Assembly (NCBI RefSeq): GCF_001421165.1
Contig: NZ_LMKB01000004.1
Location: 1-64,000, forward strand
From: Frigoribacterium sp. Leaf8
GTDB lineage: Bacteria > Actinomycetota > Actinomycetes > Actinomycetales > Microbacteriaceae
Reading direction: 5' to 3'
Length of the DNA stretch: 64,000 nt
In this document: in pieces, positions 1 to 64,000 of the stretch
How positions within the stretch are numbered: the first letter of the stretch is position 1
Layout of the letters: each line of letters begins with the position of its first letter
Position numbers and translations under genes: made by a program
Notes under the pieces: generated by a model
What the model was told of the DNA's origin: nothing
What the model saw: only the letters and a program-made list of their open reading frames with translations
Database searches by the model: none

Positions 1-108
1 CCAGGAGCTACTCTCGGACCCGAAACAACCACCCGTTGCAACGACCCCCTGAAACCGCCATCCTCCATCGGCCATCTCGAGGCAGCTGCGTCGAGGATCA
101 AGGCGCCA
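1..108. other. Left edge, no gene seen
   Basis: This stretch lies downstream of the leftward recombinase pair. It has stops in all frames I followed, no strong hairpin, and a lower GC content than the rest of the window. Anything it belongs to must extend beyond the left edge. Confidence 0.4.
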
Positions 109-486
109 TCAACGAAGAGACGCCGGGAACCGATGCTGCAAGCGCCGGAGAACGCCAAGGGTGGACTCATCGTCCAAGCCCGTGACCGTCTGCCATAAGT
201 AGCCGGCACCGACAATGTCCGAAGCGAACACGATCTCCGTTGCCAGGAGGATGCGGCGCCAATCCGCCGGAGGCAGCGCAGCCTTCTCCTTCAACGCAGC
301 CGACAACCTCTTCTCCTCTTCGAAGAAATCAGCCGTGCTTGCGAACCCCATAGCGACGGCCATCGCATCCGTGAGATCAGCAAGGCCTCCCCATTGCCCG
401 AGACCTTGCCACAACAACTTTCGCTCCTCATCACTGAGCTCGAAGTGGACCGGCTCGGAGGCCGAGCCCTTATCAGACGCGTTCAC
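109..486 (-). CDS. Hypothetical 125-aa protein coupled to a serine recombinase
   Basis: I do not recognise this family. The protein is 125 aa, acidic at the N-terminus, with alternating charged and hydrophobic stretches and no obvious membrane segment or signal peptide. Its GTG start at 486 overlaps the stop of the upstream recombinase gene (GTGA), so the two are almost certainly co-translated. Codon use is more AT-tolerant than in the core genes nearby, which fits a gene carried with the recombinase on mobile DNA. It could be an accessory factor of the recombinase or an unrelated passenger; the sequence does not decide. Confidence 0.6.
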   Translation of the reverse strand: MNASDKGSASEPVHFELSDEERKLLWQGLGQWGGLADLTDAMAVAMGFASTADFFEEEKRLSAALKEKAALPPADWRRILLATEIVFASDIVGAGYLWQTVTGLDDESTLGVLRRLQHRFPASLR

Positions 487-1052
487 GACTGCTCCCCTCG
501 TTGAATCGAACGATAGACCGTCGAACGAGCAACCCCGAACAGCTCGGCGATCTCGCTCGTGGTGTGCTCGCCGGTGCGGTGTAGCTGCACGAGGTGCTTC
601 TCCTGCGAGGTGGTCAGCTTGGGCTTCCGGCCGCGGAGCTTGCCGGCAGCCTTCGCGATCGCCATGCCCTCCCGGGTGCGGGCCCGGATCAGGTCGGCCT
701 CGAACTCGGCGACCATGCCGAGGACGTTGAACAGGAGCCGGCCCACTGGGTCGGTGGGGTCGTAGACCGCTCCCCCGAGGTTCAACGCGACACCCTTCTT
801 CGTCAGCTCGTCCGCGATGTCGGTCGCATCACGCAGCGACCGAGCAAGACGGTCGAGCTTCGTGACCACCAGGACGTCGCCGGCCCTGCATGCAGCAAGG
901 GCCTCCCGGAGGCCTGGCCGCGCTCGAGTCGTGCCCGAGAGCCCGTGGTCAACATGCACGTGTTGATCATCAACACCCAGTGCTGCGAGACCGTCGCGTT
1001 GTGCTGCGAGATCTTGTCCCGAGGTCGACACACGGGCGTATCCGATGAGCAT
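483..1052 (-). CDS. Serine recombinase (resolvase/invertase family)
   Basis: Small serine recombinase of 189 aa, the usual length for the Pin/Hin/TnpR group. The N-terminal catalytic domain shows Y-A-R-V-S with the probable nucleophile Ser9, a Q-D-L-A-A-Q-R-D-G-L helix, and the LDRLARS motif around residues 67-72 with its catalytic arginines. The C-terminal region, from about residue 145, holds a Resolvase-type helix-turn-helix ending in VARSTVYRSI. Such enzymes cut and rejoin DNA at short crossover sites through a phosphoserine bond, for transposon cointegrate resolution, plasmid dimer resolution or inversion. The gene overlaps the start of a small partner downstream. No transposase or inverted repeats are visible, so the parent element may lie left of the window. 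Confidence 0.92.
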   Translation of the reverse strand: MLIGYARVSTSGQDLAAQRDGLAALGVDDQHVHVDHGLSGTTRARPGLREALAACRAGDVLVVTKLDRLARSLRDATDIADELTKKGVALNLGGAVYDPTDPVGRLLFNVLGMVAEFEADLIRARTREGMAIAKAAGKLRGRKPKLTTSQEKHLVQLHRTGEHTTSEIAELFGVARSTVYRSIQRGEQS

Positions 1053-1248
1053 CCGACGACTGTAGCGTTTAGACCCCCGTCACCGGGCATTTTTGCGGGA
1101 CAGGCATATGCGAATCCGCAGGCCAGGCGCCATTTGATGTCAGCCGGCCGAGCGCAGCTCGAGCAGGTGTCCCGATGAACGACCGGCGACCGGGCGCCGG
1201 CGACACGCACGACACGTGGCGCACCCGACGTGCGTAGGATTTCTCATC
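1053..1248. promoter_or_regulatory. Intergenic region, candidate recombinase target and promoter
   Basis: Region between the leftward recombinase and the rightward DIP1984-family gene. The part next to the recombinase start (about 1060-1110) is AT-richer than its surroundings, with a T-run inside GCATTTTTGC and a GTTTAGACCCC element. Resolvase genes of Tn3-like elements often have their res site and promoter in this position. I see no clear 28-bp paired subsites, so this is only a candidate. Confidence 0.3.
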
Positions 1249-1713
1249 ATGAAGCTCGCCGAAGCCCTCCTGCAACGGTCCGACGCCCAGCGCCGGGTCG
1301 ACCAGCTGCGTGATCGCGTCACCGCGAACGCCCGCTACCAGGAGGGCGAAGAGCCCACCGAGGACGCCGCCGAGCTGCTGCGCCAGGCGGTCGACACCCT
1401 CGCCGTCCTCGAGTCGCTCGTCGTGCGCATCAACCTCACCAACGCCCGCACGACCCTCGCCGACGGCAGCACCATGACCGCCGCCCTGGCCCGCCGCGAG
1501 ACCCTGCGCGCCACCCACGCCCTGCTCGTGACCGCCTCCGACGCGGCCCGCGGCGCCTCCGGCGGCTACCGCCAGCTGCGCAGCGAGCTACGGATGTTCT
1601 CGGCGCTGCCGGTCGCCGAGCTGCGGGACCGTGCCGACGCCGTCGCCAAGGACCTCCGCGAACTCGACGTCGAGATCCAGAAGACCAACTGGGAGGCCGA
1701 ACTGCAGAACTGA
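1249..1713 (+). CDS. DIP1984 family protein
   Basis: A 154-aa, highly charged and largely helical protein starting MKLAEALLQRSDAQRR, typical of the DIP1984/septicolysin-like family widespread in actinobacteria and firmicutes. Its biochemical role is not established. The ATG at 1249 is preferred over a GTG at 1216 because AGGA at 1236-1239 lies at good distance and family members begin with MKLAEAL. Heptad-like leucine and alanine spacing through residues 25-150 suggests a coiled-coil bundle. It stands alone between the mobile recombinase region and thymidylate kinase. Confidence 0.85.
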   Translation: MKLAEALLQRSDAQRRVDQLRDRVTANARYQEGEEPTEDAAELLRQAVDTLAVLESLVVRINLTNARTTLADGSTMTAALARRETLRATHALLVTASDAARGASGGYRQLRSELRMFSALPVAELRDRADAVAKDLRELDVEIQKTNWEAELQN

Positions 1714-2004
1714 CCTGCGCGGTGAGTCGGTAGACGTCACCGGGGCGAGCACGAACCGCGACCGGCGGTCATCCCGGTCACCCTGCAGGCGCGGAGGGCA
1801 GCGCCACGACTCACGTCGTCACCACTCAGCCCCGCACCGATCACCGGTGACCGCGCACCCTGCATCGTTCACCACCGTGTGCTGACCGGAGACGTCGAGG
1901 GCGGGATCGGGGACCTCACCGCGCCTCCTGGGGCTGCCTCCGTCGGCACACGTCCGCGTCGCGGTCCGTCCCGCGACGGGGGCGACGATCGATAGGCTCG
2001 CCGG
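1714..2004. other. Intergenic, one copy of the repeated 10-mer, small hairpin
   Basis: No convincing gene. It contains one CGCGCCTCCT copy (1920-1929), a 10-bp palindrome TCACCGGTGA near 1846, and an 8-bp perfect hairpin (1957-1964 with 1971-1978) just upstream of the tmk -10 box. Confidence 0.5.
1993..1998 (+). promoter_or_regulatory. -10 box for leaderless tmk
   Basis: TAGGCT followed by six bases and the GTG start. This spacing predicts transcription beginning at the start codon, and it recurs in front of many genes of the window. Confidence 0.6.
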
Positions 2005-2661
2005 GTGACGGATCAGGCAGCCCGTGGGGCGTTCATCGTGTTCGAGGGCATCGACGGGTCGGGCAAGTCGACGCAGGCGCGCCTGCTCGCCGCCCGTCTC
2101 CAGGACGCGGGGGTGCCGGTGCACCAGACGGCCGAGCCGACCACCGGCCCCGTCGGCACGTTGATCCGCAACGGCTTCAACCGCCGGGTCGACCTGGACG
2201 ACCGCGTCATCGCGTCGCTCTTCGTCGCCGACCGCCTCGACCACATCACGAACGCCCACGACGGCATGCTCAGCATCGTCGAGCGGGGCACGACCGTCCT
2301 CTGCGACCGGTACCACCTGTCGTCACAGGCCTACCAGGCGTCCGACGTGGGCAGCGACTGGATCGCCTCGTCGAACTCCATCAGCACCGACCTGATGCTG
2401 CCCGACCTGACGATCTACCTCGACGTCTCGCCCGAGGTCGCCCTCGAGCGCCTCGCCAGCGGACGCACGACCACCGACCGGTTCGAGGTCGACGAGCGAC
2501 TCCGGGCAGCCCGCGAACGCTACGCCGAGGCCATCGAGCAGGCCGACGAGGTCGTCGTCACGGTCGACGCCGACCGCTCGACCGACGAACTCGCCGACGC
2601 CGTCTGGCACGAGGTCTCGACCCGGCTCGACCTCGGGTCGCTGGCGCGCCCGCAGGGCTGA
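2005..2661 (+). CDS. tmk: dTMP kinase (thymidylate kinase)
   Basis: Phosphorylates dTMP to dTDP with ATP in dTTP synthesis, in the cytoplasm. The 218-aa protein has the P-loop GIDGSGKST at residues 15-23, the DRY(H)LSS motif for nucleotide binding around residue 101, and an Arg-rich lid near residues 150-160. Length is typical. The GTG start is chosen because a -10 box lies exactly six bases upstream. In most bacteria tmk is next to holB or topA; here it is flanked by unrelated genes, so a second copy elsewhere in the genome is possible. Confidence 0.92.
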   Translation: MTDQAARGAFIVFEGIDGSGKSTQARLLAARLQDAGVPVHQTAEPTTGPVGTLIRNGFNRRVDLDDRVIASLFVADRLDHITNAHDGMLSIVERGTTVLCDRYHLSSQAYQASDVGSDWIASSNSISTDLMLPDLTIYLDVSPEVALERLASGRTTTDRFEVDERLRAARERYAEAIEQADEVVVTVDADRSTDELADAVWHEVSTRLDLGSLARPQG

Positions 2662-2663
2662 CA

Positions 2664-2749
2664 CCGCGCCTCCTCGGGTGACCGAGCCGTCACGACGGGA
2701 CGCTCGCCCCGGCACGTGAGCGACACCCCGACGGGGTCAGGAGGCGCGG
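2664..2749. terminator. Inverted pair of the repeated motif between convergent genes
   Basis: CCGCGCCTCCT at 2664-2674 and its reverse complement at 2739-2749 form an 11-bp inverted repeat across the tmk/XRE convergent junction; the right half lies within the last codons of the XRE gene. The 64-nt loop is long, so termination is uncertain, but the arrangement matches the two clear motif-based hairpins at 38.0 and 49.0 kb. Confidence 0.35.
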
Positions 2750-3036
2750 GCCGCGTCGACGACGGACGGTGCGTCCGCTGCTCCCCCGGCCCCGTCGCGC
2801 GTGATCTCGACCCAGATGTCGTCGAGCGACACTTCGACGATCGCGGCGATCGCGGCGATCGTCGAGAAGGCCGGGGTCGCCACGCGACCGGTCTCGATCT
2901 TGCGCAGGGTCTCGGGCGACAGCCCGGCGTCGAGGGCGACCTGCAGCATCGGCCGGGAGCCACGGGCCCGCCTCAGCAGCACTCCGAGGCGGCGACCGCG
3001 TTCGAGCTCGGCGGGCGTGAGCGGCAGACGGACCAT
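2737..3036 (-). CDS. XRE-family helix-turn-helix regulator
   Basis: A 99-aa DNA-binding protein. Residues about 15-75 form a Cro/CI-type helix-turn-helix, with GLSPETLRKIETGRVATPAF as the recognition region. The ATG at 3036 is chosen because TACGCT (3043-3048, minus strand) ends exactly six bases before it, predicting a leaderless mRNA. A 9-bp reiteration encodes the AAIAAI stretch near residue 60. The gene is divergent from methionine aminopeptidase, so it may repress its own promoter or that of map. The target is not shown by the sequence. Confidence 0.85.
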   Translation of the reverse strand: MVRLPLTPAELERGRRLGVLLRRARGSRPMLQVALDAGLSPETLRKIETGRVATPAFSTIAAIAAIVEVSLDDIWVEITRDGAGGAADAPSVVDAARAS

Positions 3037-3042
3037 GCCCCG

Positions 3043-3048
3043 AGCGTA
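3043..3048 (-). promoter_or_regulatory. -10 box for leaderless XRE gene
   Basis: TACGCT read on the minus strand, six bases before the ATG at 3036. Confidence 0.6.
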
Positions 3049-3071
3049 GTGCGCCGGAGGCCCGAGTGGGA

Positions 3072-3077
3072 TACCTT
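3072..3077 (+). promoter_or_regulatory. -10 box for the map leader ORF
   Basis: TACCTT, seven bases before an ATG at 3085 that opens an 11-codon ORF overlapping map. It lies back to back with the XRE promoter, so both could share one operator. Confidence 0.5.
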
Positions 3078-3084
3078 TACCGGG

Positions 3085-3120
3085 ATGATCTTCGGCACGC
3101 GAACGGCAGGACACCCATGA
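3085..3120 (+). CDS. Leaderless 11-residue upstream ORF coupled to map
   Basis: ATG at 3085 reads MIFGTRTAGHP and stops at 3118-3120, so its TGA overlaps the map ATG (ATGA). The start lies seven bases behind a TANNNT box, the leaderless signature seen elsewhere in this window. Short leaderless ORFs are known in mycobacteria and corynebacteria. The inference is that ribosomes enter here and re-initiate on map; the peptide itself has no recognisable signal. Confidence 0.45.
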   Translation: MIFGTRTAGHP

Positions 3121-3893
3121 TCGAGATCTTGACCCCCTCCGAGATCGAACGGGCCCGGGCGACCGGCGCACTCGTCGGCACCATCCTGCAGACGCTGCGC
3201 GACCGGGTGACGGTGGGCACGAACCTGCTCGACGTCGACTCGTGGACCAAGACGATGATCGACGAGGCCGGGGCGGTCTCGTGCTACGTCGACTACGCGC
3301 CGTCATTCGGCCGCGGCCCCTTCGGCCACTACGTCTGCACGGCCGTGAACGACGCGGTGCTGCACGGGCTGCCGCACGACCGACGACTCGTCGACGGCGA
3401 CCTGCTGACGCTCGACCTCGCCGTCGTACTCGACGGGGTGGCGGCCGACTCGGCCGTGAGCTTCGTCGTGGGCGACTCGCGTCCGGCCGAGAGCGTCCGT
3501 CTGATCGAGACGACCGAGCGGGCGCTCGAGGCCGGCATCGCGGCGGCCGGGCCCGGGGCCCGCATCGGCGACCTGTCGCACGCGATCGGCTCGGTGCTGT
3601 CGGACGCGGGGTACCCGATCAACGTCGAGTTCGGTGGCCACGGCATCGGCTCGACCATGCACCAGGACCCGCACGTGTCGAACACCGGGCGCCCGGGGCG
3701 GGGCTACCGCCTGCGGCCCGGGCTGTTGCTCGCGCTCGAACCGTGGGTGATGACCGACACCGACGAGCTCGTCACGGACGCCGACGGCTGGACGCTGCGC
3801 AGCGCGACGGGCTGCCGGACGGCCCACAGCGAGCACACGATCGCCATCACCGAGGACGGCGCCGAGGTGCTGACGCGGCGCCCCGTCCCTTAG
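3117..3893 (+). CDS. map: Methionine aminopeptidase, type I
   Basis: Removes the initiator methionine from nascent proteins. The 258-aa pita-bread-fold protein shows all five metal ligands: Asp in LTLDLAV, Asp in AADSAVS, His in GHGIGSTMHQDP, Glu in LALEPWV and Glu in HSEHTI; the substrate-contacting His appears in FGHYVC. The ATG at 3117 is favoured because it matches the family N-terminus (MIEILTPSEIERAR) and overlaps the stop of a leaderless mini-ORF. It is not beside secY/adk/infA, so it is probably a second, non-ribosomal-cluster map paralogue. Confidence 0.9.
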   Translation: MIEILTPSEIERARATGALVGTILQTLRDRVTVGTNLLDVDSWTKTMIDEAGAVSCYVDYAPSFGRGPFGHYVCTAVNDAVLHGLPHDRRLVDGDLLTLDLAVVLDGVAADSAVSFVVGDSRPAESVRLIETTERALEAGIAAAGPGARIGDLSHAIGSVLSDAGYPINVEFGGHGIGSTMHQDPHVSNTGRPGRGYRLRPGLLLALEPWVMTDTDELVTDADGWTLRSATGCRTAHSEHTIAITEDGAEVLTRRPVP

Positions 3894-3924
3894 CCCGACC
3901 GCTGGCCCGACTGCACGGACCGGC

Positions 3925-6900
3925 TCAACCCTCGACGGCCGGCTGGCCCTGCCCGGTCAGGCGCAGGAACCCGCTCAGCAGCCCGAGCCCCGCGATCGAG
4001 GTGGGCAGGCCCGTCGCGAGCAGCGGGGAGTGCACCAGGAACGCCGCCCACTTCGCCCGCGACAAGGCCACGTTCAACCGGTTCGGCATCAGCAGGAAGT
4101 CCAGCCCGCGCGGGATGTCGGCGGCACTCGACGCCGCCAGCGAGACGACGGCCACGACGGCCTCCTGCCCCTGGAACAGGTCGACCGTGCCGACGGGCGT
4201 CTCGTCGAAGCCGGCCGCGTCGAGGTGTTCGCGCAGCACGGCGCCGTGGGCGTTGTACGGCGCGACGACGATGACGTCGGCCGCGGTCAGGGGCCGGGTG
4301 CCGTCGGCGTCCGACCAGTCGAGCCCGACGACCGACCGCACGATCTCGACGACCGCCCGGGCCTCCTCGACCGACGAGGTCGTGTTGCCGACGTGCGTCA
4401 CCGGTTCGACGTGCAGGCCGGGTGCGACGCCCTCGAGCCGGCGGTCGGAGGCATGGGCGGTCAGTGCCCCGCCGTAGGACAGCTCGCTGACCGGGGCGCA
4501 CAGCGCCGGATGCATGCGCCAGGTGGTGGCGAGGAAGTAGCCGTACTCGGCCGGAAGCACGTCGTGGCCGTCGGCCAACCAGCCGAGGGCCGACTCGTCG
4601 ACCGGCTCGGGGTGGCTGCCCTGGCTGACCTGCGGCAGCTGCTGCGGGTCGCCGAGCAGCAGCAACCGCGTCGCGGCGACCGAGGCCGCCACGGTCGAGG
4701 CGAGGGAGAACTGCCCGGCCTCGTCGACGACCAGCAGGTCGAGGGAGGCGCGGGCCACCTTGTCGGCGTTGGCGAACCCCCAGGCCGTCGCCCCGAACAC
4801 GGCCCCCACGGCCTGCCCGCCGCCGTCGACCCCGGCACCGCCCGCGCCACCGTCGGCCTCGGCGAGGAACGCGGCCTCACCGCCGGACTTCAGGGCACGC
4901 CAGGGCTGCTCGTCGGCCTGCTCGGCGGTCGTGCCCGACTTCGGCACCTTGCCCACGCGCTCGGGATCGACGCCGGCCGTGATGGCCGCCCGCAGGACGT
5001 TCTCGACCACGGCGTGCGACTGCCCGACGACCCCCACGCGCCAACCGTGCTCACGAACGAGCCGGGCGACGACCCGCGAACCGACGTAGGTCTTGCCCGT
5101 GCCGGGAGGGCCCTGGACGGCGAGGTACGAGCGGTCGAGGTCGAGCAGGGTCTCGACGACGGCCGAGACGGTGTCGTTCCCGACCACGGGTGCGGGCCCG
5201 CCACCCGACCGCCGACGCGGCGGCTGCCGCCGCAGCAGGTCGAACGCCGGGTCGGGCAGCATCTCGGGCAGGGCGTCGAGCACGTGCCCACCCCATTCGG
5301 CGATCGCCTCGGGCTGCGGAGTGGCCCGGGGAGGCGCGGCGGGCGTCAGCGCGACCGGGAACGCGTCGTGCCGGTCGTCGTCGCCGGTGACGCGCTCGAG
5401 CAGCACGACCTCGTGCCGGTCGCCGTTCGGGCCGGCCTCGACCACCGTCGACCCGACGGCACCCCGCAGCCCGGGGCCGAGCGAGGCGACCCCGGGCGGG
5501 ACGGGGGCGTCGTAGACGGCGTAGGGCGCGCCTCCTTCGCCCAGGCGACTGCCGGGCGCGAGGCGGCCGCGCAGCCGCACCTCGCGGCTGAGCTTGCGGG
5601 CCCGGGGCAGCTTCTGCCACTCGCGCTCGACCGACGCCGTCTCGACCACGAACACGTCGCGGGTGTCGGCCCAGTCGTCGACCGGGTTGCGGAGGCGGTC
5701 GAAGTGCTCTTGCCAGAACGTCTTGGCCTCGCGGCGGTGGTAGTCGATGGCCGACGCCGCGAGGGCGATGGCCGTCTGGTCGGGGGTGCGGTCGAGCGGG
5801 TCGACGTCGGCCACGTGCGCCGCGAGGCCCACGGCGACCGGGTTCGGCTCGCGGGGCACGCGGGCGAGCTCGAGCGGGTCGGGCGCGGTCGGGCCGTCGG
5901 GGTCGTCGCCCCGGGTGCCGTGCCGGTCGGCCAGCTCGAGCAACCAGTCGCGCAGCCGCAGGGTCGACCGGCAGTCGTACTCGTTGTAGTCGCGGACCTC
6001 GTCGAGCATCTGGTCACCCCGCGCCGCGTCGCCCGTGGTGCGTTCGGCGATGGCGTCGACGTACATCGTGATGCTGGCGGTGGCCGTCTTGACGTCGCTC
6101 TGCCGGAGGTCGTCACCCATGTAGAGCGGCTCGAGCTTCTTGAGCGAGTAGCTGTGCGACCCGACGAGCAACGCCTGCCGCACGACCGGGTAGAGGTCGA
6201 CGAGCACGCCGTCGCGGAGCAGGTCGTCGACCGCGTCCTCGCCGACGCCGTGGCGGGCCGCCAGCGAGAGCAGGTGGCTGCGCTCGTACGAGGCGTAGTG
6301 GTACACGTGCAGGTCGGGGAATCGCCGGCGGCGCTCGGAGAGGTAGTCGAGGAAGTCGATCAGCGCCTGCCGCTCGCCCGCGAAGTCATGAGCCCAGAAG
6401 GCCCGGAAGGTGCCGTCGGCCTCGACCAGCCCGAAGAGGTAGTCGAGGCCCCAGGCCCGCCCGTCGCCCTCGGTGTAGAGCGGGTCGCCCTCGAAGTCGA
6501 AGAAGACGTCGCCGGCGTCGGGCCGCGGGATCGTCCGCAGGGCGTCGGCGTCGACGACCTCGACCGCGGGCGCGCCGGTGTGGTCGCGCTCGGTGGCGAG
6601 CTGCACCCGGGCCTGCCCCCGCAGCCGGGCGAGGGCCGTCGCCCCGATGCCGGCGACGGGCCCGTCCGACCCGGCGAGCTCGTCGATCGTGGCGACGCCG
6701 GCCAGGTGCAGCCGCTGACGTTGCTCGCCGCGCAGGCCGGCGACGAGCACGAGGTCGCGGTGCTCGTCGACCTGGGCCTGGCAGGCCGTGCAGCGCCCGC
6801 AGGCGGTGACGCCCGGGTCGCCCCAGGTGAGCGGACCCTCGGCGGCGAGCCGCTCGGCCAGGGCGGCCCGCAGCCGGTCACGCTGGACCCGGTAGACCGG

Positions 6901-7440
6901 CAGCACGTCGGCGACGTCGTGCACGCTCTCGCTGCCGTCGCCGAGCACGAGGCGCACGGTGTCGGCCGACGGCAGTCCGAGCGCGCGGATCTGGTCGGTG
7001 TAGGCCGCGACCTGCAGCAGCGCGGGGATCTTCGCGTGGCGGGCGAGCTTGGTGTCGTAGACCTCGTAGGTGCCGTCGTCGGTGCGCACCACGAAGTCGC
7101 TGAAGCCGATGAACGATCCGTCGAAGAACGTCGCCTGGAAGAGCACGTCGGCCCCGGAGGCCATGGCGACCCGCGCCTCCTCGGCGGCCGCCGCGTAGCC
7201 CGACGGGGCCGGACGGTCGAACTCGACGACGTCACGGGTCGCCCGCAGCGCCTCGAGGTACCGCAGTTCGTGGGCGTCGCCGAGCCGGGCCGTGCGGTCG
7301 AGCATGTCGTCGGACGCGTCGGCAACGGCGTCGACCCGGCCGAGCTTCGCGTCGAGCCGTCGGAGGAACGACCACTCGCACGCGGCCCAGGTCGTCAGGT
7401 CGGACGGGCTGGTGACCACCCGGTCGTCGTCGAGGTACAC
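3925..7440 (-). CDS. TM0106-family RecB-like nuclease fused to SF1 helicase
   Basis: An 1171-aa DNA-processing enzyme. Residues 1-230 form a RecB/Cas4-like PD-(D/E)XK nuclease (EVYDTKLA core) with one Cys near residue 21 and CGRCTAC near 213-220, the spacing expected of a Cas4/AddB-type iron-sulfur cluster. Residues about 310-500 hold an RNase H-like exonuclease domain (FFDFEGDP ... YNEYDCRST). The C-terminal half is a Dna2/Upf1-like SF1 helicase with GPPGTGKT, VVDEAGQFS, LLGDPQQLPQ and the late motif VALSRAKWA. A GTG start with AGGAGT upstream is used. It probably resects or unwinds damaged DNA; the role of this family is inferred, not established. Confidence 0.9.
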   Translation of the reverse strand: MYLDDDRVVTSPSDLTTWAACEWSFLRRLDAKLGRVDAVADASDDMLDRTARLGDAHELRYLEALRATRDVVEFDRPAPSGYAAAAEEARVAMASGADVLFQATFFDGSFIGFSDFVVRTDDGTYEVYDTKLARHAKIPALLQVAAYTDQIRALGLPSADTVRLVLGDGSESVHDVADVLPVYRVQRDRLRAALAERLAAEGPLTWGDPGVTACGRCTACQAQVDEHRDLVLVAGLRGEQRQRLHLAGVATIDELAGSDGPVAGIGATALARLRGQARVQLATERDHTGAPAVEVVDADALRTIPRPDAGDVFFDFEGDPLYTEGDGRAWGLDYLFGLVEADGTFRAFWAHDFAGERQALIDFLDYLSERRRRFPDLHVYHYASYERSHLLSLAARHGVGEDAVDDLLRDGVLVDLYPVVRQALLVGSHSYSLKKLEPLYMGDDLRQSDVKTATASITMYVDAIAERTTGDAARGDQMLDEVRDYNEYDCRSTLRLRDWLLELADRHGTRGDDPDGPTAPDPLELARVPREPNPVAVGLAAHVADVDPLDRTPDQTAIALAASAIDYHRREAKTFWQEHFDRLRNPVDDWADTRDVFVVETASVEREWQKLPRARKLSREVRLRGRLAPGSRLGEGGAPYAVYDAPVPPGVASLGPGLRGAVGSTVVEAGPNGDRHEVVLLERVTGDDDRHDAFPVALTPAAPPRATPQPEAIAEWGGHVLDALPEMLPDPAFDLLRRQPPRRRSGGGPAPVVGNDTVSAVVETLLDLDRSYLAVQGPPGTGKTYVGSRVVARLVREHGWRVGVVGQSHAVVENVLRAAITAGVDPERVGKVPKSGTTAEQADEQPWRALKSGGEAAFLAEADGGAGGAGVDGGGQAVGAVFGATAWGFANADKVARASLDLLVVDEAGQFSLASTVAASVAATRLLLLGDPQQLPQVSQGSHPEPVDESALGWLADGHDVLPAEYGYFLATTWRMHPALCAPVSELSYGGALTAHASDRRLEGVAPGLHVEPVTHVGNTTSSVEEARAVVEIVRSVVGLDWSDADGTRPLTAADVIVVAPYNAHGAVLREHLDAAGFDETPVGTVDLFQGQEAVVAVVSLAASSAADIPRGLDFLLMPNRLNVALSRAKWAAFLVHSPLLATGLPTSIAGLGLLSGFLRLTGQGQPAVEG

Positions 7441-7516
7441 GCGGACTCCTTCTGTCGGGACGCGGCCTGGACGCCCGCCCCGAGCCTAGGAGGCGCCACC
7501 GACACCCCGGGACGCC

Positions 7517-8143
7517 TCACGCGGGCGAGCCGGGCGCGGTCCGCAGGTGCAGCCGCTCCCCCTGCCGACCGAACAGGCTGAGCACCTCGACGGCCCGGTC
7601 GTCGGCCCGGCCGAACCAGTGCGGAGTGCGCGTGTCGAACTCGGCCGCCTCGCCTGCCGGCAGCACGAGGTCGAGGTCGCCCAGCACGAGCCGGATGCGT
7701 CCGCGCAGCACGTACAGCCAGTCGTAGCCCTCGTGCGTGCGGAGCACGGGTTCGCTCCGAGGCGAGTCCGCAGGAATCACCATCTTGAAGGCCTGGATCG
7801 CGCCGCCCCCGCGCGAGAGCGGCACGACCGTCATGCCGTGCTGTTGCCGCGGCGTGAGGTGCACGCGGGGGTCGCCGGTCTCGGGCGCGCCGACGAGGTC
7901 GTCGAGCGGAACCCCGTGCTCGCGGGCGAGCGGCAACAGCTGTTCGAGGGTGGGCCGTCGAAGCCCGGACTCGAGCCGGGACAGGGTGCTGACCGAGATG
8001 CCGGTCCGCTCCCCCAGTTCGGCGAGGGTCACGCCGCGCCGCGCGCGCAGGGCACGGAGGCGCGGGCCGACCGCGGCGAGGACGTCGTCGGTGCTCGGGG
8101 CGTCGGCACCGGGGGCGTTCGTGGGGTGGTCCATGCCGGTCAT
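7517..8143 (-). CDS. XRE-cupin transcriptional regulator
   Basis: A 208-aa regulator with an N-terminal helix-turn-helix (residues about 28-80, SVSTLSRLESGLRRPTLEQL) and a C-terminal cupin sensor barrel (about 115-200, with YDWLYVLRG and PAGEAAEFDTRTPHWF). This architecture regulates efflux or detoxification genes in many bacteria. Two ATGs, at 8143 and 8134, are possible. It is divergent from a CPYC flavoprotein and methyltransferase, and alternating half-sites for a dimeric repressor lie right at its start, so it likely controls both itself and that operon. Confidence 0.88.
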   Translation of the reverse strand: MTGMDHPTNAPGADAPSTDDVLAAVGPRLRALRARRGVTLAELGERTGISVSTLSRLESGLRRPTLEQLLPLAREHGVPLDDLVGAPETGDPRVHLTPRQQHGMTVVPLSRGGGAIQAFKMVIPADSPRSEPVLRTHEGYDWLYVLRGRIRLVLGDLDLVLPAGEAAEFDTRTPHWFGRADDRAVEVLSLFGRQGERLHLRTAPGSPA

Positions 8144-8144
8144 C

Positions 8145-8172
8145 TTGCCACTTCGGCAACACAGATTGCCAA
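8145..8172. promoter_or_regulatory. Triple half-site operator between XRE-cupin and redox operon
   Basis: TTGCC (8145-8149), five bases, GGCAA (8155-8159), six bases, TTGCC (8166-8170). The alternating half-sites are about one helical turn apart and lie immediately upstream of the regulator and before a TTGACC -35-like element for the operon. This is the expected site for the adjacent XRE protein. Confidence 0.6.
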
Positions 8173-8214
8173 CCCGTTGACCCAGGTCGCAGGATCGGGT
8201 CAGGAGGTCACACC

Positions 8215-9234
8215 ATGAACCAGAACACCCACCCGGTCGTCGCCGTCCACGACGTCGTCCACGACGTCGTCGTGATCGGCGGCGGTCCCGCCGGACTCAG
8301 CGGCGCCCTGTCGCTCGTCCGCAGCCGCCGCACCGTGCTCGTCGTCGACGACGACCGGCCCCGCAACGCTCCCGCCGAGGGCGTCCACGCGTTCCTCACC
8401 CGCGACGGCGTCGCCCCGCGCGAGCTCACCCGCCTCGGTCGCGCCGAGGTCGGGGCGTACGGGGGCGCGATCACGTCAGGCACCGTGACCCGCGTCCGCC
8501 GCGACGACGACCCCGTCGCCCCCTTCGTCGTGACCGTCACCGGCAGGGGCGGTGACGCGTCCGAGGTGCGCGCCCGGCGCCTCCTGGTGACGTCCGGCCT
8601 CGTCGACGAGCTGCCCGCCGTCGACGGCCTCGCCGAGCGCTGGGGCCGCGACGCCGTGCACTGCCCGTACTGCCACGGCTGGGAGGTGCAGGACCGCGTG
8701 ATCGGCGTGCTGGCCACGAGCCCGTTCGCGATGCACCAGGCCCTGCTCTTCGGGCAGTGGAGCCGCGAGATCGTCCTGTTCACCAACGCCTCGTTCACCC
8801 CCGACGACGAGCAGGCCGAGCAGTTGCGGGCCCGCGGGGTCACCGTGGTCGACGGCCCGGTCGCGCGCCTCCGGGTCGAGGACGACGCCCTCACCGGCGT
8901 GACGCTCGACGACGGTCGCACGGTCGACGTCGGCGCCCTGGCCGTCATGGCCCGGGTGCGCTCGCGGGCGGACTTCCTCGCCGACCTCGGACTCGAGGCG
9001 ACCGAGCACCCCGCCGGCGTCGGCACCCACCTCGCCACGATCGAGCCGCTCACCGGCCGATCGGCCGTGCCGGGGGTCTGGCTCGCGGGCAACGTCACCG
9101 AACCGATGGCGCAGGTCGTCGCGGCGGCCGCGGCGGGCACGATGGCCGCCGCAGCGATCAACATGGACCTGGTGACGGACGAGGTCGCGGCGGCCGTCGC
9201 CGCCCTGCGCACCGGGGAGAGGATCGACGCATGA
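8215..9234 (+). CDS. Thioredoxin-reductase-like FAD/NAD(P) oxidoreductase with CPYC
   Basis: A 339-aa flavoprotein of the thioredoxin reductase/GliT-like group. It has the FAD-binding GGGPAGLSGAL motif near residues 22-32, a redox-active C150-P-Y-C153 followed by HGWEV, and the C-terminal GVWLAGNVTEPMAQVV flavin-site motif. The second, NAD(P)-binding glycine motif is weak, as in dithiol oxidases that use oxygen rather than NADPH. Strong AGGAGG ribosome site at 8202. It shares an ATGA overlap with a methyltransferase. The family acts on small dithiols or thioredoxin-like partners; the substrate here is unknown. Confidence 0.85.
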   Translation: MNQNTHPVVAVHDVVHDVVVIGGGPAGLSGALSLVRSRRTVLVVDDDRPRNAPAEGVHAFLTRDGVAPRELTRLGRAEVGAYGGAITSGTVTRVRRDDDPVAPFVVTVTGRGGDASEVRARRLLVTSGLVDELPAVDGLAERWGRDAVHCPYCHGWEVQDRVIGVLATSPFAMHQALLFGQWSREIVLFTNASFTPDDEQAEQLRARGVTVVDGPVARLRVEDDALTGVTLDDGRTVDVGALAVMARVRSRADFLADLGLEATEHPAGVGTHLATIEPLTGRSAVPGVWLAGNVTEPMAQVVAAAAAGTMAAAAINMDLVTDEVAAAVAALRTGERIDA

Positions 9235-9944
9235 GCGAGGCGGAGCGAGGGCAGAAGCAGCACCACCACGAGCACGAGCAGGAGCAGGAGCGACACGGGA
9301 ACGGGCACGCCCACCCCGTCTTCGACCGCGACTACTGGGAGGACCGCTACGGGCAGCCAGGCCGCGCCTGGAGCGGACGCCCCAACGCCGCCCTCGTCGC
9401 CGAGGTCGCCCAGCTGGCCCCCGGGCGCGCACTCGACGTCGGCAGTGGCGAGGGCGGCGACGCCCTCTGGCTCGCCTCGCGGGGCTGGCGGGTGACGGGC
9501 GTCGACATCTCGCAGAACGCCCTCGACAAGGCGGCCGCGCTGGCCCGCGAGCAGGAGGACGTCGACCCGGCCCACCTCACCTGGCAGCAGGCGGACCTGA
9601 CGGAGTGGAGCCCGACCCGCGCCTCCTTCGACCTCGTCACGGCGCACTTCATGCACCTGCCGCCCACCGACCGCGAGCGGCTGTTCCCGGCACTGGCCGA
9701 CGGCGTGGCACCGGGCGGCACCCTGCTGATCGTCGGCCACGACGTCGACGCCCTGCCGGGCGGCGCCGGGAAGCACGGCGACCCGGGCATGCTCTTCACC
9801 GTCGGCGAGGTGGTCGGCAGGCTCTCCCCCGACTCGTGGCGGGTCGACGTCGCCGAGGTGCGCCCGCGTGACATGACGGGCCCCGACGGGGAGGTCTGGC
9901 ACGTGGCCGACGTGGTCGTCCGCGCCACGCGCCGGGAGGGCTGA
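9231..9944 (+). CDS. Class I SAM-dependent methyltransferase with His-rich N-terminus
   Basis: A 237-aa methyltransferase. SAM motif I, DVGSGEGGDALWLA, begins near residue 69, followed by GVDIS. The N-terminal 25 residues are rich in His and Glu (HHHEHEQEQERHGNGHAH), an unusual extension that could bind metal. The body resembles TehB/thiopurine-methyltransferase-like detoxification enzymes. Translationally coupled (ATGA) to the CPYC flavoprotein, which suggests methylation and oxidation of the same thiol or metalloid compound. It ends at a long hairpin shared with the convergent lacZ. Confidence 0.85.
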   Translation: MSEAERGQKQHHHEHEQEQERHGNGHAHPVFDRDYWEDRYGQPGRAWSGRPNAALVAEVAQLAPGRALDVGSGEGGDALWLASRGWRVTGVDISQNALDKAAALAREQEDVDPAHLTWQQADLTEWSPTRASFDLVTAHFMHLPPTDRERLFPALADGVAPGGTLLIVGHDVDALPGGAGKHGDPGMLFTVGEVVGRLSPDSWRVDVAEVRPRDMTGPDGEVWHVADVVVRATRREG

Positions 9945-9991
9945 GGTCGACGCCGTCCGGGCGGCACGCGGACGCGGCCGCGGCCGCGCGC

Positions 9992-10057
9992 AGGACGGGC
10001 GGGTCCGTCCGGCACGGGCGTCCTGAGACGCCCGTCCGGTACGGACCCGCCCGTCCT
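9992..10057. terminator. Long bidirectional hairpin between convergent genes
   Basis: Two 31-nt arms (9992-10022 and 10027-10057) with a 4-nt CTGA loop, paired except for a short central mismatch. It sits between the methyltransferase (stop 9944) and beta-galactosidase (stop 10074), so it can terminate both transcripts. No T-run follows, as is usual in high-GC actinobacteria. Confidence 0.85.
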
Positions 10058-10073
10058 CGGCGGGGTCGGCCCG

Positions 10074-15140
<5,067 letters not shown>

Positions 15141-15144
<4 letters not shown>

Positions 15145-16484
15145 GCGTTCGCCTTCCGGATGGTGAGGCCCTTGTTCTGGAAGACGGCCATGATGTCCTT
15201 CTCGGCCTGGGCCACGGCGTCGACGAGCGTGCCGCCCGACGCCTTGCCCCGGAACCCGTCGCTCAGGATGTTGAAGGACTGCTGGGTGATGGGCCACCAG
15301 CTCCAGTCCTGGTTCTGCGAGGACTCCTTCGTGGCGGGCACGAAGACCTCCTGGTTGTAGTTCTGACCGCTGAAGAACGGGCTGGGCTGCTCGCGCAGCG
15401 AGCCGACGACGTCGCGGGCCGGCGACCAACCGATGCCGCAGAACTCGATGAGGGCGTTGATGCCCTCGGGGGTCGTGGTCATCCAGACGGCGAAGTCCAG
15501 CGCCTCCTGGGGGTGCTGGCTGTTCGCGAGGATCGCGGCGGTCGAGCCGCCGAGGAAGCTCGACGCGTAGCCGGTCTGCCAGGTGGGCAGCGGGGCGCAC
15601 TTCCACTTGCCCTCGGCGCCGCTGACGCCCTCGATCAGGGCGTCACCCCACGAGCCGGTCGCGACGGAGGCGATCGTGCCCGCGCTGGCGGCCGAGAACC
15701 AGGCCGGCGTGTAGGCGCCGTAGGCGGTCGTGACGATGCCGTCGTCGATCGCCTTGTCGAAGAACCGGGCGACGGTCAGGGTCGCCTCGTCGGTCATGTC
15801 GATGACCCAGCCGTCGTCCTCGGCGCGCAGCCACGAGGCGCCGGCCTGGGTGGCGTAGGCGGCGAAGAGCGAGGCGTCGGCGAGCGGGAAGGAGTCCATC
15901 AGCACGCCGGCCCCCTTGAGCTCGGTGCCGACCGCGGCCCATTCGTCCCACGTGGCGGGGACGCCGGCGCCGACCGTGTCGAAGACGGCGGGCTGGTAGA
16001 ACATGCCCATCGGGCCGCTGTCCTGAGGGATCGCGTAGACGCCGTCGGTGTAGCTGACCTGGTTCCACAGCGTGGGGTCGTAGAGGTCGGCGTACTGGTC
16101 GGCGCCGTAGCGCTTCAGGTCGACGACGCCGTTGGCGAGGAGGAACTCGGGCAGCGAGCGCAGCTCGACCTGGGCGATGTCGGGCCCGGCCCCCGCGGCG
16201 AGCGCCGAGTACAGCTTCTGGTAGCCGCCCGCGTTGCCGCCGGGGATGAAGACGGTCTCGACCTGGACGCGCGACTGGCTCTTGTTGTACAGGGCGGTGA
16301 CCTGGTCGAGGCCCTTGAGCCAGGCCCAGTACTGGAGCTTGACCGGGCCGTCGGCCGCGGGGATGGTCGGCAGGGAGTTCACGGAGGTCGTCCCGGGCGT
16401 GGCGCAGCCGGCGAGCATGGCAGTGGCGCCGGCGGTCACCCCCAGGCCGAGCAACTGCCGTCGGGAAATCGGGCTCATGTTCAT
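15141..16484 (-). CDS. Sugar ABC transporter substrate-binding lipoprotein
   Basis: A 447-aa extracellular solute-binding protein, family 1. The N-terminus has a twin-arginine-like SRRQLLGLG followed by a hydrophobic core and lipobox LAGC near residue 26, so it is likely a Tat-exported lipoprotein. Mature domain features fit the maltose-binding fold (GKWKCAPLPTW, FLGGSTAAIL). First gene of the four-gene operon; M1 at 16484 and M3 at 16478 are both possible starts. A palindromic operator lies immediately upstream. Confidence 0.93.
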
Positions 16485-16525
16485 CTCACTTCGTCGTGGG
16501 GCCGTGGCGTCAGCGACGCTAACAC

Positions 16526-16549
16526 AAATTCGAGTGGTCGCTCGAATTT
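16526..16549. promoter_or_regulatory. Perfect palindromic operator, TetR type
   Basis: AAATTCGAG, a six-base spacer, then CTCGAATTT: nine-base perfect arms. It stands between the divergent sugar operon and the tetR gene, and is unusually AT-rich for the region. This is the expected site for the adjacent TetR protein, controlling both directions. Confidence 0.8.
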
Positions 16550-16588
16550 CACGGGCGAGGTGTCCGCGAGGTCGTAGAGTGGCCGATC

Positions 16589-17260
16589 ATGACGACGACC
16601 GGCTCGACGACGAGCGACCCAGGAGGCGCGCCCACGGGTGGCGCCGACGGTTCTCGTCCCACGCGTCGCGGCCCGTACGCGAAGTCGGCCGAACGCCGGC
16701 TCGCGATCGTCGAGGCGGCCTTCGAGGTGTTCTCGACCAAGGGCTACGTCGGCGGGTCGCTCCGTGACGTGGCGGACGTCGTCGGCATGAGCCAGACGAG
16801 CCTGCTGCACTACTTCCCGTCGAAGAGCGCGCTGCTGCTCGCGGTGCTCGAACGTCGCGACACGGTCTCGGACCGTTCCGCCGAGCCTCCCGACCGAGGT
16901 GACCTGATCGGGACCGTCCTCGGGCAGGCGCGACACAACGAGACGGTGCCCGGACTCATCGCGCTCTACGCGGTGCTGGCAGGCGAGGCGGTCACGACCG
17001 GCAACCCCGGCAGCGACTACGTGCGTGAGCGCTTCGAGCGTCTGCGTGCCGAGTACGGCGACGCCCTGCGAGCGCTGGAGGCGCGGGGTCGGTTGCGCCC
17101 CGGGGTCGACCCCGACCGGGCGGCGTCCGGGCTCGTGGCCCTGTGGGACGGCATCCAGCTGCAGTGGCTGCTCGACCCGGACCGCATCGACGTGGTGCAG
17201 CAGTTGCGGGACCACCTCGACCTGGTGGTCCTGCCCGACGACGCGGTCGACGGGGCATGA
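16589..17260 (+). CDS. TetR-family regulator of the galactoside operon
   Basis: A 223-aa TetR protein. The helix-turn-helix spans about residues 35-85, with SLRDVADVVGMSQTSLLHYF as recognition helix region; the C-terminal ligand domain is TetR_C_6-like. A TAGAGT box lies eight bases before the ATG. It is divergent from the ABC/lacZ operon across the 24-bp palindrome and should repress that operon until a sugar or glycoside is bound. TetR proteins as sugar regulators are less usual than LacI or ROK proteins but occur in Microbacteriaceae. The alpha/beta hydrolase downstream overlaps by ATGA. Confidence 0.9.
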   Translation: MTTTGSTTSDPGGAPTGGADGSRPTRRGPYAKSAERRLAIVEAAFEVFSTKGYVGGSLRDVADVVGMSQTSLLHYFPSKSALLLAVLERRDTVSDRSAEPPDRGDLIGTVLGQARHNETVPGLIALYAVLAGEAVTTGNPGSDYVRERFERLRAEYGDALRALEARGRLRPGVDPDRAASGLVALWDGIQLQWLLDPDRIDVVQQLRDHLDLVVLPDDAVDGA

Positions 17261-18084
17261 GCCGACTACTCGCCGCCCCGGGTGGCGGGACCGTCCGGGT
17301 CCCCGTGCCCGTCCGCTGGTACGAGCCGTGGCCGGTGTCGACGGGTTCGCCCGGGCCGACGCTGCTCTGGCTGCACGGCGGTGGGTTCTTCCGTGGGGGG
17401 CTCGACCAGCCGGAGGCGCACGACGTGGCGCGGTCGCTCGCCGCACGCGGGGTGAGGGTCGCCACGGTGGACTACCGCCTCGCGCCTCCTCCGGGTCGCG
17501 GTCTCGTGGCCGGGCGGCTGATGCCGTCGCGCAGCCGGTACCCGGGGGCACTCGACGACGTGGTGACGGCCTACGGCGAGGTGGCCGACCGGTCGCCCGA
17601 GGGCGTCATCGTCGGAGGCGCGAGCGCGGGGGCGTGCCTCGCCGCGGCGGCCACCCTCCGCACGATCGACGAGGGTCGCCCTCCGGTCGGCGCCGTCTTC
17701 GCCTACGGCTTCTTCCACCCCGCGCACCCCCGGATGGCGGAGGCACGCCACCGGTCGGGCGGCCACCGGGGACTCAGCCACGCGAGGTGGGCGCTCGACG
17801 TGATGAACCGCAACTACGCCGGCTCGCGGACCGCGCTGGCCGACCGGCTCGCCTTCCCCGGAGGTCACGACCTCACGGGGTTCCCCCGGACGCTCGTGGT
17901 GAATGCCGAGCGCGACAACATGCGCGCCTCGGGCGACGTGTTCGCCGGGGAGCTCGCCGACGCGGGGGTCGACGTGCGGCACCACGTCCTGCCGGGCACC
18001 CGCCATGCCTTCCTGAACCGGCCCCGGCTGGCCGAGTACGCCCACACCGTCTCGCTCGTCGCGGAGTGGACCCGCGGCGGCTGA
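17257..18084 (+). CDS. Alpha/beta hydrolase, hormone-sensitive-lipase family
   Basis: A 275-aa esterase-like hydrolase. It has the oxyanion motif HGGGF near residue 44, the nucleophile elbow GASAGACL around residue 120, the acid in NAERDNMR and the catalytic His in GTRHAFLN. No signal peptide. It is translationally coupled to tetR (ATGA), so it may act on the same glycoside ligand, for example by removing acyl groups; that is inference. A (CCTGY)15 repeat starts immediately after its stop codon. Confidence 0.88.
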   Translation: MSRLLAAPGGGTVRVPVPVRWYEPWPVSTGSPGPTLLWLHGGGFFRGGLDQPEAHDVARSLAARGVRVATVDYRLAPPPGRGLVAGRLMPSRSRYPGALDDVVTAYGEVADRSPEGVIVGGASAGACLAAAATLRTIDEGRPPVGAVFAYGFFHPAHPRMAEARHRSGGHRGLSHARWALDVMNRNYAGSRTALADRLAFPGGHDLTGFPRTLVVNAERDNMRASGDVFAGELADAGVDVRHHVLPGTRHAFLNRPRLAEYAHTVSLVAEWTRGG

Positions 18085-18159
18085 CCTGCCCTGCCCTGCC
18101 CTGCCCTGTCCTGTCCTGTCCTGTCCTGTCCTGTCCGGTCCGGTCCTGCCCTGCCCTGC
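18085..18159. repeat. Pentanucleotide tandem repeat, 15 units
   Basis: Fifteen consecutive 5-bp units: four CCTGC, six CCTGT, two CCGGT, three CCTGC. It begins at the first base after the hydrolase stop and ends about 40 bp before the next start. The minus strand reads (GGGCA)n at both ends, able to form G-quadruplexes. Slippage would change spacing in front of the downstream gene. Confidence 0.95.
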
Positions 18160-18201
18160 CCAGTCGACGGGTGCCCAGCGGGACCGGATTGACTGGTCGC
18201 C

Positions 18202-18822
18202 GTGAACACGCTCATCGTCACCGCCCATCCCGATCACGCCTCACTGACCTCCGGTGTCGCCCGACGGCTCGTGCAGGCCCTGCCGCCGGGCACGGTCGAG
18301 CTGGCCGACCTCGCGGCGGAAGGGTTCGACCCACGTTTCGGCACGGCGGACCGCGCGGCCTACCGTGGCCACCGGACCGTTCCCGCCGACGTCGTGCGCG
18401 AACAGGAGCGGATCGACCGGGCGGACCACCTCGTCCTGGCGTTCCCCGTCTACTGGTGGTCGATGCCCGCCCTGATGAAGGGCTGGATCGACAGGGTCTT
18501 CGTCAACGGGTGGGCGTTCGAGATCGACCCCGAGGGCGGTACGCGCCGCCGGCTCGGCAGGTTGACCGTGCACCTCCTCGCCGTGGCCGGCGACTCGGCC
18601 GGGACGTACGAACGGCACGGCTACGAGACGGCGATGCGGACGCAGATCGAGCACGGGATCGTGGACTACGTCGGCGCCCGGCGAGGCGCGACGATCGTCG
18701 TGCACGAGTCCGAGCGAGACGACGCCGACGCCCGGGACGCGCTCGTCGAGGACGCCGTCGACACGGTGGCTCGCGCCGTCCTCGGGAACGCGCCCCGCGC
18801 CTCCTCGGGGTCGACGGCCTAA
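18202..18822 (+). CDS. NAD(P)H-dependent flavodoxin-fold oxidoreductase
   Basis: A 206-aa protein of the NQO1/MdaB/KefF-like family, which carries FMN or FAD and reduces quinones. Visible are the N-terminal TAHPDHASLT phosphate-binding loop and LAFPVYWWSMPALMKGWIDRV, the family signature. GTG start, with no clear ribosome site, so possibly leaderless. It lies behind the pentamer repeat, which may influence its expression. The C-terminus carries one copy of the repeated 10-mer (NAPRASSGSTA). Confidence 0.88.
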   Translation: MNTLIVTAHPDHASLTSGVARRLVQALPPGTVELADLAAEGFDPRFGTADRAAYRGHRTVPADVVREQERIDRADHLVLAFPVYWWSMPALMKGWIDRVFVNGWAFEIDPEGGTRRRLGRLTVHLLAVAGDSAGTYERHGYETAMRTQIEHGIVDYVGARRGATIVVHESERDDADARDALVEDAVDTVARAVLGNAPRASSGSTA

Positions 18823-18840
18823 TCACGGGAAGATGAGGCC

Positions 18841-19953
18841 ATGGACCTCTCCGTGTCGGACGCCGACCTGACCGACCTCCTCGACCGTGTCGGATCGACC
18901 CGATGGGCGACCGGCTGGCCCGTGGACGCCTGGCAGGCGGGGACCGACGAAGCCGTCCTGCGCCGCCTTGCGCGGCACTGGGTCACCGGCTTCGACTGGC
19001 GAGCCCGGGAGAGCCGCATGGCGTCGCTGCCGTGGGGCTCGGTGGACCTCGACGGCACCGCGCTGTCGTACCTCCGGTTCGAGGGCGAGGACTCGAAGCG
19101 ACTGCCCGTGGTGCTCACGAACGGCTGGCCGAGCACGGCACTCGAACTGGTCGAGCTCGCCCGGCGGTTGTCACGGCCGTCCGAGCACGGAGGCGACCCC
19201 GACGACGCGATGACGGTCATCGTCCCCGCGCTGCCGGGGTTCCCGTTCTCGCCGCCCCGACCCACGCTCGGCGACCAGACGCACGAGCTGTGGCACCGTC
19301 TCATGACCGACGAGCTCAGGTTCTCCCGCTACGTCGCCCACGGCGGCGATCTCGGGGCGGGCATCACCTCCCGACTCGCTCAGAGCCACCCCGAGGAGGT
19401 GGCCGGCATCCACCTGCTCGCCGTGGGCGGTCCCCCGGAGTACGACCCTGCCGGTCTCGCATCCGACGAACGCGCACACCTCGACGAGGTCGCCTCGTGG
19501 TCGGCGACCGAGGGCGCCTACGAACACCAGCAACGGACGCGCCCGCTCACCCTGGCACCCGCCCTGTCGGACTCACCGGTCGGCCTGCTCTCGTGGCTGT
19601 TGGAGAAGCACCGCGCCTGGAGCGACTGCGCCGGTGACGTCTCGACGCGCTTCAGCGACGACTACCTCCTCGAGCTCGCCTCGCTGTACTGGTTCACCGG
19701 CGCGGCGTCCACGGCCCTGCGCCCGTACTGGGAGCACGCTGCCGGGCACACGACCCCGGTGATCCGGGTGAGCGTCCCGACGGCGGTCGCGGTGTTCCCC
19801 CGCGACCTGGTGCATCCCCCGCGCCGCTGGGCGGAACGGACCCACGACGTCGTCCGCTTCACCGAGATGCCGCGGGGTGGACACTTCGCACCGCACGAAG
19901 AACCCGAGCTGCTCGCGGCCGACATCGCGAGCTTCTCCCGCGATCTCACCTGA
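18841..19953 (+). CDS. Epoxide hydrolase family protein
   Basis: A 370-aa alpha/beta hydrolase with an N-terminal EHN (epoxide hydrolase N-terminal) region and the fold of microsomal-type epoxide hydrolases, which open epoxides to diols. The nucleophile is Asp170 in HGGDLGAG, and the charge-relay His is in GGHFAPHEEPE. The oxyanion-region motif reads NGWPSTALE where HGWPGS is usual, a substitution worth noting. The lid tyrosines appear in ALRPYWEH. Starts 18 bp after the upstream flavoprotein, with GAGG just before the ATG. Confidence 0.9.
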   Translation: MDLSVSDADLTDLLDRVGSTRWATGWPVDAWQAGTDEAVLRRLARHWVTGFDWRARESRMASLPWGSVDLDGTALSYLRFEGEDSKRLPVVLTNGWPSTALELVELARRLSRPSEHGGDPDDAMTVIVPALPGFPFSPPRPTLGDQTHELWHRLMTDELRFSRYVAHGGDLGAGITSRLAQSHPEEVAGIHLLAVGGPPEYDPAGLASDERAHLDEVASWSATEGAYEHQQRTRPLTLAPALSDSPVGLLSWLLEKHRAWSDCAGDVSTRFSDDYLLELASLYWFTGAASTALRPYWEHAAGHTTPVIRVSVPTAVAVFPRDLVHPPRRWAERTHDVVRFTEMPRGGHFAPHEEPELLAADIASFSRDLT

Positions 19954-19972
19954 GTCGCCGCCCGCTGGCGAC
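19954..19972. terminator. Short hairpin after the epoxide hydrolase
   Basis: GTCGCC, seven bases, GGCGAC directly after the stop codon, between convergent genes. Six-bp stem only, so a weak call. Confidence 0.4.
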
Positions 19973-20050
19973 GCCGGGGCGGCCTGCCGGGTGCGGTCCC
20001 GAGGCCGAGTGCCCGAGCGGGTGCGAGGGCGGATGCCAGGCCGGTCGTCG

Positions 20051-20434
20051 TCAGCGGAAGTCGCCGACCTGACGGTCGACGGGCACGGTGCGGTCGACGA
20101 CGACGTCACCGGTGTGGGCCGTCGTGGTGGTCTCGATCAGCACGATCTCGACCTCGTCGTCGGCGACGGGGTTGTGCGGCACTCCCCGAGGCACGACGTG
20201 GAACTGCCCGGGGGTGAGCAGCACCTCGTGGTCGTCGGGGAGCTGGATGCGTAAGGTGCCCGAGACGACGAGGAACATCTCGTCCTCGGCGTCGTGCGCG
20301 TGCCCGACGAGCTCGCCGAGCAGCTTCGCGACCTTCACGTACTGGTCGTTCACCTGCCCGACCACCCGCGGCGTCCAGTGCTCGGTCACCTGTCGGAGTT
20401 CGGCCGCGACGTCGATTCCCTGGAGTGCAGTCAT
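20051..20434 (-). CDS. Cupin-domain protein
   Basis: A 127-aa single-domain cupin. Motif 1 is GHAHDAEDEMFLVVSG and motif 2 is PGQFHVVPRGVPHNP, giving a typical His/Glu/His metal site. Such small cupins can be isomerases, dioxygenases or sensors; the substrate is not deducible. The ATG at 20434 has AGGA upstream (read on the minus strand). Divergent from a small membrane protein. Confidence 0.85.
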   Translation of the reverse strand: MTALQGIDVAAELRQVTEHWTPRVVGQVNDQYVKVAKLLGELVGHAHDAEDEMFLVVSGTLRIQLPDDHEVLLTPGQFHVVPRGVPHNPVADDEVEIVLIETTTTAHTGDVVVDRTVPVDRQVGDFR

Positions 20435-20480
20435 GGGGCCATCCTCCCCGTACCGGGCCCCTCGCGGACGCCGGGGAGGG

Positions 20481-20687
20481 ATGACAGCATGGAGGATGAC
20501 CTCGAATCCCCCGCCCCCGACGGGCCGCACCACGTGGCGCGTCCTCCTCGCCGTCGCCGTGACGATCGCGGCGGCCTCGATCGTCCTGATCGTCCTCGAT
20601 CCGGGGAAGTCGGGGTCGTACTTCACGCTGATCGGCATGCTCTGCCTGATCTGGCTGAGCGTCACCAACCTTCGAGGACTGAGGTAG
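20481..20687 (+). CDS. Small two-helix membrane protein
   Basis: A 68-aa hypothetical protein (or 63 aa from a second in-frame ATG at 20496) with two clear membrane segments, about residues 17-36 and 47-62. No family recognised. GGGGAGGG lies just upstream. It ends six bases before the stop of the convergent dehydrogenase. Confidence 0.6.
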   Translation: MTAWRMTSNPPPPTGRTTWRVLLAVAVTIAAASIVLIVLDPGKSGSYFTLIGMLCLIWLSVTNLRGLR

Positions 20688-20693
20688 ATCGGG

Positions 20694-21725
20694 TCAGAAC
20701 ACGGCCACCGTCATGCCGGCGGTGGTCGCCGGCCGGTCCATGGCGGCCACGGCGTCGGGCAGGTCGTCGAAGGCGATGATCCGACCGATGGACTCCTGCG
20801 GACGCAGTCGGCCCGCGACGACGTCGTCGAGCATCGCGGCGTACTCGCCCACCGAGATGCCGTGACTGCCCAACAGTTCGAGTTCGTCGGCGATCACCCG
20901 CCCCATCGGGATCACCGGGGCGGCGTCGTCGTCGAGCAGCAGGCCCACCTGGACGTGTCGACCCCGCGGACGGAGGGACGCGACGGACGCGACGGACGTC
21001 ACCCGGCTGCCGAACGCGTCGAGGGCGACGTCGGCGCCTCCCCCGGTGAGGGCTCGGACCCGGTCGACGGCGAGGTCGTCCATGGGGACGGTCTCGGCAC
21101 CCAGTTCGGCGGCCCGTTCGAGGGCGGCGGGCGAGATGTCCGACGCGACGACGCGAGCACCGGCGGCCACCGCCACGGCGACCGCCGAGAGACCCACTCC
21201 GCCGCAGCCGAAGACGGCGACCCACTCACCCGCCCGGACGCGGGCCCGGGCGTGCAGGGCGTGGTACGCCGTGCCGAAGCGGCAGCCGAGCGCCGCCGCC
21301 TCGACGAAGCCGACCTCGTCCGGCAGGGCGATGACGTTCACGTCGGCGTGCGGGACGACCAACGACTCGGCGTACGAGCCGGGAAGGGTGAAGCCGGGCT
21401 GCTGCTGACGCGAGCACACCTGGGTGGCACCGGCACGGCACTCGTCGCACGTGCCACAGGCGAAGACGAACGGGGCGGTCACGCGGGTGCCGACGGCGAC
21501 CTGGGAGACGTCGGCACCCACCGCCGTCACCACGCCCGCGAACTCGTGGCCCGGCACGTGGGGAAGGCGCACCGAGTCGTCGTGACCCTTCCAGGCGTGC
21601 CAGTCGCTCCGGCACACCCCCGTGGCCGCGACGCGGACCACGACGCCGTGGGCGGGCGGCACGGGTGCCGGGAGGTCGACGATGGTCGGGATCGACCCGA
21701 ACTGGTCGTACTGGACGGCGCGCAT
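20694..21725 (-). CDS. Zinc-dependent alcohol dehydrogenase (MDR)
   Basis: A 343-aa medium-chain dehydrogenase. Catalytic zinc ligands are in GVCRSDWHAW and GHEF; the structural zinc loop is complete (CGTCDECRAGATQVC); the NAD(P) site is GCGGVGLSAVAVA. The sequence following, ASDISPAALERAAELG, fits the family. Start at 21725 is chosen because MRAVQYDQFG is the family N-terminus. Substrate unknown; the GRFGTAYHAL-type region resembles broad-range aldehyde or alcohol dehydrogenases. Confidence 0.92.
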   Translation of the reverse strand: MRAVQYDQFGSIPTIVDLPAPVPPAHGVVVRVAATGVCRSDWHAWKGHDDSVRLPHVPGHEFAGVVTAVGADVSQVAVGTRVTAPFVFACGTCDECRAGATQVCSRQQQPGFTLPGSYAESLVVPHADVNVIALPDEVGFVEAAALGCRFGTAYHALHARARVRAGEWVAVFGCGGVGLSAVAVAVAAGARVVASDISPAALERAAELGAETVPMDDLAVDRVRALTGGGADVALDAFGSRVTSVASVASLRPRGRHVQVGLLLDDDAAPVIPMGRVIADELELLGSHGISVGEYAAMLDDVVAGRLRPQESIGRIIAFDDLPDAVAAMDRPATTAGMTVAVF

Positions 21726-21793
21726 CCCCCGATCCTGACACGAGCGGGCGGACCGGACGCTCCCCGCCGCGGACGGCGACGGCCCACACCGGG

Positions 21794-21799
21794 TAGGAA
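21794..21799 (+). promoter_or_regulatory. -10 box for leaderless doxX-like gene
   Basis: TAGGAA followed by six bases and the ATG at 21806. The last box base deviates from TANNNT, so confidence is lower than for the others. Confidence 0.4.
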
Positions 21800-21805
21800 C
21801 GGTGC

Positions 21806-22327
21806 ATGAGCCTCGCATCCACCCTCCTCCGCCTGACCGTCGGCGGCTTCTTCGTCGGCCACGGACTCCAGAAGCTGACCGGCGCCTTCGACGGTCCCGG
21901 ACTCGCCGGCACCGAGCAGATGATGGCCGGCACGGGGATGCACCCCGCCGCCCGCAACGCCCGTCTGGTCGCGGTCACCGAGACCGCCGGCGGTGCCGCC
22001 CTCGCCCTCGGCGCGGCGACCCCGCTCGCCGCCGCCGGCATCGTCGGCACGATGGTCACCGCCGTCCGCAAGGTGCACCTCTCCAAGGGCCCGTGGGTGA
22101 CCGAGGGCGGCTACGAGTACAACGCCGTCCTGATCGCCGCCGCCGCCGCCCTGGCCTCGGGCCCCGGCGGGCCGTCGGTCGACCAGCTCTTCGGCAAGAA
22201 GTCGTGGGGTGCCGGCGGAACGGTCTTCGCGCTCGTCGCCGGCGTCGTCGCCTCGTTCGTGGCGGTCGAGCTCGGCAAGCGGGCCACTCCCCCGGCCGAG
22301 CCGGGCTCGGACTCCTCGGCGGGCTGA
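21806..22327 (+). CDS. DoxX family membrane protein
   Basis: A 173-aa protein with four probable membrane helices and the DoxX-type opening (LLRLTVGGFFVGHGLQKL). DoxX proteins are small quinone-linked or thiol-stress membrane proteins; the exact role here is unknown. Start at 21806 follows a -10-like box by six bases. It ends about 100 bp before the RecQ-like helicase and could be read through into it. Confidence 0.85.
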   Translation: MSLASTLLRLTVGGFFVGHGLQKLTGAFDGPGLAGTEQMMAGTGMHPAARNARLVAVTETAGGAALALGAATPLAAAGIVGTMVTAVRKVHLSKGPWVTEGGYEYNAVLIAAAAALASGPGGPSVDQLFGKKSWGAGGTVFALVAGVVASFVAVELGKRATPPAEPGSDSSAG

Positions 22328-22429
22328 CCCGCCTCCCTCGTCTCGTCCCCAGGGCGCGACCCCCGACGTCGGGTGGTCGCGCCCTCCGTCCGTCCGGCGG
22401 GTGACGGTGGCCTCTGCGAGCATGGGGCC

Positions 22430-24553
22430 ATGACACCGACGAGCACCGCGACCGACATCGACGCCGAGGCACTCGACCTGCTGCGGGCGCTCACCGGGCG
22501 CGACGACGCCGTCTTCCACGACGGGCAGCTCGAGGCCATCCGGGCGCTCGTCGCCGATCGTCGCCGGGCCCTCGTCGTCCAGCGCACCGGCTGGGGCAAG
22601 TCGGCGGTGTACTTCATCGCCACCCTGCTGCTGCGTCGACGCGGCACCGGCCCGACGCTGCTCGTCTCCCCCCTGCTCGCCCTCATGCGCGACCAGGTCG
22701 CCGCCGCCGCCCGGGCCGGGGTCCGGGCCGTCGCGGTCAACTCGGCGAACGCCCACGAGTGGTCCGACGTCCAGCAGCAGCTCGTCGACGACGAGATCGA
22801 CGTGCTGCTCGTCTCCCCCGAACGACTCAACAACCCGCGGTTCCGCGACGAGCAGCTGCCCGTGCTCATCGCCCGGCTCGGCATGCTCGTCGTCGACGAG
22901 GCGCACTGCATCTCCGACTGGGGCCACGACTTCCGGCCTGACTACCGTCGCCTCGCCGACCTCATCCGCACCCTGCCCTCGGGCGTGCCCGTCCTGGCCA
23001 CGACGGCCACGGCCAACGCCCGCGTCGTGGCCGACGTCGCCGAGCAACTCGCCGTGGGGCCGGGCGACGAGGTGCTGACGATCCGGGGGTCGCTGGCGCG
23101 CGCCTCCTTGCGTCTCGGCGTGCTGCAGCTGCCGACCTCGCGCGACCGACTCGGCTGGCTGCTCAGCCACCTCGCCGACCTGCCCGGCAGCGGCATCATC
23201 TACACGCTCACGATCTCGGCGGCCGACGACACCGCCCGACTGCTGCGCGAGGCCGGGCACGACGTGCGGTCCTACTCGGGCCGCACCGACCCCGAAGAAC
23301 GCGAACAGCTCGAACAGCGCCTCAAGGGCAACGACCTCAAGGCACTGGTCGCCACGAGCGCCCTCGGCATGGGCTTCGACAAACCCGACCTCGGCTTCGT
23401 CATCCACCTCGGCGCGCCGTCGTCGCCCGTCGCGTACTACCAGCAGATCGGCCGAGCGGGTCGCGCCACCGACAACGCCGACGTGCTGCTGCTGCCCGGC
23501 ACCGAGGACGCCGAGATCTGGCAGTACTTCGCCACGGCCTCGATGCCCTCCGAGGCGCGGGCGGCGGCCGTGCTGGCCGAGCTGGGCGAGACGCCGCTGT
23601 CGACGCCCGCCCTCGAGGCGCGGGTCGACGTCAAGCGCACCCCGCTCGAACTGATGCTCAAGGTGCTCGACGTCGACGGTGCCGTCCGCCGGGTCCAGGG
23701 CGGCTGGGTCAGCACGGGCGAGCCCTGGGTCTACGACGCCGAACGCTACGACCGCATCGCCGCGGCCCGGGTCGCCGAACAAGAGTCCATGCTCGCGTTC
23801 GAGCGCGGCGAGACCTGCCGCATGCAGATGTTGCAGGTCGATCTCGACGATCCGGCGGCCGAGCCCTGCGGGCGGTGCGACGTCTGCGCGGGCACCTGGT
23901 ACCCGACCGACATCGCCGGCGAGGCGGCGACCTCGGCCGCGAGCACCCTCGACCGGGTCGGCGTCGAGATCGACCCCCGGGCCCAGTGGCCCACGGGCGC
24001 CGACCGGGCCGGGGTCGCCGTCAAGGGCAAGATCCCCGAGGGCGAACGGGTCGAGCCGGGTCGGGCGCTCGCCCGACTGACCGACCTCGGGTGGGGCAAC
24101 ACCCTCCGCGAGGTCTTCGCGGCGAACGCCCCCGACGCTCCCCTGTCGAAGCACCTGCTCGACGGGGTCGTGCGCGTCCTGAAGGAGTGGCCGTGGGCCG
24201 AACGGCCGGTGGGGGTCGTGGCGATGCCGTCGACGTCACGGCCGCAGCTCGTCGGGTCGCTGGCCGAAGCGATCAGCACCGTCGGGCGGTTGCCGCTGCT
24301 CGGCATGCTCGGCAGCGCCCGCCCCTCGGCCGGCCGCGGCCAGGGCGGCAACAGCGTCTACCGTCTGGCCGACGTCTGGCAGTCCTTCGAGGTCGGCCCC
24401 GAGTTGGCCGCGGCCCTCGCCGACGTGTCCGGGCCGGTGCTGCTCGTCGACGACCTGGTCGACAGCCGCTGGACGATCACGGTGGCCGGACGCGACCTAC
24501 GCAGCGCCGGGGCCCCCGCCGTGCTGCCCTTCGCCCTCGCGGTGGTCGGCTGA
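22430..24553 (+). CDS. RecQ-like DNA helicase with C-terminal PRTase-like domain
   Basis: A 707-aa 3'-5' helicase. It has Walker A QRTGWGKS (Lys57), the DEAH box with AHCISDWGHDFR near residue 156, motif VI QQIGRAGRA and a four-Cys zinc cluster around residues 462-485 (CRMQM...CGRCDVC). After this, instead of an HRDC domain, the last 200 residues resemble a phosphoribosyltransferase: VLLVDDLVDSRWT near residue 670 matches the PRPP-binding motif. The fusion is seen in other actinobacteria and its purpose is not known. ATG at 22430 overlaps the stop of a 3-codon ORF starting at 22422. No strong ribosome site. Confidence 0.9.
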   Translation: MTPTSTATDIDAEALDLLRALTGRDDAVFHDGQLEAIRALVADRRRALVVQRTGWGKSAVYFIATLLLRRRGTGPTLLVSPLLALMRDQVAAAARAGVRAVAVNSANAHEWSDVQQQLVDDEIDVLLVSPERLNNPRFRDEQLPVLIARLGMLVVDEAHCISDWGHDFRPDYRRLADLIRTLPSGVPVLATTATANARVVADVAEQLAVGPGDEVLTIRGSLARASLRLGVLQLPTSRDRLGWLLSHLADLPGSGIIYTLTISAADDTARLLREAGHDVRSYSGRTDPEEREQLEQRLKGNDLKALVATSALGMGFDKPDLGFVIHLGAPSSPVAYYQQIGRAGRATDNADVLLLPGTEDAEIWQYFATASMPSEARAAAVLAELGETPLSTPALEARVDVKRTPLELMLKVLDVDGAVRRVQGGWVSTGEPWVYDAERYDRIAAARVAEQESMLAFERGETCRMQMLQVDLDDPAAEPCGRCDVCAGTWYPTDIAGEAATSAASTLDRVGVEIDPRAQWPTGADRAGVAVKGKIPEGERVEPGRALARLTDLGWGNTLREVFAANAPDAPLSKHLLDGVVRVLKEWPWAERPVGVVAMPSTSRPQLVGSLAEAISTVGRLPLLGMLGSARPSAGRGQGGNSVYRLADVWQSFEVGPELAAALADVSGPVLLVDDLVDSRWTITVAGRDLRSAGAPAVLPFALAVVG

Positions 24554-24620
24554 GTCGTCCCCGGCGGGCCGCCGCGTCGTCCCCGGCGGGCCGCCGCGTC
24601 GTCGCCCGGCGGACCACCGC
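24554..24620. repeat. 22-bp tandem repeat after recQ
   Basis: Two identical 22-bp units (24554-24575, 24576-24597) and a third diverged 23-bp unit, each starting GTCGTC and ending CCGC. They directly follow the stop codon between two convergent genes and contain short GC-rich hairpins, so they may terminate transcription. Confidence 0.85.
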
Positions 24621-24650
24621 GTCGTCCGACGCGGGACCGCCGGGGCTCGC

Positions 24651-26333
24651 TCAGCGCTCGAACCGCACACCGTCCCGGGTCAGGGTGCTGTGCCGCATCA
24701 ACCAGACGTCGCGTGGGTAGTTCTGGTGCATCCGCCACGGTGACCGCGATCCCTGCCGGGGCATCAGGTGCACCCCGCGCGACACGTACCCGCTCGTCAG
24801 GTCGATCAGCGGGCTCGTCGGTCCCGGCCGCTCCGGCGCGATCGGCACGGCCGACCGGTACCCGTGACGGTCGGCGTGACGCAGCAGCCGGGCGACGTAG
24901 TGCACGACGAGGTCGATCTTCAGCGTCCACGACGCGTTCGTGTACCCGATGGCGAACGCCAGGTTCGGCACCCCCGAGAGCATGAACCCCTTGTAGGTCA
25001 GCCGGGTCGCCGGGTCGACCTCCACCCCGTCGACCGACAACCGCATGCCGCCGAACAGCAGCAGGTTGAGCCCCGTCGCCGTGACGACGACGTCCGCGGG
25101 CAGCTCGTGCGCCCGCTGGCCGTCGCGACCGGCCACCCGGACGCCGTCGGCCGTGAACGAGTCGATGTCGTCGGTCACGATCGACGCCGACCCCGAGCGC
25201 AACGCCCGGAACAGCGCGCCGTCCGGGGTGATGCAGAGACGCTGGTCCCACGGGTCGTAGCTCGGCTGGAAGTGCCGGTCGACATCGAAGTCGTCCGGCA
25301 GGCGCCGGGCCACCTGCGCCCGGAGGAACGCCTTCATCTTCTCGGGAGAGCGCCTGCTCGTCTGGAAGCTGAGCAAGGCCATGCCGATGCTGCGCCACCG
25401 GATCAGCCGGTCGTCGACGGCCTGTGGCAGCAGCCGACGCCAGGCGCGGGGCTCCTTCCGTCGCGAGGGAAGGGACAGCACGTAGGTCGGCGAACGTTGC
25501 AGCATGGTGACCTGCTCGGCGCTCTCGGCGAGGGCGGGCACCAGGGTCACCGCCGTCGCCCCCGATCCGATCACGACGACGCGCTTGCCGCTCACGTCGA
25601 GGTCCTCCGGCCAGTGCTGGGGGTGCACGACGCGTCCGGTGAACGAGTCCTGCCCCGGGAACGCGGGCGACCAGCCCTCGTCGTAGCGGTAGTAACCCGA
25701 GCAGACGAACAAGAACGAGCACGTGATCGTGACGCGACGAGCCGCCGGGCCGGCACCCGCGCCTCCTGCGCTCGGCTCCTCGCCGGCGGCGGACGACGCG
25801 TCCGCTGCCACCGCGCTCGCGACCTCGATCGTGACGGTCCACCGGGCCTCGGCGGACGACCAGTCGGCCGCGACCACGCGGTGCCCGAACCGGATCAGCC
25901 CGGCGACGCCCGTCTCGTCGGCCGTGTCACGGACGTACTCCCTGATCGCCTCGCCCGGGGCGATCGCCCGCGCGTCGCGCCAGGGTCGGAACCCGTAGCC
26001 GAGGGTGAACATGTCGCTGTCCGACCGGACCCCCGGGTAGCGGAAGAGGTCCCAGGTGCCGCCGATCGCCGCACGCGCCTCGACGACGGCCAGGCTGCGG
26101 CCGGGGAAGTCCCGGCGGAGCTGCGCCGCCACGCCGACACCGGACAGGCCGGCGCCGACGACGAGCAGGTCGACGTGCTCGACGCCTCCACCGGCGGGGC
26201 GGTCGTCACCACCGGCGGGGCGGTCGCCACCACCGGCGGGGCGGTCGTCACCACCGGCAGGGCGGTCGTCACCCCCGGCGGGGCGGTCGTCACCTTCGCC
26301 CGGGACCGAGGAGGCGCGGGTCGCGTCGCTCAC
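24651..26333 (-). CDS. Flavin-containing Baeyer-Villiger-type monooxygenase
   Basis: A 560-aa flavoprotein that should insert oxygen into ketones or oxidise heteroatoms with NADPH. FAD site VVGAGLSGVGVAAQL, Baeyer-Villiger fingerprint FTGRVVHPQHWP, and NADPH site VIGSGATAVTLVPAL are all present. GTG start at 26333 overlaps the stop of an alcohol dehydrogenase (GTGA). The N-terminal 50 residues are a disordered (D)DRPAGG heptad repeat from a 21-bp tandem DNA repeat, absent from usual family members. The pair suggests alcohol to ketone to ester conversion. Confidence 0.9.
   Translation of the reverse strand: MSDATRASSVPGEGDDRPAGGDDRPAGGDDRPAGGGDRPAGGDDRPAGGGVEHVDLLVVGAGLSGVGVAAQLRRDFPGRSLAVVEARAAIGGTWDLFRYPGVRSDSDMFTLGYGFRPWRDARAIAPGEAIREYVRDTADETGVAGLIRFGHRVVAADWSSAEARWTVTIEVASAVAADASSAAGEEPSAGGAGAGPAARRVTITCSFLFVCSGYYRYDEGWSPAFPGQDSFTGRVVHPQHWPEDLDVSGKRVVVIGSGATAVTLVPALAESAEQVTMLQRSPTYVLSLPSRRKEPRAWRRLLPQAVDDRLIRWRSIGMALLSFQTSRRSPEKMKAFLRAQVARRLPDDFDVDRHFQPSYDPWDQRLCITPDGALFRALRSGSASIVTDDIDSFTADGVRVAGRDGQRAHELPADVVVTATGLNLLLFGGMRLSVDGVEVDPATRLTYKGFMLSGVPNLAFAIGYTNASWTLKIDLVVHYVARLLRHADRHGYRSAVPIAPERPGPTSPLIDLTSGYVSRGVHLMPRQGSRSPWRMHQNYPRDVWLMRHSTLTRDGVRFER
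26188..26292 (-). repeat. 21-bp tandem repeat, five units, in monooxygenase N-terminus
   Basis: Five near-identical 21-bp units in frame, encoding DRPAGG-type heptads. Copy number changes would lengthen or shorten the tail without shifting the frame. It lies between the start codon and the FAD-binding domain. Confidence 0.9.
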
Positions 26334-27331
26334 GGGACCAGCACGATCCGGATCGGGTCGCCTTCCTTGCGTTCGAGCATCTGCACCGCCCGTTCGGCCT
26401 CGGCTAGGGGCACGGTCGCGCTCACCGACCGGGAGAACTCGAGCCTCCCCCGGGCCGTCAGCGCGACGAGCGTCGTGACGTCGGCGGGCTCGGAGCCGTA
26501 GTGGCCGAGGACCTGCTGCTGCAGGAAACTGAACTTCGTGCCGTCGGTGATCGTGATCGGCTGGTCCGACAGGCCGACGAGCGTCAACCGTCCCCGGTAT
26601 CCGAGGCAGGCGATGGCCTGCTCGCGCACGGCGGGCACCCCCGCGAAGTCGAAGGCCCGGGCGAGTCCGCGGCCACCGGTCGCCCGGCCGAGCGCCACGG
26701 CGAAGTCCGGGTCGGCGGGATCGAGCGCGAGGTCCGCACCGAACTCGAGCGCCCGGGCCCGGGCACCGGGCAGGGGGTCGACCGCGACGATCGGCGCGGC
26801 GCCGAGCAGGGAGAGCAGCTGGACGGCGTGGGCGCCGAGGCCGCCGACGCCCCAGACGCCGACCGCCGTGCCGGGCCGGGTGTCGGCGGTCGTGGTGAGC
26901 GCAGCCCAGGGAGTCGACACGGCGTCGGGGATGAAGCAGGCCTGCTCGAACGGCAGGGAGTCCGGGATCTTCACGACCGTGTCGGCGCGGGCCACGGCGA
27001 ACTCGGCCCACCCGCCGTCGTAGTCGACGCCACGGGTGAAGACCTGGCCGTCGCGCTCCTCGCCGGCCTGCAGCAGCACGCGGTCGCCGACGGCGACGTG
27101 CGTGACGCCGTCGCCCACCTGGTCGACCGTGCCGGCCACCTCGTGGCCGAGGGTGACGGTGTCGCCCGGCAGGTGCAGCGGCGTGAGCGACCCCTGGATC
27201 AGGTGCACGTCGCTGAGGCAGACGCCGGCGGCGGCGACGGCGATGCGCACCTGCCCCGGGCCGGCGTCGGGGGTGGGCACCTCGGTGACCGAGAAGTGGC
27301 GGGTGCTGACGTCGAGGCGTCCGGCGAGCAT
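26330..27331 (-). CDS. Alcohol dehydrogenase (MDR), no structural-zinc loop
   Basis: A 333-aa zinc-type dehydrogenase. Catalytic site is GVCLSDVH and LGHEVAG; the cofactor site is GVGGLGAHAVQL. The four-Cys structural zinc loop is missing: the equivalent segment reads LLQAGEERDGQVFTRG. Start MLAGRLDVSTRHF at 27331. Coupled by GTGA to the Baeyer-Villiger-type monooxygenase, so the likely role is oxidation of a secondary alcohol to the ketone that the monooxygenase uses. Confidence 0.9.
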   Translation of the reverse strand: MLAGRLDVSTRHFSVTEVPTPDAGPGQVRIAVAAAGVCLSDVHLIQGSLTPLHLPGDTVTLGHEVAGTVDQVGDGVTHVAVGDRVLLQAGEERDGQVFTRGVDYDGGWAEFAVARADTVVKIPDSLPFEQACFIPDAVSTPWAALTTTADTRPGTAVGVWGVGGLGAHAVQLLSLLGAAPIVAVDPLPGARARALEFGADLALDPADPDFAVALGRATGGRGLARAFDFAGVPAVREQAIACLGYRGRLTLVGLSDQPITITDGTKFSFLQQQVLGHYGSEPADVTTLVALTARGRLEFSRSVSATVPLAEAERAVQMLERKEGDPIRIVLVP

Positions 27332-27474
27332 GGTGGCTCCGTCCTGCGGGGCCCGGTCGATCGGCTCTGACCGCGGGGCGTGACCGCACATCGGGTGCGA
27401 CGGTACGCCTCCGACACGGATGTTGCACGCTGCACCCGCCGCGGGTCGACGGGCGGACGGCGAGACCCCGGGAC

Positions 27475-27514
27475 GTCGCCGAGACCCCCGCGCACGCACG
27501 GGGGTCTCGGCGAC
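27475..27514 (-). terminator. Perfect 16-bp hairpin after the dicarboxylate carrier
   Basis: Arms 27475-27490 and 27499-27514 pair perfectly with an 8-nt loop. It lies 22 bp beyond the stop of the leftward symporter gene. Confidence 0.88.
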
Positions 27515-27536
27515 GATCTGGGGTCCGAGGCGGGCC

Positions 27537-29114
27537 CTACCCGCGACGGGGCTCGTCGTCCGCGGCGGCGTCGGCGAGGTGCTCGTCGGCCCGCCGACCG
27601 TCGGTGCCGACCAGGGCGTGCAGCGAGCCGGTCGAGATGCGGTCGGGCGAGGTGCCCTCGAGCGAGCCCAGCCCACCCGCGCGACCGTCGAGCAGGCGCG
27701 CGGCGGCCGGGCCGGCCGAAGCGGAGTCCGACCCCGAGTCCGAGTCCGACCCCGAGGAGGCGCCGTGACCGTCCGCGTTCATGGTCGCCTCGTCGAAGGG
27801 CGCACGACCCGACAGCACGGTCTCGACGCGGTCCTTGTCGATCTGCTTCGTCCAGGTGCCGACGAGGATCGTCGCGACGGCGTTGCCCGTGAAGTTGGTC
27901 AGTGCGCGCGCCTCGGACATGAACCGGTCGATGCCGACGATGACGCCGACGCCGTCGACCAGGTCGGGCCGGTGTGCCTGCAGGCCTCCCGCGAGGGTGG
28001 CGATGCCGGCACCCGTGACGCCGGCGGCACCCTTCGAGGCGATCATCATGAACAGCAGCAGCGAAACCTGCTCGCCGACGTTGAGCGGCGTGCCCATGGC
28101 GTTGGCGATGAAGAGTGACGCCATGGTCAGGTAGATCGCGGTGCCGTCGAGGTTGAACGAGTAGCCGGTCGGCACGGTGATGCCGACGACGGGCTTCGAG
28201 ACGCCGAGGTGCTCCATCTTGGCGATGAGGCGCGGCAGCGCGACCTCGCTCGACGAGGTCGAGACGATCAGCAGGTACTCGCGTCCGAGGTACTTCATCA
28301 CCCGGAAGATGTTGACGCCCGTGACGAGCTTGAGGATCGTGCCGAGCACGACGGCGACGAAGAGGATGCACGTGATGTAGAAGGCGACCATCAGGGTGCC
28401 GAGCGCCACGATGGCGGCGACGCCGGTCTCGCCGACCACCGCGGCGATCGCACCGAACGCGCCGATCGGGGCGACCCACATGATCATCGCGAGGATGCGG
28501 AACACCAGCACCTGCAGGTTGCGGACGCCCTCGAGGATCGTCGCGCCCCGATCGCCCATGCGCTGCAGGGCGAAGCCGACGAGCAGGGCCACGAACAGCG
28601 TCTGCAGGATGGAGCCGCTGGTCAGCGACGACACCAGCGTCTCGGGGATGATGCCGAGCAGGAAGCCCGCCGTGCCACCGGCCTCCTCGGCGGCGGGCGC
28701 CTCGTATCCGGTCGAGCCGATCATCAGGCCCTCGCCCGGGTGGATCAGGTTGCCGACCACGAGGCCGATGGCCAGGGCGAAGGTCGACATCGCGATGAAG
28801 TAGCCGAGCGCGAGCCCGCCCACCTTGCCGACGGTCGCGGCCTTGGCGATGGAGCCGACGCCGAGCACGATCGTGCAGAAGATCACCGGCGCGATCATCA
28901 TCGAGATGAGCGACACGAAGGCGGTGCCGATCGGTTTCAGCTGCACGGCGACCTCGGGTGCCGTGAGGCCGACGACGATGCCGGCCGCGACGGCCACGAT
29001 CACCGCGATGTAGAGCCAGTGCGAGCGGTCGATCCGGCGCCGGGGGCGGACGCCGCCCGTCGTCGTCGTTCCGCCGGGTGTGGGGGTCTGCGGGCCCTTG
29101 TGCGTCTTTGCCAT
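27537..29114 (-). CDS. dctA: Dicarboxylate/amino acid:cation symporter (DctA type)
   Basis: A 525-aa DAACS-family transporter taking up C4-dicarboxylates or acidic amino acids with protons or sodium. Eight membrane helices plus two re-entrant loops are expected; visible signatures are STSSSEVALPRL (serine-rich hairpin 1), PTGYSFNLDGTAIYL and SKGAAGVTG. The C-terminal 80 residues are a variable Ser/Asp-rich tail containing a diverged copy of the repeated motif. ATG at 29114 with GGAAG upstream is preferred over 29222. It is divergent from a CitA/DcuS-like system, the classic arrangement for its control. Confidence 0.92.
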   Translation of the reverse strand: MAKTHKGPQTPTPGGTTTTGGVRPRRRIDRSHWLYIAVIVAVAAGIVVGLTAPEVAVQLKPIGTAFVSLISMMIAPVIFCTIVLGVGSIAKAATVGKVGGLALGYFIAMSTFALAIGLVVGNLIHPGEGLMIGSTGYEAPAAEEAGGTAGFLLGIIPETLVSSLTSGSILQTLFVALLVGFALQRMGDRGATILEGVRNLQVLVFRILAMIMWVAPIGAFGAIAAVVGETGVAAIVALGTLMVAFYITCILFVAVVLGTILKLVTGVNIFRVMKYLGREYLLIVSTSSSEVALPRLIAKMEHLGVSKPVVGITVPTGYSFNLDGTAIYLTMASLFIANAMGTPLNVGEQVSLLLFMMIASKGAAGVTGAGIATLAGGLQAHRPDLVDGVGVIVGIDRFMSEARALTNFTGNAVATILVGTWTKQIDKDRVETVLSGRAPFDEATMNADGHGASSGSDSDSGSDSASAGPAAARLLDGRAGGLGSLEGTSPDRISTGSLHALVGTDGRRADEHLADAAADDEPRRG

Positions 29115-29287
29115 GGGGGTCTTCCTCGAGCTCGTGACCGGCGGCGTCGTCGTCGACGGTCGTGCGGGGTTCGTCGCCGCGACTCTCGCCGGTCGCCGGG
29201 TGGGCGTCGACGTTGTGGTCATACTGGTCGCGCCGGTGGTGCGTCATGATGGACCCCGGCCGCAGCGCAGCGAGGAGCCCGCCAGAG

Positions 29288-31054
29288 ATGACCGTCGACC
29301 CCACCCGGTGGAGCATCGCCACCCGGCTGTTCGCCCTGCTCGTGGTCTTCGTCGTCGCCGTGACCCTGCTGGCGACGGCCTGGACGATCCGGTCGGCCCG
29401 CGACGACGCCGATCGCTCGGCGGCACGGGCCTGCCTGGCGCTCGCCACCTCGATCGCCGACAACCCGTACGTCGTCGACGCGATGGGGACGTCCGACCCG
29501 AGCGCCCGTCTGCAGCCCTACGCCGTGGCCCTGATGAGCGACACGTCGACCGACTTCGTCACCATCATGCGGCCCGACCGCACGCGCCTGACGCACCCCG
29601 ACCCCGACGAGATCGGCCGCCCGTTCGTCGGCACGATCGCCCCGGCCCTCCGCGGGCGGTCGTTCACCGAGACCTACGCCGGCACCCTCGGCCCGTCGGT
29701 GCGCGCGGTCGTGCCGATCGAGGGCGACGGCGAGGTCGTCGCCCTCGTGTCGGCCGGCGTCACGGTCGACACCATCACGCAGTCGGTCGGCGAGCGGCTG
29801 CCGCTCGTGTTCGCGGCCGCCGGGGCGACCGTGGTGCTCGGCGGCATCGTCTCGTGGCTGCTCAGCCGGTACCTGCGGCGGGTGACCTGGGGCCGCGGCC
29901 CGGAGGAACTCGCTCGGATGTTCGCGTACTACGAAGGCGTGCTGCACTCCGTGCGCGAGGGTCTCGTGCTCGTCGACGACCGCGGCCGGCTGACGCTCTA
30001 CAACGACCAGGCGGCCGAGCTGCTCGACCTGCCGCCCGGGGGCATCGCCGCTCCCGTCCCGCTGACCGACCTGCAGCTGCCCGACTCGCTCCGCGAGCTG
30101 CTCGCCTCCGGACGCCGCGCCTCCGACGAGGTGCACGTGACCGACGACCGCGTGCTGGTCGTGAACCAGGAGGTCACCGAACCCACCGAGGGCCCGTCCC
30201 ACCCGTCGCCCTCGACCGGACGAGGAGGCGCGACACCGTCAGGAGGCGCGGCACCGGTCACCGGCGCCACCCGCCCGCGCTCCCGCCGCACGCTCGGGAC
30301 CGTGACGACCCTGCGCGACCACACCGAGCTCACCCACCTCACCGGCGAGGTCGAGACCATGCGCACCCTCTCGGACGCGCTGCGCTCGCAGACCCACGAG
30401 TTCTCGAACCGGTTGCACACGATCGTGTCGCTGATCGAGCTCGGGCGTGGCGACGAGGCCCTCCGGTTCGCGGCCGACGAGCTCGACCTCGGCCAGCGGC
30501 TCGCTGACCGGGTCGTGGCCGCGATCGACGAGCCGACGCTCGCCGCCCTGCTGCTCGGCAAGGCGGCACAGGCCCGCGAACGGTCGATCGACCTGCGCGT
30601 CGACGTCGAGCCCGACCTGGGGACGATCGACGTCGAGCCCGGGGACCTCGTCACGATCCTGGGCAACCTCGTCGACAACGCCTTCGACGCGGTCGCCCCG
30701 ACCCTCGACGCCCCGACCCCCTCCCCCGATCCCACCGGCCGCCCGGCCCGCCCGCCCCGGGTCGAGGTGACCGTCGCCCGGGTCGAGGGCGGCGTCCAGC
30801 TCGACGTCGAGGACGACGGCCCGGGGCTCGGCGACGTCGAGCTCGCCTTCCGGCGGGGGTTCAGCACCAAGCCGACGTCGGCGGGCGGACGCGGCATCGG
30901 CCTCGCGCTCGTCCGTCAGGCCGTGGGTCGGGTCGGAGGTCGGCTCGACGTCGCCACGGGACCCGACGGGACCACCTTCTCGGTGCTGCTGCCCGACCGG
31001 CGGCCGGACGACGTCGACACCACCGCCCGACGTCGGGGTGGGGTGCGGTCGTGA
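29288..31054 (+). CDS. Sensor histidine kinase, CitA/DcuS family
   Basis: A 588-aa membrane kinase. TM1 about residues 12-34, an extracellular PAS-like sensor, TM2 about 178-200, a cytoplasmic PAS domain (about 215-300), then a short SpoOB-type dimerisation helix with HEFSNRLHTI (phosphorylated His370) and an HATPase domain (NLVDNAFDA, DDGPGLG, GRGIGLALV). The linker between PAS and His370 carries two copies of the repeated 10-mer (30223 and 30241) and is longer than usual. It should sense citrate or C4-dicarboxylates. Overlaps its regulator by GTGA. Confidence 0.92.
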   Translation: MTVDPTRWSIATRLFALLVVFVVAVTLLATAWTIRSARDDADRSAARACLALATSIADNPYVVDAMGTSDPSARLQPYAVALMSDTSTDFVTIMRPDRTRLTHPDPDEIGRPFVGTIAPALRGRSFTETYAGTLGPSVRAVVPIEGDGEVVALVSAGVTVDTITQSVGERLPLVFAAAGATVVLGGIVSWLLSRYLRRVTWGRGPEELARMFAYYEGVLHSVREGLVLVDDRGRLTLYNDQAAELLDLPPGGIAAPVPLTDLQLPDSLRELLASGRRASDEVHVTDDRVLVVNQEVTEPTEGPSHPSPSTGRGGATPSGGAAPVTGATRPRSRRTLGTVTTLRDHTELTHLTGEVETMRTLSDALRSQTHEFSNRLHTIVSLIELGRGDEALRFAADELDLGQRLADRVVAAIDEPTLAALLLGKAAQARERSIDLRVDVEPDLGTIDVEPGDLVTILGNLVDNAFDAVAPTLDAPTPSPDPTGRPARPPRVEVTVARVEGGVQLDVEDDGPGLGDVELAFRRGFSTKPTSAGGRGIGLALVRQAVGRVGGRLDVATGPDGTTFSVLLPDRRPDDVDTTARRRGGVRS

Positions 31055-31764
31055 CCGGCGCCTCCTCGTCCGTCGACCGGGTCCGCGTGCTCGTCGTCGA
31101 GGACGAGCCCCTGACCGCGGAGGCGCACGTCGCGTACCTCGACCGGCTGGACGGCTTCGAGGTGGTCGGCCGGGCGCGGGACGGACGCGAGACCCTCGAC
31201 GCGGTCCGCGCTCTCGGCGGTCCCCATGGGCGCGGTCTCGACCTCGTGCTGCTCGACATGAACCTGCCCGACACGCACGGTCTGCAGCTCTGCCGGGCCC
31301 TGCGGGCGGCGGGCTCGAGCGTGGACGTCATCGCGATCACGGCCGTACGGGACGCCTCCGTCGTGCGGACCGCGGTGTCGCTCGGCATCGTCCAGTACCT
31401 GATCAAGCCGTTCACCTTCGCGACGTTCGCCGACCGGCTCGGGGCCTACCGGGCGTTCCGCGAGTCGCTGGCGACCGGGCAGGGACAGGTGACCCAGTCG
31501 GACGTCGACTCGGGGTTCGCCACCCTGCGCCGGGCACCGGCACCGACGCTGGCCAAGGGCCTCGCGCCGGCCACGCTCGAGCAGGTCGTGGCGGTGCTGC
31601 GTCGCGGCGGGTCACCGTCCGCGGGCGAGGTGGCGGACGCCGCCGGGGTGTCGAGGGTGACCGCCCGCCGGTACCTCGAGCACCTCGCCGACACGGGGGC
31701 GGCGACCCGCGAGCCCCGGTACGGCAGCCCGGGCCGACCCGAGCACGGCTACCGCTGGAACTGA
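31051..31764 (+). CDS. Response regulator, CitB/DcuR family
   Basis: A 237-aa regulator. The receiver domain has acidic EDE near residue 17, phospho-acceptor Asp69 (LVLLDMNLPD), Thr in AITAVRD and Lys119 (LIKPF). The C-terminus has a DcuR-like helix-turn-helix (SAGEVADAAGVSRVTARRYL). GTG start overlapping the kinase stop. It likely activates the divergent dctA-type carrier in response to extracellular dicarboxylate. Confidence 0.93.
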   Translation: MTGASSSVDRVRVLVVEDEPLTAEAHVAYLDRLDGFEVVGRARDGRETLDAVRALGGPHGRGLDLVLLDMNLPDTHGLQLCRALRAAGSSVDVIAITAVRDASVVRTAVSLGIVQYLIKPFTFATFADRLGAYRAFRESLATGQGQVTQSDVDSGFATLRRAPAPTLAKGLAPATLEQVVAVLRRGGSPSAGEVADAAGVSRVTARRYLEHLADTGAATREPRYGSPGRPEHGYRWN

Positions 31765-31785
31765 GCGGACGGCCTGTCCTGCGGG

Positions 31786-32553
31786 TCAGCGCCGGACGAG
31801 CCGTGCGATCTCGGGCAGCGCCGCGAGGGTGCCGGATGCCCCGTGCTGGTCGGGGTCGAGGGCGAGACGCCGTAACCCGGCACGCGTGTAGGTGCCGACG
31901 TCGGCCACGAAGTCGGCGGGCGCGCGCCAGACCAGCCGGTCGGCCGACGACGCGTCGAGGCCGCGGGCGAGGGCGGCGTCCCGAGCGCGCTCGGGCGAGG
32001 TGAAGGCGAGCAGGGTCGGGGTGCCCTCGTCCACGACGGCGAAGGGCCTCGAGGCCCCGGCCGTGCCGCGGTCCACGAACCACCAGGCCTCGAGTCGGAA
32101 CGCCGAGCGCCACAGGGCGACCGGGTCGTCGACCACGACGGCCGTGGTCCGCACCGGCGTCGCGTCGACCACAGGGGGCGGCACGACGACCGGTGCCGCG
32201 CTGCCGGGAGCCACCCGAGGAGGCGCGGGCCGCGTCACCGGCGTCGGTCCCGCCGGCGGGGCCGCCCGGTCGACGACCTTCTCGAGCCGGGCTCGACGGC
32301 GCTGTCCCAGACCGATCCTCACGAGCACGATGCCGCCGGCGACGAGGACGGCGACCACGGCGAGGGCGACCACGACGTCGACGGACGACTGCCGACCGGG
32401 CGCCACGAGCCCGACGAGCAGCACCGACGCGCCGATCGGCGACCCGACGACGGCGATCGCGAGCAGCACGACTCCCCAGGTGAGTGCTGCGGTGCCCGAC
32501 GGGCCGCGACGGCTCGACGGACGGCGGGGGTCGGACGGGTCGGGGCTCGGCAT
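31786..32553 (-). CDS. Hypothetical membrane protein, two N-terminal helices
   Basis: A 255-aa protein with a Pro/Arg-rich N-terminus, two membrane helices (about 22-52 and 58-80), a Pro/Val-rich linker holding one copy of the repeated 10-mer (32218), and a C-terminal soluble domain (about 145-250) resembling SseB/DUF-type fold proteins with FVVDEGTPTLLAFTSPERA-like strands. Function unknown. The start follows TACGCT by six bases, so the mRNA is probably leaderless. Confidence 0.75.
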   Translation of the reverse strand: MPSPDPSDPRRPSSRRGPSGTAALTWGVVLLAIAVVGSPIGASVLLVGLVAPGRQSSVDVVVALAVVAVLVAGGIVLVRIGLGQRRRARLEKVVDRAAPPAGPTPVTRPAPPRVAPGSAAPVVVPPPVVDATPVRTTAVVVDDPVALWRSAFRLEAWWFVDRGTAGASRPFAVVDEGTPTLLAFTSPERARDAALARGLDASSADRLVWRAPADFVADVGTYTRAGLRRLALDPDQHGASGTLAALPEIARLVRR

Positions 32554-32559
32554 CGGTCC

Positions 32560-32565
32560 AGCGTA
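32560..32565 (-). promoter_or_regulatory. -10 box, leaderless membrane protein gene
   Basis: TACGCT on the minus strand, six bases before the ATG at 32553. Confidence 0.6.
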
Positions 32566-32687
32566 GGGCGGCCGGCCGGGTGAGGCCCGGGTGCGGCGGC
32601 GGTGCCCGCTGCGACCCCGACGCGGCTTCGCGGTGGCAGCGACGGCGTCGCGCGCCCCAGGTGATCGACGGAGCCGTCCGTCGGCAC

Positions 32688-32693
32688 TACGCT
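32688..32693 (+). promoter_or_regulatory. -10 box, leaderless small gene
   Basis: TACGCT, six bases before the ATG at 32700; the same hexamer as on the divergent side. Confidence 0.6.
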
Positions 32694-32699
32694 CCGACC

Positions 32700-33056
32700 A
32701 TGGCCGACACGCGTGGACCCCAGATCGTCCGAGGCGACCCCGAGGTGACCCGGGCGACGCTCGACCTGAAGCTGCCGGTGGCGATGCTGCCCGGCCTCGT
32801 GCGTCGAGCACTGCAGGCGAGCCCCACGTTCTCGTTGGGCGACGCCGACGAGACGGGGGCCACGCTTCTGCGTCGGTCGGCGTCGGCCAGCGGCACGGAC
32901 ACCGTGAGGCTCGACTTCGCCGCGTCCGACAAGGGCAGCCGGGTCTCGGCCGAGGTCCACTCCCCCGGCGGCACGATCGGCACGTCGGTCAAGCGCCGCG
33001 ACGACGACACGACCGCCCTGTTCGAGGCGATCGCGAAGGCCGCCGGGCCCTTCTGA
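32700..33056 (+). CDS. Hypothetical 118-aa protein
   Basis: I do not recognise the family. It is a small soluble protein with alternating beta-like stretches (TDTVRLDFAAS, GSRVSAEVHSPGG) and no signal or membrane segment, resembling polyketide-cyclase/SRPBCC-like or DUF2505-type folds only vaguely. Leaderless start. It is divergent from a membrane protein and convergent to the ligase fusion. Confidence 0.7.
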   Translation: MADTRGPQIVRGDPEVTRATLDLKLPVAMLPGLVRRALQASPTFSLGDADETGATLLRRSASASGTDTVRLDFAASDKGSRVSAEVHSPGGTIGTSVKRRDDDTTALFEAIAKAAGPF

Positions 33057-33108
33057 CCGGTGACGGGGCACGGGCCGACACCGCGCCTCCCTCGGGCACG
33101 CCGACGGG

Positions 33109-35643
33109 TCAGACGCCCACGATCCAGGTGTCCTTCGCGCCCCCGCCCTGGGACGAGTTGACGATCATGCTGCCCTCGGGCGCCACGCGGGTCAGCGCCA
33201 GGTCGGCGAGCACGCTCTCGCCCGCCCCGGTGCCGGTGAGGTACACGAAGCAGCGGAGGTCGACGTGCCGGGGCTGCAGCCCGGTCGGGGTCAGGGTCGG
33301 GTGCGACGACAACGTCACCACCTCCTGCGCGACCCAGCCGGACGGGTCCCGGGCGATCTCGGCCCGACGCTCGGCCACGACCGCCGCGCTGGCCGAGGGG
33401 CCGATCAGGACGCCGCGACCCCCCTCGCCGTCGACCGGCTTCGTGACGAGCTCGCCCACCCGGTCGAGCACCGCGAGCCGCTCGGCCGGGTCGCCCGTCC
33501 GGTAGGTCGGCACCGACTCGAGCAGCGGACGCTCGCCCAGGTAGTACCAGATGAGGTCGGGTACCGCGCAGTACATCGCCTTGTCGTCGACCAGCCCGTT
33601 GCCGGGGGCGTTGGCGAGCACGACGCCGCCCGCCGCCGCCACGTCCATCAGGTGCTCGCCGAGCAACGGGTCGTGCGGCGCGTGCACGTCGACCAGCTCG
33701 CGGTCGAGCCGCAGGTAGAGCGCGTCGACGACGGCGCCGGTCCTGCGGTCGACGACCCGCGCCTCCCGGACCTCGACGTCGTCGGCCTGCAGGAGCAGCA
33801 GCCCCGCGCCTTCGGCGAGGGTGCGGTGCTCGTACCACGCCGAGCTCGCGGGGCCCTCGCTGAGGAGCGCGCCGACCGGCTCGCCTCCGCCCCGAGGAGG
33901 CGCGGCGTGGGCCAGCAGCGTCGCCCTCAGCACCGAGAACACTCTCGTCGGGTCGAGCAGCCCCGCCGGCCGCGGAGCGTCCGGCACCACCTCGTCGAGC
34001 AGCCGTCGCACGGCGATCGAGAACGCGGCCCCGCTCGGCGCCCGGACGTTGTCCTCGAGCACGCGCCAGCCACCGAGCTCGTCGCGCACGAGGTCGAAAC
34101 CCTGCACCGCCGCGCGCACGGCGTCCGCGGGCAGCCGGGTGGCCTCGGTCCGCCACCCCGCCGCGCCGACGACCTGCTCGTGGGTCAGGACGCCGTCCGC
34201 GACGACCCGGCGCTCACCGTAGGCGTCGCGGAGGAACGCCTCGATCGCCCGGGCGCGCTGGGTCAGGCCGGCCTCGAGGCGGCTCCACTCGTGCCGCGTG
34301 ACGATGCGGGGCACGAGGTCGCAGTGGAACGCCCGGTGGTCGCCGCCGACGCCGAACCCGAGACCGGCCCGCTCGCACCAGGCGTCCCGTGCGACGACGC
34401 GGGCGCGGGCCTCGGTCGCGCCGAGCTGCTGGAAGAAGCCGGCGACGTCCCGGTAGGCCGGGCGGGGGTGGAGTCCCGGGCCGATCGCCTCGTCGCCGGC
34501 ACGGAACCGGTACCCCACGAGGGTCGGCGCCGGGTCGTCGAGCCCGGCGGCGGGGCCGTGCGTCTCGCGGACGACCAGGTCGACCACGTCGTCGAGCCGT
34601 CCCCTCTCGGCGAAGGCGGCGCGCTGCCGGTCGGCCGAGTTGCCCCGGGCGAGCGTGGCCTCGGCGAGGTCGGACACGGTCTGCCAGTCGCCGAACTCCT
34701 CGAGTTGTGGCCGCAGCCGGGTCACGAGCTGCCGAACGGCCTCGGCCGCGGGCAACCGCGAGGGGTGCTGCTCGAGGTCGAGCAGCTCGCCGGCGAGCCC
34801 GCTGCGCGCCGCCTGCCACATCGCGGCCCGGTGCAGCGGCGCCGCGCGGTGCCGGGCGGGGCGGCCGGCCTCGACGTCCGTCTCGGCCCGGCGCACCGCG
34901 GCGCGGTAGAGGCCGGCGATCAGCACCGCGTCGTCGACCAGCGGGCAGGCGTCGCAGGTGCGCAGCTCGAGGGTGGGCGCGTGGCTCGAGGGCCGGACGT
35001 CGAAGTAGGCCATGCCGCTGTCGGCGATCACGCCCGACCCGATGAGGTCGGCGAGCAGCTGGTCGTACTCGGCGGCGTCGGCCATCGGGCCGGTCGCCCC
35101 GGCGCTCGGCCACCGTTGCCAGATGAGCGAGCGGATGCTCGCGTAACCGGTGTCCTGGCCGTTGAGGTAGGGCGAGCTGGCGCTCAGGGCGAGCAGGGCG
35201 GGCAGCACCGGGGCGATCCGCCCGGCGACGTCCACGGCGAGGTCGCGGTCGGCGACGCCCACGTGGATCTGCAGGCCGCAGATCAGCTGCTCGTCCACGA
35301 GCAGGCGGTACTGCTCGTGCATGCGCCCGTAGCGCCCGGTCGTGGTCAGTTCGAAGTCGGCGACCTCGCTGCGCGGGGCCGTGCCGACGGCGCCGATGGC
35401 GAGCCCCTCGGCGGTCGTCACCTCGACGAGGTCCCGACGAAGGGTCAGGATCTCGCGCCGCAGGTCGTCGAGCGTGGTCACGACCGGGACGTTGGTCTCG
35501 ATCGTGGTGCGCTGCAGTTCGGCCCCGTAGCGGTCGGCAGGCAACCGGGCGAGGAGGTGCGGCGCCCTGGCCGACAGACGCCCCGTCTCGAGGTCGATCA
35601 GGTGCAGTTCTTCTTCCGCCCCCAGCGTCAGCTCAGCGCTCAT
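33109..35643 (-). CDS. YbdK-type carboxylate-amine ligase fused to ATP-grasp domain
   Basis: An 844-aa two-domain ligase. Residues about 1-365 are a GCS2/YbdK glutamate-cysteine-ligase-like domain (GAEEELHLIDLETG, QIHVGV, ELRTCDACP). Residues about 375-840 are a circularly permuted ATP-grasp domain (RVLEDNVRAPSG, NAPGNGLVDDKAMY, VTKPVDGEGGRG, SSQGGGAKDTWIV). Such permuted ATP-grasp proteins form peptide-like bonds, and in many genomes the two domains are separate neighbours. The product could be a gamma-glutamyl or related small peptide. Leaderless start (TACTGT six bases upstream). Confidence 0.9.
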   Translation of the reverse strand: MSAELTLGAEEELHLIDLETGRLSARAPHLLARLPADRYGAELQRTTIETNVPVVTTLDDLRREILTLRRDLVEVTTAEGLAIGAVGTAPRSEVADFELTTTGRYGRMHEQYRLLVDEQLICGLQIHVGVADRDLAVDVAGRIAPVLPALLALSASSPYLNGQDTGYASIRSLIWQRWPSAGATGPMADAAEYDQLLADLIGSGVIADSGMAYFDVRPSSHAPTLELRTCDACPLVDDAVLIAGLYRAAVRRAETDVEAGRPARHRAAPLHRAAMWQAARSGLAGELLDLEQHPSRLPAAEAVRQLVTRLRPQLEEFGDWQTVSDLAEATLARGNSADRQRAAFAERGRLDDVVDLVVRETHGPAAGLDDPAPTLVGYRFRAGDEAIGPGLHPRPAYRDVAGFFQQLGATEARARVVARDAWCERAGLGFGVGGDHRAFHCDLVPRIVTRHEWSRLEAGLTQRARAIEAFLRDAYGERRVVADGVLTHEQVVGAAGWRTEATRLPADAVRAAVQGFDLVRDELGGWRVLEDNVRAPSGAAFSIAVRRLLDEVVPDAPRPAGLLDPTRVFSVLRATLLAHAAPPRGGGEPVGALLSEGPASSAWYEHRTLAEGAGLLLLQADDVEVREARVVDRRTGAVVDALYLRLDRELVDVHAPHDPLLGEHLMDVAAAGGVVLANAPGNGLVDDKAMYCAVPDLIWYYLGERPLLESVPTYRTGDPAERLAVLDRVGELVTKPVDGEGGRGVLIGPSASAAVVAERRAEIARDPSGWVAQEVVTLSSHPTLTPTGLQPRHVDLRCFVYLTGTGAGESVLADLALTRVAPEGSMIVNSSQGGGAKDTWIVGV

Positions 35644-35649
35644 GCCTGC

Positions 35650-35655
35650 ACAGTA
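35650..35655 (-). promoter_or_regulatory. -10 box, leaderless ligase fusion
   Basis: TACTGT on the minus strand, six bases before the ATG at 35643. Confidence 0.6.
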
Positions 35656-35740
35656 CGGGCGTGGCCCGGTTCTGCCCGCCTCTTCATGAGGATTTCACAT
35701 GAACGGGTCACGAGGAGGCGCGGCCCCGTCGGCCTCGGAG

Positions 35741-36397
35741 TCAGACCCGAGCGGTCTGGCGCACCCCCGCGGCGGGCAGCAGCACGCCGTCGATGAGCCC
35801 GACGAGGTAGTCACGGTCGACGGGCTTGCGGAGGACGAGCACCCGGTACGACACCATCGACGGGGTGACGAGGGCGAGTGCCTCGATGTCGGTGTCGGCC
35901 GCGATCTCGCCTCGCTCGAGGGCGCGGCGCAGCAGCAGGCGGTTGGCCTCGGCACGGGGTTGGACGATCGCGGCGTCGACGGCCTCGGCCAGCTCGGGCG
36001 TGGTCGAGAGCATCGTCACGACGCCCGCCATGACCCGCATCTTCTTCTCGGCGTCGTCGATGCTGTGCGGCTTGATCATCGCCAGGAGGTCTCCGCGCAG
36101 CGTGCCGGTGTCGGGCAGGCCGTCGAGGTCGACGGCCCCCTGCTTGAGGCAGGCCACCGCGTCGACGACGAGTTCGCCCTTCGAGGCCCAGCGGCGGTAG
36201 AGCGTGGCCTTGCCGGCCTTGGCGCGAGCGGCCACCATCTCGATGGTCATGCCCTCGAAACCGGTCTCGGCGAGCACGTCGATGGTGCACCGGAGGATCT
36301 CGGGGTCGCGGCTGTGGTCGCGCTTGCGACCCGGTCGCGAGGGGGTCGCGGGGTCGGTCTCGGCGGGCGTCGTCGCCACGCCTTCCCTGTCGGTCAT
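35741..36397 (-). CDS. TetR-family repressor next to MFS efflux pump
   Basis: A 218-aa TetR regulator. N-terminal DNA-binding domain about residues 30-78 (MTIEMVAARAKAGKATLYRRW), C-terminal TetR_C_11-like ligand domain. A TAGAGT box ends seven bases before the ATG, predicting a leaderless transcript. Divergent from the DHA2 pump across a 75-bp space with inverted repeats, so it most likely represses the pump and itself until a drug-like ligand binds. Confidence 0.9.
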   Translation of the reverse strand: MTDREGVATTPAETDPATPSRPGRKRDHSRDPEILRCTIDVLAETGFEGMTIEMVAARAKAGKATLYRRWASKGELVVDAVACLKQGAVDLDGLPDTGTLRGDLLAMIKPHSIDDAEKKMRVMAGVVTMLSTTPELAEAVDAAIVQPRAEANRLLLRRALERGEIAADTDIEALALVTPSMVSYRVLVLRKPVDRDYLVGLIDGVLLPAAGVRQTARV

Positions 36398-36404
36398 GGG
36401 GGCG

Positions 36405-36410
36405 ACTCTA
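36405..36410 (-). promoter_or_regulatory. -10 box, leaderless tetR
   Basis: TAGAGT on the minus strand, seven bases before the ATG at 36397. Confidence 0.55.
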
Positions 36411-36413
36411 CAT

Positions 36414-36445
36414 CGGATGTTTACGAAACTGCCTGTATCCGAAAC
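36414..36445. promoter_or_regulatory. Candidate TetR operator in efflux divergent region
   Basis: CGGAT (36414) pairs with ATCCG (36437), and GTTT-ACG-AAAC (36419-36429) is a small palindrome followed by a repeated CGAAACT. These sit between the two back-to-back -10 boxes, the expected place for the adjacent repressor. The exact site is unclear. Confidence 0.5.
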
Positions 36446-36459
36446 TCGCAAGACTCGTA

Positions 36460-36465
36460 TATGCT
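36460..36465 (+). promoter_or_regulatory. -10 box for MFS pump
   Basis: TATGCT, seven bases before the ATG at 36473. It supports 36473 over the in-frame ATG at 36461, which would lie inside the box. Confidence 0.6.
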
Positions 36466-36472
36466 CGCGCTC

Positions 36473-38005
36473 ATGTCTCAGGCCTCCACCTCCCCTGACG
36501 GCGCGACCCGCGCCTCCTCGTCCTCTGCCACCCCGCCGCCGTCCCGGCGCTGGTGGACCCTCACCACCGTCGCCCTCGCCCAACTGATGGTCGTCCTCGA
36601 CTCGACCGTCGTGAACATCGCGCTGCCCGCCGCCCAGACCGACCTCGGCTTCTCGGACGGCGACCGGCAGTGGATCATCACCGCCTACTCGCTCGCCTTC
36701 GGCAGCCTGCTGCTCGTCGGCGGCCGCGTCAGCGACCTGATCGGCCGCAAGCGGACGTTCATCATCGGCCTGATCGGCTTCGCCCTCGCCTCGGCCCTCG
36801 GCGGTGCGGCCGGCACCTTCGGGCTGCTCGTCTTCGCCCGCGCCCTGCAGGGCGCGTTCGGCGCCCTGCTCGCGCCGACCGCCCTCGCCGTCTTGACCAC
36901 GACCTTCACGATCCCGAAGGAGCGTGCCCGCGCGTTCGGCGTGTTCGGGGCGATCGCCGGTGCCGGCGGAGCCATCGGCCTGCTGCTCGGCGGGTTCCTG
37001 ACCCAGTACGCCTCGTGGCGCTGGAACCTCTACATCAACGTCGTCATCGCCGCCGTCGCGATCGTCGGGGCCGCGATCTTCGTGTCGCACGTCACCCGCA
37101 CCGGACCGCGACCCAAGCTCGACGTGCCTGGCACGCTGCTCGTCTCCGGCGCGCTCTTCTCGCTCGTCTACGGCTTCTCGAACGCCGAGACGCAGGGTTG
37201 GGACTCGCCGCTGACCTGGGGCTTCCTGGCGGCGGCCGTCGTGCTGCTCACCTCGTTCGTCGCGTGGCAGCGCCGGGCCGAGCACCCCCTGCTGCCCCTG
37301 TCGATCGTCCTCGACCGCAACCGGGGTGCCGCCTACGCGTCGGTGACCATCGCGGGCGCGGGCATGTTCGGCATCTTCCTGTTCGTGACGTACTACCTGC
37401 AGACCTCGCTCGGGTACACGCCGACCAAGACCGGCCTGGCCTTCCTGCCCATGATCGCGATGCTCGTCCTCGCGGCCCAGCTGTCGACGAACATCTTCGT
37501 GCCGCGCTTCGGGCCCAAGATCATGGTGCCGTTCGGCATGACCCTCGGCGTGGTCGGCATGCTGCTGCTCACCCGGCTCGACCTCGAGAGCATGTACGCC
37601 GCCAACGTGCTGCCGGCCCTGATGGTGCTGGGCTTCGGCATGGGCTCGATCATGCCCGCGTCGATCCAGACCGCCACGCTCGGCGTCGACCGCGGACACG
37701 CGGGCGTCGCCTCGGCCATGGTCAACACGAGCCAGCAGGTCGGCGGGTCGATCGGCACGGCACTGCTCAACACCCTGGCGGCGACCGCGGCCGCGAACTA
37801 CGTGGCCGACCACCTGCCCGCGACCGGGGCCGTCGCGGCCGAGGCCGCCGTGACCGGCTACGCCACGGCGTACTGGTGGGGAGCAGGGTTCTTCGCGGTC
37901 GGCGCGGTCATCGCGGCCCTCCTGTTCCGACGCCGCGTCCCGCAGTCGGACGACGTGGACGCGTCGGCCTCGCCCGCCGTGGACGCACCGGTCCCGGTGC
38001 ACTGA
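36473..38005 (+). CDS. MFS drug efflux transporter, DHA2 (EmrB/QacA) family
   Basis: A 510-aa proton-coupled exporter with about 14 membrane helices. Family marks are LDSTVVNIALP in helix 1, the motif-A loop GGRVSDLIGRKRTF, and GAIAGAGGAIGLLLGGFLT in helix 5 (motif C). Substrates in this family are disinfectants, dyes and antibiotics; the actual one is unknown. The N-terminal tail contains a copy of the repeated 10-mer (TRASSSS). Controlled presumably by the divergent TetR protein. Confidence 0.93.
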   Translation: MSQASTSPDGATRASSSSATPPPSRRWWTLTTVALAQLMVVLDSTVVNIALPAAQTDLGFSDGDRQWIITAYSLAFGSLLLVGGRVSDLIGRKRTFIIGLIGFALASALGGAAGTFGLLVFARALQGAFGALLAPTALAVLTTTFTIPKERARAFGVFGAIAGAGGAIGLLLGGFLTQYASWRWNLYINVVIAAVAIVGAAIFVSHVTRTGPRPKLDVPGTLLVSGALFSLVYGFSNAETQGWDSPLTWGFLAAAVVLLTSFVAWQRRAEHPLLPLSIVLDRNRGAAYASVTIAGAGMFGIFLFVTYYLQTSLGYTPTKTGLAFLPMIAMLVLAAQLSTNIFVPRFGPKIMVPFGMTLGVVGMLLLTRLDLESMYAANVLPALMVLGFGMGSIMPASIQTATLGVDRGHAGVASAMVNTSQQVGGSIGTALLNTLAATAAANYVADHLPATGAVAAEAAVTGYATAYWWGAGFFAVGAVIAALLFRRRVPQSDDVDASASPAVDAPVPVH

Positions 38006-38017
38006 CGCGACCCCCTC

Positions 38018-38076
38018 GCCCGGACGACCCGCGCCTCCTCAGCCCTCGGGGCCGGGGAGGCGCGGGTCGTCCGGGC
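38018..38076. terminator. Bidirectional hairpin built from the repeated motif
   Basis: Perfect 21-bp arms (38018-38038 and 38056-38076) with a 17-nt loop, between the convergent MFS and GH65 genes. Each arm contains the CCGCGCCTCC/GGAGGCGCGG core of the window-wide repeat. Confidence 0.9.
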
Positions 38077-38093
38077 GACGGACGTCGCGTCGG

Positions 38094-40601
38094 TCAGGAC
38101 GCGGCTTCGTCCTCGTCGTAGCGGTCGACGCTGATCGTCGGGATCGACGCCGTGATGACGGAACCGTCGGCGCGCATCAGCCCGCGGAGGTCGCTCGTCG
38201 TGGGGACGCGCGTCGTGATGCGCGGCCCCTGACCCTCGAGGGCCACCCGCACCGGAGCCTCGGGGGTGACCCGGAACTCGTCGCCGCGGACGGACAACGT
38301 CACGGCGTCGCCCGTCTCGACGGTGAAGACGATCTCGTGCTGGGCGAGGTCGACGCGCACGCGGCTGCCCTTGATCGCGACGCGGAACGAGAGCTCGTCC
38401 CAGTCGGCCGGCAGGCGCGGGTCGAAGGTGATCGAGCCGAGCCAGTCGCGCATGCCGCCGTATCCGTTGACCAGCGCGCTCCAGATGCCGCCGGTCGACG
38501 CCACGTGGACGCCGTCGGACGTGTTCTTGTGCAGGTCGGCCAGGTCGACGTAGAGGGACGACAGGAAGTACTGCTGCGACAGCTGGTGGTGGCCCACCTC
38601 GGCCGCGATGATCGACTGCACGACGCCGGACAGGGTCGAGTCGCCCGTCGTCAGCGCGTCGTAGTACTCGAAGTTGCGCAGCTTCTGCTCGGGCGTGAAC
38701 TCGTCGCCCTGCAGGTAGAGCGCGAGCACGACGTCCGCCTGCTTGAGCACCTGGAAGCGGTAGATGACCAGCGGGTGGTAGTGCAACAGCAGCGGTCGCT
38801 TGTTCGCCGGGGTGGCCTCGAGGTCCCAGAGCTCCTTGTCGAGGAACTGGGCGTCCTGCGGGTGGATGCCCCGGTGGTCGTCGTACGGGATGTGCATCGC
38901 CTCGGCGGCGAGCTGCCACCCCGTGATCTCGTGCTCCTCGAGGCCGAGGCGGTCGACCATCCGGTCGAACGCGACGGGAGAGTCGTCCTTCAGACGGGTG
39001 ACCGCCCGGACGGCCGCCCGCAGGTTCGCGCGCGCCATGACGTTCGTGTAGAGGTTGTCGTCGACGACGGTCGTGTACTCGTCGGGCCCGGTGACGCCGT
39101 CGATGTGGAACCGCTGGTCGCCGTTCGAGCGCCAGAAGCCGAGGTCGGCCCACAGGCGCGCCGTCTCGACGAGGATGTCGACGGCACCTCTCTGCAGGAA
39201 GTCCTCGTCGCCGGTCGCCTGGACGTACTGGCTGAGGGCATGGCTGATGTCGGCGTCGATGTGGTACTGGGCCGTGCCGGCGGCGTAGTACGCGCTCGAC
39301 TCGAGCCCGTTGATGGTGCGCCACGGGAACAGCGCGCCGCGCTGGTTCAACTCGACGGCCCGGTCACGGGCGGCGTCGAGCATGCCCAGACGGAAGCGCA
39401 GGGCGTTGCGGGCCACGTTGGGCGAGGTGTACGTCAGGAACGGCAGGACGTAGATCTCGGTGTCCCAGAAGTAGTGTCCGCCGTAGCCCGACCCCGTCAC
39501 GCCCTTGGCCGCGACCCCCTGACCGTCGGTCCGGGCCGTCGCCTGCGCGAGCTGGAAGAGGTTCCAGCGGACGGCCTGCTGGATCTCGGGCTGGCCGGCG
39601 ACCTGGACGTCGCTGCGCTGCCAGAAGTCGTCGAGCCAGGCGCGCTGGTGCTCGAAGATCTCGGCCGTGGGCGTCTCGGCGGCCCGGTCGAGGGTGCGGT
39701 CGCACCGGTCGGCCAGTTCGCGAGGCGGCACGCCGCGACTCGTGTGGTAGGTGATCGTCTTGGTCAGGCGGACCTTCTGGCCGGCCTGCGCCTTCACGCG
39801 GTAGACGTGCTTGGCGATGTCGTCGTCGATCTGCGAGGACTGGTCCCACTCGGCGTCGGTCTCGATGCGGTGCTCGGCGCCGACCGCGATCGTCATGCCC
39901 GAGTTCGTCGTGCGGTAGCCGAGCACGGCCCGCGTGCCGCCGTTGCGGTTGAGCACGGGCTGCAGCACCCGGTCGTCGAACGACTCGGCCTTGCGCGGGT
40001 CGAACGCCTCGGCCGCGGCCCGCATGCCGGCGTGGTACTGGTCGCCCATGTCCTGACGGTTGAGGATCTGGCTCGAGATCAGCAGCGACGCCGACGAGTC
40101 GAGCATCGTGACCTCGTACTCGATGACGACGAGGTGGCGGTCCTCGAAGCTGACCAGGCGGCGGCTGGTCACCAGGACGCGCTTGCCAGAGGGCGTGCGC
40201 CAGTCGATCTCGCGGGTGAGGACGCCGTCGCGGAAGTCGAGGCGTCGCGTGTGGCGGAGGATGTCGGCCTCGAAGAGCACGAACGGTTCGTCGTCGACGT
40301 AGAGGCGGATGACCTTCGCGTCGGGCACGTTGACGATCGTCTGGCCGACCCGGGCGAACCCGAAGGCCTCTTCGGCGTGCCGGATGGGCCAGGTCTCGTG
40401 GAACCCGTTGACGAAGGTGCCGAACGAGTGACCGCCGCGCCCCTCGTCGGGGTTGCCGCGGAGGCCGAGGTACCCGTTGCCGACCGCGAAGACGGTCTCG
40501 GTGAGGCCCTCGTCGCCCTGGATGTACTCGTCCTCGACGAATGCCCACTCGTCGACGGGGAACCGTGAGCGGTCGAGCGGGTCGGACGTGATGTGGTTCA
40601 C
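38094..40601 (-). CDS. Glycoside hydrolase family 65 disaccharide phosphorylase
   Basis: An 835-aa phosphorylase that cleaves an alpha-glucosidic disaccharide (maltose, trehalose or kojibiose class) with phosphate to beta-glucose 1-phosphate and glucose. It has the N-terminal beta-sandwich, helical linker, (alpha/alpha)6 barrel and C-terminal sheet. The general acid Glu is in VTGPDEYTTVVDDNLYTN (near 508); the phosphate site includes HKNTSDGVHVASTGG. Which disaccharide is used cannot be read with certainty. GTG start overlaps the stop of beta-phosphoglucomutase (GTGA), which converts the product to glucose 6-phosphate. Confidence 0.94.
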   Translation of the reverse strand: MNHITSDPLDRSRFPVDEWAFVEDEYIQGDEGLTETVFAVGNGYLGLRGNPDEGRGGHSFGTFVNGFHETWPIRHAEEAFGFARVGQTIVNVPDAKVIRLYVDDEPFVLFEADILRHTRRLDFRDGVLTREIDWRTPSGKRVLVTSRRLVSFEDRHLVVIEYEVTMLDSSASLLISSQILNRQDMGDQYHAGMRAAAEAFDPRKAESFDDRVLQPVLNRNGGTRAVLGYRTTNSGMTIAVGAEHRIETDAEWDQSSQIDDDIAKHVYRVKAQAGQKVRLTKTITYHTSRGVPPRELADRCDRTLDRAAETPTAEIFEHQRAWLDDFWQRSDVQVAGQPEIQQAVRWNLFQLAQATARTDGQGVAAKGVTGSGYGGHYFWDTEIYVLPFLTYTSPNVARNALRFRLGMLDAARDRAVELNQRGALFPWRTINGLESSAYYAAGTAQYHIDADISHALSQYVQATGDEDFLQRGAVDILVETARLWADLGFWRSNGDQRFHIDGVTGPDEYTTVVDDNLYTNVMARANLRAAVRAVTRLKDDSPVAFDRMVDRLGLEEHEITGWQLAAEAMHIPYDDHRGIHPQDAQFLDKELWDLEATPANKRPLLLHYHPLVIYRFQVLKQADVVLALYLQGDEFTPEQKLRNFEYYDALTTGDSTLSGVVQSIIAAEVGHHQLSQQYFLSSLYVDLADLHKNTSDGVHVASTGGIWSALVNGYGGMRDWLGSITFDPRLPADWDELSFRVAIKGSRVRVDLAQHEIVFTVETGDAVTLSVRGDEFRVTPEAPVRVALEGQGPRITTRVPTTSDLRGLMRADGSVITASIPTISVDRYDEDEAAS

Positions 40602-41440
40602 GACTGTGCCTCCGTGGTGCCGGTGGTGCTGCTGCTGGTCGAGGGGGTGCCCGGTGTCGCCTGGTCGGGATTCGGAGCCGAGGAGGCGCGGGTTCGGTCG
40701 AGCGCCTCGACCAACTCGCCGAGGTCGTCGACCACCAGGTCGGCCCCGAAGTCGAGCAGGGTCTGCGCGCCCGTGCCCCGGTCGACCCCGAGCACGAGGC
40801 CGAAGGAACCGCGGCGACCGGCCTCGACGCCGGACTGCGCGTCCTCGACGACGACGCAGTCGTCGGCGGTGAGGCCGAGGCGGCGGGCGCCTTCGAGGTA
40901 CGTGTCGGGGGCGGGCTTGCCGGCGATGCCCTCGGCCGCGGCCACGACGCCGTCGACGATCACGTCGAAGCGGTCGCGGAGGCCCGCGGCCTCGAGCACC
41001 GGCACGGCGTTGCGCGAGCTGGAGACCACGGCGACCCGGACGCCCTCAGCGAGGGCCCGGTCGAGGAAGGCCACCGACCCCGAGTACGGCGTGACGCCGT
41101 TCTCGGCGAGCTCGGCGGCGAAGGCCGCGTTCTTGCGGTTGCCGAGACCGCAGACGGTCTCGACCTCGGGGTCGTCGTCGGGTGACCCCTCGGGCAGGAC
41201 GACGTCGCGGGCCGCGAGCATCGCCCGGACGCCGTCGTAGCGGGGCCGACCGTCGACGTGCTCGAAGTAGTCGGCCTCGGTGTAGGGCGCGAGGTCGTGC
41301 GCGGCGAAGTAGTCGCCGAAGAGGCGGGCCCACGCGCGCATGTGGACCTCGGCGGTCGGCGTCAGGACGCCGTCCAGGTCGAAGAGCAGGGCGCGGAGGT
41401 GCGAGAGGCGCGAGGCGTCGCGGGGCGTGGCGATGGACAC
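40598..41440 (-). CDS. pgmB: Beta-phosphoglucomutase, HAD family
   Basis: A 280-aa HAD-superfamily enzyme converting beta-glucose 1-phosphate to glucose 6-phosphate. Nucleophile Asp21 and Asp23 are in FDLDGVLTPT; later motifs are VVSSSRNAVPVL, GKPAPDTYLEGARRLG and VVEDAQSGVEAG. GTG start at 41440 with AGGGA upstream; the longer reading frame upstream looks non-coding. The C-terminal 30 residues are a Ser/Thr/Pro-rich tail holding one copy of the repeated 10-mer. Operon partner of the GH65 phosphorylase. Confidence 0.9.
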   Translation of the reverse strand: MSIATPRDASRLSHLRALLFDLDGVLTPTAEVHMRAWARLFGDYFAAHDLAPYTEADYFEHVDGRPRYDGVRAMLAARDVVLPEGSPDDDPEVETVCGLGNRKNAAFAAELAENGVTPYSGSVAFLDRALAEGVRVAVVSSSRNAVPVLEAAGLRDRFDVIVDGVVAAAEGIAGKPAPDTYLEGARRLGLTADDCVVVEDAQSGVEAGRRGSFGLVLGVDRGTGAQTLLDFGADLVVDDLGELVEALDRTRASSAPNPDQATPGTPSTSSSTTGTTEAQS

Positions 41441-41780
41441 GGGGTGCCGATCCCTTCGAGCGTGCGGGCAGGGTGAGAGGCACCGGGGCGACGACGGCTC
41501 GGTGCCGGTGAGGCGGGAACGTTTCGGGCAGGACGATGACGCGGGGCGACGGGACGAGCGGGTGGTGCGGGCCAGCTGCTGTGCCGACGGGGTGGTGCGG
41601 GGTGGGCCCCACGGGTCAAGTGTGGCACCGCTGCGCCCCGACACCTAGCCACGCGTCCGGGGGTGTGGACGACGCACGCCCTGGGGGCGGGACGACGGGG
41701 CCGGCGGACGATCCCGGGGAGGACCACGACACCTGGGGAGCGAGCCGGAGGTGTCGGCGGCGGCTGACATCATGGGCGGC
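41441..41780. other. Divergent intergenic region, no gene
   Basis: About 340 bp between pgmB and the SNF2 helicase. I see no ORF worth calling and no strong palindrome. The promoters for both directions must lie here; GGGTCAAGTGTGGCACC near 41608 is the only AT-richer element. Confidence 0.5.
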
Positions 41781-44700
41781 ATGGACCTGGGCGACGAGTT
41801 CGACGTGCACGACGGCTTCCCGGCCGGTGACGGCGACGCCGACGGCCCCGTCCACTCGACGGCCGTGCCGATGGTCGACGCCGTCGACGTCATCCGGCTC
41901 GTCGGACCGCGCGCCTTCAACCGGGCGAAAGAATACGTCCGCGACGGAGCCGTGCTCGACACCGCCTGGAACCCCGCGGACGAGCGCCTCGAGGGCACCG
42001 TCCGAGGGGCCGAGTCGACGCCCTACCAGGTCGTCGTCGACCTGCGGGCGACCCGCGGCGAGTACAGCCGCCCGGTCCGCAGCCGCTGCACCTGCCCGAT
42101 CGGCAGCGACTGCAAGCACGTCGCGGCGACGCTGTTGCAGAGCAACTCCCGGGCCGTGGCCGATCGCAGCGCCCCGGCCCCCACCGTCGACGAGCTGACG
42201 ACCGGGGGCGTGACCGCGCTCGGGGCGGCCCGGTCCGGGACGGGAGCGAGCGACTGGCGGTCGACGGTGGGGGCGATCGGGCAGCCGACCCGCGCCTCCT
42301 CGGCCCGGACGACGCGCATGGGTCTGCTCTTCGAACTGCGCGACCGGGCGCACTCGACCCGGGGGCGCGCGGTCGCGCCCTCGGCCCGGCGGCAGGGCGG
42401 ACCGACGGTGCAGCGACTCGGCGTGCGGCCGGTCACCCTGAGCGGCACGGGCAACTGGGTGCGCGGCAACCTGACCTGGACGTCGCTGCCGTACCAGCTC
42501 AACCGGCTGGCCATCGAGCCCGATCAGCACGCCTGGTTCGGCCAGTTCGCGGCGCTCCACCGGTCGGCGGTCTCGACCTACACGCCGGGCGACGCCGACT
42601 GGTTGTTCGTCGACGACTTCGCCAGCCCGTTGCTGTGGCCGCTGCTGGCCGAGGCCGGTCGCCTGGGCATCTCGCTCGTGACGGGCAAGCGCGCGACCGA
42701 CGTCGTCGTCGGCGACGAGGCCCGCGTCACGGTCGACGCGGTGCGAGGCGACGACGGCTCGATGCTGCTGACCGCCGGGGTCACCGTCGACGGCGTGGCC
42801 CGTCGCGCGGAGTCGACCGGCGTCATCGCCGACCACGGGGTGTGGTGCGTCGCCCACGAACCCGCACCGACCTTCACGCTCGCGCCGACCGCAGGGCCGC
42901 TCGACGACGAGCAACGGCGGTTGCTGACCATCACGCCCGAGGTCGTGGTCCCGGCCGCCGACTCCGACGAGTTCCTCCGCGACTACTACCCCACCCTGCG
43001 CCGGCGCGTCGACGTCGTCAGCTCGGACGCGTCGATCGAGTTCCCGACGATCGTGCCGCCCGTGCTGACGCTCACCGTCGGGTTCGAGAAGGGGCAGACG
43101 ATCCGCCTGACCTGGCGGTGGACGATCGACGGGGCACCCCGACCGCTGACGGCCCACTCCCCCGTCCCCGACCTGGCCGAGCTCGACGTCGTCCCCCGCG
43201 ACCAGGTGCTGAAGGGGGTGACCGCAGCCGAGTTCGCGACCGGCACGCTGCCAGCACTCGAGGCGCGACCCGACGTGCAGGTCGACCTCGTCGGCACGCG
43301 GCCCGACTACCACGAGCTGACCGACGAGCCCCGACTGACCATCACCACGATGCCGACCGACAAGCGCGACTGGTTCGACCTCGGCGTGCTGGTCACCGTC
43401 GAGGGACGGACCGTGCCCTTCACGCCGCTCATCACCGCCCTCGCGAAGGGTCGCAAGAAGTTGCTGCTGGTCGACCACTCGTACCTGTCCCTCGACCACC
43501 CGGCCTTCGACGAACTCAAGAGGCTCATCGACGAGGCGTCGGCACTCGACGAATGGGAGGTCGCGCCACGCATCAACCGCTACCAGGCCAGCCTCTGGTC
43601 CGAGCTCGACGAACTCGCCGACGAGACGGTGCCCGCCGCCGAGTGGCAGCGGTCGGTCGGCGGACTGCTCGCCCTGGCCGACGCCGGCGGCCTCGCAGCC
43701 GCCACGGCGACCCCCGTGCCGGCCACGGTCGACGCGACCCTGCGCCCGTACCAGCACGAGGGGTTCGCCTGGCTCGCCTTCCTCCACGAGCAGGGGCTCG
43801 GCGGGGTGCTGGCCGACGACATGGGCCTCGGCAAGACCCTGCAGACGCTCGCCCTCGTCGCGCACGTGCGCGAGACCGAACGGATGCGGGTGGGCGGCCC
43901 GGCAGCCGCCGCGGACCCGGCAGCGGCCCCGGACCCGCTAGCGGCCACGGCCGAGGCGGCCCCGGCCCCGGCCGCGGCCGACGGTCCCGGCGCTCCTCCC
44001 GCGCCGTTCCTCGTCGTGGCCCCGACGTCGGTCGTGTCGAACTGGGTGGCCGAGGCCGCCCGCTTCACACCAGGGCTGACCGTCCGCGCCGTGACCGCCA
44101 CGCAGGCCAAGGGCGGACGCGGTTCGGTGCACGACCTCGCCCGGGGTGCCGACGTCGTCGTCACCTCGTACGCCCTGTTCCGCCTCGACTTCGCCGCCTA
44201 CCAGGCCGAAGGGTGGGCGGGGCTGATCCTCGACGAGGCACAGTTCGTCAAGAACCGTGCCTCGCAGGCCCACCGGTGCGCGGTCGACCTCGACGTGCCG
44301 TTCAAGCTCGCCATCACCGGCACGCCGCTCGAGAACAGCCTGACCGACCTGTGGTCCTTGCTGCACGTGGTGGCGCCCGGACTGCTCGGCAGCAGCGTCC
44401 GCTTCGCCGACGACTACGTCAAGCCCATCGCCACGGGCGAGGCACCCGACCTGCTCCAGAAGCTCCGCCGGCGCATCCGACCCCTGATGATGCGCCGGAC
44501 GAAAGAACAGGTCGCGTCCGACCTGCCCGCCAAGCAGGAGCAGGTCCTCCGCGTCGACCTCGACCCCGCGCACCGCGACCTCTACGACGCCTTCCTGCAG
44601 CGTGAACGACAGAAGCTGCTCGGCCTGATGGACGACCTCGACCGCAACCGGTTCATCGTCTTCCGGTCGCTCACCCTGCTGCGCCTGCTCTCGCTCGACG

Positions 44701-45242
44701 CCTCACTCGTCGACGAGGCCTACGTCGACATCCCCTCGGCGAAGCTCGACCAGTTGCTCGACGAACTCGAGGACGTGGTCGCCGAGGGGCACCGCGCCTT
44801 GATCTTCAGCCAGTTCACGACGTTCTTGCACAAGGTCGCCGCCCGGCTCGAACAGCGTGGCGTCGCGTTCGAGTACCTCGACGGGTCGACCCGACGTCGG
44901 GCCGAGGTGATCGACCGGTTCAAGACCGGCGACGCACCCGCGTTCCTCATCAGCCTGAAGGCGGGCGGGTTCGGGCTCAACCTGACCGAGGCGGACTACG
45001 TGTTCATCCTCGACCCGTGGTGGAACCCGGCCACCGAGGCCCAGGCGGTCGACCGCACGCACCGCATCGGGCAGACCGACAACGTGATGGTCTACCGGAT
45101 GATCGCGAACGACACCATCGAGGAGAAGGTCCTGGCCCTCCAGGCCCAGAAGTCCCAGCTCTTCGACGCCGTGATGGACGACGACGCCGTGTTCAGCGCG
45201 GCGCTCACCGCCGACGACATCCGCGGCCTGCTCGACGCCTGA
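41781..45242 (+). CDS. SWIM zinc-finger SNF2/RapA-type helicase
   Basis: A 1153-aa SF2 ATPase. An N-terminal SWIM finger (CTCPIGSDCKH, near residue 103) precedes a long middle region and the SNF2 core: Walker A DDMGLGKTLQT, DEAQFVKN (DEAQ box), SGTPLENSLTDLW-type motif III (ITGTPLENS), FSQFTTF and QAVDRTHRIGQT motif VI. Such proteins remodel nucleoprotein or recycle RNA polymerase; the SWIM finger likely binds nucleic acid or protein. Three in-frame starts exist (GTG 41751, ATG 41772, ATG 41781). An Ala/Pro-rich insertion of about 40 residues follows motif Ia. Confidence 0.92.
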   Translation: MDLGDEFDVHDGFPAGDGDADGPVHSTAVPMVDAVDVIRLVGPRAFNRAKEYVRDGAVLDTAWNPADERLEGTVRGAESTPYQVVVDLRATRGEYSRPVRSRCTCPIGSDCKHVAATLLQSNSRAVADRSAPAPTVDELTTGGVTALGAARSGTGASDWRSTVGAIGQPTRASSARTTRMGLLFELRDRAHSTRGRAVAPSARRQGGPTVQRLGVRPVTLSGTGNWVRGNLTWTSLPYQLNRLAIEPDQHAWFGQFAALHRSAVSTYTPGDADWLFVDDFASPLLWPLLAEAGRLGISLVTGKRATDVVVGDEARVTVDAVRGDDGSMLLTAGVTVDGVARRAESTGVIADHGVWCVAHEPAPTFTLAPTAGPLDDEQRRLLTITPEVVVPAADSDEFLRDYYPTLRRRVDVVSSDASIEFPTIVPPVLTLTVGFEKGQTIRLTWRWTIDGAPRPLTAHSPVPDLAELDVVPRDQVLKGVTAAEFATGTLPALEARPDVQVDLVGTRPDYHELTDEPRLTITTMPTDKRDWFDLGVLVTVEGRTVPFTPLITALAKGRKKLLLVDHSYLSLDHPAFDELKRLIDEASALDEWEVAPRINRYQASLWSELDELADETVPAAEWQRSVGGLLALADAGGLAAATATPVPATVDATLRPYQHEGFAWLAFLHEQGLGGVLADDMGLGKTLQTLALVAHVRETERMRVGGPAAAADPAAAPDPLAATAEAAPAPAAADGPGAPPAPFLVVAPTSVVSNWVAEAARFTPGLTVRAVTATQAKGGRGSVHDLARGADVVVTSYALFRLDFAAYQAEGWAGLILDEAQFVKNRASQAHRCAVDLDVPFKLAITGTPLENSLTDLWSLLHVVAPGLLGSSVRFADDYVKPIATGEAPDLLQKLRRRIRPLMMRRTKEQVASDLPAKQEQVLRVDLDPAHRDLYDAFLQRERQKLLGLMDDLDRNRFIVFRSLTLLRLLSLDASLVDEAYVDIPSAKLDQLLDELEDVVAEGHRALIFSQFTTFLHKVAARLEQRGVAFEYLDGSTRRRAEVIDRFKTGDAPAFLISLKAGGFGLNLTEADYVFILDPWWNPATEAQAVDRTHRIGQTDNVMVYRMIANDTIEEKVLALQAQKSQLFDAVMDDDAVFSAALTADDIRGLLDA

Positions 45243-45270
45243 CCCGAGCCGGGCCGGGCCGAGGCGGGCG

Positions 45271-45570
45271 TCAGGCCAGCGACACCGTCTCGGCGAAGGT
45301 CCGCGTGGTCGGCGGCGCGAGCAAGACCTCGGGCAGGCGGTTGGCCCCCTCGGGCGTGGCGCGCCAGGCGACGTAGGCGTCGTGGTCGGCCGACGAGGCC
45401 CACGTCTCGACGACGATCATGACCGACGGGTCGGCGTCGTCGATCAGCACCTCGAGCCCCTGGCAGCCGGGCCAGGCGCGCGTGGCGACGAGGGTCTCGC
45501 GGGCGATCTCGTGGGCGAGGTCGAGCCGGGCGGGGTCGACGTGCAGTTCGAGGTGGACGGTGGTGGACAT
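45271..45570 (-). CDS. Antibiotic biosynthesis monooxygenase (ABM) domain protein
   Basis: A 99-aa ferredoxin-fold protein of the ABM/YgiN type (TVHLELHVDPARL, GCQGLEVLIDDADPSVMIVVETW). Relatives are quinol or small-aromatic monooxygenases, or haem-degrading enzymes. AAGGGA precedes the ATG at good distance. It follows the molybdoenzyme gene in the same direction with a 98-bp gap containing one repeated 10-mer. Confidence 0.85.
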   Translation of the reverse strand: MSTTVHLELHVDPARLDLAHEIARETLVATRAWPGCQGLEVLIDDADPSVMIVVETWASSADHDAYVAWRATPEGANRLPEVLLAPPTTRTFAETVSLA

Positions 45571-45668
45571 GGTGGTCCCTTCGATCGGGCGGCGGCCCCG
45601 GGAGCGGGCCGCGCGGCGGACGGGCCGCGACCTCCCACCCTGGCACCCGCGCCTCCTCGTCCGCCGGA

Positions 45669-47324
45669 TCAGGCGACCTCGACGGTCACGCGGTGCCAGC
45701 CCTCGGCCCCGTTCGGAGCCGGCTGGACGTACTGCTCGCGCTGCCAGGTGCCGTCCGCGCCCTGCGCCCGCACGTCGATCGTGTGCGACCCCGAGCCCGC
45801 GGCCCCGGCGTCCCAGCGATGGACCCACTGGCGCCAGGTGTCGGCCGAGACCGAGTCGGCCAGGGTCGCGTCGAGCCACGAGCCGCCGTCGATCCGCACC
45901 TGGACCGCCTCGACGCCCGTGTGCGGCTGCCAGGCCACCCCCGCGATCGAGACCGTCCCGGCGTCGACGGATGCCCCGTCGCGGGGCACGTCGATGCGCG
46001 ACTCGAGCTTGACCGGCCCCAGGGCGTCCCAGCCGCGAGGCGTCCAGTAGCCCTGGGCGTCGGAGAACCGCGTGACCTCCATCTCGACGACCCACTTGGT
46101 CGCCGACACGTAGCCGAACAGGCCGGGCACGACCATCCGCACCGGGAAGCCGTGCTCGATCGGCAGCGGCTGGCCGTTCATGCCGACCGCGAGCAGCGCG
46201 TCCGTGCCGTCGTCCTGCAGCACGTCGAGCGGCGTACCGGCCGAGAAGCCGTCGATGCTGCGCGACAGCACCATGTCGGCGCCGCCGTTCGGCCCCGCGC
46301 GCTCGAGCAGCGAGCGGATCGGGTAGCCGAGCCAGAGCGCGTTGCCGATCAGGTCGCCGCCGACGTCGTTCGAGACGCAGCTGAGGGTCGCCATGTGCTC
46401 CTCGAGCGGCAGGGCGAGCAGCTCGTCGAACGAGATCGTCACCTCGCGATCGACCAGGCCGTGGATGCGCAGACTCCAGTCGGCCGGGTCGATCGACGGC
46501 ACCTGCAGGGCCGTGTCGATGCGGTAGAAGTCGGCGGCGGGCGTGACGTAGGGCGTGATGCCCTCGACGTCCAAGGAGGCGCCGGCCGGGACCGCGGCCT
46601 CGGTCACGCTCGCGCGGGGCAGCGTCAGGGCACGCCGCAGGGCCGCGGCGTTCGCCCGGCCGGCGTTCACGACGCGGGCCCCCGTGCCGACGACGACGGC
46701 GGCCACGCCGGCCACGACCGTGTACGTGAGGAACGACCGGCGTTCGAGCCCTGGCCCGCGCAGCGGCGGGACGGGCTGGGTCTGCTCCGCCCACCCGGCC
46801 GACGTCGAACGGACCCACCGACGGAGGCGCGAGGCGAGCTTGTCGACCAGCAGCACGGCGGCGAAGGTGCCGACGAGGCTCGGGATGGCGTCGACCTGGC
46901 CGGCGTCCGCGCGGGTCAGGACCGCGATCACGGCGAGCGCCCCGCCCGCCACGAAGGCGATCTTGCCGATCGGCTGGCGGCGGTACTCGCCGTAGCCGGC
47001 CGCGCCGGTGATGACGACGAGCAGCACGCCCATCAGGACGAAGAGGGCGACCTTGTCGCCGGTGCCGAACAGCGACACCATGGCGTCCTTCACGCCGGCG
47101 GGGGCGAGGTCGACGACGGCCGAGCCGACGGCGAAGAGCGGGCTGCCGGTGGGCCCGGTGACGAGGGCGACGACCTCGGCGGCGGCGAGGAACGCGGCCA
47201 TCGACACGATGCCGGCGAGAGCGGCCCACAGCCCGGCGGCGCGAGGGGTCATCGGGTCGGTGGGGCCGGGCGTCGGTGCGGGGCCGGACGTCGACGACTC
47301 GGGTGGGGACAGGCGGACCGACAT
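45669..47324 (-). CDS. Membrane-anchored molybdopterin oxidoreductase (sulfite-oxidase family)
   Basis: A 551-aa protein. Residues 1-170 hold four membrane helices; a twin-arginine motif RRSFLTYTV near residue 195 starts a fifth, likely exporting the catalytic part through Tat. The Moco domain (about 250-450) has the molybdenum-ligand Cys near 316 in ATLSCVSND, followed by FPVRMVVPGLFGY and VKWVVEMEV-like strands; the C-terminal Mo-co dimerisation domain ends the protein. Family members reduce or oxidise sulfite, methionine sulfoxide or similar. Leaderless start (TACCCT six bases upstream). Confidence 0.92.
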   Translation of the reverse strand: MSVRLSPPESSTSGPAPTPGPTDPMTPRAAGLWAALAGIVSMAAFLAAAEVVALVTGPTGSPLFAVGSAVVDLAPAGVKDAMVSLFGTGDKVALFVLMGVLLVVITGAAGYGEYRRQPIGKIAFVAGGALAVIAVLTRADAGQVDAIPSLVGTFAAVLLVDKLASRLRRWVRSTSAGWAEQTQPVPPLRGPGLERRSFLTYTVVAGVAAVVVGTGARVVNAGRANAAALRRALTLPRASVTEAAVPAGASLDVEGITPYVTPAADFYRIDTALQVPSIDPADWSLRIHGLVDREVTISFDELLALPLEEHMATLSCVSNDVGGDLIGNALWLGYPIRSLLERAGPNGGADMVLSRSIDGFSAGTPLDVLQDDGTDALLAVGMNGQPLPIEHGFPVRMVVPGLFGYVSATKWVVEMEVTRFSDAQGYWTPRGWDALGPVKLESRIDVPRDGASVDAGTVSIAGVAWQPHTGVEAVQVRIDGGSWLDATLADSVSADTWRQWVHRWDAGAAGSGSHTIDVRAQGADGTWQREQYVQPAPNGAEGWHRVTVEVA

Positions 47325-47330
47325 GGGCTC

Positions 47331-47336
47331 AGGGTA
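47331..47336 (-). promoter_or_regulatory. -10 box, leaderless molybdoenzyme gene
   Basis: TACCCT on the minus strand, six bases before the ATG at 47324. Confidence 0.6.
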
Positions 47337-47516
47337 CGACGCGTGGCTCGGGAACCGCCTGCGTCCCGGGGACCGGGGACGCGCCTCCTGGTGTCGGGCG
47401 GACGCCGCCTCTGTGTCGGGGGTGTGACGATGTCCGGCCGCCTCTTCCGCTGCCGCTCCGGCGGGAGCAGGATGACCGGAACGCCCGAGACACACCGATG
47501 CGCCCCGGAGGTCAGC

Positions 47517-48989
47517 ATGTCGACGACGAACCAGCAGCCCCCGAACCCCCGGTCCGCGAACCAGGCGCAGCCGCCCACGACCGACACGGGCGAGAGCCCC
47601 ACCGAGCTGAAGCGGGCGATCGGTCCGAAGCTGCTGCTGCTGTTCATCGTCGGCGACATCCTCGGCACGGGCGTCTACGCCCTGACCGGGCAGGTGGCGG
47701 CCGAGGTCGGCGGTGCGGCGTGGTTGCCGTTCCTGATCGCCTTCGCCGTGGCCCTCGTGACGGCGTTCTCGTACCTCGAGCTCGTGACGAAGTACCCGCA
47801 GACCGCCGGCGCGGCCCTCTACGTGCACAAGGCGTTCGGCATCCACTTCGTGACGTTCATCGTGTGCTTCGTGGTGATGTGTTCGGGCATCACGAGCGCG
47901 TCGACGGCCTCACGGGCGTTCGCGGCCAACCTGGCGGCGGGCATCGGCGTCGAGCTGTCGAACTCGGCGGTGATGCTGATCGCGATGGCCTTCATGCTGC
48001 TCGTGATGGCCGTGAACTTCCGCGGGGTCAGCGAGAGCGTCAAGGCGAACGTCGTCCTCACCCTGATCGAGCTGTCGGGCCTCGTCATGGTGATCCTGAT
48101 CGGGTTCTGGTTCATCGCCGGCGGCAACGCGGACTGGGGCCAGGTGGTGCTCTTCGAGACGCCGGGCGACAAGTCGCTGCTGCTGAGCGTCAGCACCGCG
48201 ACGTCGCTCGCCTTCTTCGCCATGGTCGGCTTCGAGGACTCGGTCAACATGGCGGAGGAGACCAAGGACCCGAGCCGCATCTTCCCCAAGGTCATGCTGA
48301 CCGGCCTCGGCATCACCGCCGTGATCTACGTGCTCGTCTCGATCTGCGCCGTGGCGATCGTGCCGATCGGCGACCTGGCCGACAACGAGACCCCCCTGGT
48401 CACCGTGGTGAACACCGCCGCCCCGGACTTCCCGATCGGCGGGCTGCTGCCGTACATCTCGATGTTCGCCGTCGCCAACAGCGCCCTGATCAACATGATG
48501 ATGGCGAGCCGGTTGCTCTACGGCATGAGCAAGCAGGGCGTGCTGCCCGGCTTCCTCGGCAGGGTGCACCGGAAGCGGCAGACCCCCTGGGCGTCGATCG
48601 TCTTCACGACGGCGCTCAGCCTGGTGCTGATCGGCTACGTCTCGCTCTCGCCCGAGTCCCCGATCGTGGCCGTGCTCGGAGGCACGACGTCCCTGCTGCT
48701 GCTGACGGTGTTCGCCCTGGTCAACGTCGTCGTCCTCGTGTTGCGTCGCGACACCGTGTCGCACGGGCACTTCCGCGCGGGGACGGTCCTGCCGATCGTC
48801 GGCGTCGTGGCCTGCCTCTGGCTGGTGCTGCCGGTGTCCTCCGGTCGCGGCGCCGAGCAGTACACGATCGCCGGCGGCCTGCTCGCGATCGGCGTCGTCC
48901 TCTGGCTCGCGACCTTCGTGTCGCGGCGGGGGAAGCCCGTGCCGAGCGACGCGATCGCCGACGCCGAGCGCGCCGACCCCCGGGCATAG
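47517..48989 (+). CDS. APC-family amino acid permease
   Basis: A 490-aa permease with about 12 membrane helices. The GDILGTGVYALTG segment in helix 1 and FEDSVNMAEETKDPSRIFPK after helix 6 are APC-superfamily marks. Substrate is likely an amino acid or amine. ATG at 47517 is chosen over 47472 because GGAGG lies five bases upstream. Divergent from the molybdoenzyme gene; ends at a motif-based terminator. Confidence 0.92.
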   Translation: MSTTNQQPPNPRSANQAQPPTTDTGESPTELKRAIGPKLLLLFIVGDILGTGVYALTGQVAAEVGGAAWLPFLIAFAVALVTAFSYLELVTKYPQTAGAALYVHKAFGIHFVTFIVCFVVMCSGITSASTASRAFAANLAAGIGVELSNSAVMLIAMAFMLLVMAVNFRGVSESVKANVVLTLIELSGLVMVILIGFWFIAGGNADWGQVVLFETPGDKSLLLSVSTATSLAFFAMVGFEDSVNMAEETKDPSRIFPKVMLTGLGITAVIYVLVSICAVAIVPIGDLADNETPLVTVVNTAAPDFPIGGLLPYISMFAVANSALINMMMASRLLYGMSKQGVLPGFLGRVHRKRQTPWASIVFTTALSLVLIGYVSLSPESPIVAVLGGTTSLLLLTVFALVNVVVLVLRRDTVSHGHFRAGTVLPIVGVVACLWLVLPVSSGRGAEQYTIAGGLLAIGVVLWLATFVSRRGKPVPSDAIADAERADPRA

Positions 48990-48994
48990 ACGGC

Positions 48995-49036
48995 AGGAGG
49001 CGCGGCGCCGGTCTCGCCACCGGCACCGCGCCTCCT
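48995..49036. terminator. Bidirectional hairpin built from the repeated motif
   Basis: Arms 48995-49012 and 49019-49036 (18 nt, one G-T-compatible mismatch) with a 6-nt loop, between convergent APC permease and PRISE reductase genes. Each arm begins or ends with the complete 11-mer AGGAGGCGCGG. Confidence 0.9.
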
Positions 49037-49050
49037 CGGCGGATCGGGGC

Positions 49051-50172
49051 CTACGGGATCAGGCGGGCGGCGCGATAGCGCTCGAACAGGTCGACGAACG
49101 CCTGCTCGGTGCGGCGGTACCGGGTGAACCCGGCGTCGCGGGCCTTGCCCATGTCGGTGACGACCTCGATGTCGCGACCGAGGTCGCCGTCGGTGTGCCA
49201 CCACGAGGCGACGCGCGACAGGTCGGGCTCGGCGAGGTCGTGCTCGGCGACGAGGTCGCGCCACTCCTGCTCGAGGCCGACCATCTGCTGCTCGAGCGGA
49301 CGCGGCTCGCCCTCGAAGCCCTCGACGAGCGCGGGGTCGATGCCGAGGTGGCCGGCCAGGCGGGGCCACAGCCAGCGCCAGCGGAACACGTCGCCGTTGA
49401 CGATGTTGAACGGCTCGTCGGCACCGGCGGGGTCGGTCGCGGCCCAGATCATCTGCTCGGCGAGGACGCCCGCGTCGGTGACGTCGACGAGCGAGTTCCA
49501 CTGCGTCTCGCTGCCCGGGAACGTGAACGGGCGGCCGAGGCGCTTGCTCAGCGCGGCCTGCACGGCGATGGTCAGCCCCATGTTCATGGCGTTGCCGACG
49601 GCGAACCCGATGACGGTGTGCGAGCGGTGCACCGACCAGGTGAACCCCTGGCGCTCGGCGGCGGCGAAGAGCTCGTCCTCCTGCGCGTAGTAGAAGTTCG
49701 GGTAGGGCAGGCGCTCCTCGTCCTCGTGGAAGGGCGTGTCGGGCATGTCGCCCGTGCCGTAGGCCTCGAACGGGCCGAGGTAGTGCTTCAGCCCGGTGAC
49801 GAGCGACACGTGTCGCACGGGGGCGTGGTCGAGGGCGGCCAGCAGGTCGCGGACCATGGCGCCGTTCACCGCGATGTTCTCCGCCTCGGTGTCGCGCTTC
49901 TGCCAGGCGGCGAAGAACACGTGGGTCGGCTTCGCGTCCGCCAGCGCCGTGCGCAGGCTCTCGGCACTCGTCAGGTCGGCGGCGATGCCCGTCACCCCGT
50001 CGGACGAGGAGGCGCGGCGCGAGAGGGCAAGGACGTCCCACCCCTCGCGCGTCAACTGCTCGACGAGGGCGGTGCCGGTGATGCCGCTGGCGCCCACCAC
50101 GAGGGCGGTGCCCGGAACTGTCGGGGCGGCGGGCCGGGTGCTGTCGGTCTGGGGGGTCTCGGTGGTGCTCAT
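49051..50172 (-). CDS. PRISE-type short-chain reductase
   Basis: A 373-aa SDR of the progesterone 5-beta-reductase/iridoid synthase (PRISE) group, which reduces enones with NADPH. NADPH-binding GASGITGTALVEQL near residue 26; LKHYLGPFEAYG and NFYYAQED replace the usual SDR YxxxK, as in PRISE enzymes; SVHRSHTVIGFAVGNAMNMG is also family-typical. A copy of the repeated 10-mer encodes RASSSD near residue 54. Start at 50172; no clear ribosome site. Physiological substrate unknown. Confidence 0.9.
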   Translation of the reverse strand: MSTTETPQTDSTRPAAPTVPGTALVVGASGITGTALVEQLTREGWDVLALSRRASSSDGVTGIAADLTSAESLRTALADAKPTHVFFAAWQKRDTEAENIAVNGAMVRDLLAALDHAPVRHVSLVTGLKHYLGPFEAYGTGDMPDTPFHEDEERLPYPNFYYAQEDELFAAAERQGFTWSVHRSHTVIGFAVGNAMNMGLTIAVQAALSKRLGRPFTFPGSETQWNSLVDVTDAGVLAEQMIWAATDPAGADEPFNIVNGDVFRWRWLWPRLAGHLGIDPALVEGFEGEPRPLEQQMVGLEQEWRDLVAEHDLAEPDLSRVASWWHTDGDLGRDIEVVTDMGKARDAGFTRYRRTEQAFVDLFERYRAARLIP

Positions 50173-50273
50173 CCGTGGTCCAAGCCGATCGCGCCTCCCG
50201 GCATTCCCGGCCGGCGCGTCCACACCGACGTACCCCGCCCCTCGCGCCTGACAGGCCCCACGAGGCCCGGGCG

Positions 50274-50279
50274 TACGGT
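50274..50279 (+). promoter_or_regulatory. -10 box, leaderless acidic protein gene
   Basis: TACGGT, six bases before the ATG at 50286. Confidence 0.6.
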
Positions 50280-50285
50280 CGGCCC

Positions 50286-50834
50286 ATGGATCAGGACACG
50301 AACGAGCCCACCGGTCGCACGCCCGAAGACGAGGCGGCCGCCCTCGCGCTCGCCATCGTGTCCCAGGCCGCGGCCATCACGCAGGGCGACCCCGAGGCCG
50401 TCGAGGCCAGCGACGAGAACCTCCGCGAGGTCGTCGCCGAGCTGACCGACGAACCGCTGACGCCGCGACAGGAGGACGTCATGGCGACCCTCGGCACCGC
50501 CGGCGGCAGCCTCGCGGCCGGTCTCACCGCCGCCCTCGCCCACGAGAAGGGAGTCGACCCGGGAGTGATCCTCGGCTCGACCTCGCAGGCCATCGTGGCC
50601 CAGACGCAGTCGCCGTTCGCCGGCGGGCAGGACGACATGGACGACGACCCCGAGCTCGTCGCGCAGGCCGAACGCGACGCCCGGGCGCACGCCGCCGAGC
50701 GGGACGGCGACGACGCCCCCACGCGTGCTGACCACGGTCGCCGTGACATGGCCGACGCCGGCCGCGAGCGGGGCGACGCGGGCGAGGCGCGGGCCGAGCG
50801 CGGTGACGACGACGACGCCGACCACGCGTCCTAG
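50286..50834 (+). CDS. Acidic hypothetical protein, 182 aa
   Basis: No family recognised. Residues 1-110 look helical and Ala-rich; the last 70 residues are a low-complexity Asp/Arg/Ala/Glu tail (AERDGDDAPTRADHGRR and onward), probably disordered. No signal peptide or membrane segment. Leaderless start. Just downstream lies a copy of the repeated 10-mer (50878). Confidence 0.7.
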   Translation: MDQDTNEPTGRTPEDEAAALALAIVSQAAAITQGDPEAVEASDENLREVVAELTDEPLTPRQEDVMATLGTAGGSLAAGLTAALAHEKGVDPGVILGSTSQAIVAQTQSPFAGGQDDMDDDPELVAQAERDARAHAAERDGDDAPTRADHGRRDMADAGRERGDAGEARAERGDDDDADHAS

Positions 50835-50943
50835 GGCCGACGACCTGCTCGACGCGACGGGATCGGACGTCCGGCACCGCGCCTCCTAGACTCGACGGAC
50901 GGGTCCGCGGGGACCGCCTCGGCGGTGCTCCGGCCCGCCGGTC

Positions 50944-52701
50944 GTGAGCGAGGAAGAGGTCAGCGTGTCGGACACCAGGCGCCCTGAGCGGCCCACCCCG
51001 GTCAAGCCCCGACCGCCGCGGGTGCCCAAGGCCCCGAAGGGCAGGCCGAAGGGGCCCGCCCAGTCACGACTGGTCAACCAGCACGAACTGCGCGACGTCC
51101 GGGCGCGACTGCGCGGCACCCTCTACGAGGGCACGACGCCCGAGCACGGCATCGGGGGCGACCTCTACTCGCCCCGTCAGATCGTCGACTTCTGCCTCGA
51201 CCTGGGCGACGTCATGCTGTCGTCGGGTGCCGACGTCCGCAGCACCGAGGTCGCGATCGTGGCCGTGAGCACCAAGTGGAACCTGGCCCCGCTCGAACTC
51301 GACATCACGGGCACGGCGATCACCATCCAGTACGCCCCGGCCGGCGTCAACCCGTTGGTCAAGACCCGGGTCATCTACGCCGAGGGCTCGAACCTGCACC
51401 GGCTGTCGAGGGTCTACCAGATCGTCGACGACCTGCTGCACGACGACCGCGACATGACCGAGGCGGTGGCCGGCCTCGTCGAGGTGTTGAAGTCCCCGCC
51501 CCGGTGGCCCTCATGGATGACCGACCTGGCGATGGGCCTGCTGGGCGTCTCCGTGACGCTGCAGGCCGGCGGCACGTGGCAGGCCGCCGTCGGCGCCTTC
51601 GTGGTGATGATCGGCATCATGACGTCCGGCCGAGGGCTGACCGCCCGCGGCATCCCCCAGTTCTTCGTCATCGGCCTGCAGGCCGCGTCCACCGCCGCAC
51701 TCGGCACGCTCGGCATCTGGGCGGGGCTGCTGACCCCGGGAGGCGCGGCGGCGTTGGTCGCGGCCGTGGTCGTCCTCGTCCTGCCGCACCCCACGATCGT
51801 CACCTGGGCCCAGGACGCGATCTCGGGCTTCCGGTCGATGGCGGTCGGCCGCGCCCTGGTGATCGGGCTGATCGTCGCCGGGGTCGTGTGCGGCATCCCG
51901 GCCGGACTCGCCGTGACCGCACGGTTCGCGGACATCGAGGTCGACCCGACGAACATCACCCTGCAGGCCCTGCCGCTCTGGCTCTCGCTCATCTCGAGCT
52001 TCGCCGCCGCGTCGGCCAACTCGATCGCGCAGGGGTCGACCGCCCGCATGATCCCGATCACGATCGGCGTCGCCCTGGTCGGCAACCTCTCGCTCTTCAC
52101 CCTGCGTCAGCTCGGCCTGCCGCTCATGGGGGCCACGTTCGTCGCGGCCACCCTGCTCGGAGCGCTCTCGACCGTGGCCGCGGCTCGTCTGCGGACGGCG
52201 GCGACGGTCATCGCCGTGCCGGCGTTCTGCGGGTCGCTGCTGCCGTCGCTCGCCGTCGCGTCGTCGCTGCTCAACTTCATGGCCGGCAACGACGGCGCCG
52301 AGGTCGACTTCGTGTTCTCGATGCTGACGACCCTCGCGATCGGCGCGGGACTCGTGCTCGGCAGCCTGCTCGCGACCCCGGGCGCGCGCCGGTGGTTGCG
52401 CCGGGCCAAGCGCGTGCGGGTGCAGTCGGTTCACACGGACACGACGCCGATCAGCATCATCGTCCCGACGGTCGCCGCGGAGGCACCCGTCGCGGAGCCG
52501 TCGGTCGGGGTGCCCGCGCCCACGCCCACCGCACCGATCCCCGTGGTGCCGTCGGCCACCGAGACGGTCCCGAAGCCGAGCCCTACCCCTGAACGCCCGC
52601 GCCTCGCGGACCCCACGGCCCCCCGCCTGCCCGGGGTCGCTCTCTCGACTCCGGTCCGATCCGCAGAGCCCCCGGCAGACGCGGCGACCTCGAACGGCTA
52701 G
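50944..52701 (+). CDS. thrE: Threonine/serine exporter, ThrE family
   Basis: A 585-aa exporter. Residues about 75-230 are the cytoplasmic ThrE N-terminal domain (FCLDLGDVMLSSGADVRSTE, YAPAGVNPLVKTR), followed by about ten membrane helices to residue 480 and a Pro/Thr-rich cytoplasmic tail of about 100 residues. It exports threonine, serine or similar amino acids. The start is GTG at 50944 or GTG at 50965; the latter has AGGAAGAGG five bases upstream. Its TAG stop overlaps the stop of the convergent methyltransferase on a shared CTAG. Confidence 0.9.
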   Translation: MSEEEVSVSDTRRPERPTPVKPRPPRVPKAPKGRPKGPAQSRLVNQHELRDVRARLRGTLYEGTTPEHGIGGDLYSPRQIVDFCLDLGDVMLSSGADVRSTEVAIVAVSTKWNLAPLELDITGTAITIQYAPAGVNPLVKTRVIYAEGSNLHRLSRVYQIVDDLLHDDRDMTEAVAGLVEVLKSPPRWPSWMTDLAMGLLGVSVTLQAGGTWQAAVGAFVVMIGIMTSGRGLTARGIPQFFVIGLQAASTAALGTLGIWAGLLTPGGAAALVAAVVVLVLPHPTIVTWAQDAISGFRSMAVGRALVIGLIVAGVVCGIPAGLAVTARFADIEVDPTNITLQALPLWLSLISSFAAASANSIAQGSTARMIPITIGVALVGNLSLFTLRQLGLPLMGATFVAATLLGALSTVAAARLRTAATVIAVPAFCGSLLPSLAVASSLLNFMAGNDGAEVDFVFSMLTTLAIGAGLVLGSLLATPGARRWLRRAKRVRVQSVHTDTTPISIIVPTVAAEAPVAEPSVGVPAPTPTAPIPVVPSATETVPKPSPTPERPRLADPTAPRLPGVALSTPVRSAEPPADAATSNG

Positions 52702-53552
52702 CGCTCGGCCCCGGCAGTGACCCCACGCCCGGCGTCGCCGCGCCCCGTGTCGCCGCGACCCGTGTCGCCGCGCCCCGGCAGCTCGACCTGGGCGTCCTCG
52801 CCCTCGAGGCGGCGGATGATCGGCTGGACGTCGCCGATCTCGGCGCCGACCCAGTGTCGGTGCATCTTCTCGGCCACGGCGTAGGTGGTGCCCGACCCGC
52901 CGAAGGGGTCGAGGACGAGGTCGCCGGGCTCGGAACTGATGGTCAACACGCGCTCGAGCAGCTTCTCGCTGAGCTCGTTCGCCCCGCGGGTCTTCGTCGC
53001 CCGGTGTCGCACGGGCGGGATGTCGAGCCAGACGTCGGTCAGGTTGATCCCGTCCGGGTGCAGCTTGCTGCGGTGGCCGCCGTAGTCCTTGATGTCCCGG
53101 CCGCAGTGCCGGCAGACCTGGATCGGCAGGCGGGGACGGACGAAGCGCGACGGCTTGCCCTTGCTGTAGTAGAGCAGCGAGTAGTGCGACGGGTAGAGCT
53201 TGTTGGGGATCGGCAGACCGTACTTGATGTCGACAGCGACCCAGTGACGGAAGGTCATGCCCTCGCCGTTCAGCACGTGGCCCAGCTCGATGTTCCAGCG
53301 AGGGAGGTTGAACAGGTAGAAGGAACCGCCCGGCCGGAGCACGCGGACGCATTCGGCGATCCACCGACCGCACCAGGCCAGGTAGGCGTCTTCGTCGAGC
53401 GAGTCGTCGATGCCCGCCCCGTAGACCTTGCCCAGGTTGAACGGCGGATCGGCGAACACGAGGTCGACGGACTCGTCGTCGAGCTCGGCGAGGACCTCGA
53501 GGCAGTCGGCCTGGAAGAGTCGACCGCTGGCGGTGCGGTACGTCGGTTGCAC
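52698..53552 (-). CDS. Orphan DNA methyltransferase, N6-adenine/N4-cytosine, beta class
   Basis: A 284-aa DNA methyltransferase. Motif IV is DPPF at residues 35-38 and motif I, DPFGGSGT, at 215-222; this order marks the beta class. A C-x2-C...H...H cluster (147-165) in the target-recognition region could bind zinc. The C-terminal 25 residues come from a 15-bp tandem repeat (RGDTG units). No restriction endonuclease gene is near, so it is probably a solitary, regulatory-type methylase; the recognition sequence cannot be read from here. Confidence 0.9.
   Translation of the reverse strand: MQPTYRTASGRLFQADCLEVLAELDDESVDLVFADPPFNLGKVYGAGIDDSLDEDAYLAWCGRWIAECVRVLRPGGSFYLFNLPRWNIELGHVLNGEGMTFRHWVAVDIKYGLPIPNKLYPSHYSLLYYSKGKPSRFVRPRLPIQVCRHCGRDIKDYGGHRSKLHPDGINLTDVWLDIPPVRHRATKTRGANELSEKLLERVLTISSEPGDLVLDPFGGSGTTYAVAEKMHRHWVGAEIGDVQPIIRRLEGEDAQVELPGRGDTGRGDTGRGDAGRGVTAGAER
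52734..52778 (-). repeat. 15-bp tandem repeat in methylase C-terminus
   Basis: Three 15-bp units (52734, 52749, 52764) with one or two differences, in frame, encoding GRGDT-type pentads. Confidence 0.85.
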
Positions 53553-53646
53553 ATCGTCCTTCGGGGTGTCGCGGGGCGGGATCGGTCGTCGAGAAGACTA
53601 CTTCGGGCCGCCGACACGGAGGCCCGTCCGTTCGACTGACGACCGG

Positions 53647-53652
53647 TAGGCT
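53647..53652 (+). promoter_or_regulatory. -10 box, leaderless membrane protein gene
   Basis: TAGGCT, seven bases before the GTG at 53660; identical to the tmk box. Confidence 0.6.
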
Positions 53653-53659
53653 AACGACC

Positions 53660-54163
53660 GTGTCACCCCCTGCGAAGGAGCAGAAGCCGGACTCGCGGCA
53701 ACCCCGTCCGGTCGACGAGGTGATCGTGCTCCGCCGTCGGGGCCGACTCCTGCTCGACGACACCCTCGACCCCGGCGACCCGATCCTCCGCCCCCGGCGT
53801 CCCCCTCGACGAGGCCCGCCGAGCGTCTCCGTCCACCGCGAGCCGATCCCCCACCAGCCCGCACTCGCGCTGGCCCTGTCGGCGGTCGCCGCCGCCGGGT
53901 ACGTCGCGTGGGGCTGGGGCGAGCTGGACGAGGGAGCCACCGGGTTCCCGTTCGGCCTCGCTCGAGGTCGCCGGGCGTCGACGCCCGTGGTCGGCCTGAC
54001 CTCGGCGGCCTTCGCCGTGACGGCCCTCGTGTCGGCCACGGTCGGACGACGGCCGGGCCGGTCCCGGGCCCTGCGCCGACTCGCCGTCGCGACCTCCGCG
54101 CTGACCACGGTGGTCGTCGTGACCACGCTCGTCGCGACGGTGCTGCCCCTCGCACCGACCTGA
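53660..54163 (+). CDS. Hypothetical membrane protein, 167 aa
   Basis: Unrecognised family. A basic, Pro/Arg-rich first 70 residues are followed by three probable membrane helices (about 70-87, 108-128 and 140-162). GTG start seven bases after a -10 box. It precedes the DeaD helicase by 60 bp and is divergent from the DNA methylase. Confidence 0.7.
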   Translation: MSPPAKEQKPDSRQPRPVDEVIVLRRRGRLLLDDTLDPGDPILRPRRPPRRGPPSVSVHREPIPHQPALALALSAVAAAGYVAWGWGELDEGATGFPFGLARGRRASTPVVGLTSAAFAVTALVSATVGRRPGRSRALRRLAVATSALTTVVVVTTLVATVLPLAPT

Positions 54164-54211
54164 CTCGGCCCGCCTCGCGGGCGGGAGCAACAGCAGAGGG
54201 CCCGGACAAGC

Positions 54212-54217
54212 TACCGT
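54212..54217 (+). promoter_or_regulatory. -10 box, leaderless deaD
   Basis: TACCGT, six bases before the ATG at 54224. Confidence 0.65.
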
Positions 54218-54223
54218 TGCACC

Positions 54224-56017
54224 ATGAGTGACACCACCGAGCAAGCCCCGAGCGACGCCACAGAGCAAGCCGACACGACGCCGACGTTCGCCGATCTGGG
54301 CTTGAGCGACCAGGTCCTGAAGGCCATCCGCGAGATCGGCTACGAGACCCCTTCGGCCATCCAGGCCGCCACGATCCCCACCCTGCTCGACGGCCGCGAC
54401 GTCGTCGGGCTCGCGCAGACCGGCACCGGCAAGACCGCGGCCTTCGCCCTGCCCATCCTCTCGCGCCTCGACGTGTCGGCCAAGAAGCCGCAGGCCCTCG
54501 TCCTGTCGCCGACGCGCGAACTCGCGTTGCAGGTCTGCGAGGCGTTCGAGCAGTTCGCCTCCGGCATGCGCGGGGTCCACGTCCTGCCCGTCTACGGCGG
54601 CCAGGCGTACGGCGTCCAGCTGAGCGCGCTCCGCCGCGGCGTCCACGTCGTCGTCGGCACGCCCGGCCGCATCATGGACCACCTCGCCAAGGGCACCCTC
54701 GACCTCAGCGAACTCAAGTACCTGGTGCTCGACGAGGCCGACGAGATGCTGAAGATGGGCTTCGCGGAGGACGTCGAGACGATCCTCGCCGACACCCCCG
54801 ACGACAAGCAGGTGGCCCTGTTCTCGGCCACCATGCCGCCGCAGATCCGTCGCATCTCGAAGCAGTACCTGAACGACGCCGAAGAGATCACGGTCAAGGC
54901 CAAGACCACGACCTCGGTCAACACGACCCAGCGCTACCTGATGGTGTCGTACCCGCAGAAGGTCGACGCCCTGACGCGCATCCTCGAGGTCGAGAACTTC
55001 GAGGGCATGATCATCTTCGTCCGCACGAAGAGCGAGACCGAGACCCTCGCCGAGAAGCTGCGCGCCCGCGGCTACTCGGCCGCGGCGATCAGCGGTGACG
55101 TCGCCCAGGCCCAGCGCGAGCGCACGGTCAACCAGCTGAAGAGCGGCAAGCTCGACATCCTCGTGGCGACCGACGTCGCGGCCCGCGGTCTCGACGTCGA
55201 CCGCATCAGCCACGTCGTCAACTACGACATCCCGATCGACACCGAGTCGTACGTGCACCGCATCGGCCGCACCGGGCGTGCCGGCCGGAGCGGTGCCGCG
55301 ATCAGCTTCGTCACGCCGCGCGAGCGTCGTCTGCTGGGTGCGATCGAGAAGGCCACCCGCCAGCCGCTCACGCAGATGCAGCTGCCGACCGTCGAGGACG
55401 TCAACAGCACGCGCCTCACCCGCTTCGACGACGCGATCACCGAGGCCCTGTCGCAGGACAGCCGCATCTCGGCGTTCCGCGACATCATCAGCCACTACGT
55501 CGAGCACCACGACGTGCCCGAGGCCGACGTCGCCGCCGCACTCGCCGTGGTCGCCCAGGGCGAGACGCCCCTGCTGCTCGACCCGAAGGACGAGCGCCCG
55601 CAGCGCGACGAGCGGCCGCTGCGCGAGCGCGACGACCGTGCCCCGCGCGCTGGTCGCGACGACGACCGGGGCGAGCGCCGTGAGCGTGGCCCGCGGACGT
55701 CGAAGCCGATGACCGCCTACCGCATCGAGGTCGGTCGCCGTCACCGTGTCGAGCCGCGTCAGATCGTGGGTGCCCTGGCGAACGAGGGCGGTCTGAGCCG
55801 CGACGACTTCGGGGCGATCCAGATCCGCCCCGACTTCTCGGTCGTCGAGCTCGCCTCGGACGTCTCGAGCGACATGCTCGACCGTCTGAGCGACACCCGC
55901 ATCAGCGGCAAGCTCATCGAGATCAAGCCCGACCGCCGAGGAGGCGCGCCCCGCCGCGACGACCGCCCCGACCGGTCGCAGGGTGGCGAGCGGCCCGCCC
56001 GCAAGCCCCGCTACTAG
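54224..56017 (+). CDS. deaD: DEAD-box RNA helicase, DeaD/CsdA type
   Basis: A 597-aa RNA helicase for ribosome assembly and mRNA unwinding, often cold-linked. The order is Q motif, Walker A AQTGTGKT, PTRELA, GTPGR, DEAD box (VLDEADEM), SAT, and HRIGRTGRAG; a Arg/Asp-rich linker (about 450-490) leads to a DbpA-type RNA-binding domain (about 492-565, YRIEVGRRHRVEPRQIVGAL) and a Arg/Gly tail with one repeated 10-mer. Leaderless start. A hairpin follows the stop. Confidence 0.95.
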   Translation: MSDTTEQAPSDATEQADTTPTFADLGLSDQVLKAIREIGYETPSAIQAATIPTLLDGRDVVGLAQTGTGKTAAFALPILSRLDVSAKKPQALVLSPTRELALQVCEAFEQFASGMRGVHVLPVYGGQAYGVQLSALRRGVHVVVGTPGRIMDHLAKGTLDLSELKYLVLDEADEMLKMGFAEDVETILADTPDDKQVALFSATMPPQIRRISKQYLNDAEEITVKAKTTTSVNTTQRYLMVSYPQKVDALTRILEVENFEGMIIFVRTKSETETLAEKLRARGYSAAAISGDVAQAQRERTVNQLKSGKLDILVATDVAARGLDVDRISHVVNYDIPIDTESYVHRIGRTGRAGRSGAAISFVTPRERRLLGAIEKATRQPLTQMQLPTVEDVNSTRLTRFDDAITEALSQDSRISAFRDIISHYVEHHDVPEADVAAALAVVAQGETPLLLDPKDERPQRDERPLRERDDRAPRAGRDDDRGERRERGPRTSKPMTAYRIEVGRRHRVEPRQIVGALANEGGLSRDDFGAIQIRPDFSVVELASDVSSDMLDRLSDTRISGKLIEIKPDRRGGAPRRDDRPDRSQGGERPARKPRY

Positions 56018-56036
56018 ACACCCGTCCGCACGGCCC

Positions 56037-56072
56037 ACGACGCCGACCCGGCTCCCGCCTGGTCGGCGTCGT
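56037..56072 (+). terminator. Hairpin after deaD
   Basis: Twelve-bp perfect stem (56037-56048 with 56061-56072) and a 12-nt loop, 20 bp beyond the deaD stop. Confidence 0.75.
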
Positions 56073-56206
56073 CGTGTCCGGGCGGTTCGTCGGCGACTCG
56101 GCCGGGACGGTCGTGGACAGGCGAATTCGTGGTCCCCGGGCCGCCGGAGGCGCCCGTCGGCGACGAACTCGCCCGTGAATCCACCACCCCGCTCGAACGG
56201 AGTCCG

Positions 56207-56623
56207 ATGAGCACCCCGCCCTCCCCCGGTGGCACCGACGCGCTGTTCGGCGTCGTGCAGACCGCCCTCACGATCGGCAGTGCCATCCCGTTGGTGCTGT
56301 CGGTCGTCGCGCTCGTGCTCTTCGTCCGGATGAGACGTCGGCTCTCGGCCGGCCTGCCGGGAACGCCGGGCACGCGCCGCCTCGCCGACGACTCCCGCCG
56401 ACTGCACGACCTGGCCCGGGTGAGCCTGCTGGGTGCCGCGTTCGGCCTCGTGCTGCTGGTGATCGGCCAGCTCGTCGTCGGCCTCGGCACGACGCAGGGC
56501 CTCGCGGCGGCGTTCGCCGGGCCGCTCGCACCCGTGACGATCGGTGCGATCGTGCTGACCGGCCTCGCGGCCGTCGCGTTCGCGACGTCGCCGGCGCCGC
56601 CCGCGCCTCCTGAACGCCGCTGA
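56207..56623 (+). CDS. Hypothetical membrane protein, 138 aa
   Basis: Three membrane helices (about 22-44, 73-95, 103-125) with a basic loop in between; no family recognised. ATG at 56207 chosen because ACGGAG lies just upstream; the longer frame upstream lacks support. Its last codons contain a repeated 10-mer (56602). Confidence 0.7.
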   Translation: MSTPPSPGGTDALFGVVQTALTIGSAIPLVLSVVALVLFVRMRRRLSAGLPGTPGTRRLADDSRRLHDLARVSLLGAAFGLVLLVIGQLVVGLGTTQGLAAAFAGPLAPVTIGAIVLTGLAAVAFATSPAPPAPPERR

Positions 56624-56656
56624 CCCCGTTCCGCGTCGGCGCGGGTGCGTGCTCGC

Positions 56657-56712
56657 CGAGTGGGCAGAAACGGTCCTTCCCGGCCCGACGAAGGACCCTT
56701 TCTGCCCACTCG
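56657..56712. terminator. Long near-perfect hairpin
   Basis: Two 23-nt arms (56657-56679, 56690-56712) with one mismatch and a 10-nt loop, 34 bp after the membrane protein stop. AT content is higher than in neighbours. It could terminate transcription, but its length and position at the edge of a lower-GC segment also allow a small mobile repeat. Confidence 0.65.
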
Positions 56713-56823
56713 CCCGTTGTTCACCTCGTGCAGGCACCAAGAACGACTCGCCCACATGCATCCCGTCGCGGGTCACCTTCCCGAGGAGGACGAGCCACCG
56801 CCCTGTGACTTCGAGCCCGTCCA

Positions 56824-56829
56824 TAACGT
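56824..56829 (+). promoter_or_regulatory. -10 box for the frameshifted gene
   Basis: TAACGT, six bases before the ATG at 56836. It shows that the broken ORF began as a normal leaderless gene. Confidence 0.5.
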
Positions 56830-56835
56830 CGACGC

Positions 56836-57091
56836 ATGATCATCGAAGCGGGATGCGACCTCCACGAACTGCTCCACCCGAGACTCATCCGCGATCACGA
56901 GGCGAACGGCGCCTTAGGCGCACCGCTCTCGGTCGTCTCGCTCGACGACGCCGACCGGTCCGTCGAAGCGCGCCCGGAGCTTGCTGTCTTCGACCTCCTG
57001 GGGGCAGATCGCGTTCGACGAGGACGGCTACCACTCGACCCTGCCTCGGCATTCGTTCCGCGACCTCGCGAGCCGACAGGACTTGTCTTGA
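56836..57091 (+). pseudogene. Frameshifted hypothetical gene
   Basis: From the ATG at 56836 frame 1 reads sensible protein (MIIEAGCDLHELLHPRLI ... ELAVFDLLG), but at the five-G run 57000-57004 coding sense passes to the next frame, which continues GQIAFDEDGYHSTLPRHSF and stops at 57089-57091. Removing one base from the run would give one 84-residue protein. I do not recognise the family. It may be a real pseudogene, a phase-variable tract or a sequencing error. A leaderless -10 box supports the start. Confidence 0.55.
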
Positions 57092-57154
57092 GCCGCCGAC
57101 GTCGCCGACCTCGGACGCCGGGCCCGAGAGCGTGAGGACGAGGTGTGACAGGCC

Positions 57155-57706
57155 ATGACGACCCACGACGAATCGATCTCGATGCGCGCGCCGAGGACTG
57201 ATGCACTCGACTGCGACGCCGGCACCAGCCAGAGGATGAGCCGGATTGCCCGGAAGGACACCGCCCCGGAGCTGGCCCTCAGGAGGGCGCTCCACTCCCG
57301 GGGTTGGCGGTACTTCGTCGACCGCACGATCGACGGGACCCGGTGTCGACCCGACCTGTCCTTTCCGCGACTCCGAGTCGCGGTGTTCGTGGATGGCTGC
57401 CTCTGGCACTACTGCGAGGAGCACACACACATTCCCCGTCGCAACGGCGACTACTGGCTCGACAAGCTGCTCGGCAACCGCCGACGCGACGTGGCGACGA
57501 CGTCCCGCCTCGAGCGAGATGGCTGGTCGGTGGTTCGGGTCTGGGAACACGATCCGCTCCGAGAAGCAGCAGGAAAGGTAGAAGCCGAAATACTCTCCGC
57601 CCGCCGCAGAATGGGCGTCTCCCATGGACCAGCAGAGCGGACCGGACCAGATGAGCCCACGCGGTCGTCCACAGGCCCGGGTGAGGTCGGTACCGTGGCC
57701 GGATGA
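57155..57706 (+). CDS. vsr: Very short patch repair endonuclease
   Basis: A 183-aa Vsr-family nuclease that nicks at T:G mismatches arising from deaminated 5-methylcytosine. The family start SQRMSRIARKDTAPELALRRAL, RPDLSFPRLRVAVFVDGCLWH (catalytic Asp and His) and WSVVRVWEHD are present; the Cys/His zinc set is partly retained (HYCEEHTHIP). The last 45 residues extend beyond the usual end. No cytosine methyltransferase lies beside it, so it is an orphan in this window. Lower GC than its neighbours suggests transfer. GAGGACGAGG lies upstream. Confidence 0.85.
   Translation: MTTHDESISMRAPRTDALDCDAGTSQRMSRIARKDTAPELALRRALHSRGWRYFVDRTIDGTRCRPDLSFPRLRVAVFVDGCLWHYCEEHTHIPRRNGDYWLDKLLGNRRRDVATTSRLERDGWSVVRVWEHDPLREAAGKVEAEILSARRRMGVSHGPAERTGPDEPTRSSTGPGEVGTVAG
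57691..57696 (+). promoter_or_regulatory. -10 box for a leaderless mini-ORF
   Basis: TACCGT (identical to the deaD box), six bases before the ATG at 57703. It lies inside the end of vsr. Confidence 0.5.
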
Positions 57707-57765
57707 CGTCGTCGACGAAGTCCTGCAGCTCGAGGCCGAGTACGACCAGCACAGCGGGCCGATGA
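57703..57765 (+). CDS. Leaderless 20-residue upstream ORF
   Basis: ATG at 57703 opens a 20-codon Ser/Thr-rich reading frame with one Cys (MTSSTKSCSSRPST...) whose TGA at 57763-57765 overlaps the ATG of the membrane protein gene (ATGA). It has the exact -10 spacing of leaderless genes here. Probable role: carrying ribosomes to the next start, as for the mini-ORF before map. Confidence 0.45.
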   Translation: MTSSTKSCSSRPSTTSTAGR

Positions 57766-58121
57766 CGTCCGACGAGCGTCCGGCCGACCGGGCTGACGTG
57801 GCCACGCGGACCGGCATCGTCGCACTGGTCGTGGGGCTGCTCTCGGTGGTGGTCGCCGTGGCGGCCCCCTGGGGCTCCGACGATGCCCTCCGGTGGGTTC
57901 CCGTCGTGGTCGTGCCGGTGGCCGGGGTGATCGGCGCCGTCGTCTGTCTGCGGGCCATCCGCCCCACGGCGCCCCTCCGCGAAGGATCAGCGCCGGACGG
58001 GGCCCCACGTCCCGCCGGGCGCGAGGCCCGTGTGACCGGCCTCCTGGTGGCCAACGTGGTCATGGCCGTGGCGCTGCTGCCCGCTGCCTGGGGACTCCTC
58101 GTCCTGATCGCCGGCCCCTGA
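57762..58121 (+). CDS. Small membrane protein, three helices
   Basis: A 119-aa hypothetical protein with helices at about 18-36, 46-65 and 93-116, resembling DUF4190-like actinobacterial proteins. An in-frame upstream ATG at 57624 exists inside vsr, but 57762 is favoured by the ATGA overlap with a leaderless mini-ORF. Ends before a hairpin. Confidence 0.65.
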   Translation: MTSDERPADRADVATRTGIVALVVGLLSVVVAVAAPWGSDDALRWVPVVVVPVAGVIGAVVCLRAIRPTAPLREGSAPDGAPRPAGREARVTGLLVANVVMAVALLPAAWGLLVLIAGP

Positions 58122-58149
58122 CACCGCGACCCGAGACACCCCGTCGCGG

Positions 58150-58211
58150 GACACCGCCGAGTGGACGACGAACCGCGGCAGGACGTGGCGCGGCGTCCAC
58201 TCGACGGTGTC
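58150..58211. terminator. Bidirectional hairpin between convergent genes
   Basis: Eighteen-nt arms (58150-58167, 58194-58211) with one mismatch and a 26-nt loop, between the small membrane protein and the ATP-grasp gene. Confidence 0.8.
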
Positions 58212-58224
58212 CAGGCGACCGGCG

Positions 58225-59199
58225 CTAGGCCGGGGTCGCGGCGTACTCCGCCGCCAACACCTCGCCCAGCCACGCGGCGAGCGTCGCGGCGGCCGACACC
58301 GACGACGACCGCTCGACGTCCGGGTTGTAGTTGGTGTTCGTGTTGACGTCGTAGGGCACGGAGCGGCCGTCGACGGTCTCGATGAACTCGATGCCGGCGA
58401 CCTCGATGCCGTGCTCGGCGACGAAAGCCTCGAGACGCCGTACGAGCGGGTGCTCCGCGGTGACCGACGGGCGCACCGCGAACGGCGCGAACGTGGCCGG
58501 GTCGGCGCCGTCGGGCAGGACGCACGCGTCGGCGGGGCACAACTCGAAGCTGCCGGCCGAGGTGTCGACGCGCACCGCGTAGACGAAGCGCCCGCCGACG
58601 ACCTCGACGCGTGTGTTGAAGGGCTCCTCGGCCTGCAGGAACTCCTGCAGCAGGGTGATCCCGTCGACCGGCACCTCGAAGTCGGGCCCGTCGACGTACG
58701 CGTCGAACGAGTCGAGGTCGTCGAAGCGCCGCACACCGAGGCCCTTGCCGCCCTGGTTGTGCTTCGTGATGAACGGCAGCGTCTGCTCGCGTGCCCGGGC
58801 CTTGAGGTCGGCGGTGCCGAACACGGCAGTCGTCGCGGGGACGTTGAACCCGGCGGACGCCAGCGCCAGGTACTGCGCCACCTTGCTCACCTCGAGTTCG
58901 ACGACACCGCTGCCGTTGATGGTCCGGCGCCCGTGCCGTTCGGCCCAGCGCAGGGTCGCTCGCGCGACCTCCTTGGCCGTCCCCCGGCCGCGCGTGTGGG
59001 CCGAGCCGCTCAGCCGCGACCAGAACACCCCTTCAGGAGGCGCGGCCGCGAGGTCGAAGGACGTCCCGTCGAGCAGGTGCTCGCGGTGGGGCACCCCCGC
59101 GGCGTCGAGCGCGGCGACGAGCGGCGGCAGCCACTCGGCGTTGTCGTGCAGCACGTGCACGACGGGTGACGGGTCGGCGTGGTCGATCGGCGAGGTCAT
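58225..59199 (-). CDS. RimK-like ATP-grasp ligase
   Basis: A 324-aa ATP-grasp protein. The nucleotide-binding lysine and glycine loop are in FITKHNQGGKGLGVRRF; metal-binding residues are in GIEFIETVDGRSVPYDVNTNTNYN. It should join a carboxylate to an amine using ATP; relatives modify peptides or make amino-acid ligations. The N-terminal 100 residues form the pre-ATP-grasp domain, with one repeated 10-mer near 59035. ATG at 59199. Substrate unknown. Confidence 0.88.
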   Translation of the reverse strand: MTSPIDHADPSPVVHVLHDNAEWLPPLVAALDAAGVPHREHLLDGTSFDLAAAPPEGVFWSRLSGSAHTRGRGTAKEVARATLRWAERHGRRTINGSGVVELEVSKVAQYLALASAGFNVPATTAVFGTADLKARAREQTLPFITKHNQGGKGLGVRRFDDLDSFDAYVDGPDFEVPVDGITLLQEFLQAEEPFNTRVEVVGGRFVYAVRVDTSAGSFELCPADACVLPDGADPATFAPFAVRPSVTAEHPLVRRLEAFVAEHGIEVAGIEFIETVDGRSVPYDVNTNTNYNPDVERSSSVSAAATLAAWLGEVLAAEYAATPA

Positions 59200-59244
59200 C
59201 GTTCGATCGTGCACCCTTCGGGCCCGGGGTGCCAGCACCGACCA

Positions 59245-60765
59245 TCACGCGCCCCATGCGGACCGGACGATCGCGCACAGTGCTGCATCGTCGTCGGCGA
59301 GCGCCGAGCACTCGCCCGTCGCGGCCTGGCCGACCGTCTCGGTGGCGAGGTCGGCCGCCCCGCGCACGTCTCGCCGGAACGTCACGACGGTCCCGGCCGG
59401 TGCCGTCCGAACCGCGCCGACGACGTCCGCCAGGGCGGCGTCGGTGGCGGCGGCGTCGTGGTCGTCGTCGAGCTCGATGCTGAGGCGGCCTTCCGTGGCG
59501 GTCACGGCCATGCCTTCGATCCGGGGTGCGGCCACGATGGCGCCCGTGACGGTGGCGAGCACGGCGAGTGCCTCGGGCCGGCCCGAGAACGAGAGACCCC
59601 TGCGGTCGGCTGCACCGGACGAGACGCGGATCTCGTCCATCCCGGACACGGCCGCGGAACCACCGATGGCCTGCATCGCGGGCACGACGCCCTCGAGCCC
59701 CGACGTCCATACCTCGACCGACCGGGCGCTGATCGCCGAGTAGGTGACCGTGTCGGACGCGACGACGTCCACCAGCGACTCGGCGGCGGACAGGTCGCCG
59801 TCGAGCTCTCGCCGTTCGTCCGGTGACGAGACGAAGCCGATCGAGGTGCCGGGCACCTCGGACATCCCGACGAGGACGCCGGCGATCCGTGCCGCTCGCG
59901 GGGACGCCTCCGCCACCTCGTCGCGCGAGTGGTGACCCGTGACGCTCGGTGTGTCGAGGTCGACCCGGATGCCCTCCGGCAGGACCTCGACCCGCCCGGC
60001 CCCGAGATCCGCAGCCCCCACGGCGTCGAACAGACGGGCCTGGTCGGCGGCGTCGAGGACGACGTCGGACGTCGCGGGATCGTCGAGGACCGAGGGGAAC
60101 CCGGAGACGTTCTCGGTCACGAACCGGCGGGTGTCCGGACTCCACGCCGTCACGTCGACGTCGGTCAGCTGGGCCGCGGCGTCCCGAAGGGAGCGTGCCC
60201 GCTGCCAGGCCGAGAGGACGTCCGACGACTCCGACGGGACCACCGTGATCCCGAACCCTCGCCGAGGCGAGTCGTCCCCGGTCGCCCCGTCCTCGCCGAA
60301 CGCGTGCGTGGCGAGGGAAACCTCGGCGAAGACCGCGTCGTCCGCGACGCGACGCGCGAGGTCGAGCTGGGCCGCCGTGTCGCCCTCGTCGGCGAGCACC
60401 TCGAACGAGACGGTGCCTCGCCGGACGTCGACGAACCGCCAGTCGGAGGAGTCACCGACGTTGCGGGCCACGAACGGCCTGATGCGCTCGGCGACGGCTT
60501 CGAGGTCGTCGTCGGAGAGGTCGTCCTCGACCACGACCGTGGCCTGGGCCTCCGCGACGCCGAGGGGAGAGTCGGTCCCGGCCGTCTCGATCTCGACCAC
60601 GCCGCCGACACCGTCCATGAGCGACTCGAATCGTTGGAGCAGGTCACTCGAGCTGGCACATCCGGCGGCGAGCGCGAGGACGGCCACGACGACGGTCGCC
60701 ACGACGCCCCGCCTCGACCTGATGCCCATCCCCATTCCCATCCCCATCCCCATCCCCATCCCCAT
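59245..60765 (-). CDS. Hypothetical lipoprotein with repeat-borne start codons
   Basis: A 506-aa lipoprotein (494 aa from the last ATG). The export signal IRSRRGVVATVVVAVLALAAGC has a classical lipobox. The mature part alternates alpha/beta stretches in two similar halves, with TVSFEVLADEGD-like strands; no family recognised. Seven in-frame ATGs (60765 to 60729) come from a (GGGATG)n hexamer tract, giving an MGMGMG... N-terminus. Which start is used is unclear. Divergent from the jet operon. Confidence 0.75.
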   Translation of the reverse strand: MGMGMGMGMGMGMGIRSRRGVVATVVVAVLALAAGCASSSDLLQRFESLMDGVGGVVEIETAGTDSPLGVAEAQATVVVEDDLSDDDLEAVAERIRPFVARNVGDSSDWRFVDVRRGTVSFEVLADEGDTAAQLDLARRVADDAVFAEVSLATHAFGEDGATGDDSPRRGFGITVVPSESSDVLSAWQRARSLRDAAAQLTDVDVTAWSPDTRRFVTENVSGFPSVLDDPATSDVVLDAADQARLFDAVGAADLGAGRVEVLPEGIRVDLDTPSVTGHHSRDEVAEASPRAARIAGVLVGMSEVPGTSIGFVSSPDERRELDGDLSAAESLVDVVASDTVTYSAISARSVEVWTSGLEGVVPAMQAIGGSAAVSGMDEIRVSSGAADRRGLSFSGRPEALAVLATVTGAIVAAPRIEGMAVTATEGRLSIELDDDHDAAATDAALADVVGAVRTAPAGTVVTFRRDVRGAADLATETVGQAATGECSALADDDAALCAIVRSAWGA

Positions 60766-60768
60766 CCC
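60727..60768 (-). repeat. Hexanucleotide repeat (ATGGGG) at a start codon
   Basis: Seven 6-bp units of ATGGGG (one ATGGGA, one ATGGGC) on the minus strand, each supplying an in-frame ATG for the lipoprotein, with an eighth ATG at 60773 out of frame. The G-rich strand could form a quadruplex. Confidence 0.92.
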
Positions 60769-60829
60769 CCCATCCTGGCCGCTGCGGACGACGAGCGACA
60801 CCGTCGCCGAGCGGAGCGTCACCAGTTGG

Positions 60830-60835
60830 TATCGT
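60830..60835 (+). promoter_or_regulatory. Candidate -10 for the jet operon
   Basis: TATCGT preceded by TTGG (extended -10-like), 30 bp before the GTG of jetA. GGAGG at 60851-60855 provides a ribosome site, so this operon is leadered, unlike many genes here. Confidence 0.45.
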
Positions 60836-60864
60836 CGTCCGACGATTGCCGGAGGTCTTGCTTG

Positions 60865-62598
60865 GTGAACCACCCGTCGGGGCACGACGACGCCCTGAGC
60901 CGCGACGACGTGCGCGCGGCGTACGAAGACGACCCCACCTGGGCCCTGCTCCGCGGCTACAACGCCCGCTGGATGCTGCCGCTCTTCTCCCGCCACCTCG
61001 AGCACGCCGAGGGTCCGGTGTCGGCCGACTGGTTCCACCGGCAGGTCGCCGACGCCCTCGAGCAGAACACGGCCGAGCAGGCGGCGTCCGAGCAGGCCGC
61101 ACTCGAGCAGGCGGCGTCCGAGCAGGCCGCCCCCGAGCACCCGACGTCCGAGCGGGCGACGACCGAGCGGGACCCCGAGGAGGCGCGGCCCGCGTCCCCG
61201 ACGCCCGTCGCCACGCCGGCCCCCGCCGAGCAGAAGACCACCCCGGCCGAGTACTGCCGCAGCTGGGTCGAGAGCCGCTGGCTCGTCCGCACCCGCGCCT
61301 CCGGACCGGACGCCCGCGCCGAGTACCGCCTGTCGCCGCACGCGCTCAAGGCGCTGCGCCTCGTGCGCGACCTCGTCGAGCGTGACAACGCCGTCAGCGA
61401 GGCCCGCCTCGGCAGCATCGCCCACGCCGTCGGGCAGCTCGCGGGCCTCGCCGACCCCAGCCGCGGGTCGCAGCTCACCCGGCTCGACGAGCAGATCGCC
61501 GAGCTCGAGCGCCGCAAGGCCGAGATCGAGCGGCACGGCACCGAGCCCACCGCTCCCGACGTGCTGCGCCGTCAGGTCCGCGAGGTGGTGCGTCTGACCG
61601 CGTCGCTGCCCGAGGACTTCCGCCAGCTCGGCGCCATGGTCGAGCAGCGGCACCGCGAGGTCGCGCGCCGGGCCTCGTCCGAACACGTCGGCAAGGGCGC
61701 GCTCGTCGACCAGTACCTGCGCGACAACGACCTGCTCGAGCAGACCCCCGAGGGACGCGCGTACCGCGGCTTCGCCCAGATGCTGTCGTCGCGCGGGATC
61801 GACGTCATGCGCGCCGACATCGAGAAGGTCCTCGCCCAGCCCGACGCGGCCGCGCAGCTCACCGAGCGGCAGCGCACGCAGCTCGAGTCGCTCATCTCGT
61901 CGCTGCTCGCCGAAGAGCAGAGCGTGCAAGAGACGTACGGCCGGTGGACGTCCTCGCTGCGGCGCTTCCTCAGCCGGTCGGGCTCCGACCAGCAGCAGCG
62001 CCTGCTCACCCTCGCCGACCGGGCGCTGCACGCGGGCGGCGTCTGGGCCGAGCGCCGGCCGGGCCACGCCATGCTGCCCGTCGAGCACGGCGACGGGCTC
62101 GGCCTCGGGGCGCTCGACGTCCGTGACGTCAGCCAGGTGCAGCTGCACACCGATCGCGCGCGGCCGACGGTCGACGTGCAGGTGACCATCGGCGACGCGA
62201 CCCTGCCGGAGGCCGACCGGGCCGCCCTCCGCCTCACCTCGGGCACGAGCACGGCGGCCGTGTCGGCGACGATCGACCGGCTGCTCGTCGACCGCGACGA
62301 GGTCACGAGCGGCGACGTCTACCAGGCGACCGAGCCCGGGTTCCGCCGCCTCGCGCTCGTCCTCAGCATGCTCGACCTGGCGCTCGAGCGCGGCGTCGTC
62401 GGCGACGACACCGAGACCGTCGAGCTCGTCGGCGATCCCGCCGACCCCACGACGTCAGGAGGCGCGGGTCGGCAGGTCACGCTGCCCCGCCTCGTCTTCC
62501 GACGCGGTCCCGCGGGTCCGCCCGGGGCCGAGCCGGGCGTCGAGCCCGACGCCCCCGACCCCACGACCGGCACGACCAGCACGAAGGACCTCGCATGA
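60865..62598 (+). CDS. jetA: Wadjet protein JetA (DUF3375)
   Basis: A 577-aa kleisin-like subunit of the Wadjet complex, which recognises and cuts small circular plasmids. DUF3375 marks are WALLRGYNARWMLPLFSRHL at the N-terminus, YCRSWVESRWLVRT, FRQLGAMVEQRHREVA and GFAQMLSSRGIDVM. Residues about 66-125 are an Ala/Glu/Gln/Pro-rich insertion (repeated AASEQ units and one repeated 10-mer) splitting the N-terminal domain from the winged-helix part; usual JetA lacks it. GTG start with GGAGG nine bases upstream. Coupled to jetB by ATGA. Confidence 0.93.
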   Translation: MNHPSGHDDALSRDDVRAAYEDDPTWALLRGYNARWMLPLFSRHLEHAEGPVSADWFHRQVADALEQNTAEQAASEQAALEQAASEQAAPEHPTSERATTERDPEEARPASPTPVATPAPAEQKTTPAEYCRSWVESRWLVRTRASGPDARAEYRLSPHALKALRLVRDLVERDNAVSEARLGSIAHAVGQLAGLADPSRGSQLTRLDEQIAELERRKAEIERHGTEPTAPDVLRRQVREVVRLTASLPEDFRQLGAMVEQRHREVARRASSEHVGKGALVDQYLRDNDLLEQTPEGRAYRGFAQMLSSRGIDVMRADIEKVLAQPDAAAQLTERQRTQLESLISSLLAEEQSVQETYGRWTSSLRRFLSRSGSDQQQRLLTLADRALHAGGVWAERRPGHAMLPVEHGDGLGLGALDVRDVSQVQLHTDRARPTVDVQVTIGDATLPEADRAALRLTSGTSTAAVSATIDRLLVDRDEVTSGDVYQATEPGFRRLALVLSMLDLALERGVVGDDTETVELVGDPADPTTSGGAGRQVTLPRLVFRRGPAGPPGAEPGVEPDAPDPTTGTTSTKDLA

Positions 62599-63599
62599 GC
62601 CCCGCAGCCCCCTGGGACGAGACCGGCGTCGACGAGGCGACCCGCGCCTCCTCGGCCGAGGCGACCGCCACCTCCCCCGACGAGTCGGCGCGCGCCTCCC
62701 GCGATGCCTTCGACGACGGCGACGCCGACGACGCGGCGGCCGGTGGCGTCCCGGACGCGCTACCGCTGGCCGGACGCAAGGCGCTCGTCACGCTGCTGAC
62801 CCACCGGTTCGTGTCCCGCGCGCGGCAGCAGGAGGCCTGGGCGGGCCTACTCGCGCACGAACCCGAGATCCGGGCGCGGCTCGAGGAGCTGTTCCTGGTG
62901 CTGGTCGTCGACCACGACCACGAGGTCGCCTTCAAGCGACAGGGCGGCGAGGACGACGTGCCCGTGCTGCTGCGCCGCGAGAAGCCGCTGTCGCGCGACG
63001 CCTCGCTGCTGATGGTCTTCGCCCGCCGGGAGCACGCCTTCACGGACGGGCAAGACGAGGCGGTCGTGATCTCGAAGGACGCCGTGGCCGAGTTCCTCGG
63101 TCGGTACCACGACGACTCGGGCTCCGACGAGGTGCGCGCCCGCCGCCGGGTCGACGCCGCGATCGCCGCGCTCGTCGCCCGCGACCTGCTGACGGCCGAG
63201 CCCGACGACCCCGAACTGTTCGTGGTCTCGCCCGCGATCGTGCCGCTGATGACCGCCGACCGACTCGCGCACCTCGAGCGGGTGTACCTCGAGGCGGCAG
63301 GCGTCGAGGGCGACCCGACCGATGGGGACGAGGTCGGCATCCCCGTCGATGCGGACGCGGCCGAAGCGGAGGTCGACGCCGACATCGATGCCGACGCCGA
63401 CGCCGACGCTGACGAGCCCGAGGTCGAGGTCGAACCCGATCCCGCCGACGACGACCCCGCGGACACGGTGGAGGACACCCCCGACGCCGAACCCGACCCG
63501 ACCGCCGTCCCGCTCGACCTCGACCTCGACCTCGAGCCCGCGCCCGCGCACGACGCCGGCACCGGCACCGACACCGACACGGAAGCACCCCAGGCATGA
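62595..63599 (+). CDS. jetB: Wadjet protein JetB (DUF4194)
   Basis: A 334-aa KITE-like subunit of Wadjet. The core (about residues 55-235, ALVTLLTHRFVSRARQQEAW, LFLVLVVDHDHEVAFKRQG) matches DUF4194. Unusually, an Asp/Ala/Ser-rich N-terminal 50 residues (two copies or near-copies of the repeated 10-mer) and a C-terminal 90-residue acidic tail of Asp/Glu/Pro repeats flank it; ordinary JetB is about 200 aa. The stop overlaps the jetC ATG. Confidence 0.92.
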   Translation: MSPAAPWDETGVDEATRASSAEATATSPDESARASRDAFDDGDADDAAAGGVPDALPLAGRKALVTLLTHRFVSRARQQEAWAGLLAHEPEIRARLEELFLVLVVDHDHEVAFKRQGGEDDVPVLLRREKPLSRDASLLMVFARREHAFTDGQDEAVVISKDAVAEFLGRYHDDSGSDEVRARRRVDAAIAALVARDLLTAEPDDPELFVVSPAIVPLMTADRLAHLERVYLEAAGVEGDPTDGDEVGIPVDADAAEAEVDADIDADADADADEPEVEVEPDPADDDPADTVEDTPDAEPDPTAVPLDLDLDLEPAPAHDAGTGTDTDTEAPQA

Positions 63600-64000
63600 G
63601 CATCGCCGACACCCCGCCCGACCTCGGCATGTTCCACTCGGGCCAGTACCGCATCGAGCAGGTGCAGCTGCTCAACTGGGGCAGCTACGCCGGCCTGCAC
63701 CGCATGCCCGTGGGGCGCGGCGGCATCGCCATCCTCGGCCCCACCGGTCGCGGCAAGTCCACCGTGCTCGACGCGATGGCCGCGGTCATCATGCCCAACC
63801 CGCAGGAGTTCAACCGGGCCGCCCGCGACGACAGCCGGCAGCGGTCCGAGCGCACCGTCTACAGCTACGCGCGCGGCAAGACCGACGAGGTCCGCGACGC
63901 CGCCTCCGACCGCACGACGACGCGGTTCCTGCGTCCGCTCGGCCAGGCGTTCCCGAGCGGTGCGGCCATCACCTGGTCCACCGAACTCGGCCAGACGGTC
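63596..64000 (+). CDS. jetC: Wadjet SMC-like ATPase JetC, N-terminal part
   Basis: The first 135 codons of a MukB/SMC-like ATPase. Walker A GPTGRGKST lies at residues 48-56, after QVQLLNWGSYAGLH, typical of SbcC/JetC proteins. The remaining coiled-coil and signature motifs, and the nuclease gene jetD expected after it, lie beyond the window. ATG overlaps the jetB stop (ATGA), consistent with a stoichiometric operon. Confidence 0.93.
   Translation, partial: MSIADTPPDLGMFHSGQYRIEQVQLLNWGSYAGLHRMPVGRGGIAILGPTGRGKSTVLDAMAAVIMPNPQEFNRAARDDSRQRSERTVYSYARGKTDEVRDAASDRTTTRFLRPLGQAFPSGAAITWSTELGQTV

Follow-up and report, generated by a model that had tools for sequence, protein, structure and literature searches.

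A ten-base word repeated through the genome of Frigoribacterium sp. Leaf8, and the case for reading it as a putative DNA uptake tag

What is a ten-base word doing when it is written into one actinobacterial genome more than a thousand times, and which protein, if any, reads it? The window, by which we mean the whole 64,000-nucleotide stretch of Frigoribacterium sp. Leaf8 DNA analysed here, holds 37 exact copies of the 10-mer AGGAGGCGCG, 18 on the plus strand and 19 on the minus, spanning positions 1920 to 62652; a first-pass annotation had counted 36 (17 against 19 by strand). On the minus strand they stand at 1920..1929, 2665..2674, 5527..5536, 7172..7181, 9618..9627, 12480..12489, 17481..17490, 18796..18805, 23099..23108, 25758..25767, 36509..36518, 42291..42300, 45648..45657, 47380..47389, 50878..50887, 56602..56611 and 62643..62652. 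On the plus strand they stand at 2739..2748, 10964..10973, 12064..12073, 15087..15096, 16621..16630, 26309..26318, 30223..30232 (with a close tandem neighbour at 30241..30250), 32218..32227, 33895..33904, 35713..35722, 40681..40690, 50007..50016, 55939..55948, 59035..59044, 61178..61187 and 62457..62466. The remaining exact copies belong to two inverted pairs, to which we return below.

Our answer, which we hold to be somewhat probable, is that AGGAGGCGCG is a self tag, written in a dialect peculiar to the genus, that acts in the manner of a DNA uptake sequence. The first thing such an answer needs is abundance, and abundance there is. That annotation had put chance at about one copy and the enrichment at tens of fold, and 100 dinucleotide shuffles of the window gave a mean of 0.95 and a largest count of 5. 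The full-genome count that it had called for came to 1,422 exact copies (722 plus, 700 minus), some 110 times the 13 (9 plus, 4 minus) of a reversed-pattern control. Shuffling synonymous codons disposes of the idea that favoured codons or dipeptides made the excess, for coding DNA held 126 copies where 15.8 were expected (at most 24 in 60 shuffles), and intergenic DNA held 94 where 0.43 were expected. The copy number is far above both composition and codon expectation, as it is for DUS and USS.

How strictly is the word spelled? Our statistics on position and polarity come from 221 sites in 464 kb of the 3.33-Mb genome, and in these, positions 2 to 9 are almost strict, position 1 also allows C and G, and position 10 also allows T, A and C. 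The longer conserved flank CCGAGGAGGCGCGGG that had been claimed survives as a set of base preferences at some columns (with the word numbered 1 to 10, G fills base 11 at 76% of the sites and C fills base 14 at 64%, and on the 5' side C stands at the second and at the third base in 56–57%), the other flank columns being weaker; as a fixed sequence it does not survive. A strict eight-base core with two looser ends resembles a protein site, and here a rival reading presents itself: that AGGAGGCGCG is a genome-wide site for some cytoplasmic protein unrelated to uptake (a nucleoid organiser, a repair or defence factor, or a self mark for DNA modification) whose specificity drifts between lineages. 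Strand balance and conservation in close relatives, described below, would fit it as well. We consider it unlikely, without thinking it far-fetched, for reasons that begin with where the word sits.

Genes were called with our own simple codon-model caller (rpsL, rpsG, rpoB and rpoC we identified by eye), and because the caller is simple, the coding and intergenic splits are approximate, with 95 intergenic sites in one count and 94 in the other. By the former, 126 of the 221 sampled sites lie inside called genes and 95 between them, a 4-fold intergenic excess, and 40 of the 221 fall between convergent genes, a class that makes up 2.1% of positions, for an excess of about 9-fold. An inverted partner stands within 80 bp of 36 of the 95 intergenic sites. 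Two such pairs lie in the window, each with convergent called genes on either side: one at 38018..38083, where an exact minus-strand copy (38030-38039) faces a plus-strand one that begins with G (core at 38056), and one at 48984..49052, with two exact copies (48995-49004 on the plus strand and 49027-49036 on the minus). As RNA these would fold into predicted terminator-like hairpins of -66.0 and -44.1 kcal/mol, respectively. In their arrangement and predicted hairpins, then, DUS-like inverted pairs at gene ends are present, and neither they nor the excess between convergent genes is predicted for a cytoplasmic protein's site.

Might the word be nothing but the conserved stem arm of an intrinsic terminator? 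The paired intergenic sites and the two hairpins speak for that, and the paired subset may well act in transcription termination. As a full explanation, however, it is contradicted by the 115 unpaired sites among the 126 in called genes and by a further 59 unpaired intergenic ones, and we regard it as very improbable.

A signal with a direction is another matter, and the question is one of strand. Replication direction was read from the strand of the genes and from GC skew in 23 bins of 20 kb, which took in 218 of the 221 sites, and no replication-strand polarity was found in them: strand use is balanced whichever way most genes in a bin point (69 plus to 77 minus, and 34 to 38) and likewise when bins are split by GC skew (52 to 62, and 51 to 53). 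The earlier argument from equal strand use against Chi or KOPS holds in bins of both directions, and a polar signal of the KOPS/AIMS kind, which should be skewed along the replichores, can be set aside. Chi sites are over-represented oligomers that differ from lineage to lineage, and in this they are like AGGAGGCGCG, which could on that account be a recombination hotspot read by an enzyme of the RecBCD, AddAB or AdnAB type. Chi, however, is shorter, at 5–8 bases, and is usually biased to the leading strand, whereas AGGAGGCGCG has no orientation bias and is in excess between genes, and a Chi-like role seems to us improbable.

An uptake sequence should stay intact while its flanks diverge at least as fast as the genome does, and among close relatives this word behaves so. 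Every orthologue comparison was made in a single region of up to 20 kb that surrounds comEA/comEC. Five disjoint pairs of congeners (a comparison of only 44 sites; the other pairwise counts reuse the same sites across genome pairs) give 38 aligned sites, of which 34 are intact; of 8,972 aligned control 10-mers, 4,182 (47%) are. The flanks of the word diverge faster than average, at 85.5% identity against 90.6% overall. Between distant clades of the genus the outcome is mixed, with sites reused between pairs. From clade A to clade C the word is intact more often than controls (48/105 against 85/467), but ungapped comparisons of clades A and B leave 7 of 89 intact against 64 of 375 controls (the 7 stand beside 82 substituted, 65 gapped and 70 unaligned), and clades A and D leave 1 of 58 against 29 of 246. 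Because these sites are intact less often than controls, positional conservation belongs to near relatives alone; between distant clades the positions turn over, and all the clades keep hundreds of copies. Turnover on this scale, with hundreds of copies yet standing in each clade, also weighs against a cytoplasmic protein's site.

The same comparisons bear on whether the copies are short mobile repeats of the REP or MITE type, as their dispersal might suggest. Across 279 aligned orthologous comparisons, in which sites are reused over genome pairs, substitutions account for the difference in 52 and indels in 7, and the indels that we examined fall at a short tandem repeat; in the five disjoint pairs, four sites carry substitutions and none an indel. 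Empty sites that lack a whole element as an indel are not the pattern, and the confinement to a mobile element that the first-pass annotation had held against an uptake tag is not what we see. Nor is the AGGAGG within the word, which looks like a ribosome site, a sign of a translation signal, since only 7 of the 221 sites are placed as a Shine-Dalgarno sequence before a called start and the strands are balanced. Mobile repeat or translation signal, we find this pair of readings scarcely credible.

Who else has the word? It is abundant in 14 of 14 sampled congeners, at 513–1,570 copies each. A count in related Microbacteriaceae, also called for earlier, covered 195 genomes of 84 other genera, and none has more than 124 copies except one (G107, 216 copies, control 75); the abundance is limited to one genus. 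It is also scarce in DNA that looks foreign: of 2-kb bins with no more than 50 N, the 26 with GC below 0.66 hold a single copy and the 136 with GC of 0.71–0.75 hold 147. GC is only a proxy for foreign origin here, and composition by itself makes a GC-rich word less frequent where GC is low. Four small contigs totalling 39 kb have none (L218, which is N only, was left out), and the first 50 kb of a Frigoribacterium sp. NBH87 plasmid, whose recombinase is 89.8% identical, has four. Since TerL_nuclease matches are absent from 16 genomes of the genus, Leaf8 included, there was no prophage for a depletion comparison. A metagenome-assembled genome labelled Frigoribacterium (L117; LepA 84% identical) falls outside the set of loci that carry three or more copies, in total, of three words.

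Those other words are the last line of evidence. We scanned 78 loci and 18 genome samples for enriched words, with no correction for multiple testing, and used only those counted genome-wide or tested against the codon-aware null, which several words of family genomes exceed. GGTATGCCG occurs 1,049 times in G053 (control 4), 1,431 times in Tetrasphaera australiensis (67), 489 times in Terrabacter aerolatus (3) and 529 times in Terrabacter sp. Root85 (4). In the coding DNA of G015, G020 and G022, GGATGCCG exceeds the codon-aware null by only 3–4 fold, and in G021 it is not enriched (17 against 13.7); with an excess so weak or absent, it may be a different thing. For GGATGCCGCG the reversed control is unfair, the reversed word containing TAG, and so the codon-aware test was used, where it is weaker. 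Lineage dialects do exist, in that different words are abundant in different relatives; they are perhaps akin through a GGAT-like core, to judge by inspection.

What machine could read such a tag? Leaf8 encodes ComEA and ComEC and a cluster for a type IV pilus, in which we read the names PilB and PilC-type from Pfam domains; these are genes that the first-pass annotation had proposed to check for. It also encodes a T2SSE/T2SSF pair of Tad-like appearance. ComEC, in 35 of 36 genomes with Leaf8 among them, is too nearly universal to discriminate. The type IV pilus, which in Neisseriaceae has a minor pilin that binds the word, is not supported as the shared machine, for PilT does not track AGGAGGCGCG: of the 15 carriers in the genus, three (G002, G003 and G006, with 1,249, 1,492 and 1,204 copies) fall below the cut-off for it, it is also missing in G053, and it is present in ten other-family genomes where none of three genome-wide-counted words is abundant. 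Rhodoluna and Aurantimicrobium belong to the same family as Frigoribacterium, and Micrococcus luteus to the same order. The former two take up DNA in dark incubation, and the latter transforms by way of Flp/tad pili with ComEA/ComEC, according to the respective reports (PMC11577799; PMC4322843).

That AGGAGGCGCG acts in uptake, and what protein reads it, we infer from genomes. At the cell surface, a DNA receptor belonging to the competence apparatus would bind the 10-mer in free DNA, and DNA of the same species group would be taken up preferentially via ComEC and then recombined. The likeliest receptor would be a Tad/Flp-type pilin or ComEA, favoured since some carriers lack the type IV pilus. 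Uptake biased in this way, together with recombination, would spread and preserve the word across the genome, and foreign islands would stay free of it. The competence-linked uptake or exchange tag first proposed for this DNA keeps its footing in the counts, the strand balance and the lack of confinement to mobile elements, and loses its link to a type IV pilus as in Neisseria; it gains the conservation seen between close relatives, the terminator-type pairs, the scarcity in DNA of foreign appearance and the other words. More tentatively, at a likelihood just short of even, the Micrococcales may have evolved uptake sequences of their own, independently of the two Gram-negative families. These would be dialects, perhaps with a single GGAT(G)C-like word as ancestor, that different genera or families have each taken up across the genome and that a Tad/Flp-pilus or ComEA-type receptor reads in cells lacking an outer membrane. 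The dialects would be AGGAGGCGCG here, GGATGCCG, GGATGCCCG and AGGATCCG in other Microbacteriaceae, and GGTATGCCG in Terrabacter, Tetrasphaera and G053.

If experiments bore it out, AGGAGGCGCG would mark DNA for uptake in a group of bacteria that has no such mark known to us. A third, independent origin would make self-tagging a general outcome of competence, not a Gram-negative peculiarity, and would supply a replicate for those who ask why uptake sequences evolve. It might also tie uptake sequences to Flp/Tad pili. Actinobacteria that are hard to engineer could then be transformed by way of a handle that nature provides, and foreign DNA in their genomes would have a ready marker. We know of no uptake sequence in actinobacteria, and searches of a collection of open-access papers listed none; the 18 and 11 papers in which the two 10-mers occur look unrelated by their titles and the starts of their abstracts.

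Among known systems, HIP1 of cyanobacteria is alike in being an extremely frequent genome-wide oligomer of unsettled role, and unlike in being a palindrome linked to methylation; AGGAGGCGCG is not palindromic. The DUS of Neisseriaceae is unrelated in sequence, and the host of AGGAGGCGCG is an actinobacterium without a Gram-negative outer membrane, in which the word persists without requiring the type IV pilus ATPase; no ComP counterpart has been identified for it, and its role in uptake is one that we infer. The likenesses to the DUS as described are many all the same: 10–12 bases in very many copies, inverted pairs (which in the DUS act as terminators), a word conserved where its flanks are more permissive, lineage dialects and, as far as GC-poor DNA can stand for accessory DNA, rarity in the latter (PMC3630211, PMC2397512, PMC7371117), with conserved words in Neisseria standing within more divergent neighbourhoods (PMC2397512). 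The Pasteurellaceae USS likewise has a short core, genome-wide copies and lineage variants; it differs in its unrelated core, 5'-AAGTGCGGT, in its Gram-negative host and perhaps in the class of its receptor, and the 2016 review that describes it names two families with sequence-specific uptake, both Gram-negative (PMC5031613).

The 10-mer AGGAGGCGCG stands in the window in 37 exact copies (18 on the plus strand and 19 on the minus) where shuffles give 0.95, and the genome-wide excess claimed in the first-pass annotation is there: across the 12 contigs (3.33 Mb) of the Frigoribacterium sp. Leaf8 genome, G000, we counted 722 and 700 copies by strand, or 1 per 2.3 kb, against 9 and 4 for the same word read backwards. 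The claim of balanced, nonpolar strand use also held. In a 464-kb sample (the window plus two 200-kb pieces; 221 sites, 105+/116-), 20-kb bins with most coding on the minus strand hold 69+/77- and the remaining bins 34+/38-, covering 218 of these sites between them. Because the strands are balanced in bins of either majority coding direction, the word has no polarity.

What does the word tolerate? Counted in the same sample against an order-3 Markov expectation, most one-base variants at positions 2-9 are near or under expectation, the biggest excesses there being T at position 7 (9 against 3.3) and A at position 5 (4 against 1.4). The two ends are tolerant: C (40 against 6.4) and G (44 against 3.9) at position 1, and T (22 against 1.5), A (9 against 1.4) and C (10 against 4.9) at position 10. 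The base directly 3' is G in 76% of sites, and the remaining flank columns are weaker.

An origin in codon bias is out: coding DNA has 126 copies, where 60 synonymous shuffles average 15.8 and never exceed 24. A translation signal is out too, with ribosome-site placement in only 7 of the 221 sites. Coding sites use both strands and five of the six phases; intergenic copies number 94 where 0.43 are expected. Coding sequence takes 57% of sites and 88.9% of positions in the sample, and the shares are 18% against 2.1% between convergent genes, 22% against 6.1% between tandem genes and 3% against 2.6% between divergent genes. An inverted partner, GGAGGCGC, lies at most 80 bp away for 36 of 95 intergenic and 11 of 126 coding sites, and the two inverted pairs of the window fold at -66.0 and -44.1 kcal/mol.

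Carried into related Microbacteriaceae, as the first-pass annotation had proposed, the count separates the genus from the rest of the family. Each of the 14 congeners has 513-1,570 copies, with controls of 10-51, the remaining 45 genomes of that count have 0-61, and among 199 family genomes in 85 genera (four from the genus itself, G000 included), no comparable carrier was found outside the genus, the top counts there being 216 (control 75) in G107 and 124 (control 127) in G167. Some low counts are about threefold over control (G022, 52 against 14; G170, 41 against 13). Two further genomes of g76, the genus of G107, are near control. Within Frigoribacterium, the word itself drifts: G007 favors GGGAGGCGCGG and carries GGAGTCGCGG too, and G008 and G012 carry GGAGGCGGTGG in addition.

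Foreign-looking DNA is poor in the word. Four small contigs of G000 (39 kb, GC 0.55-0.65) have none; 2-kb bins of sampled G000 DNA give 1 copy in 26 bins with GC below 0.66 and 147 in 136 bins with GC 0.71-0.75; and contig C3 has none in its initial 13.6 kb (bins of GC 0.62-0.67) and seven in the following 6.4 kb (GC ~0.73). A Frigoribacterium plasmid has four copies in its first 50 kb, and a 50-kb stretch of a Curtobacterium plasmid has none. This scarcity is suggestive, and GC alone explains part of it. The GC-poor, 13-kb contig C10 (L217) lacks the word; plasmids match it at an enolase, a TDT transporter and a gene of the CrcB family, and it is possibly an acquired fluoride-resistance island. 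At the start of the window and contig, positions 6-62 match IS30 transposase features of Curtobacterium plasmids and 497-1192 is a recombinase gene with an 89.8% match to a Frigoribacterium plasmid, together likely a mobile remnant.

Are the sites kept? We aligned the comEA/comEC region of 15 genomes of the genus (20 kb each, one 14 kb), with other 10-mers as control. Across five disjoint pairs, 38 sites could be aligned, of which 34 are intact and four substituted (six more unaligned); of the control words, 4,182 of 8,972 aligned are intact (940 unaligned), and the 30-bp flanks on either side are 85.5% identical against 90.6% across the region. Over 42 ordered pairs at identity of at least 86%, in which sites are reused, 220 of 279 aligned sites are intact, 52 substituted and 7 changed by indels, with 40 unaligned (control 530 of 1,409; 166 unaligned). 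Split by place, 174 of 212 coding sites are intact against 1,032 of 2,685 control words, and 56 of 77 intergenic sites against 67 of 159. The intergenic identity profile is a footprint, at 0.86-0.97 within the word and 0.45-0.85 over the 30 bases 5' of it (the base immediately 5' is exceptional at 0.91), with the 3' side higher, at 0.68-0.99.

Among distant clades of the genus (~81% identical), positions turn over, at times faster than ordinary DNA, as the ungapped intact counts show: 7 of 89 from A to B (control 64 of 375; 65 gapped, 70 unaligned), 1 of 58 from A to D (control 29 of 246; 31 gapped, 23 unaligned) and 48 of 105 from A to C (control 85 of 467; 44 gapped, 19 unaligned). Many counterparts differ at 3-5 bases, and every clade retains hundreds of copies despite this turnover.

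Relatives have words of their own. GGATGCCGCG, at background in the 15 Frigoribacterium genomes (23-42), reaches 613, 514, 496, 366, 340 and 312 in six further genera of the Microbacteriaceae, and GGTATGCCG reaches 1,049 (control 4) in G053, from a different family, with 0-49 in the other 59 genomes (G000 included). Of the 15 genomes behind our named loci, three are high in GGTATGCCG, namely Tetrasphaera australiensis (1,431; control 67), Terrabacter aerolatus (489; control 3) and Terrabacter sp. Root85 (529; control 4), and the remaining 12 have 5-48. Against synonymous shuffling, with coding and intergenic copies counted apart, the excess is 23 against 1.3 and 10 against 0.15 for GGTATGCCG in G053, 28 against 3.3 and 10 against 0.5 for AGGATCCG in G018, and 32 against 5.8 and 4 against 0.3 for GGATGCCCG in G021. 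GGATGCCG gives 54 against 14.4 and 5 against 1.3 in G015, 66 against 16.5 and 6 against 1.4 in G020, 35 against 10.7 and 5 against 0.6 in G022, and 17 against 13.7 and 2 against 1.1 in G021, which makes it the weakest case; its sites are mostly coding. Judged by eye, these dialects share a GGAT-like core. Another dispersed repeat, GGTTTCGAGACG with GGTTGAGGAG, is strongly enriched in G022 (L057, L064). GCGTAC-containing words seem enriched in a Nocardioides and a Micromonospora locus (L179 and L180; CGGCGTAC 13 against 1.3 in 20 kb of L179) and could be codon use or a further dialect.

The uptake genes proposed for checking, comEA/comEC and those of a type IV pilus, are all encoded in G000. 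ComEA (SLBB plus helix-hairpin-helix) adjoins ComEC; a T2SSE/T2SSF pair has the look of a Tad locus; and the type IV pilus cluster comprises PilT (over cut-off), a PilB-like ATPase, a PilC-type protein, PilM, PilO, a prepilin peptidase and three prepilins. By eye, this cluster (L236/L237, C1:312001-342000) is flanked by rpsL/rpsG-like and rpoC/rpoB-like genes, and inverted AGGAGGCGCG pairs adjoin its edge and a 164-aa prepilin gene. ComEC is present in 35 of 36 genomes (G000 included) and likewise in each of the four GGTATGCCG carriers examined; in T. australiensis (G070, C1:3438581-3439376), its match is split over two frames, by sequencing error or recent loss, with GGTATGCCG still abundant.

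PilT passes the cut-off in 30 of 60 genomes (G000 included) and in 12 of 15 of the genus. Provided that AGGAGGCGCG is an uptake sequence at all, its upkeep does not depend on the type IV pilus, because the three Frigoribacterium genomes without PilT keep 1,204-1,492 copies and G053 is likewise without PilT over cut-off. G002, G003 and G006 lack PilB/PilT-type matches, which the other 12 congeneric genomes have, and are mutually closest in the comEC region, an apparent loss of the pilus in one clade.

What, then, is the word for? Most hallmarks of DNA uptake sequences that we checked at the sequence level are present in AGGAGGCGCG, among them some independent of its discovery: close relatives conserve it within flanks that change faster, it forms terminator-type pairs, and there are dialects. 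The strongest rival reading would make it a genome-wide site for some cytoplasmic protein. On these genomic patterns, we lean toward a word that works like an uptake sequence, and we withhold proven membership because enhanced uptake defines the class and the Neisseria-type pilus link fails.

Our search of open-access literature found no actinobacterial uptake sequence, though a printed case may exist. Two freshwater actinobacteria known to take up DNA in dark incubation are of the same family as G000. That uptake is reported in PMC11577799, and Micrococcus luteus, with ComEA/ComEC, is reported to require Flp/tad pili in transformation (PMC4322843). For sequence-specific uptake, a 2016 account names the Pasteurellaceae and Neisseriaceae (PMC5031613). 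Mobile elements of Neisseriaceae have been located through atypical distributions of uptake sequences (PMC7371117). In Neisseria, the words are described as conserved, their neighborhoods as more divergent and the accessory genome as poor in words, and the homologues of many words differ by more than point mutation would explain, a pattern that the authors credit to recombination (PMC2397512).
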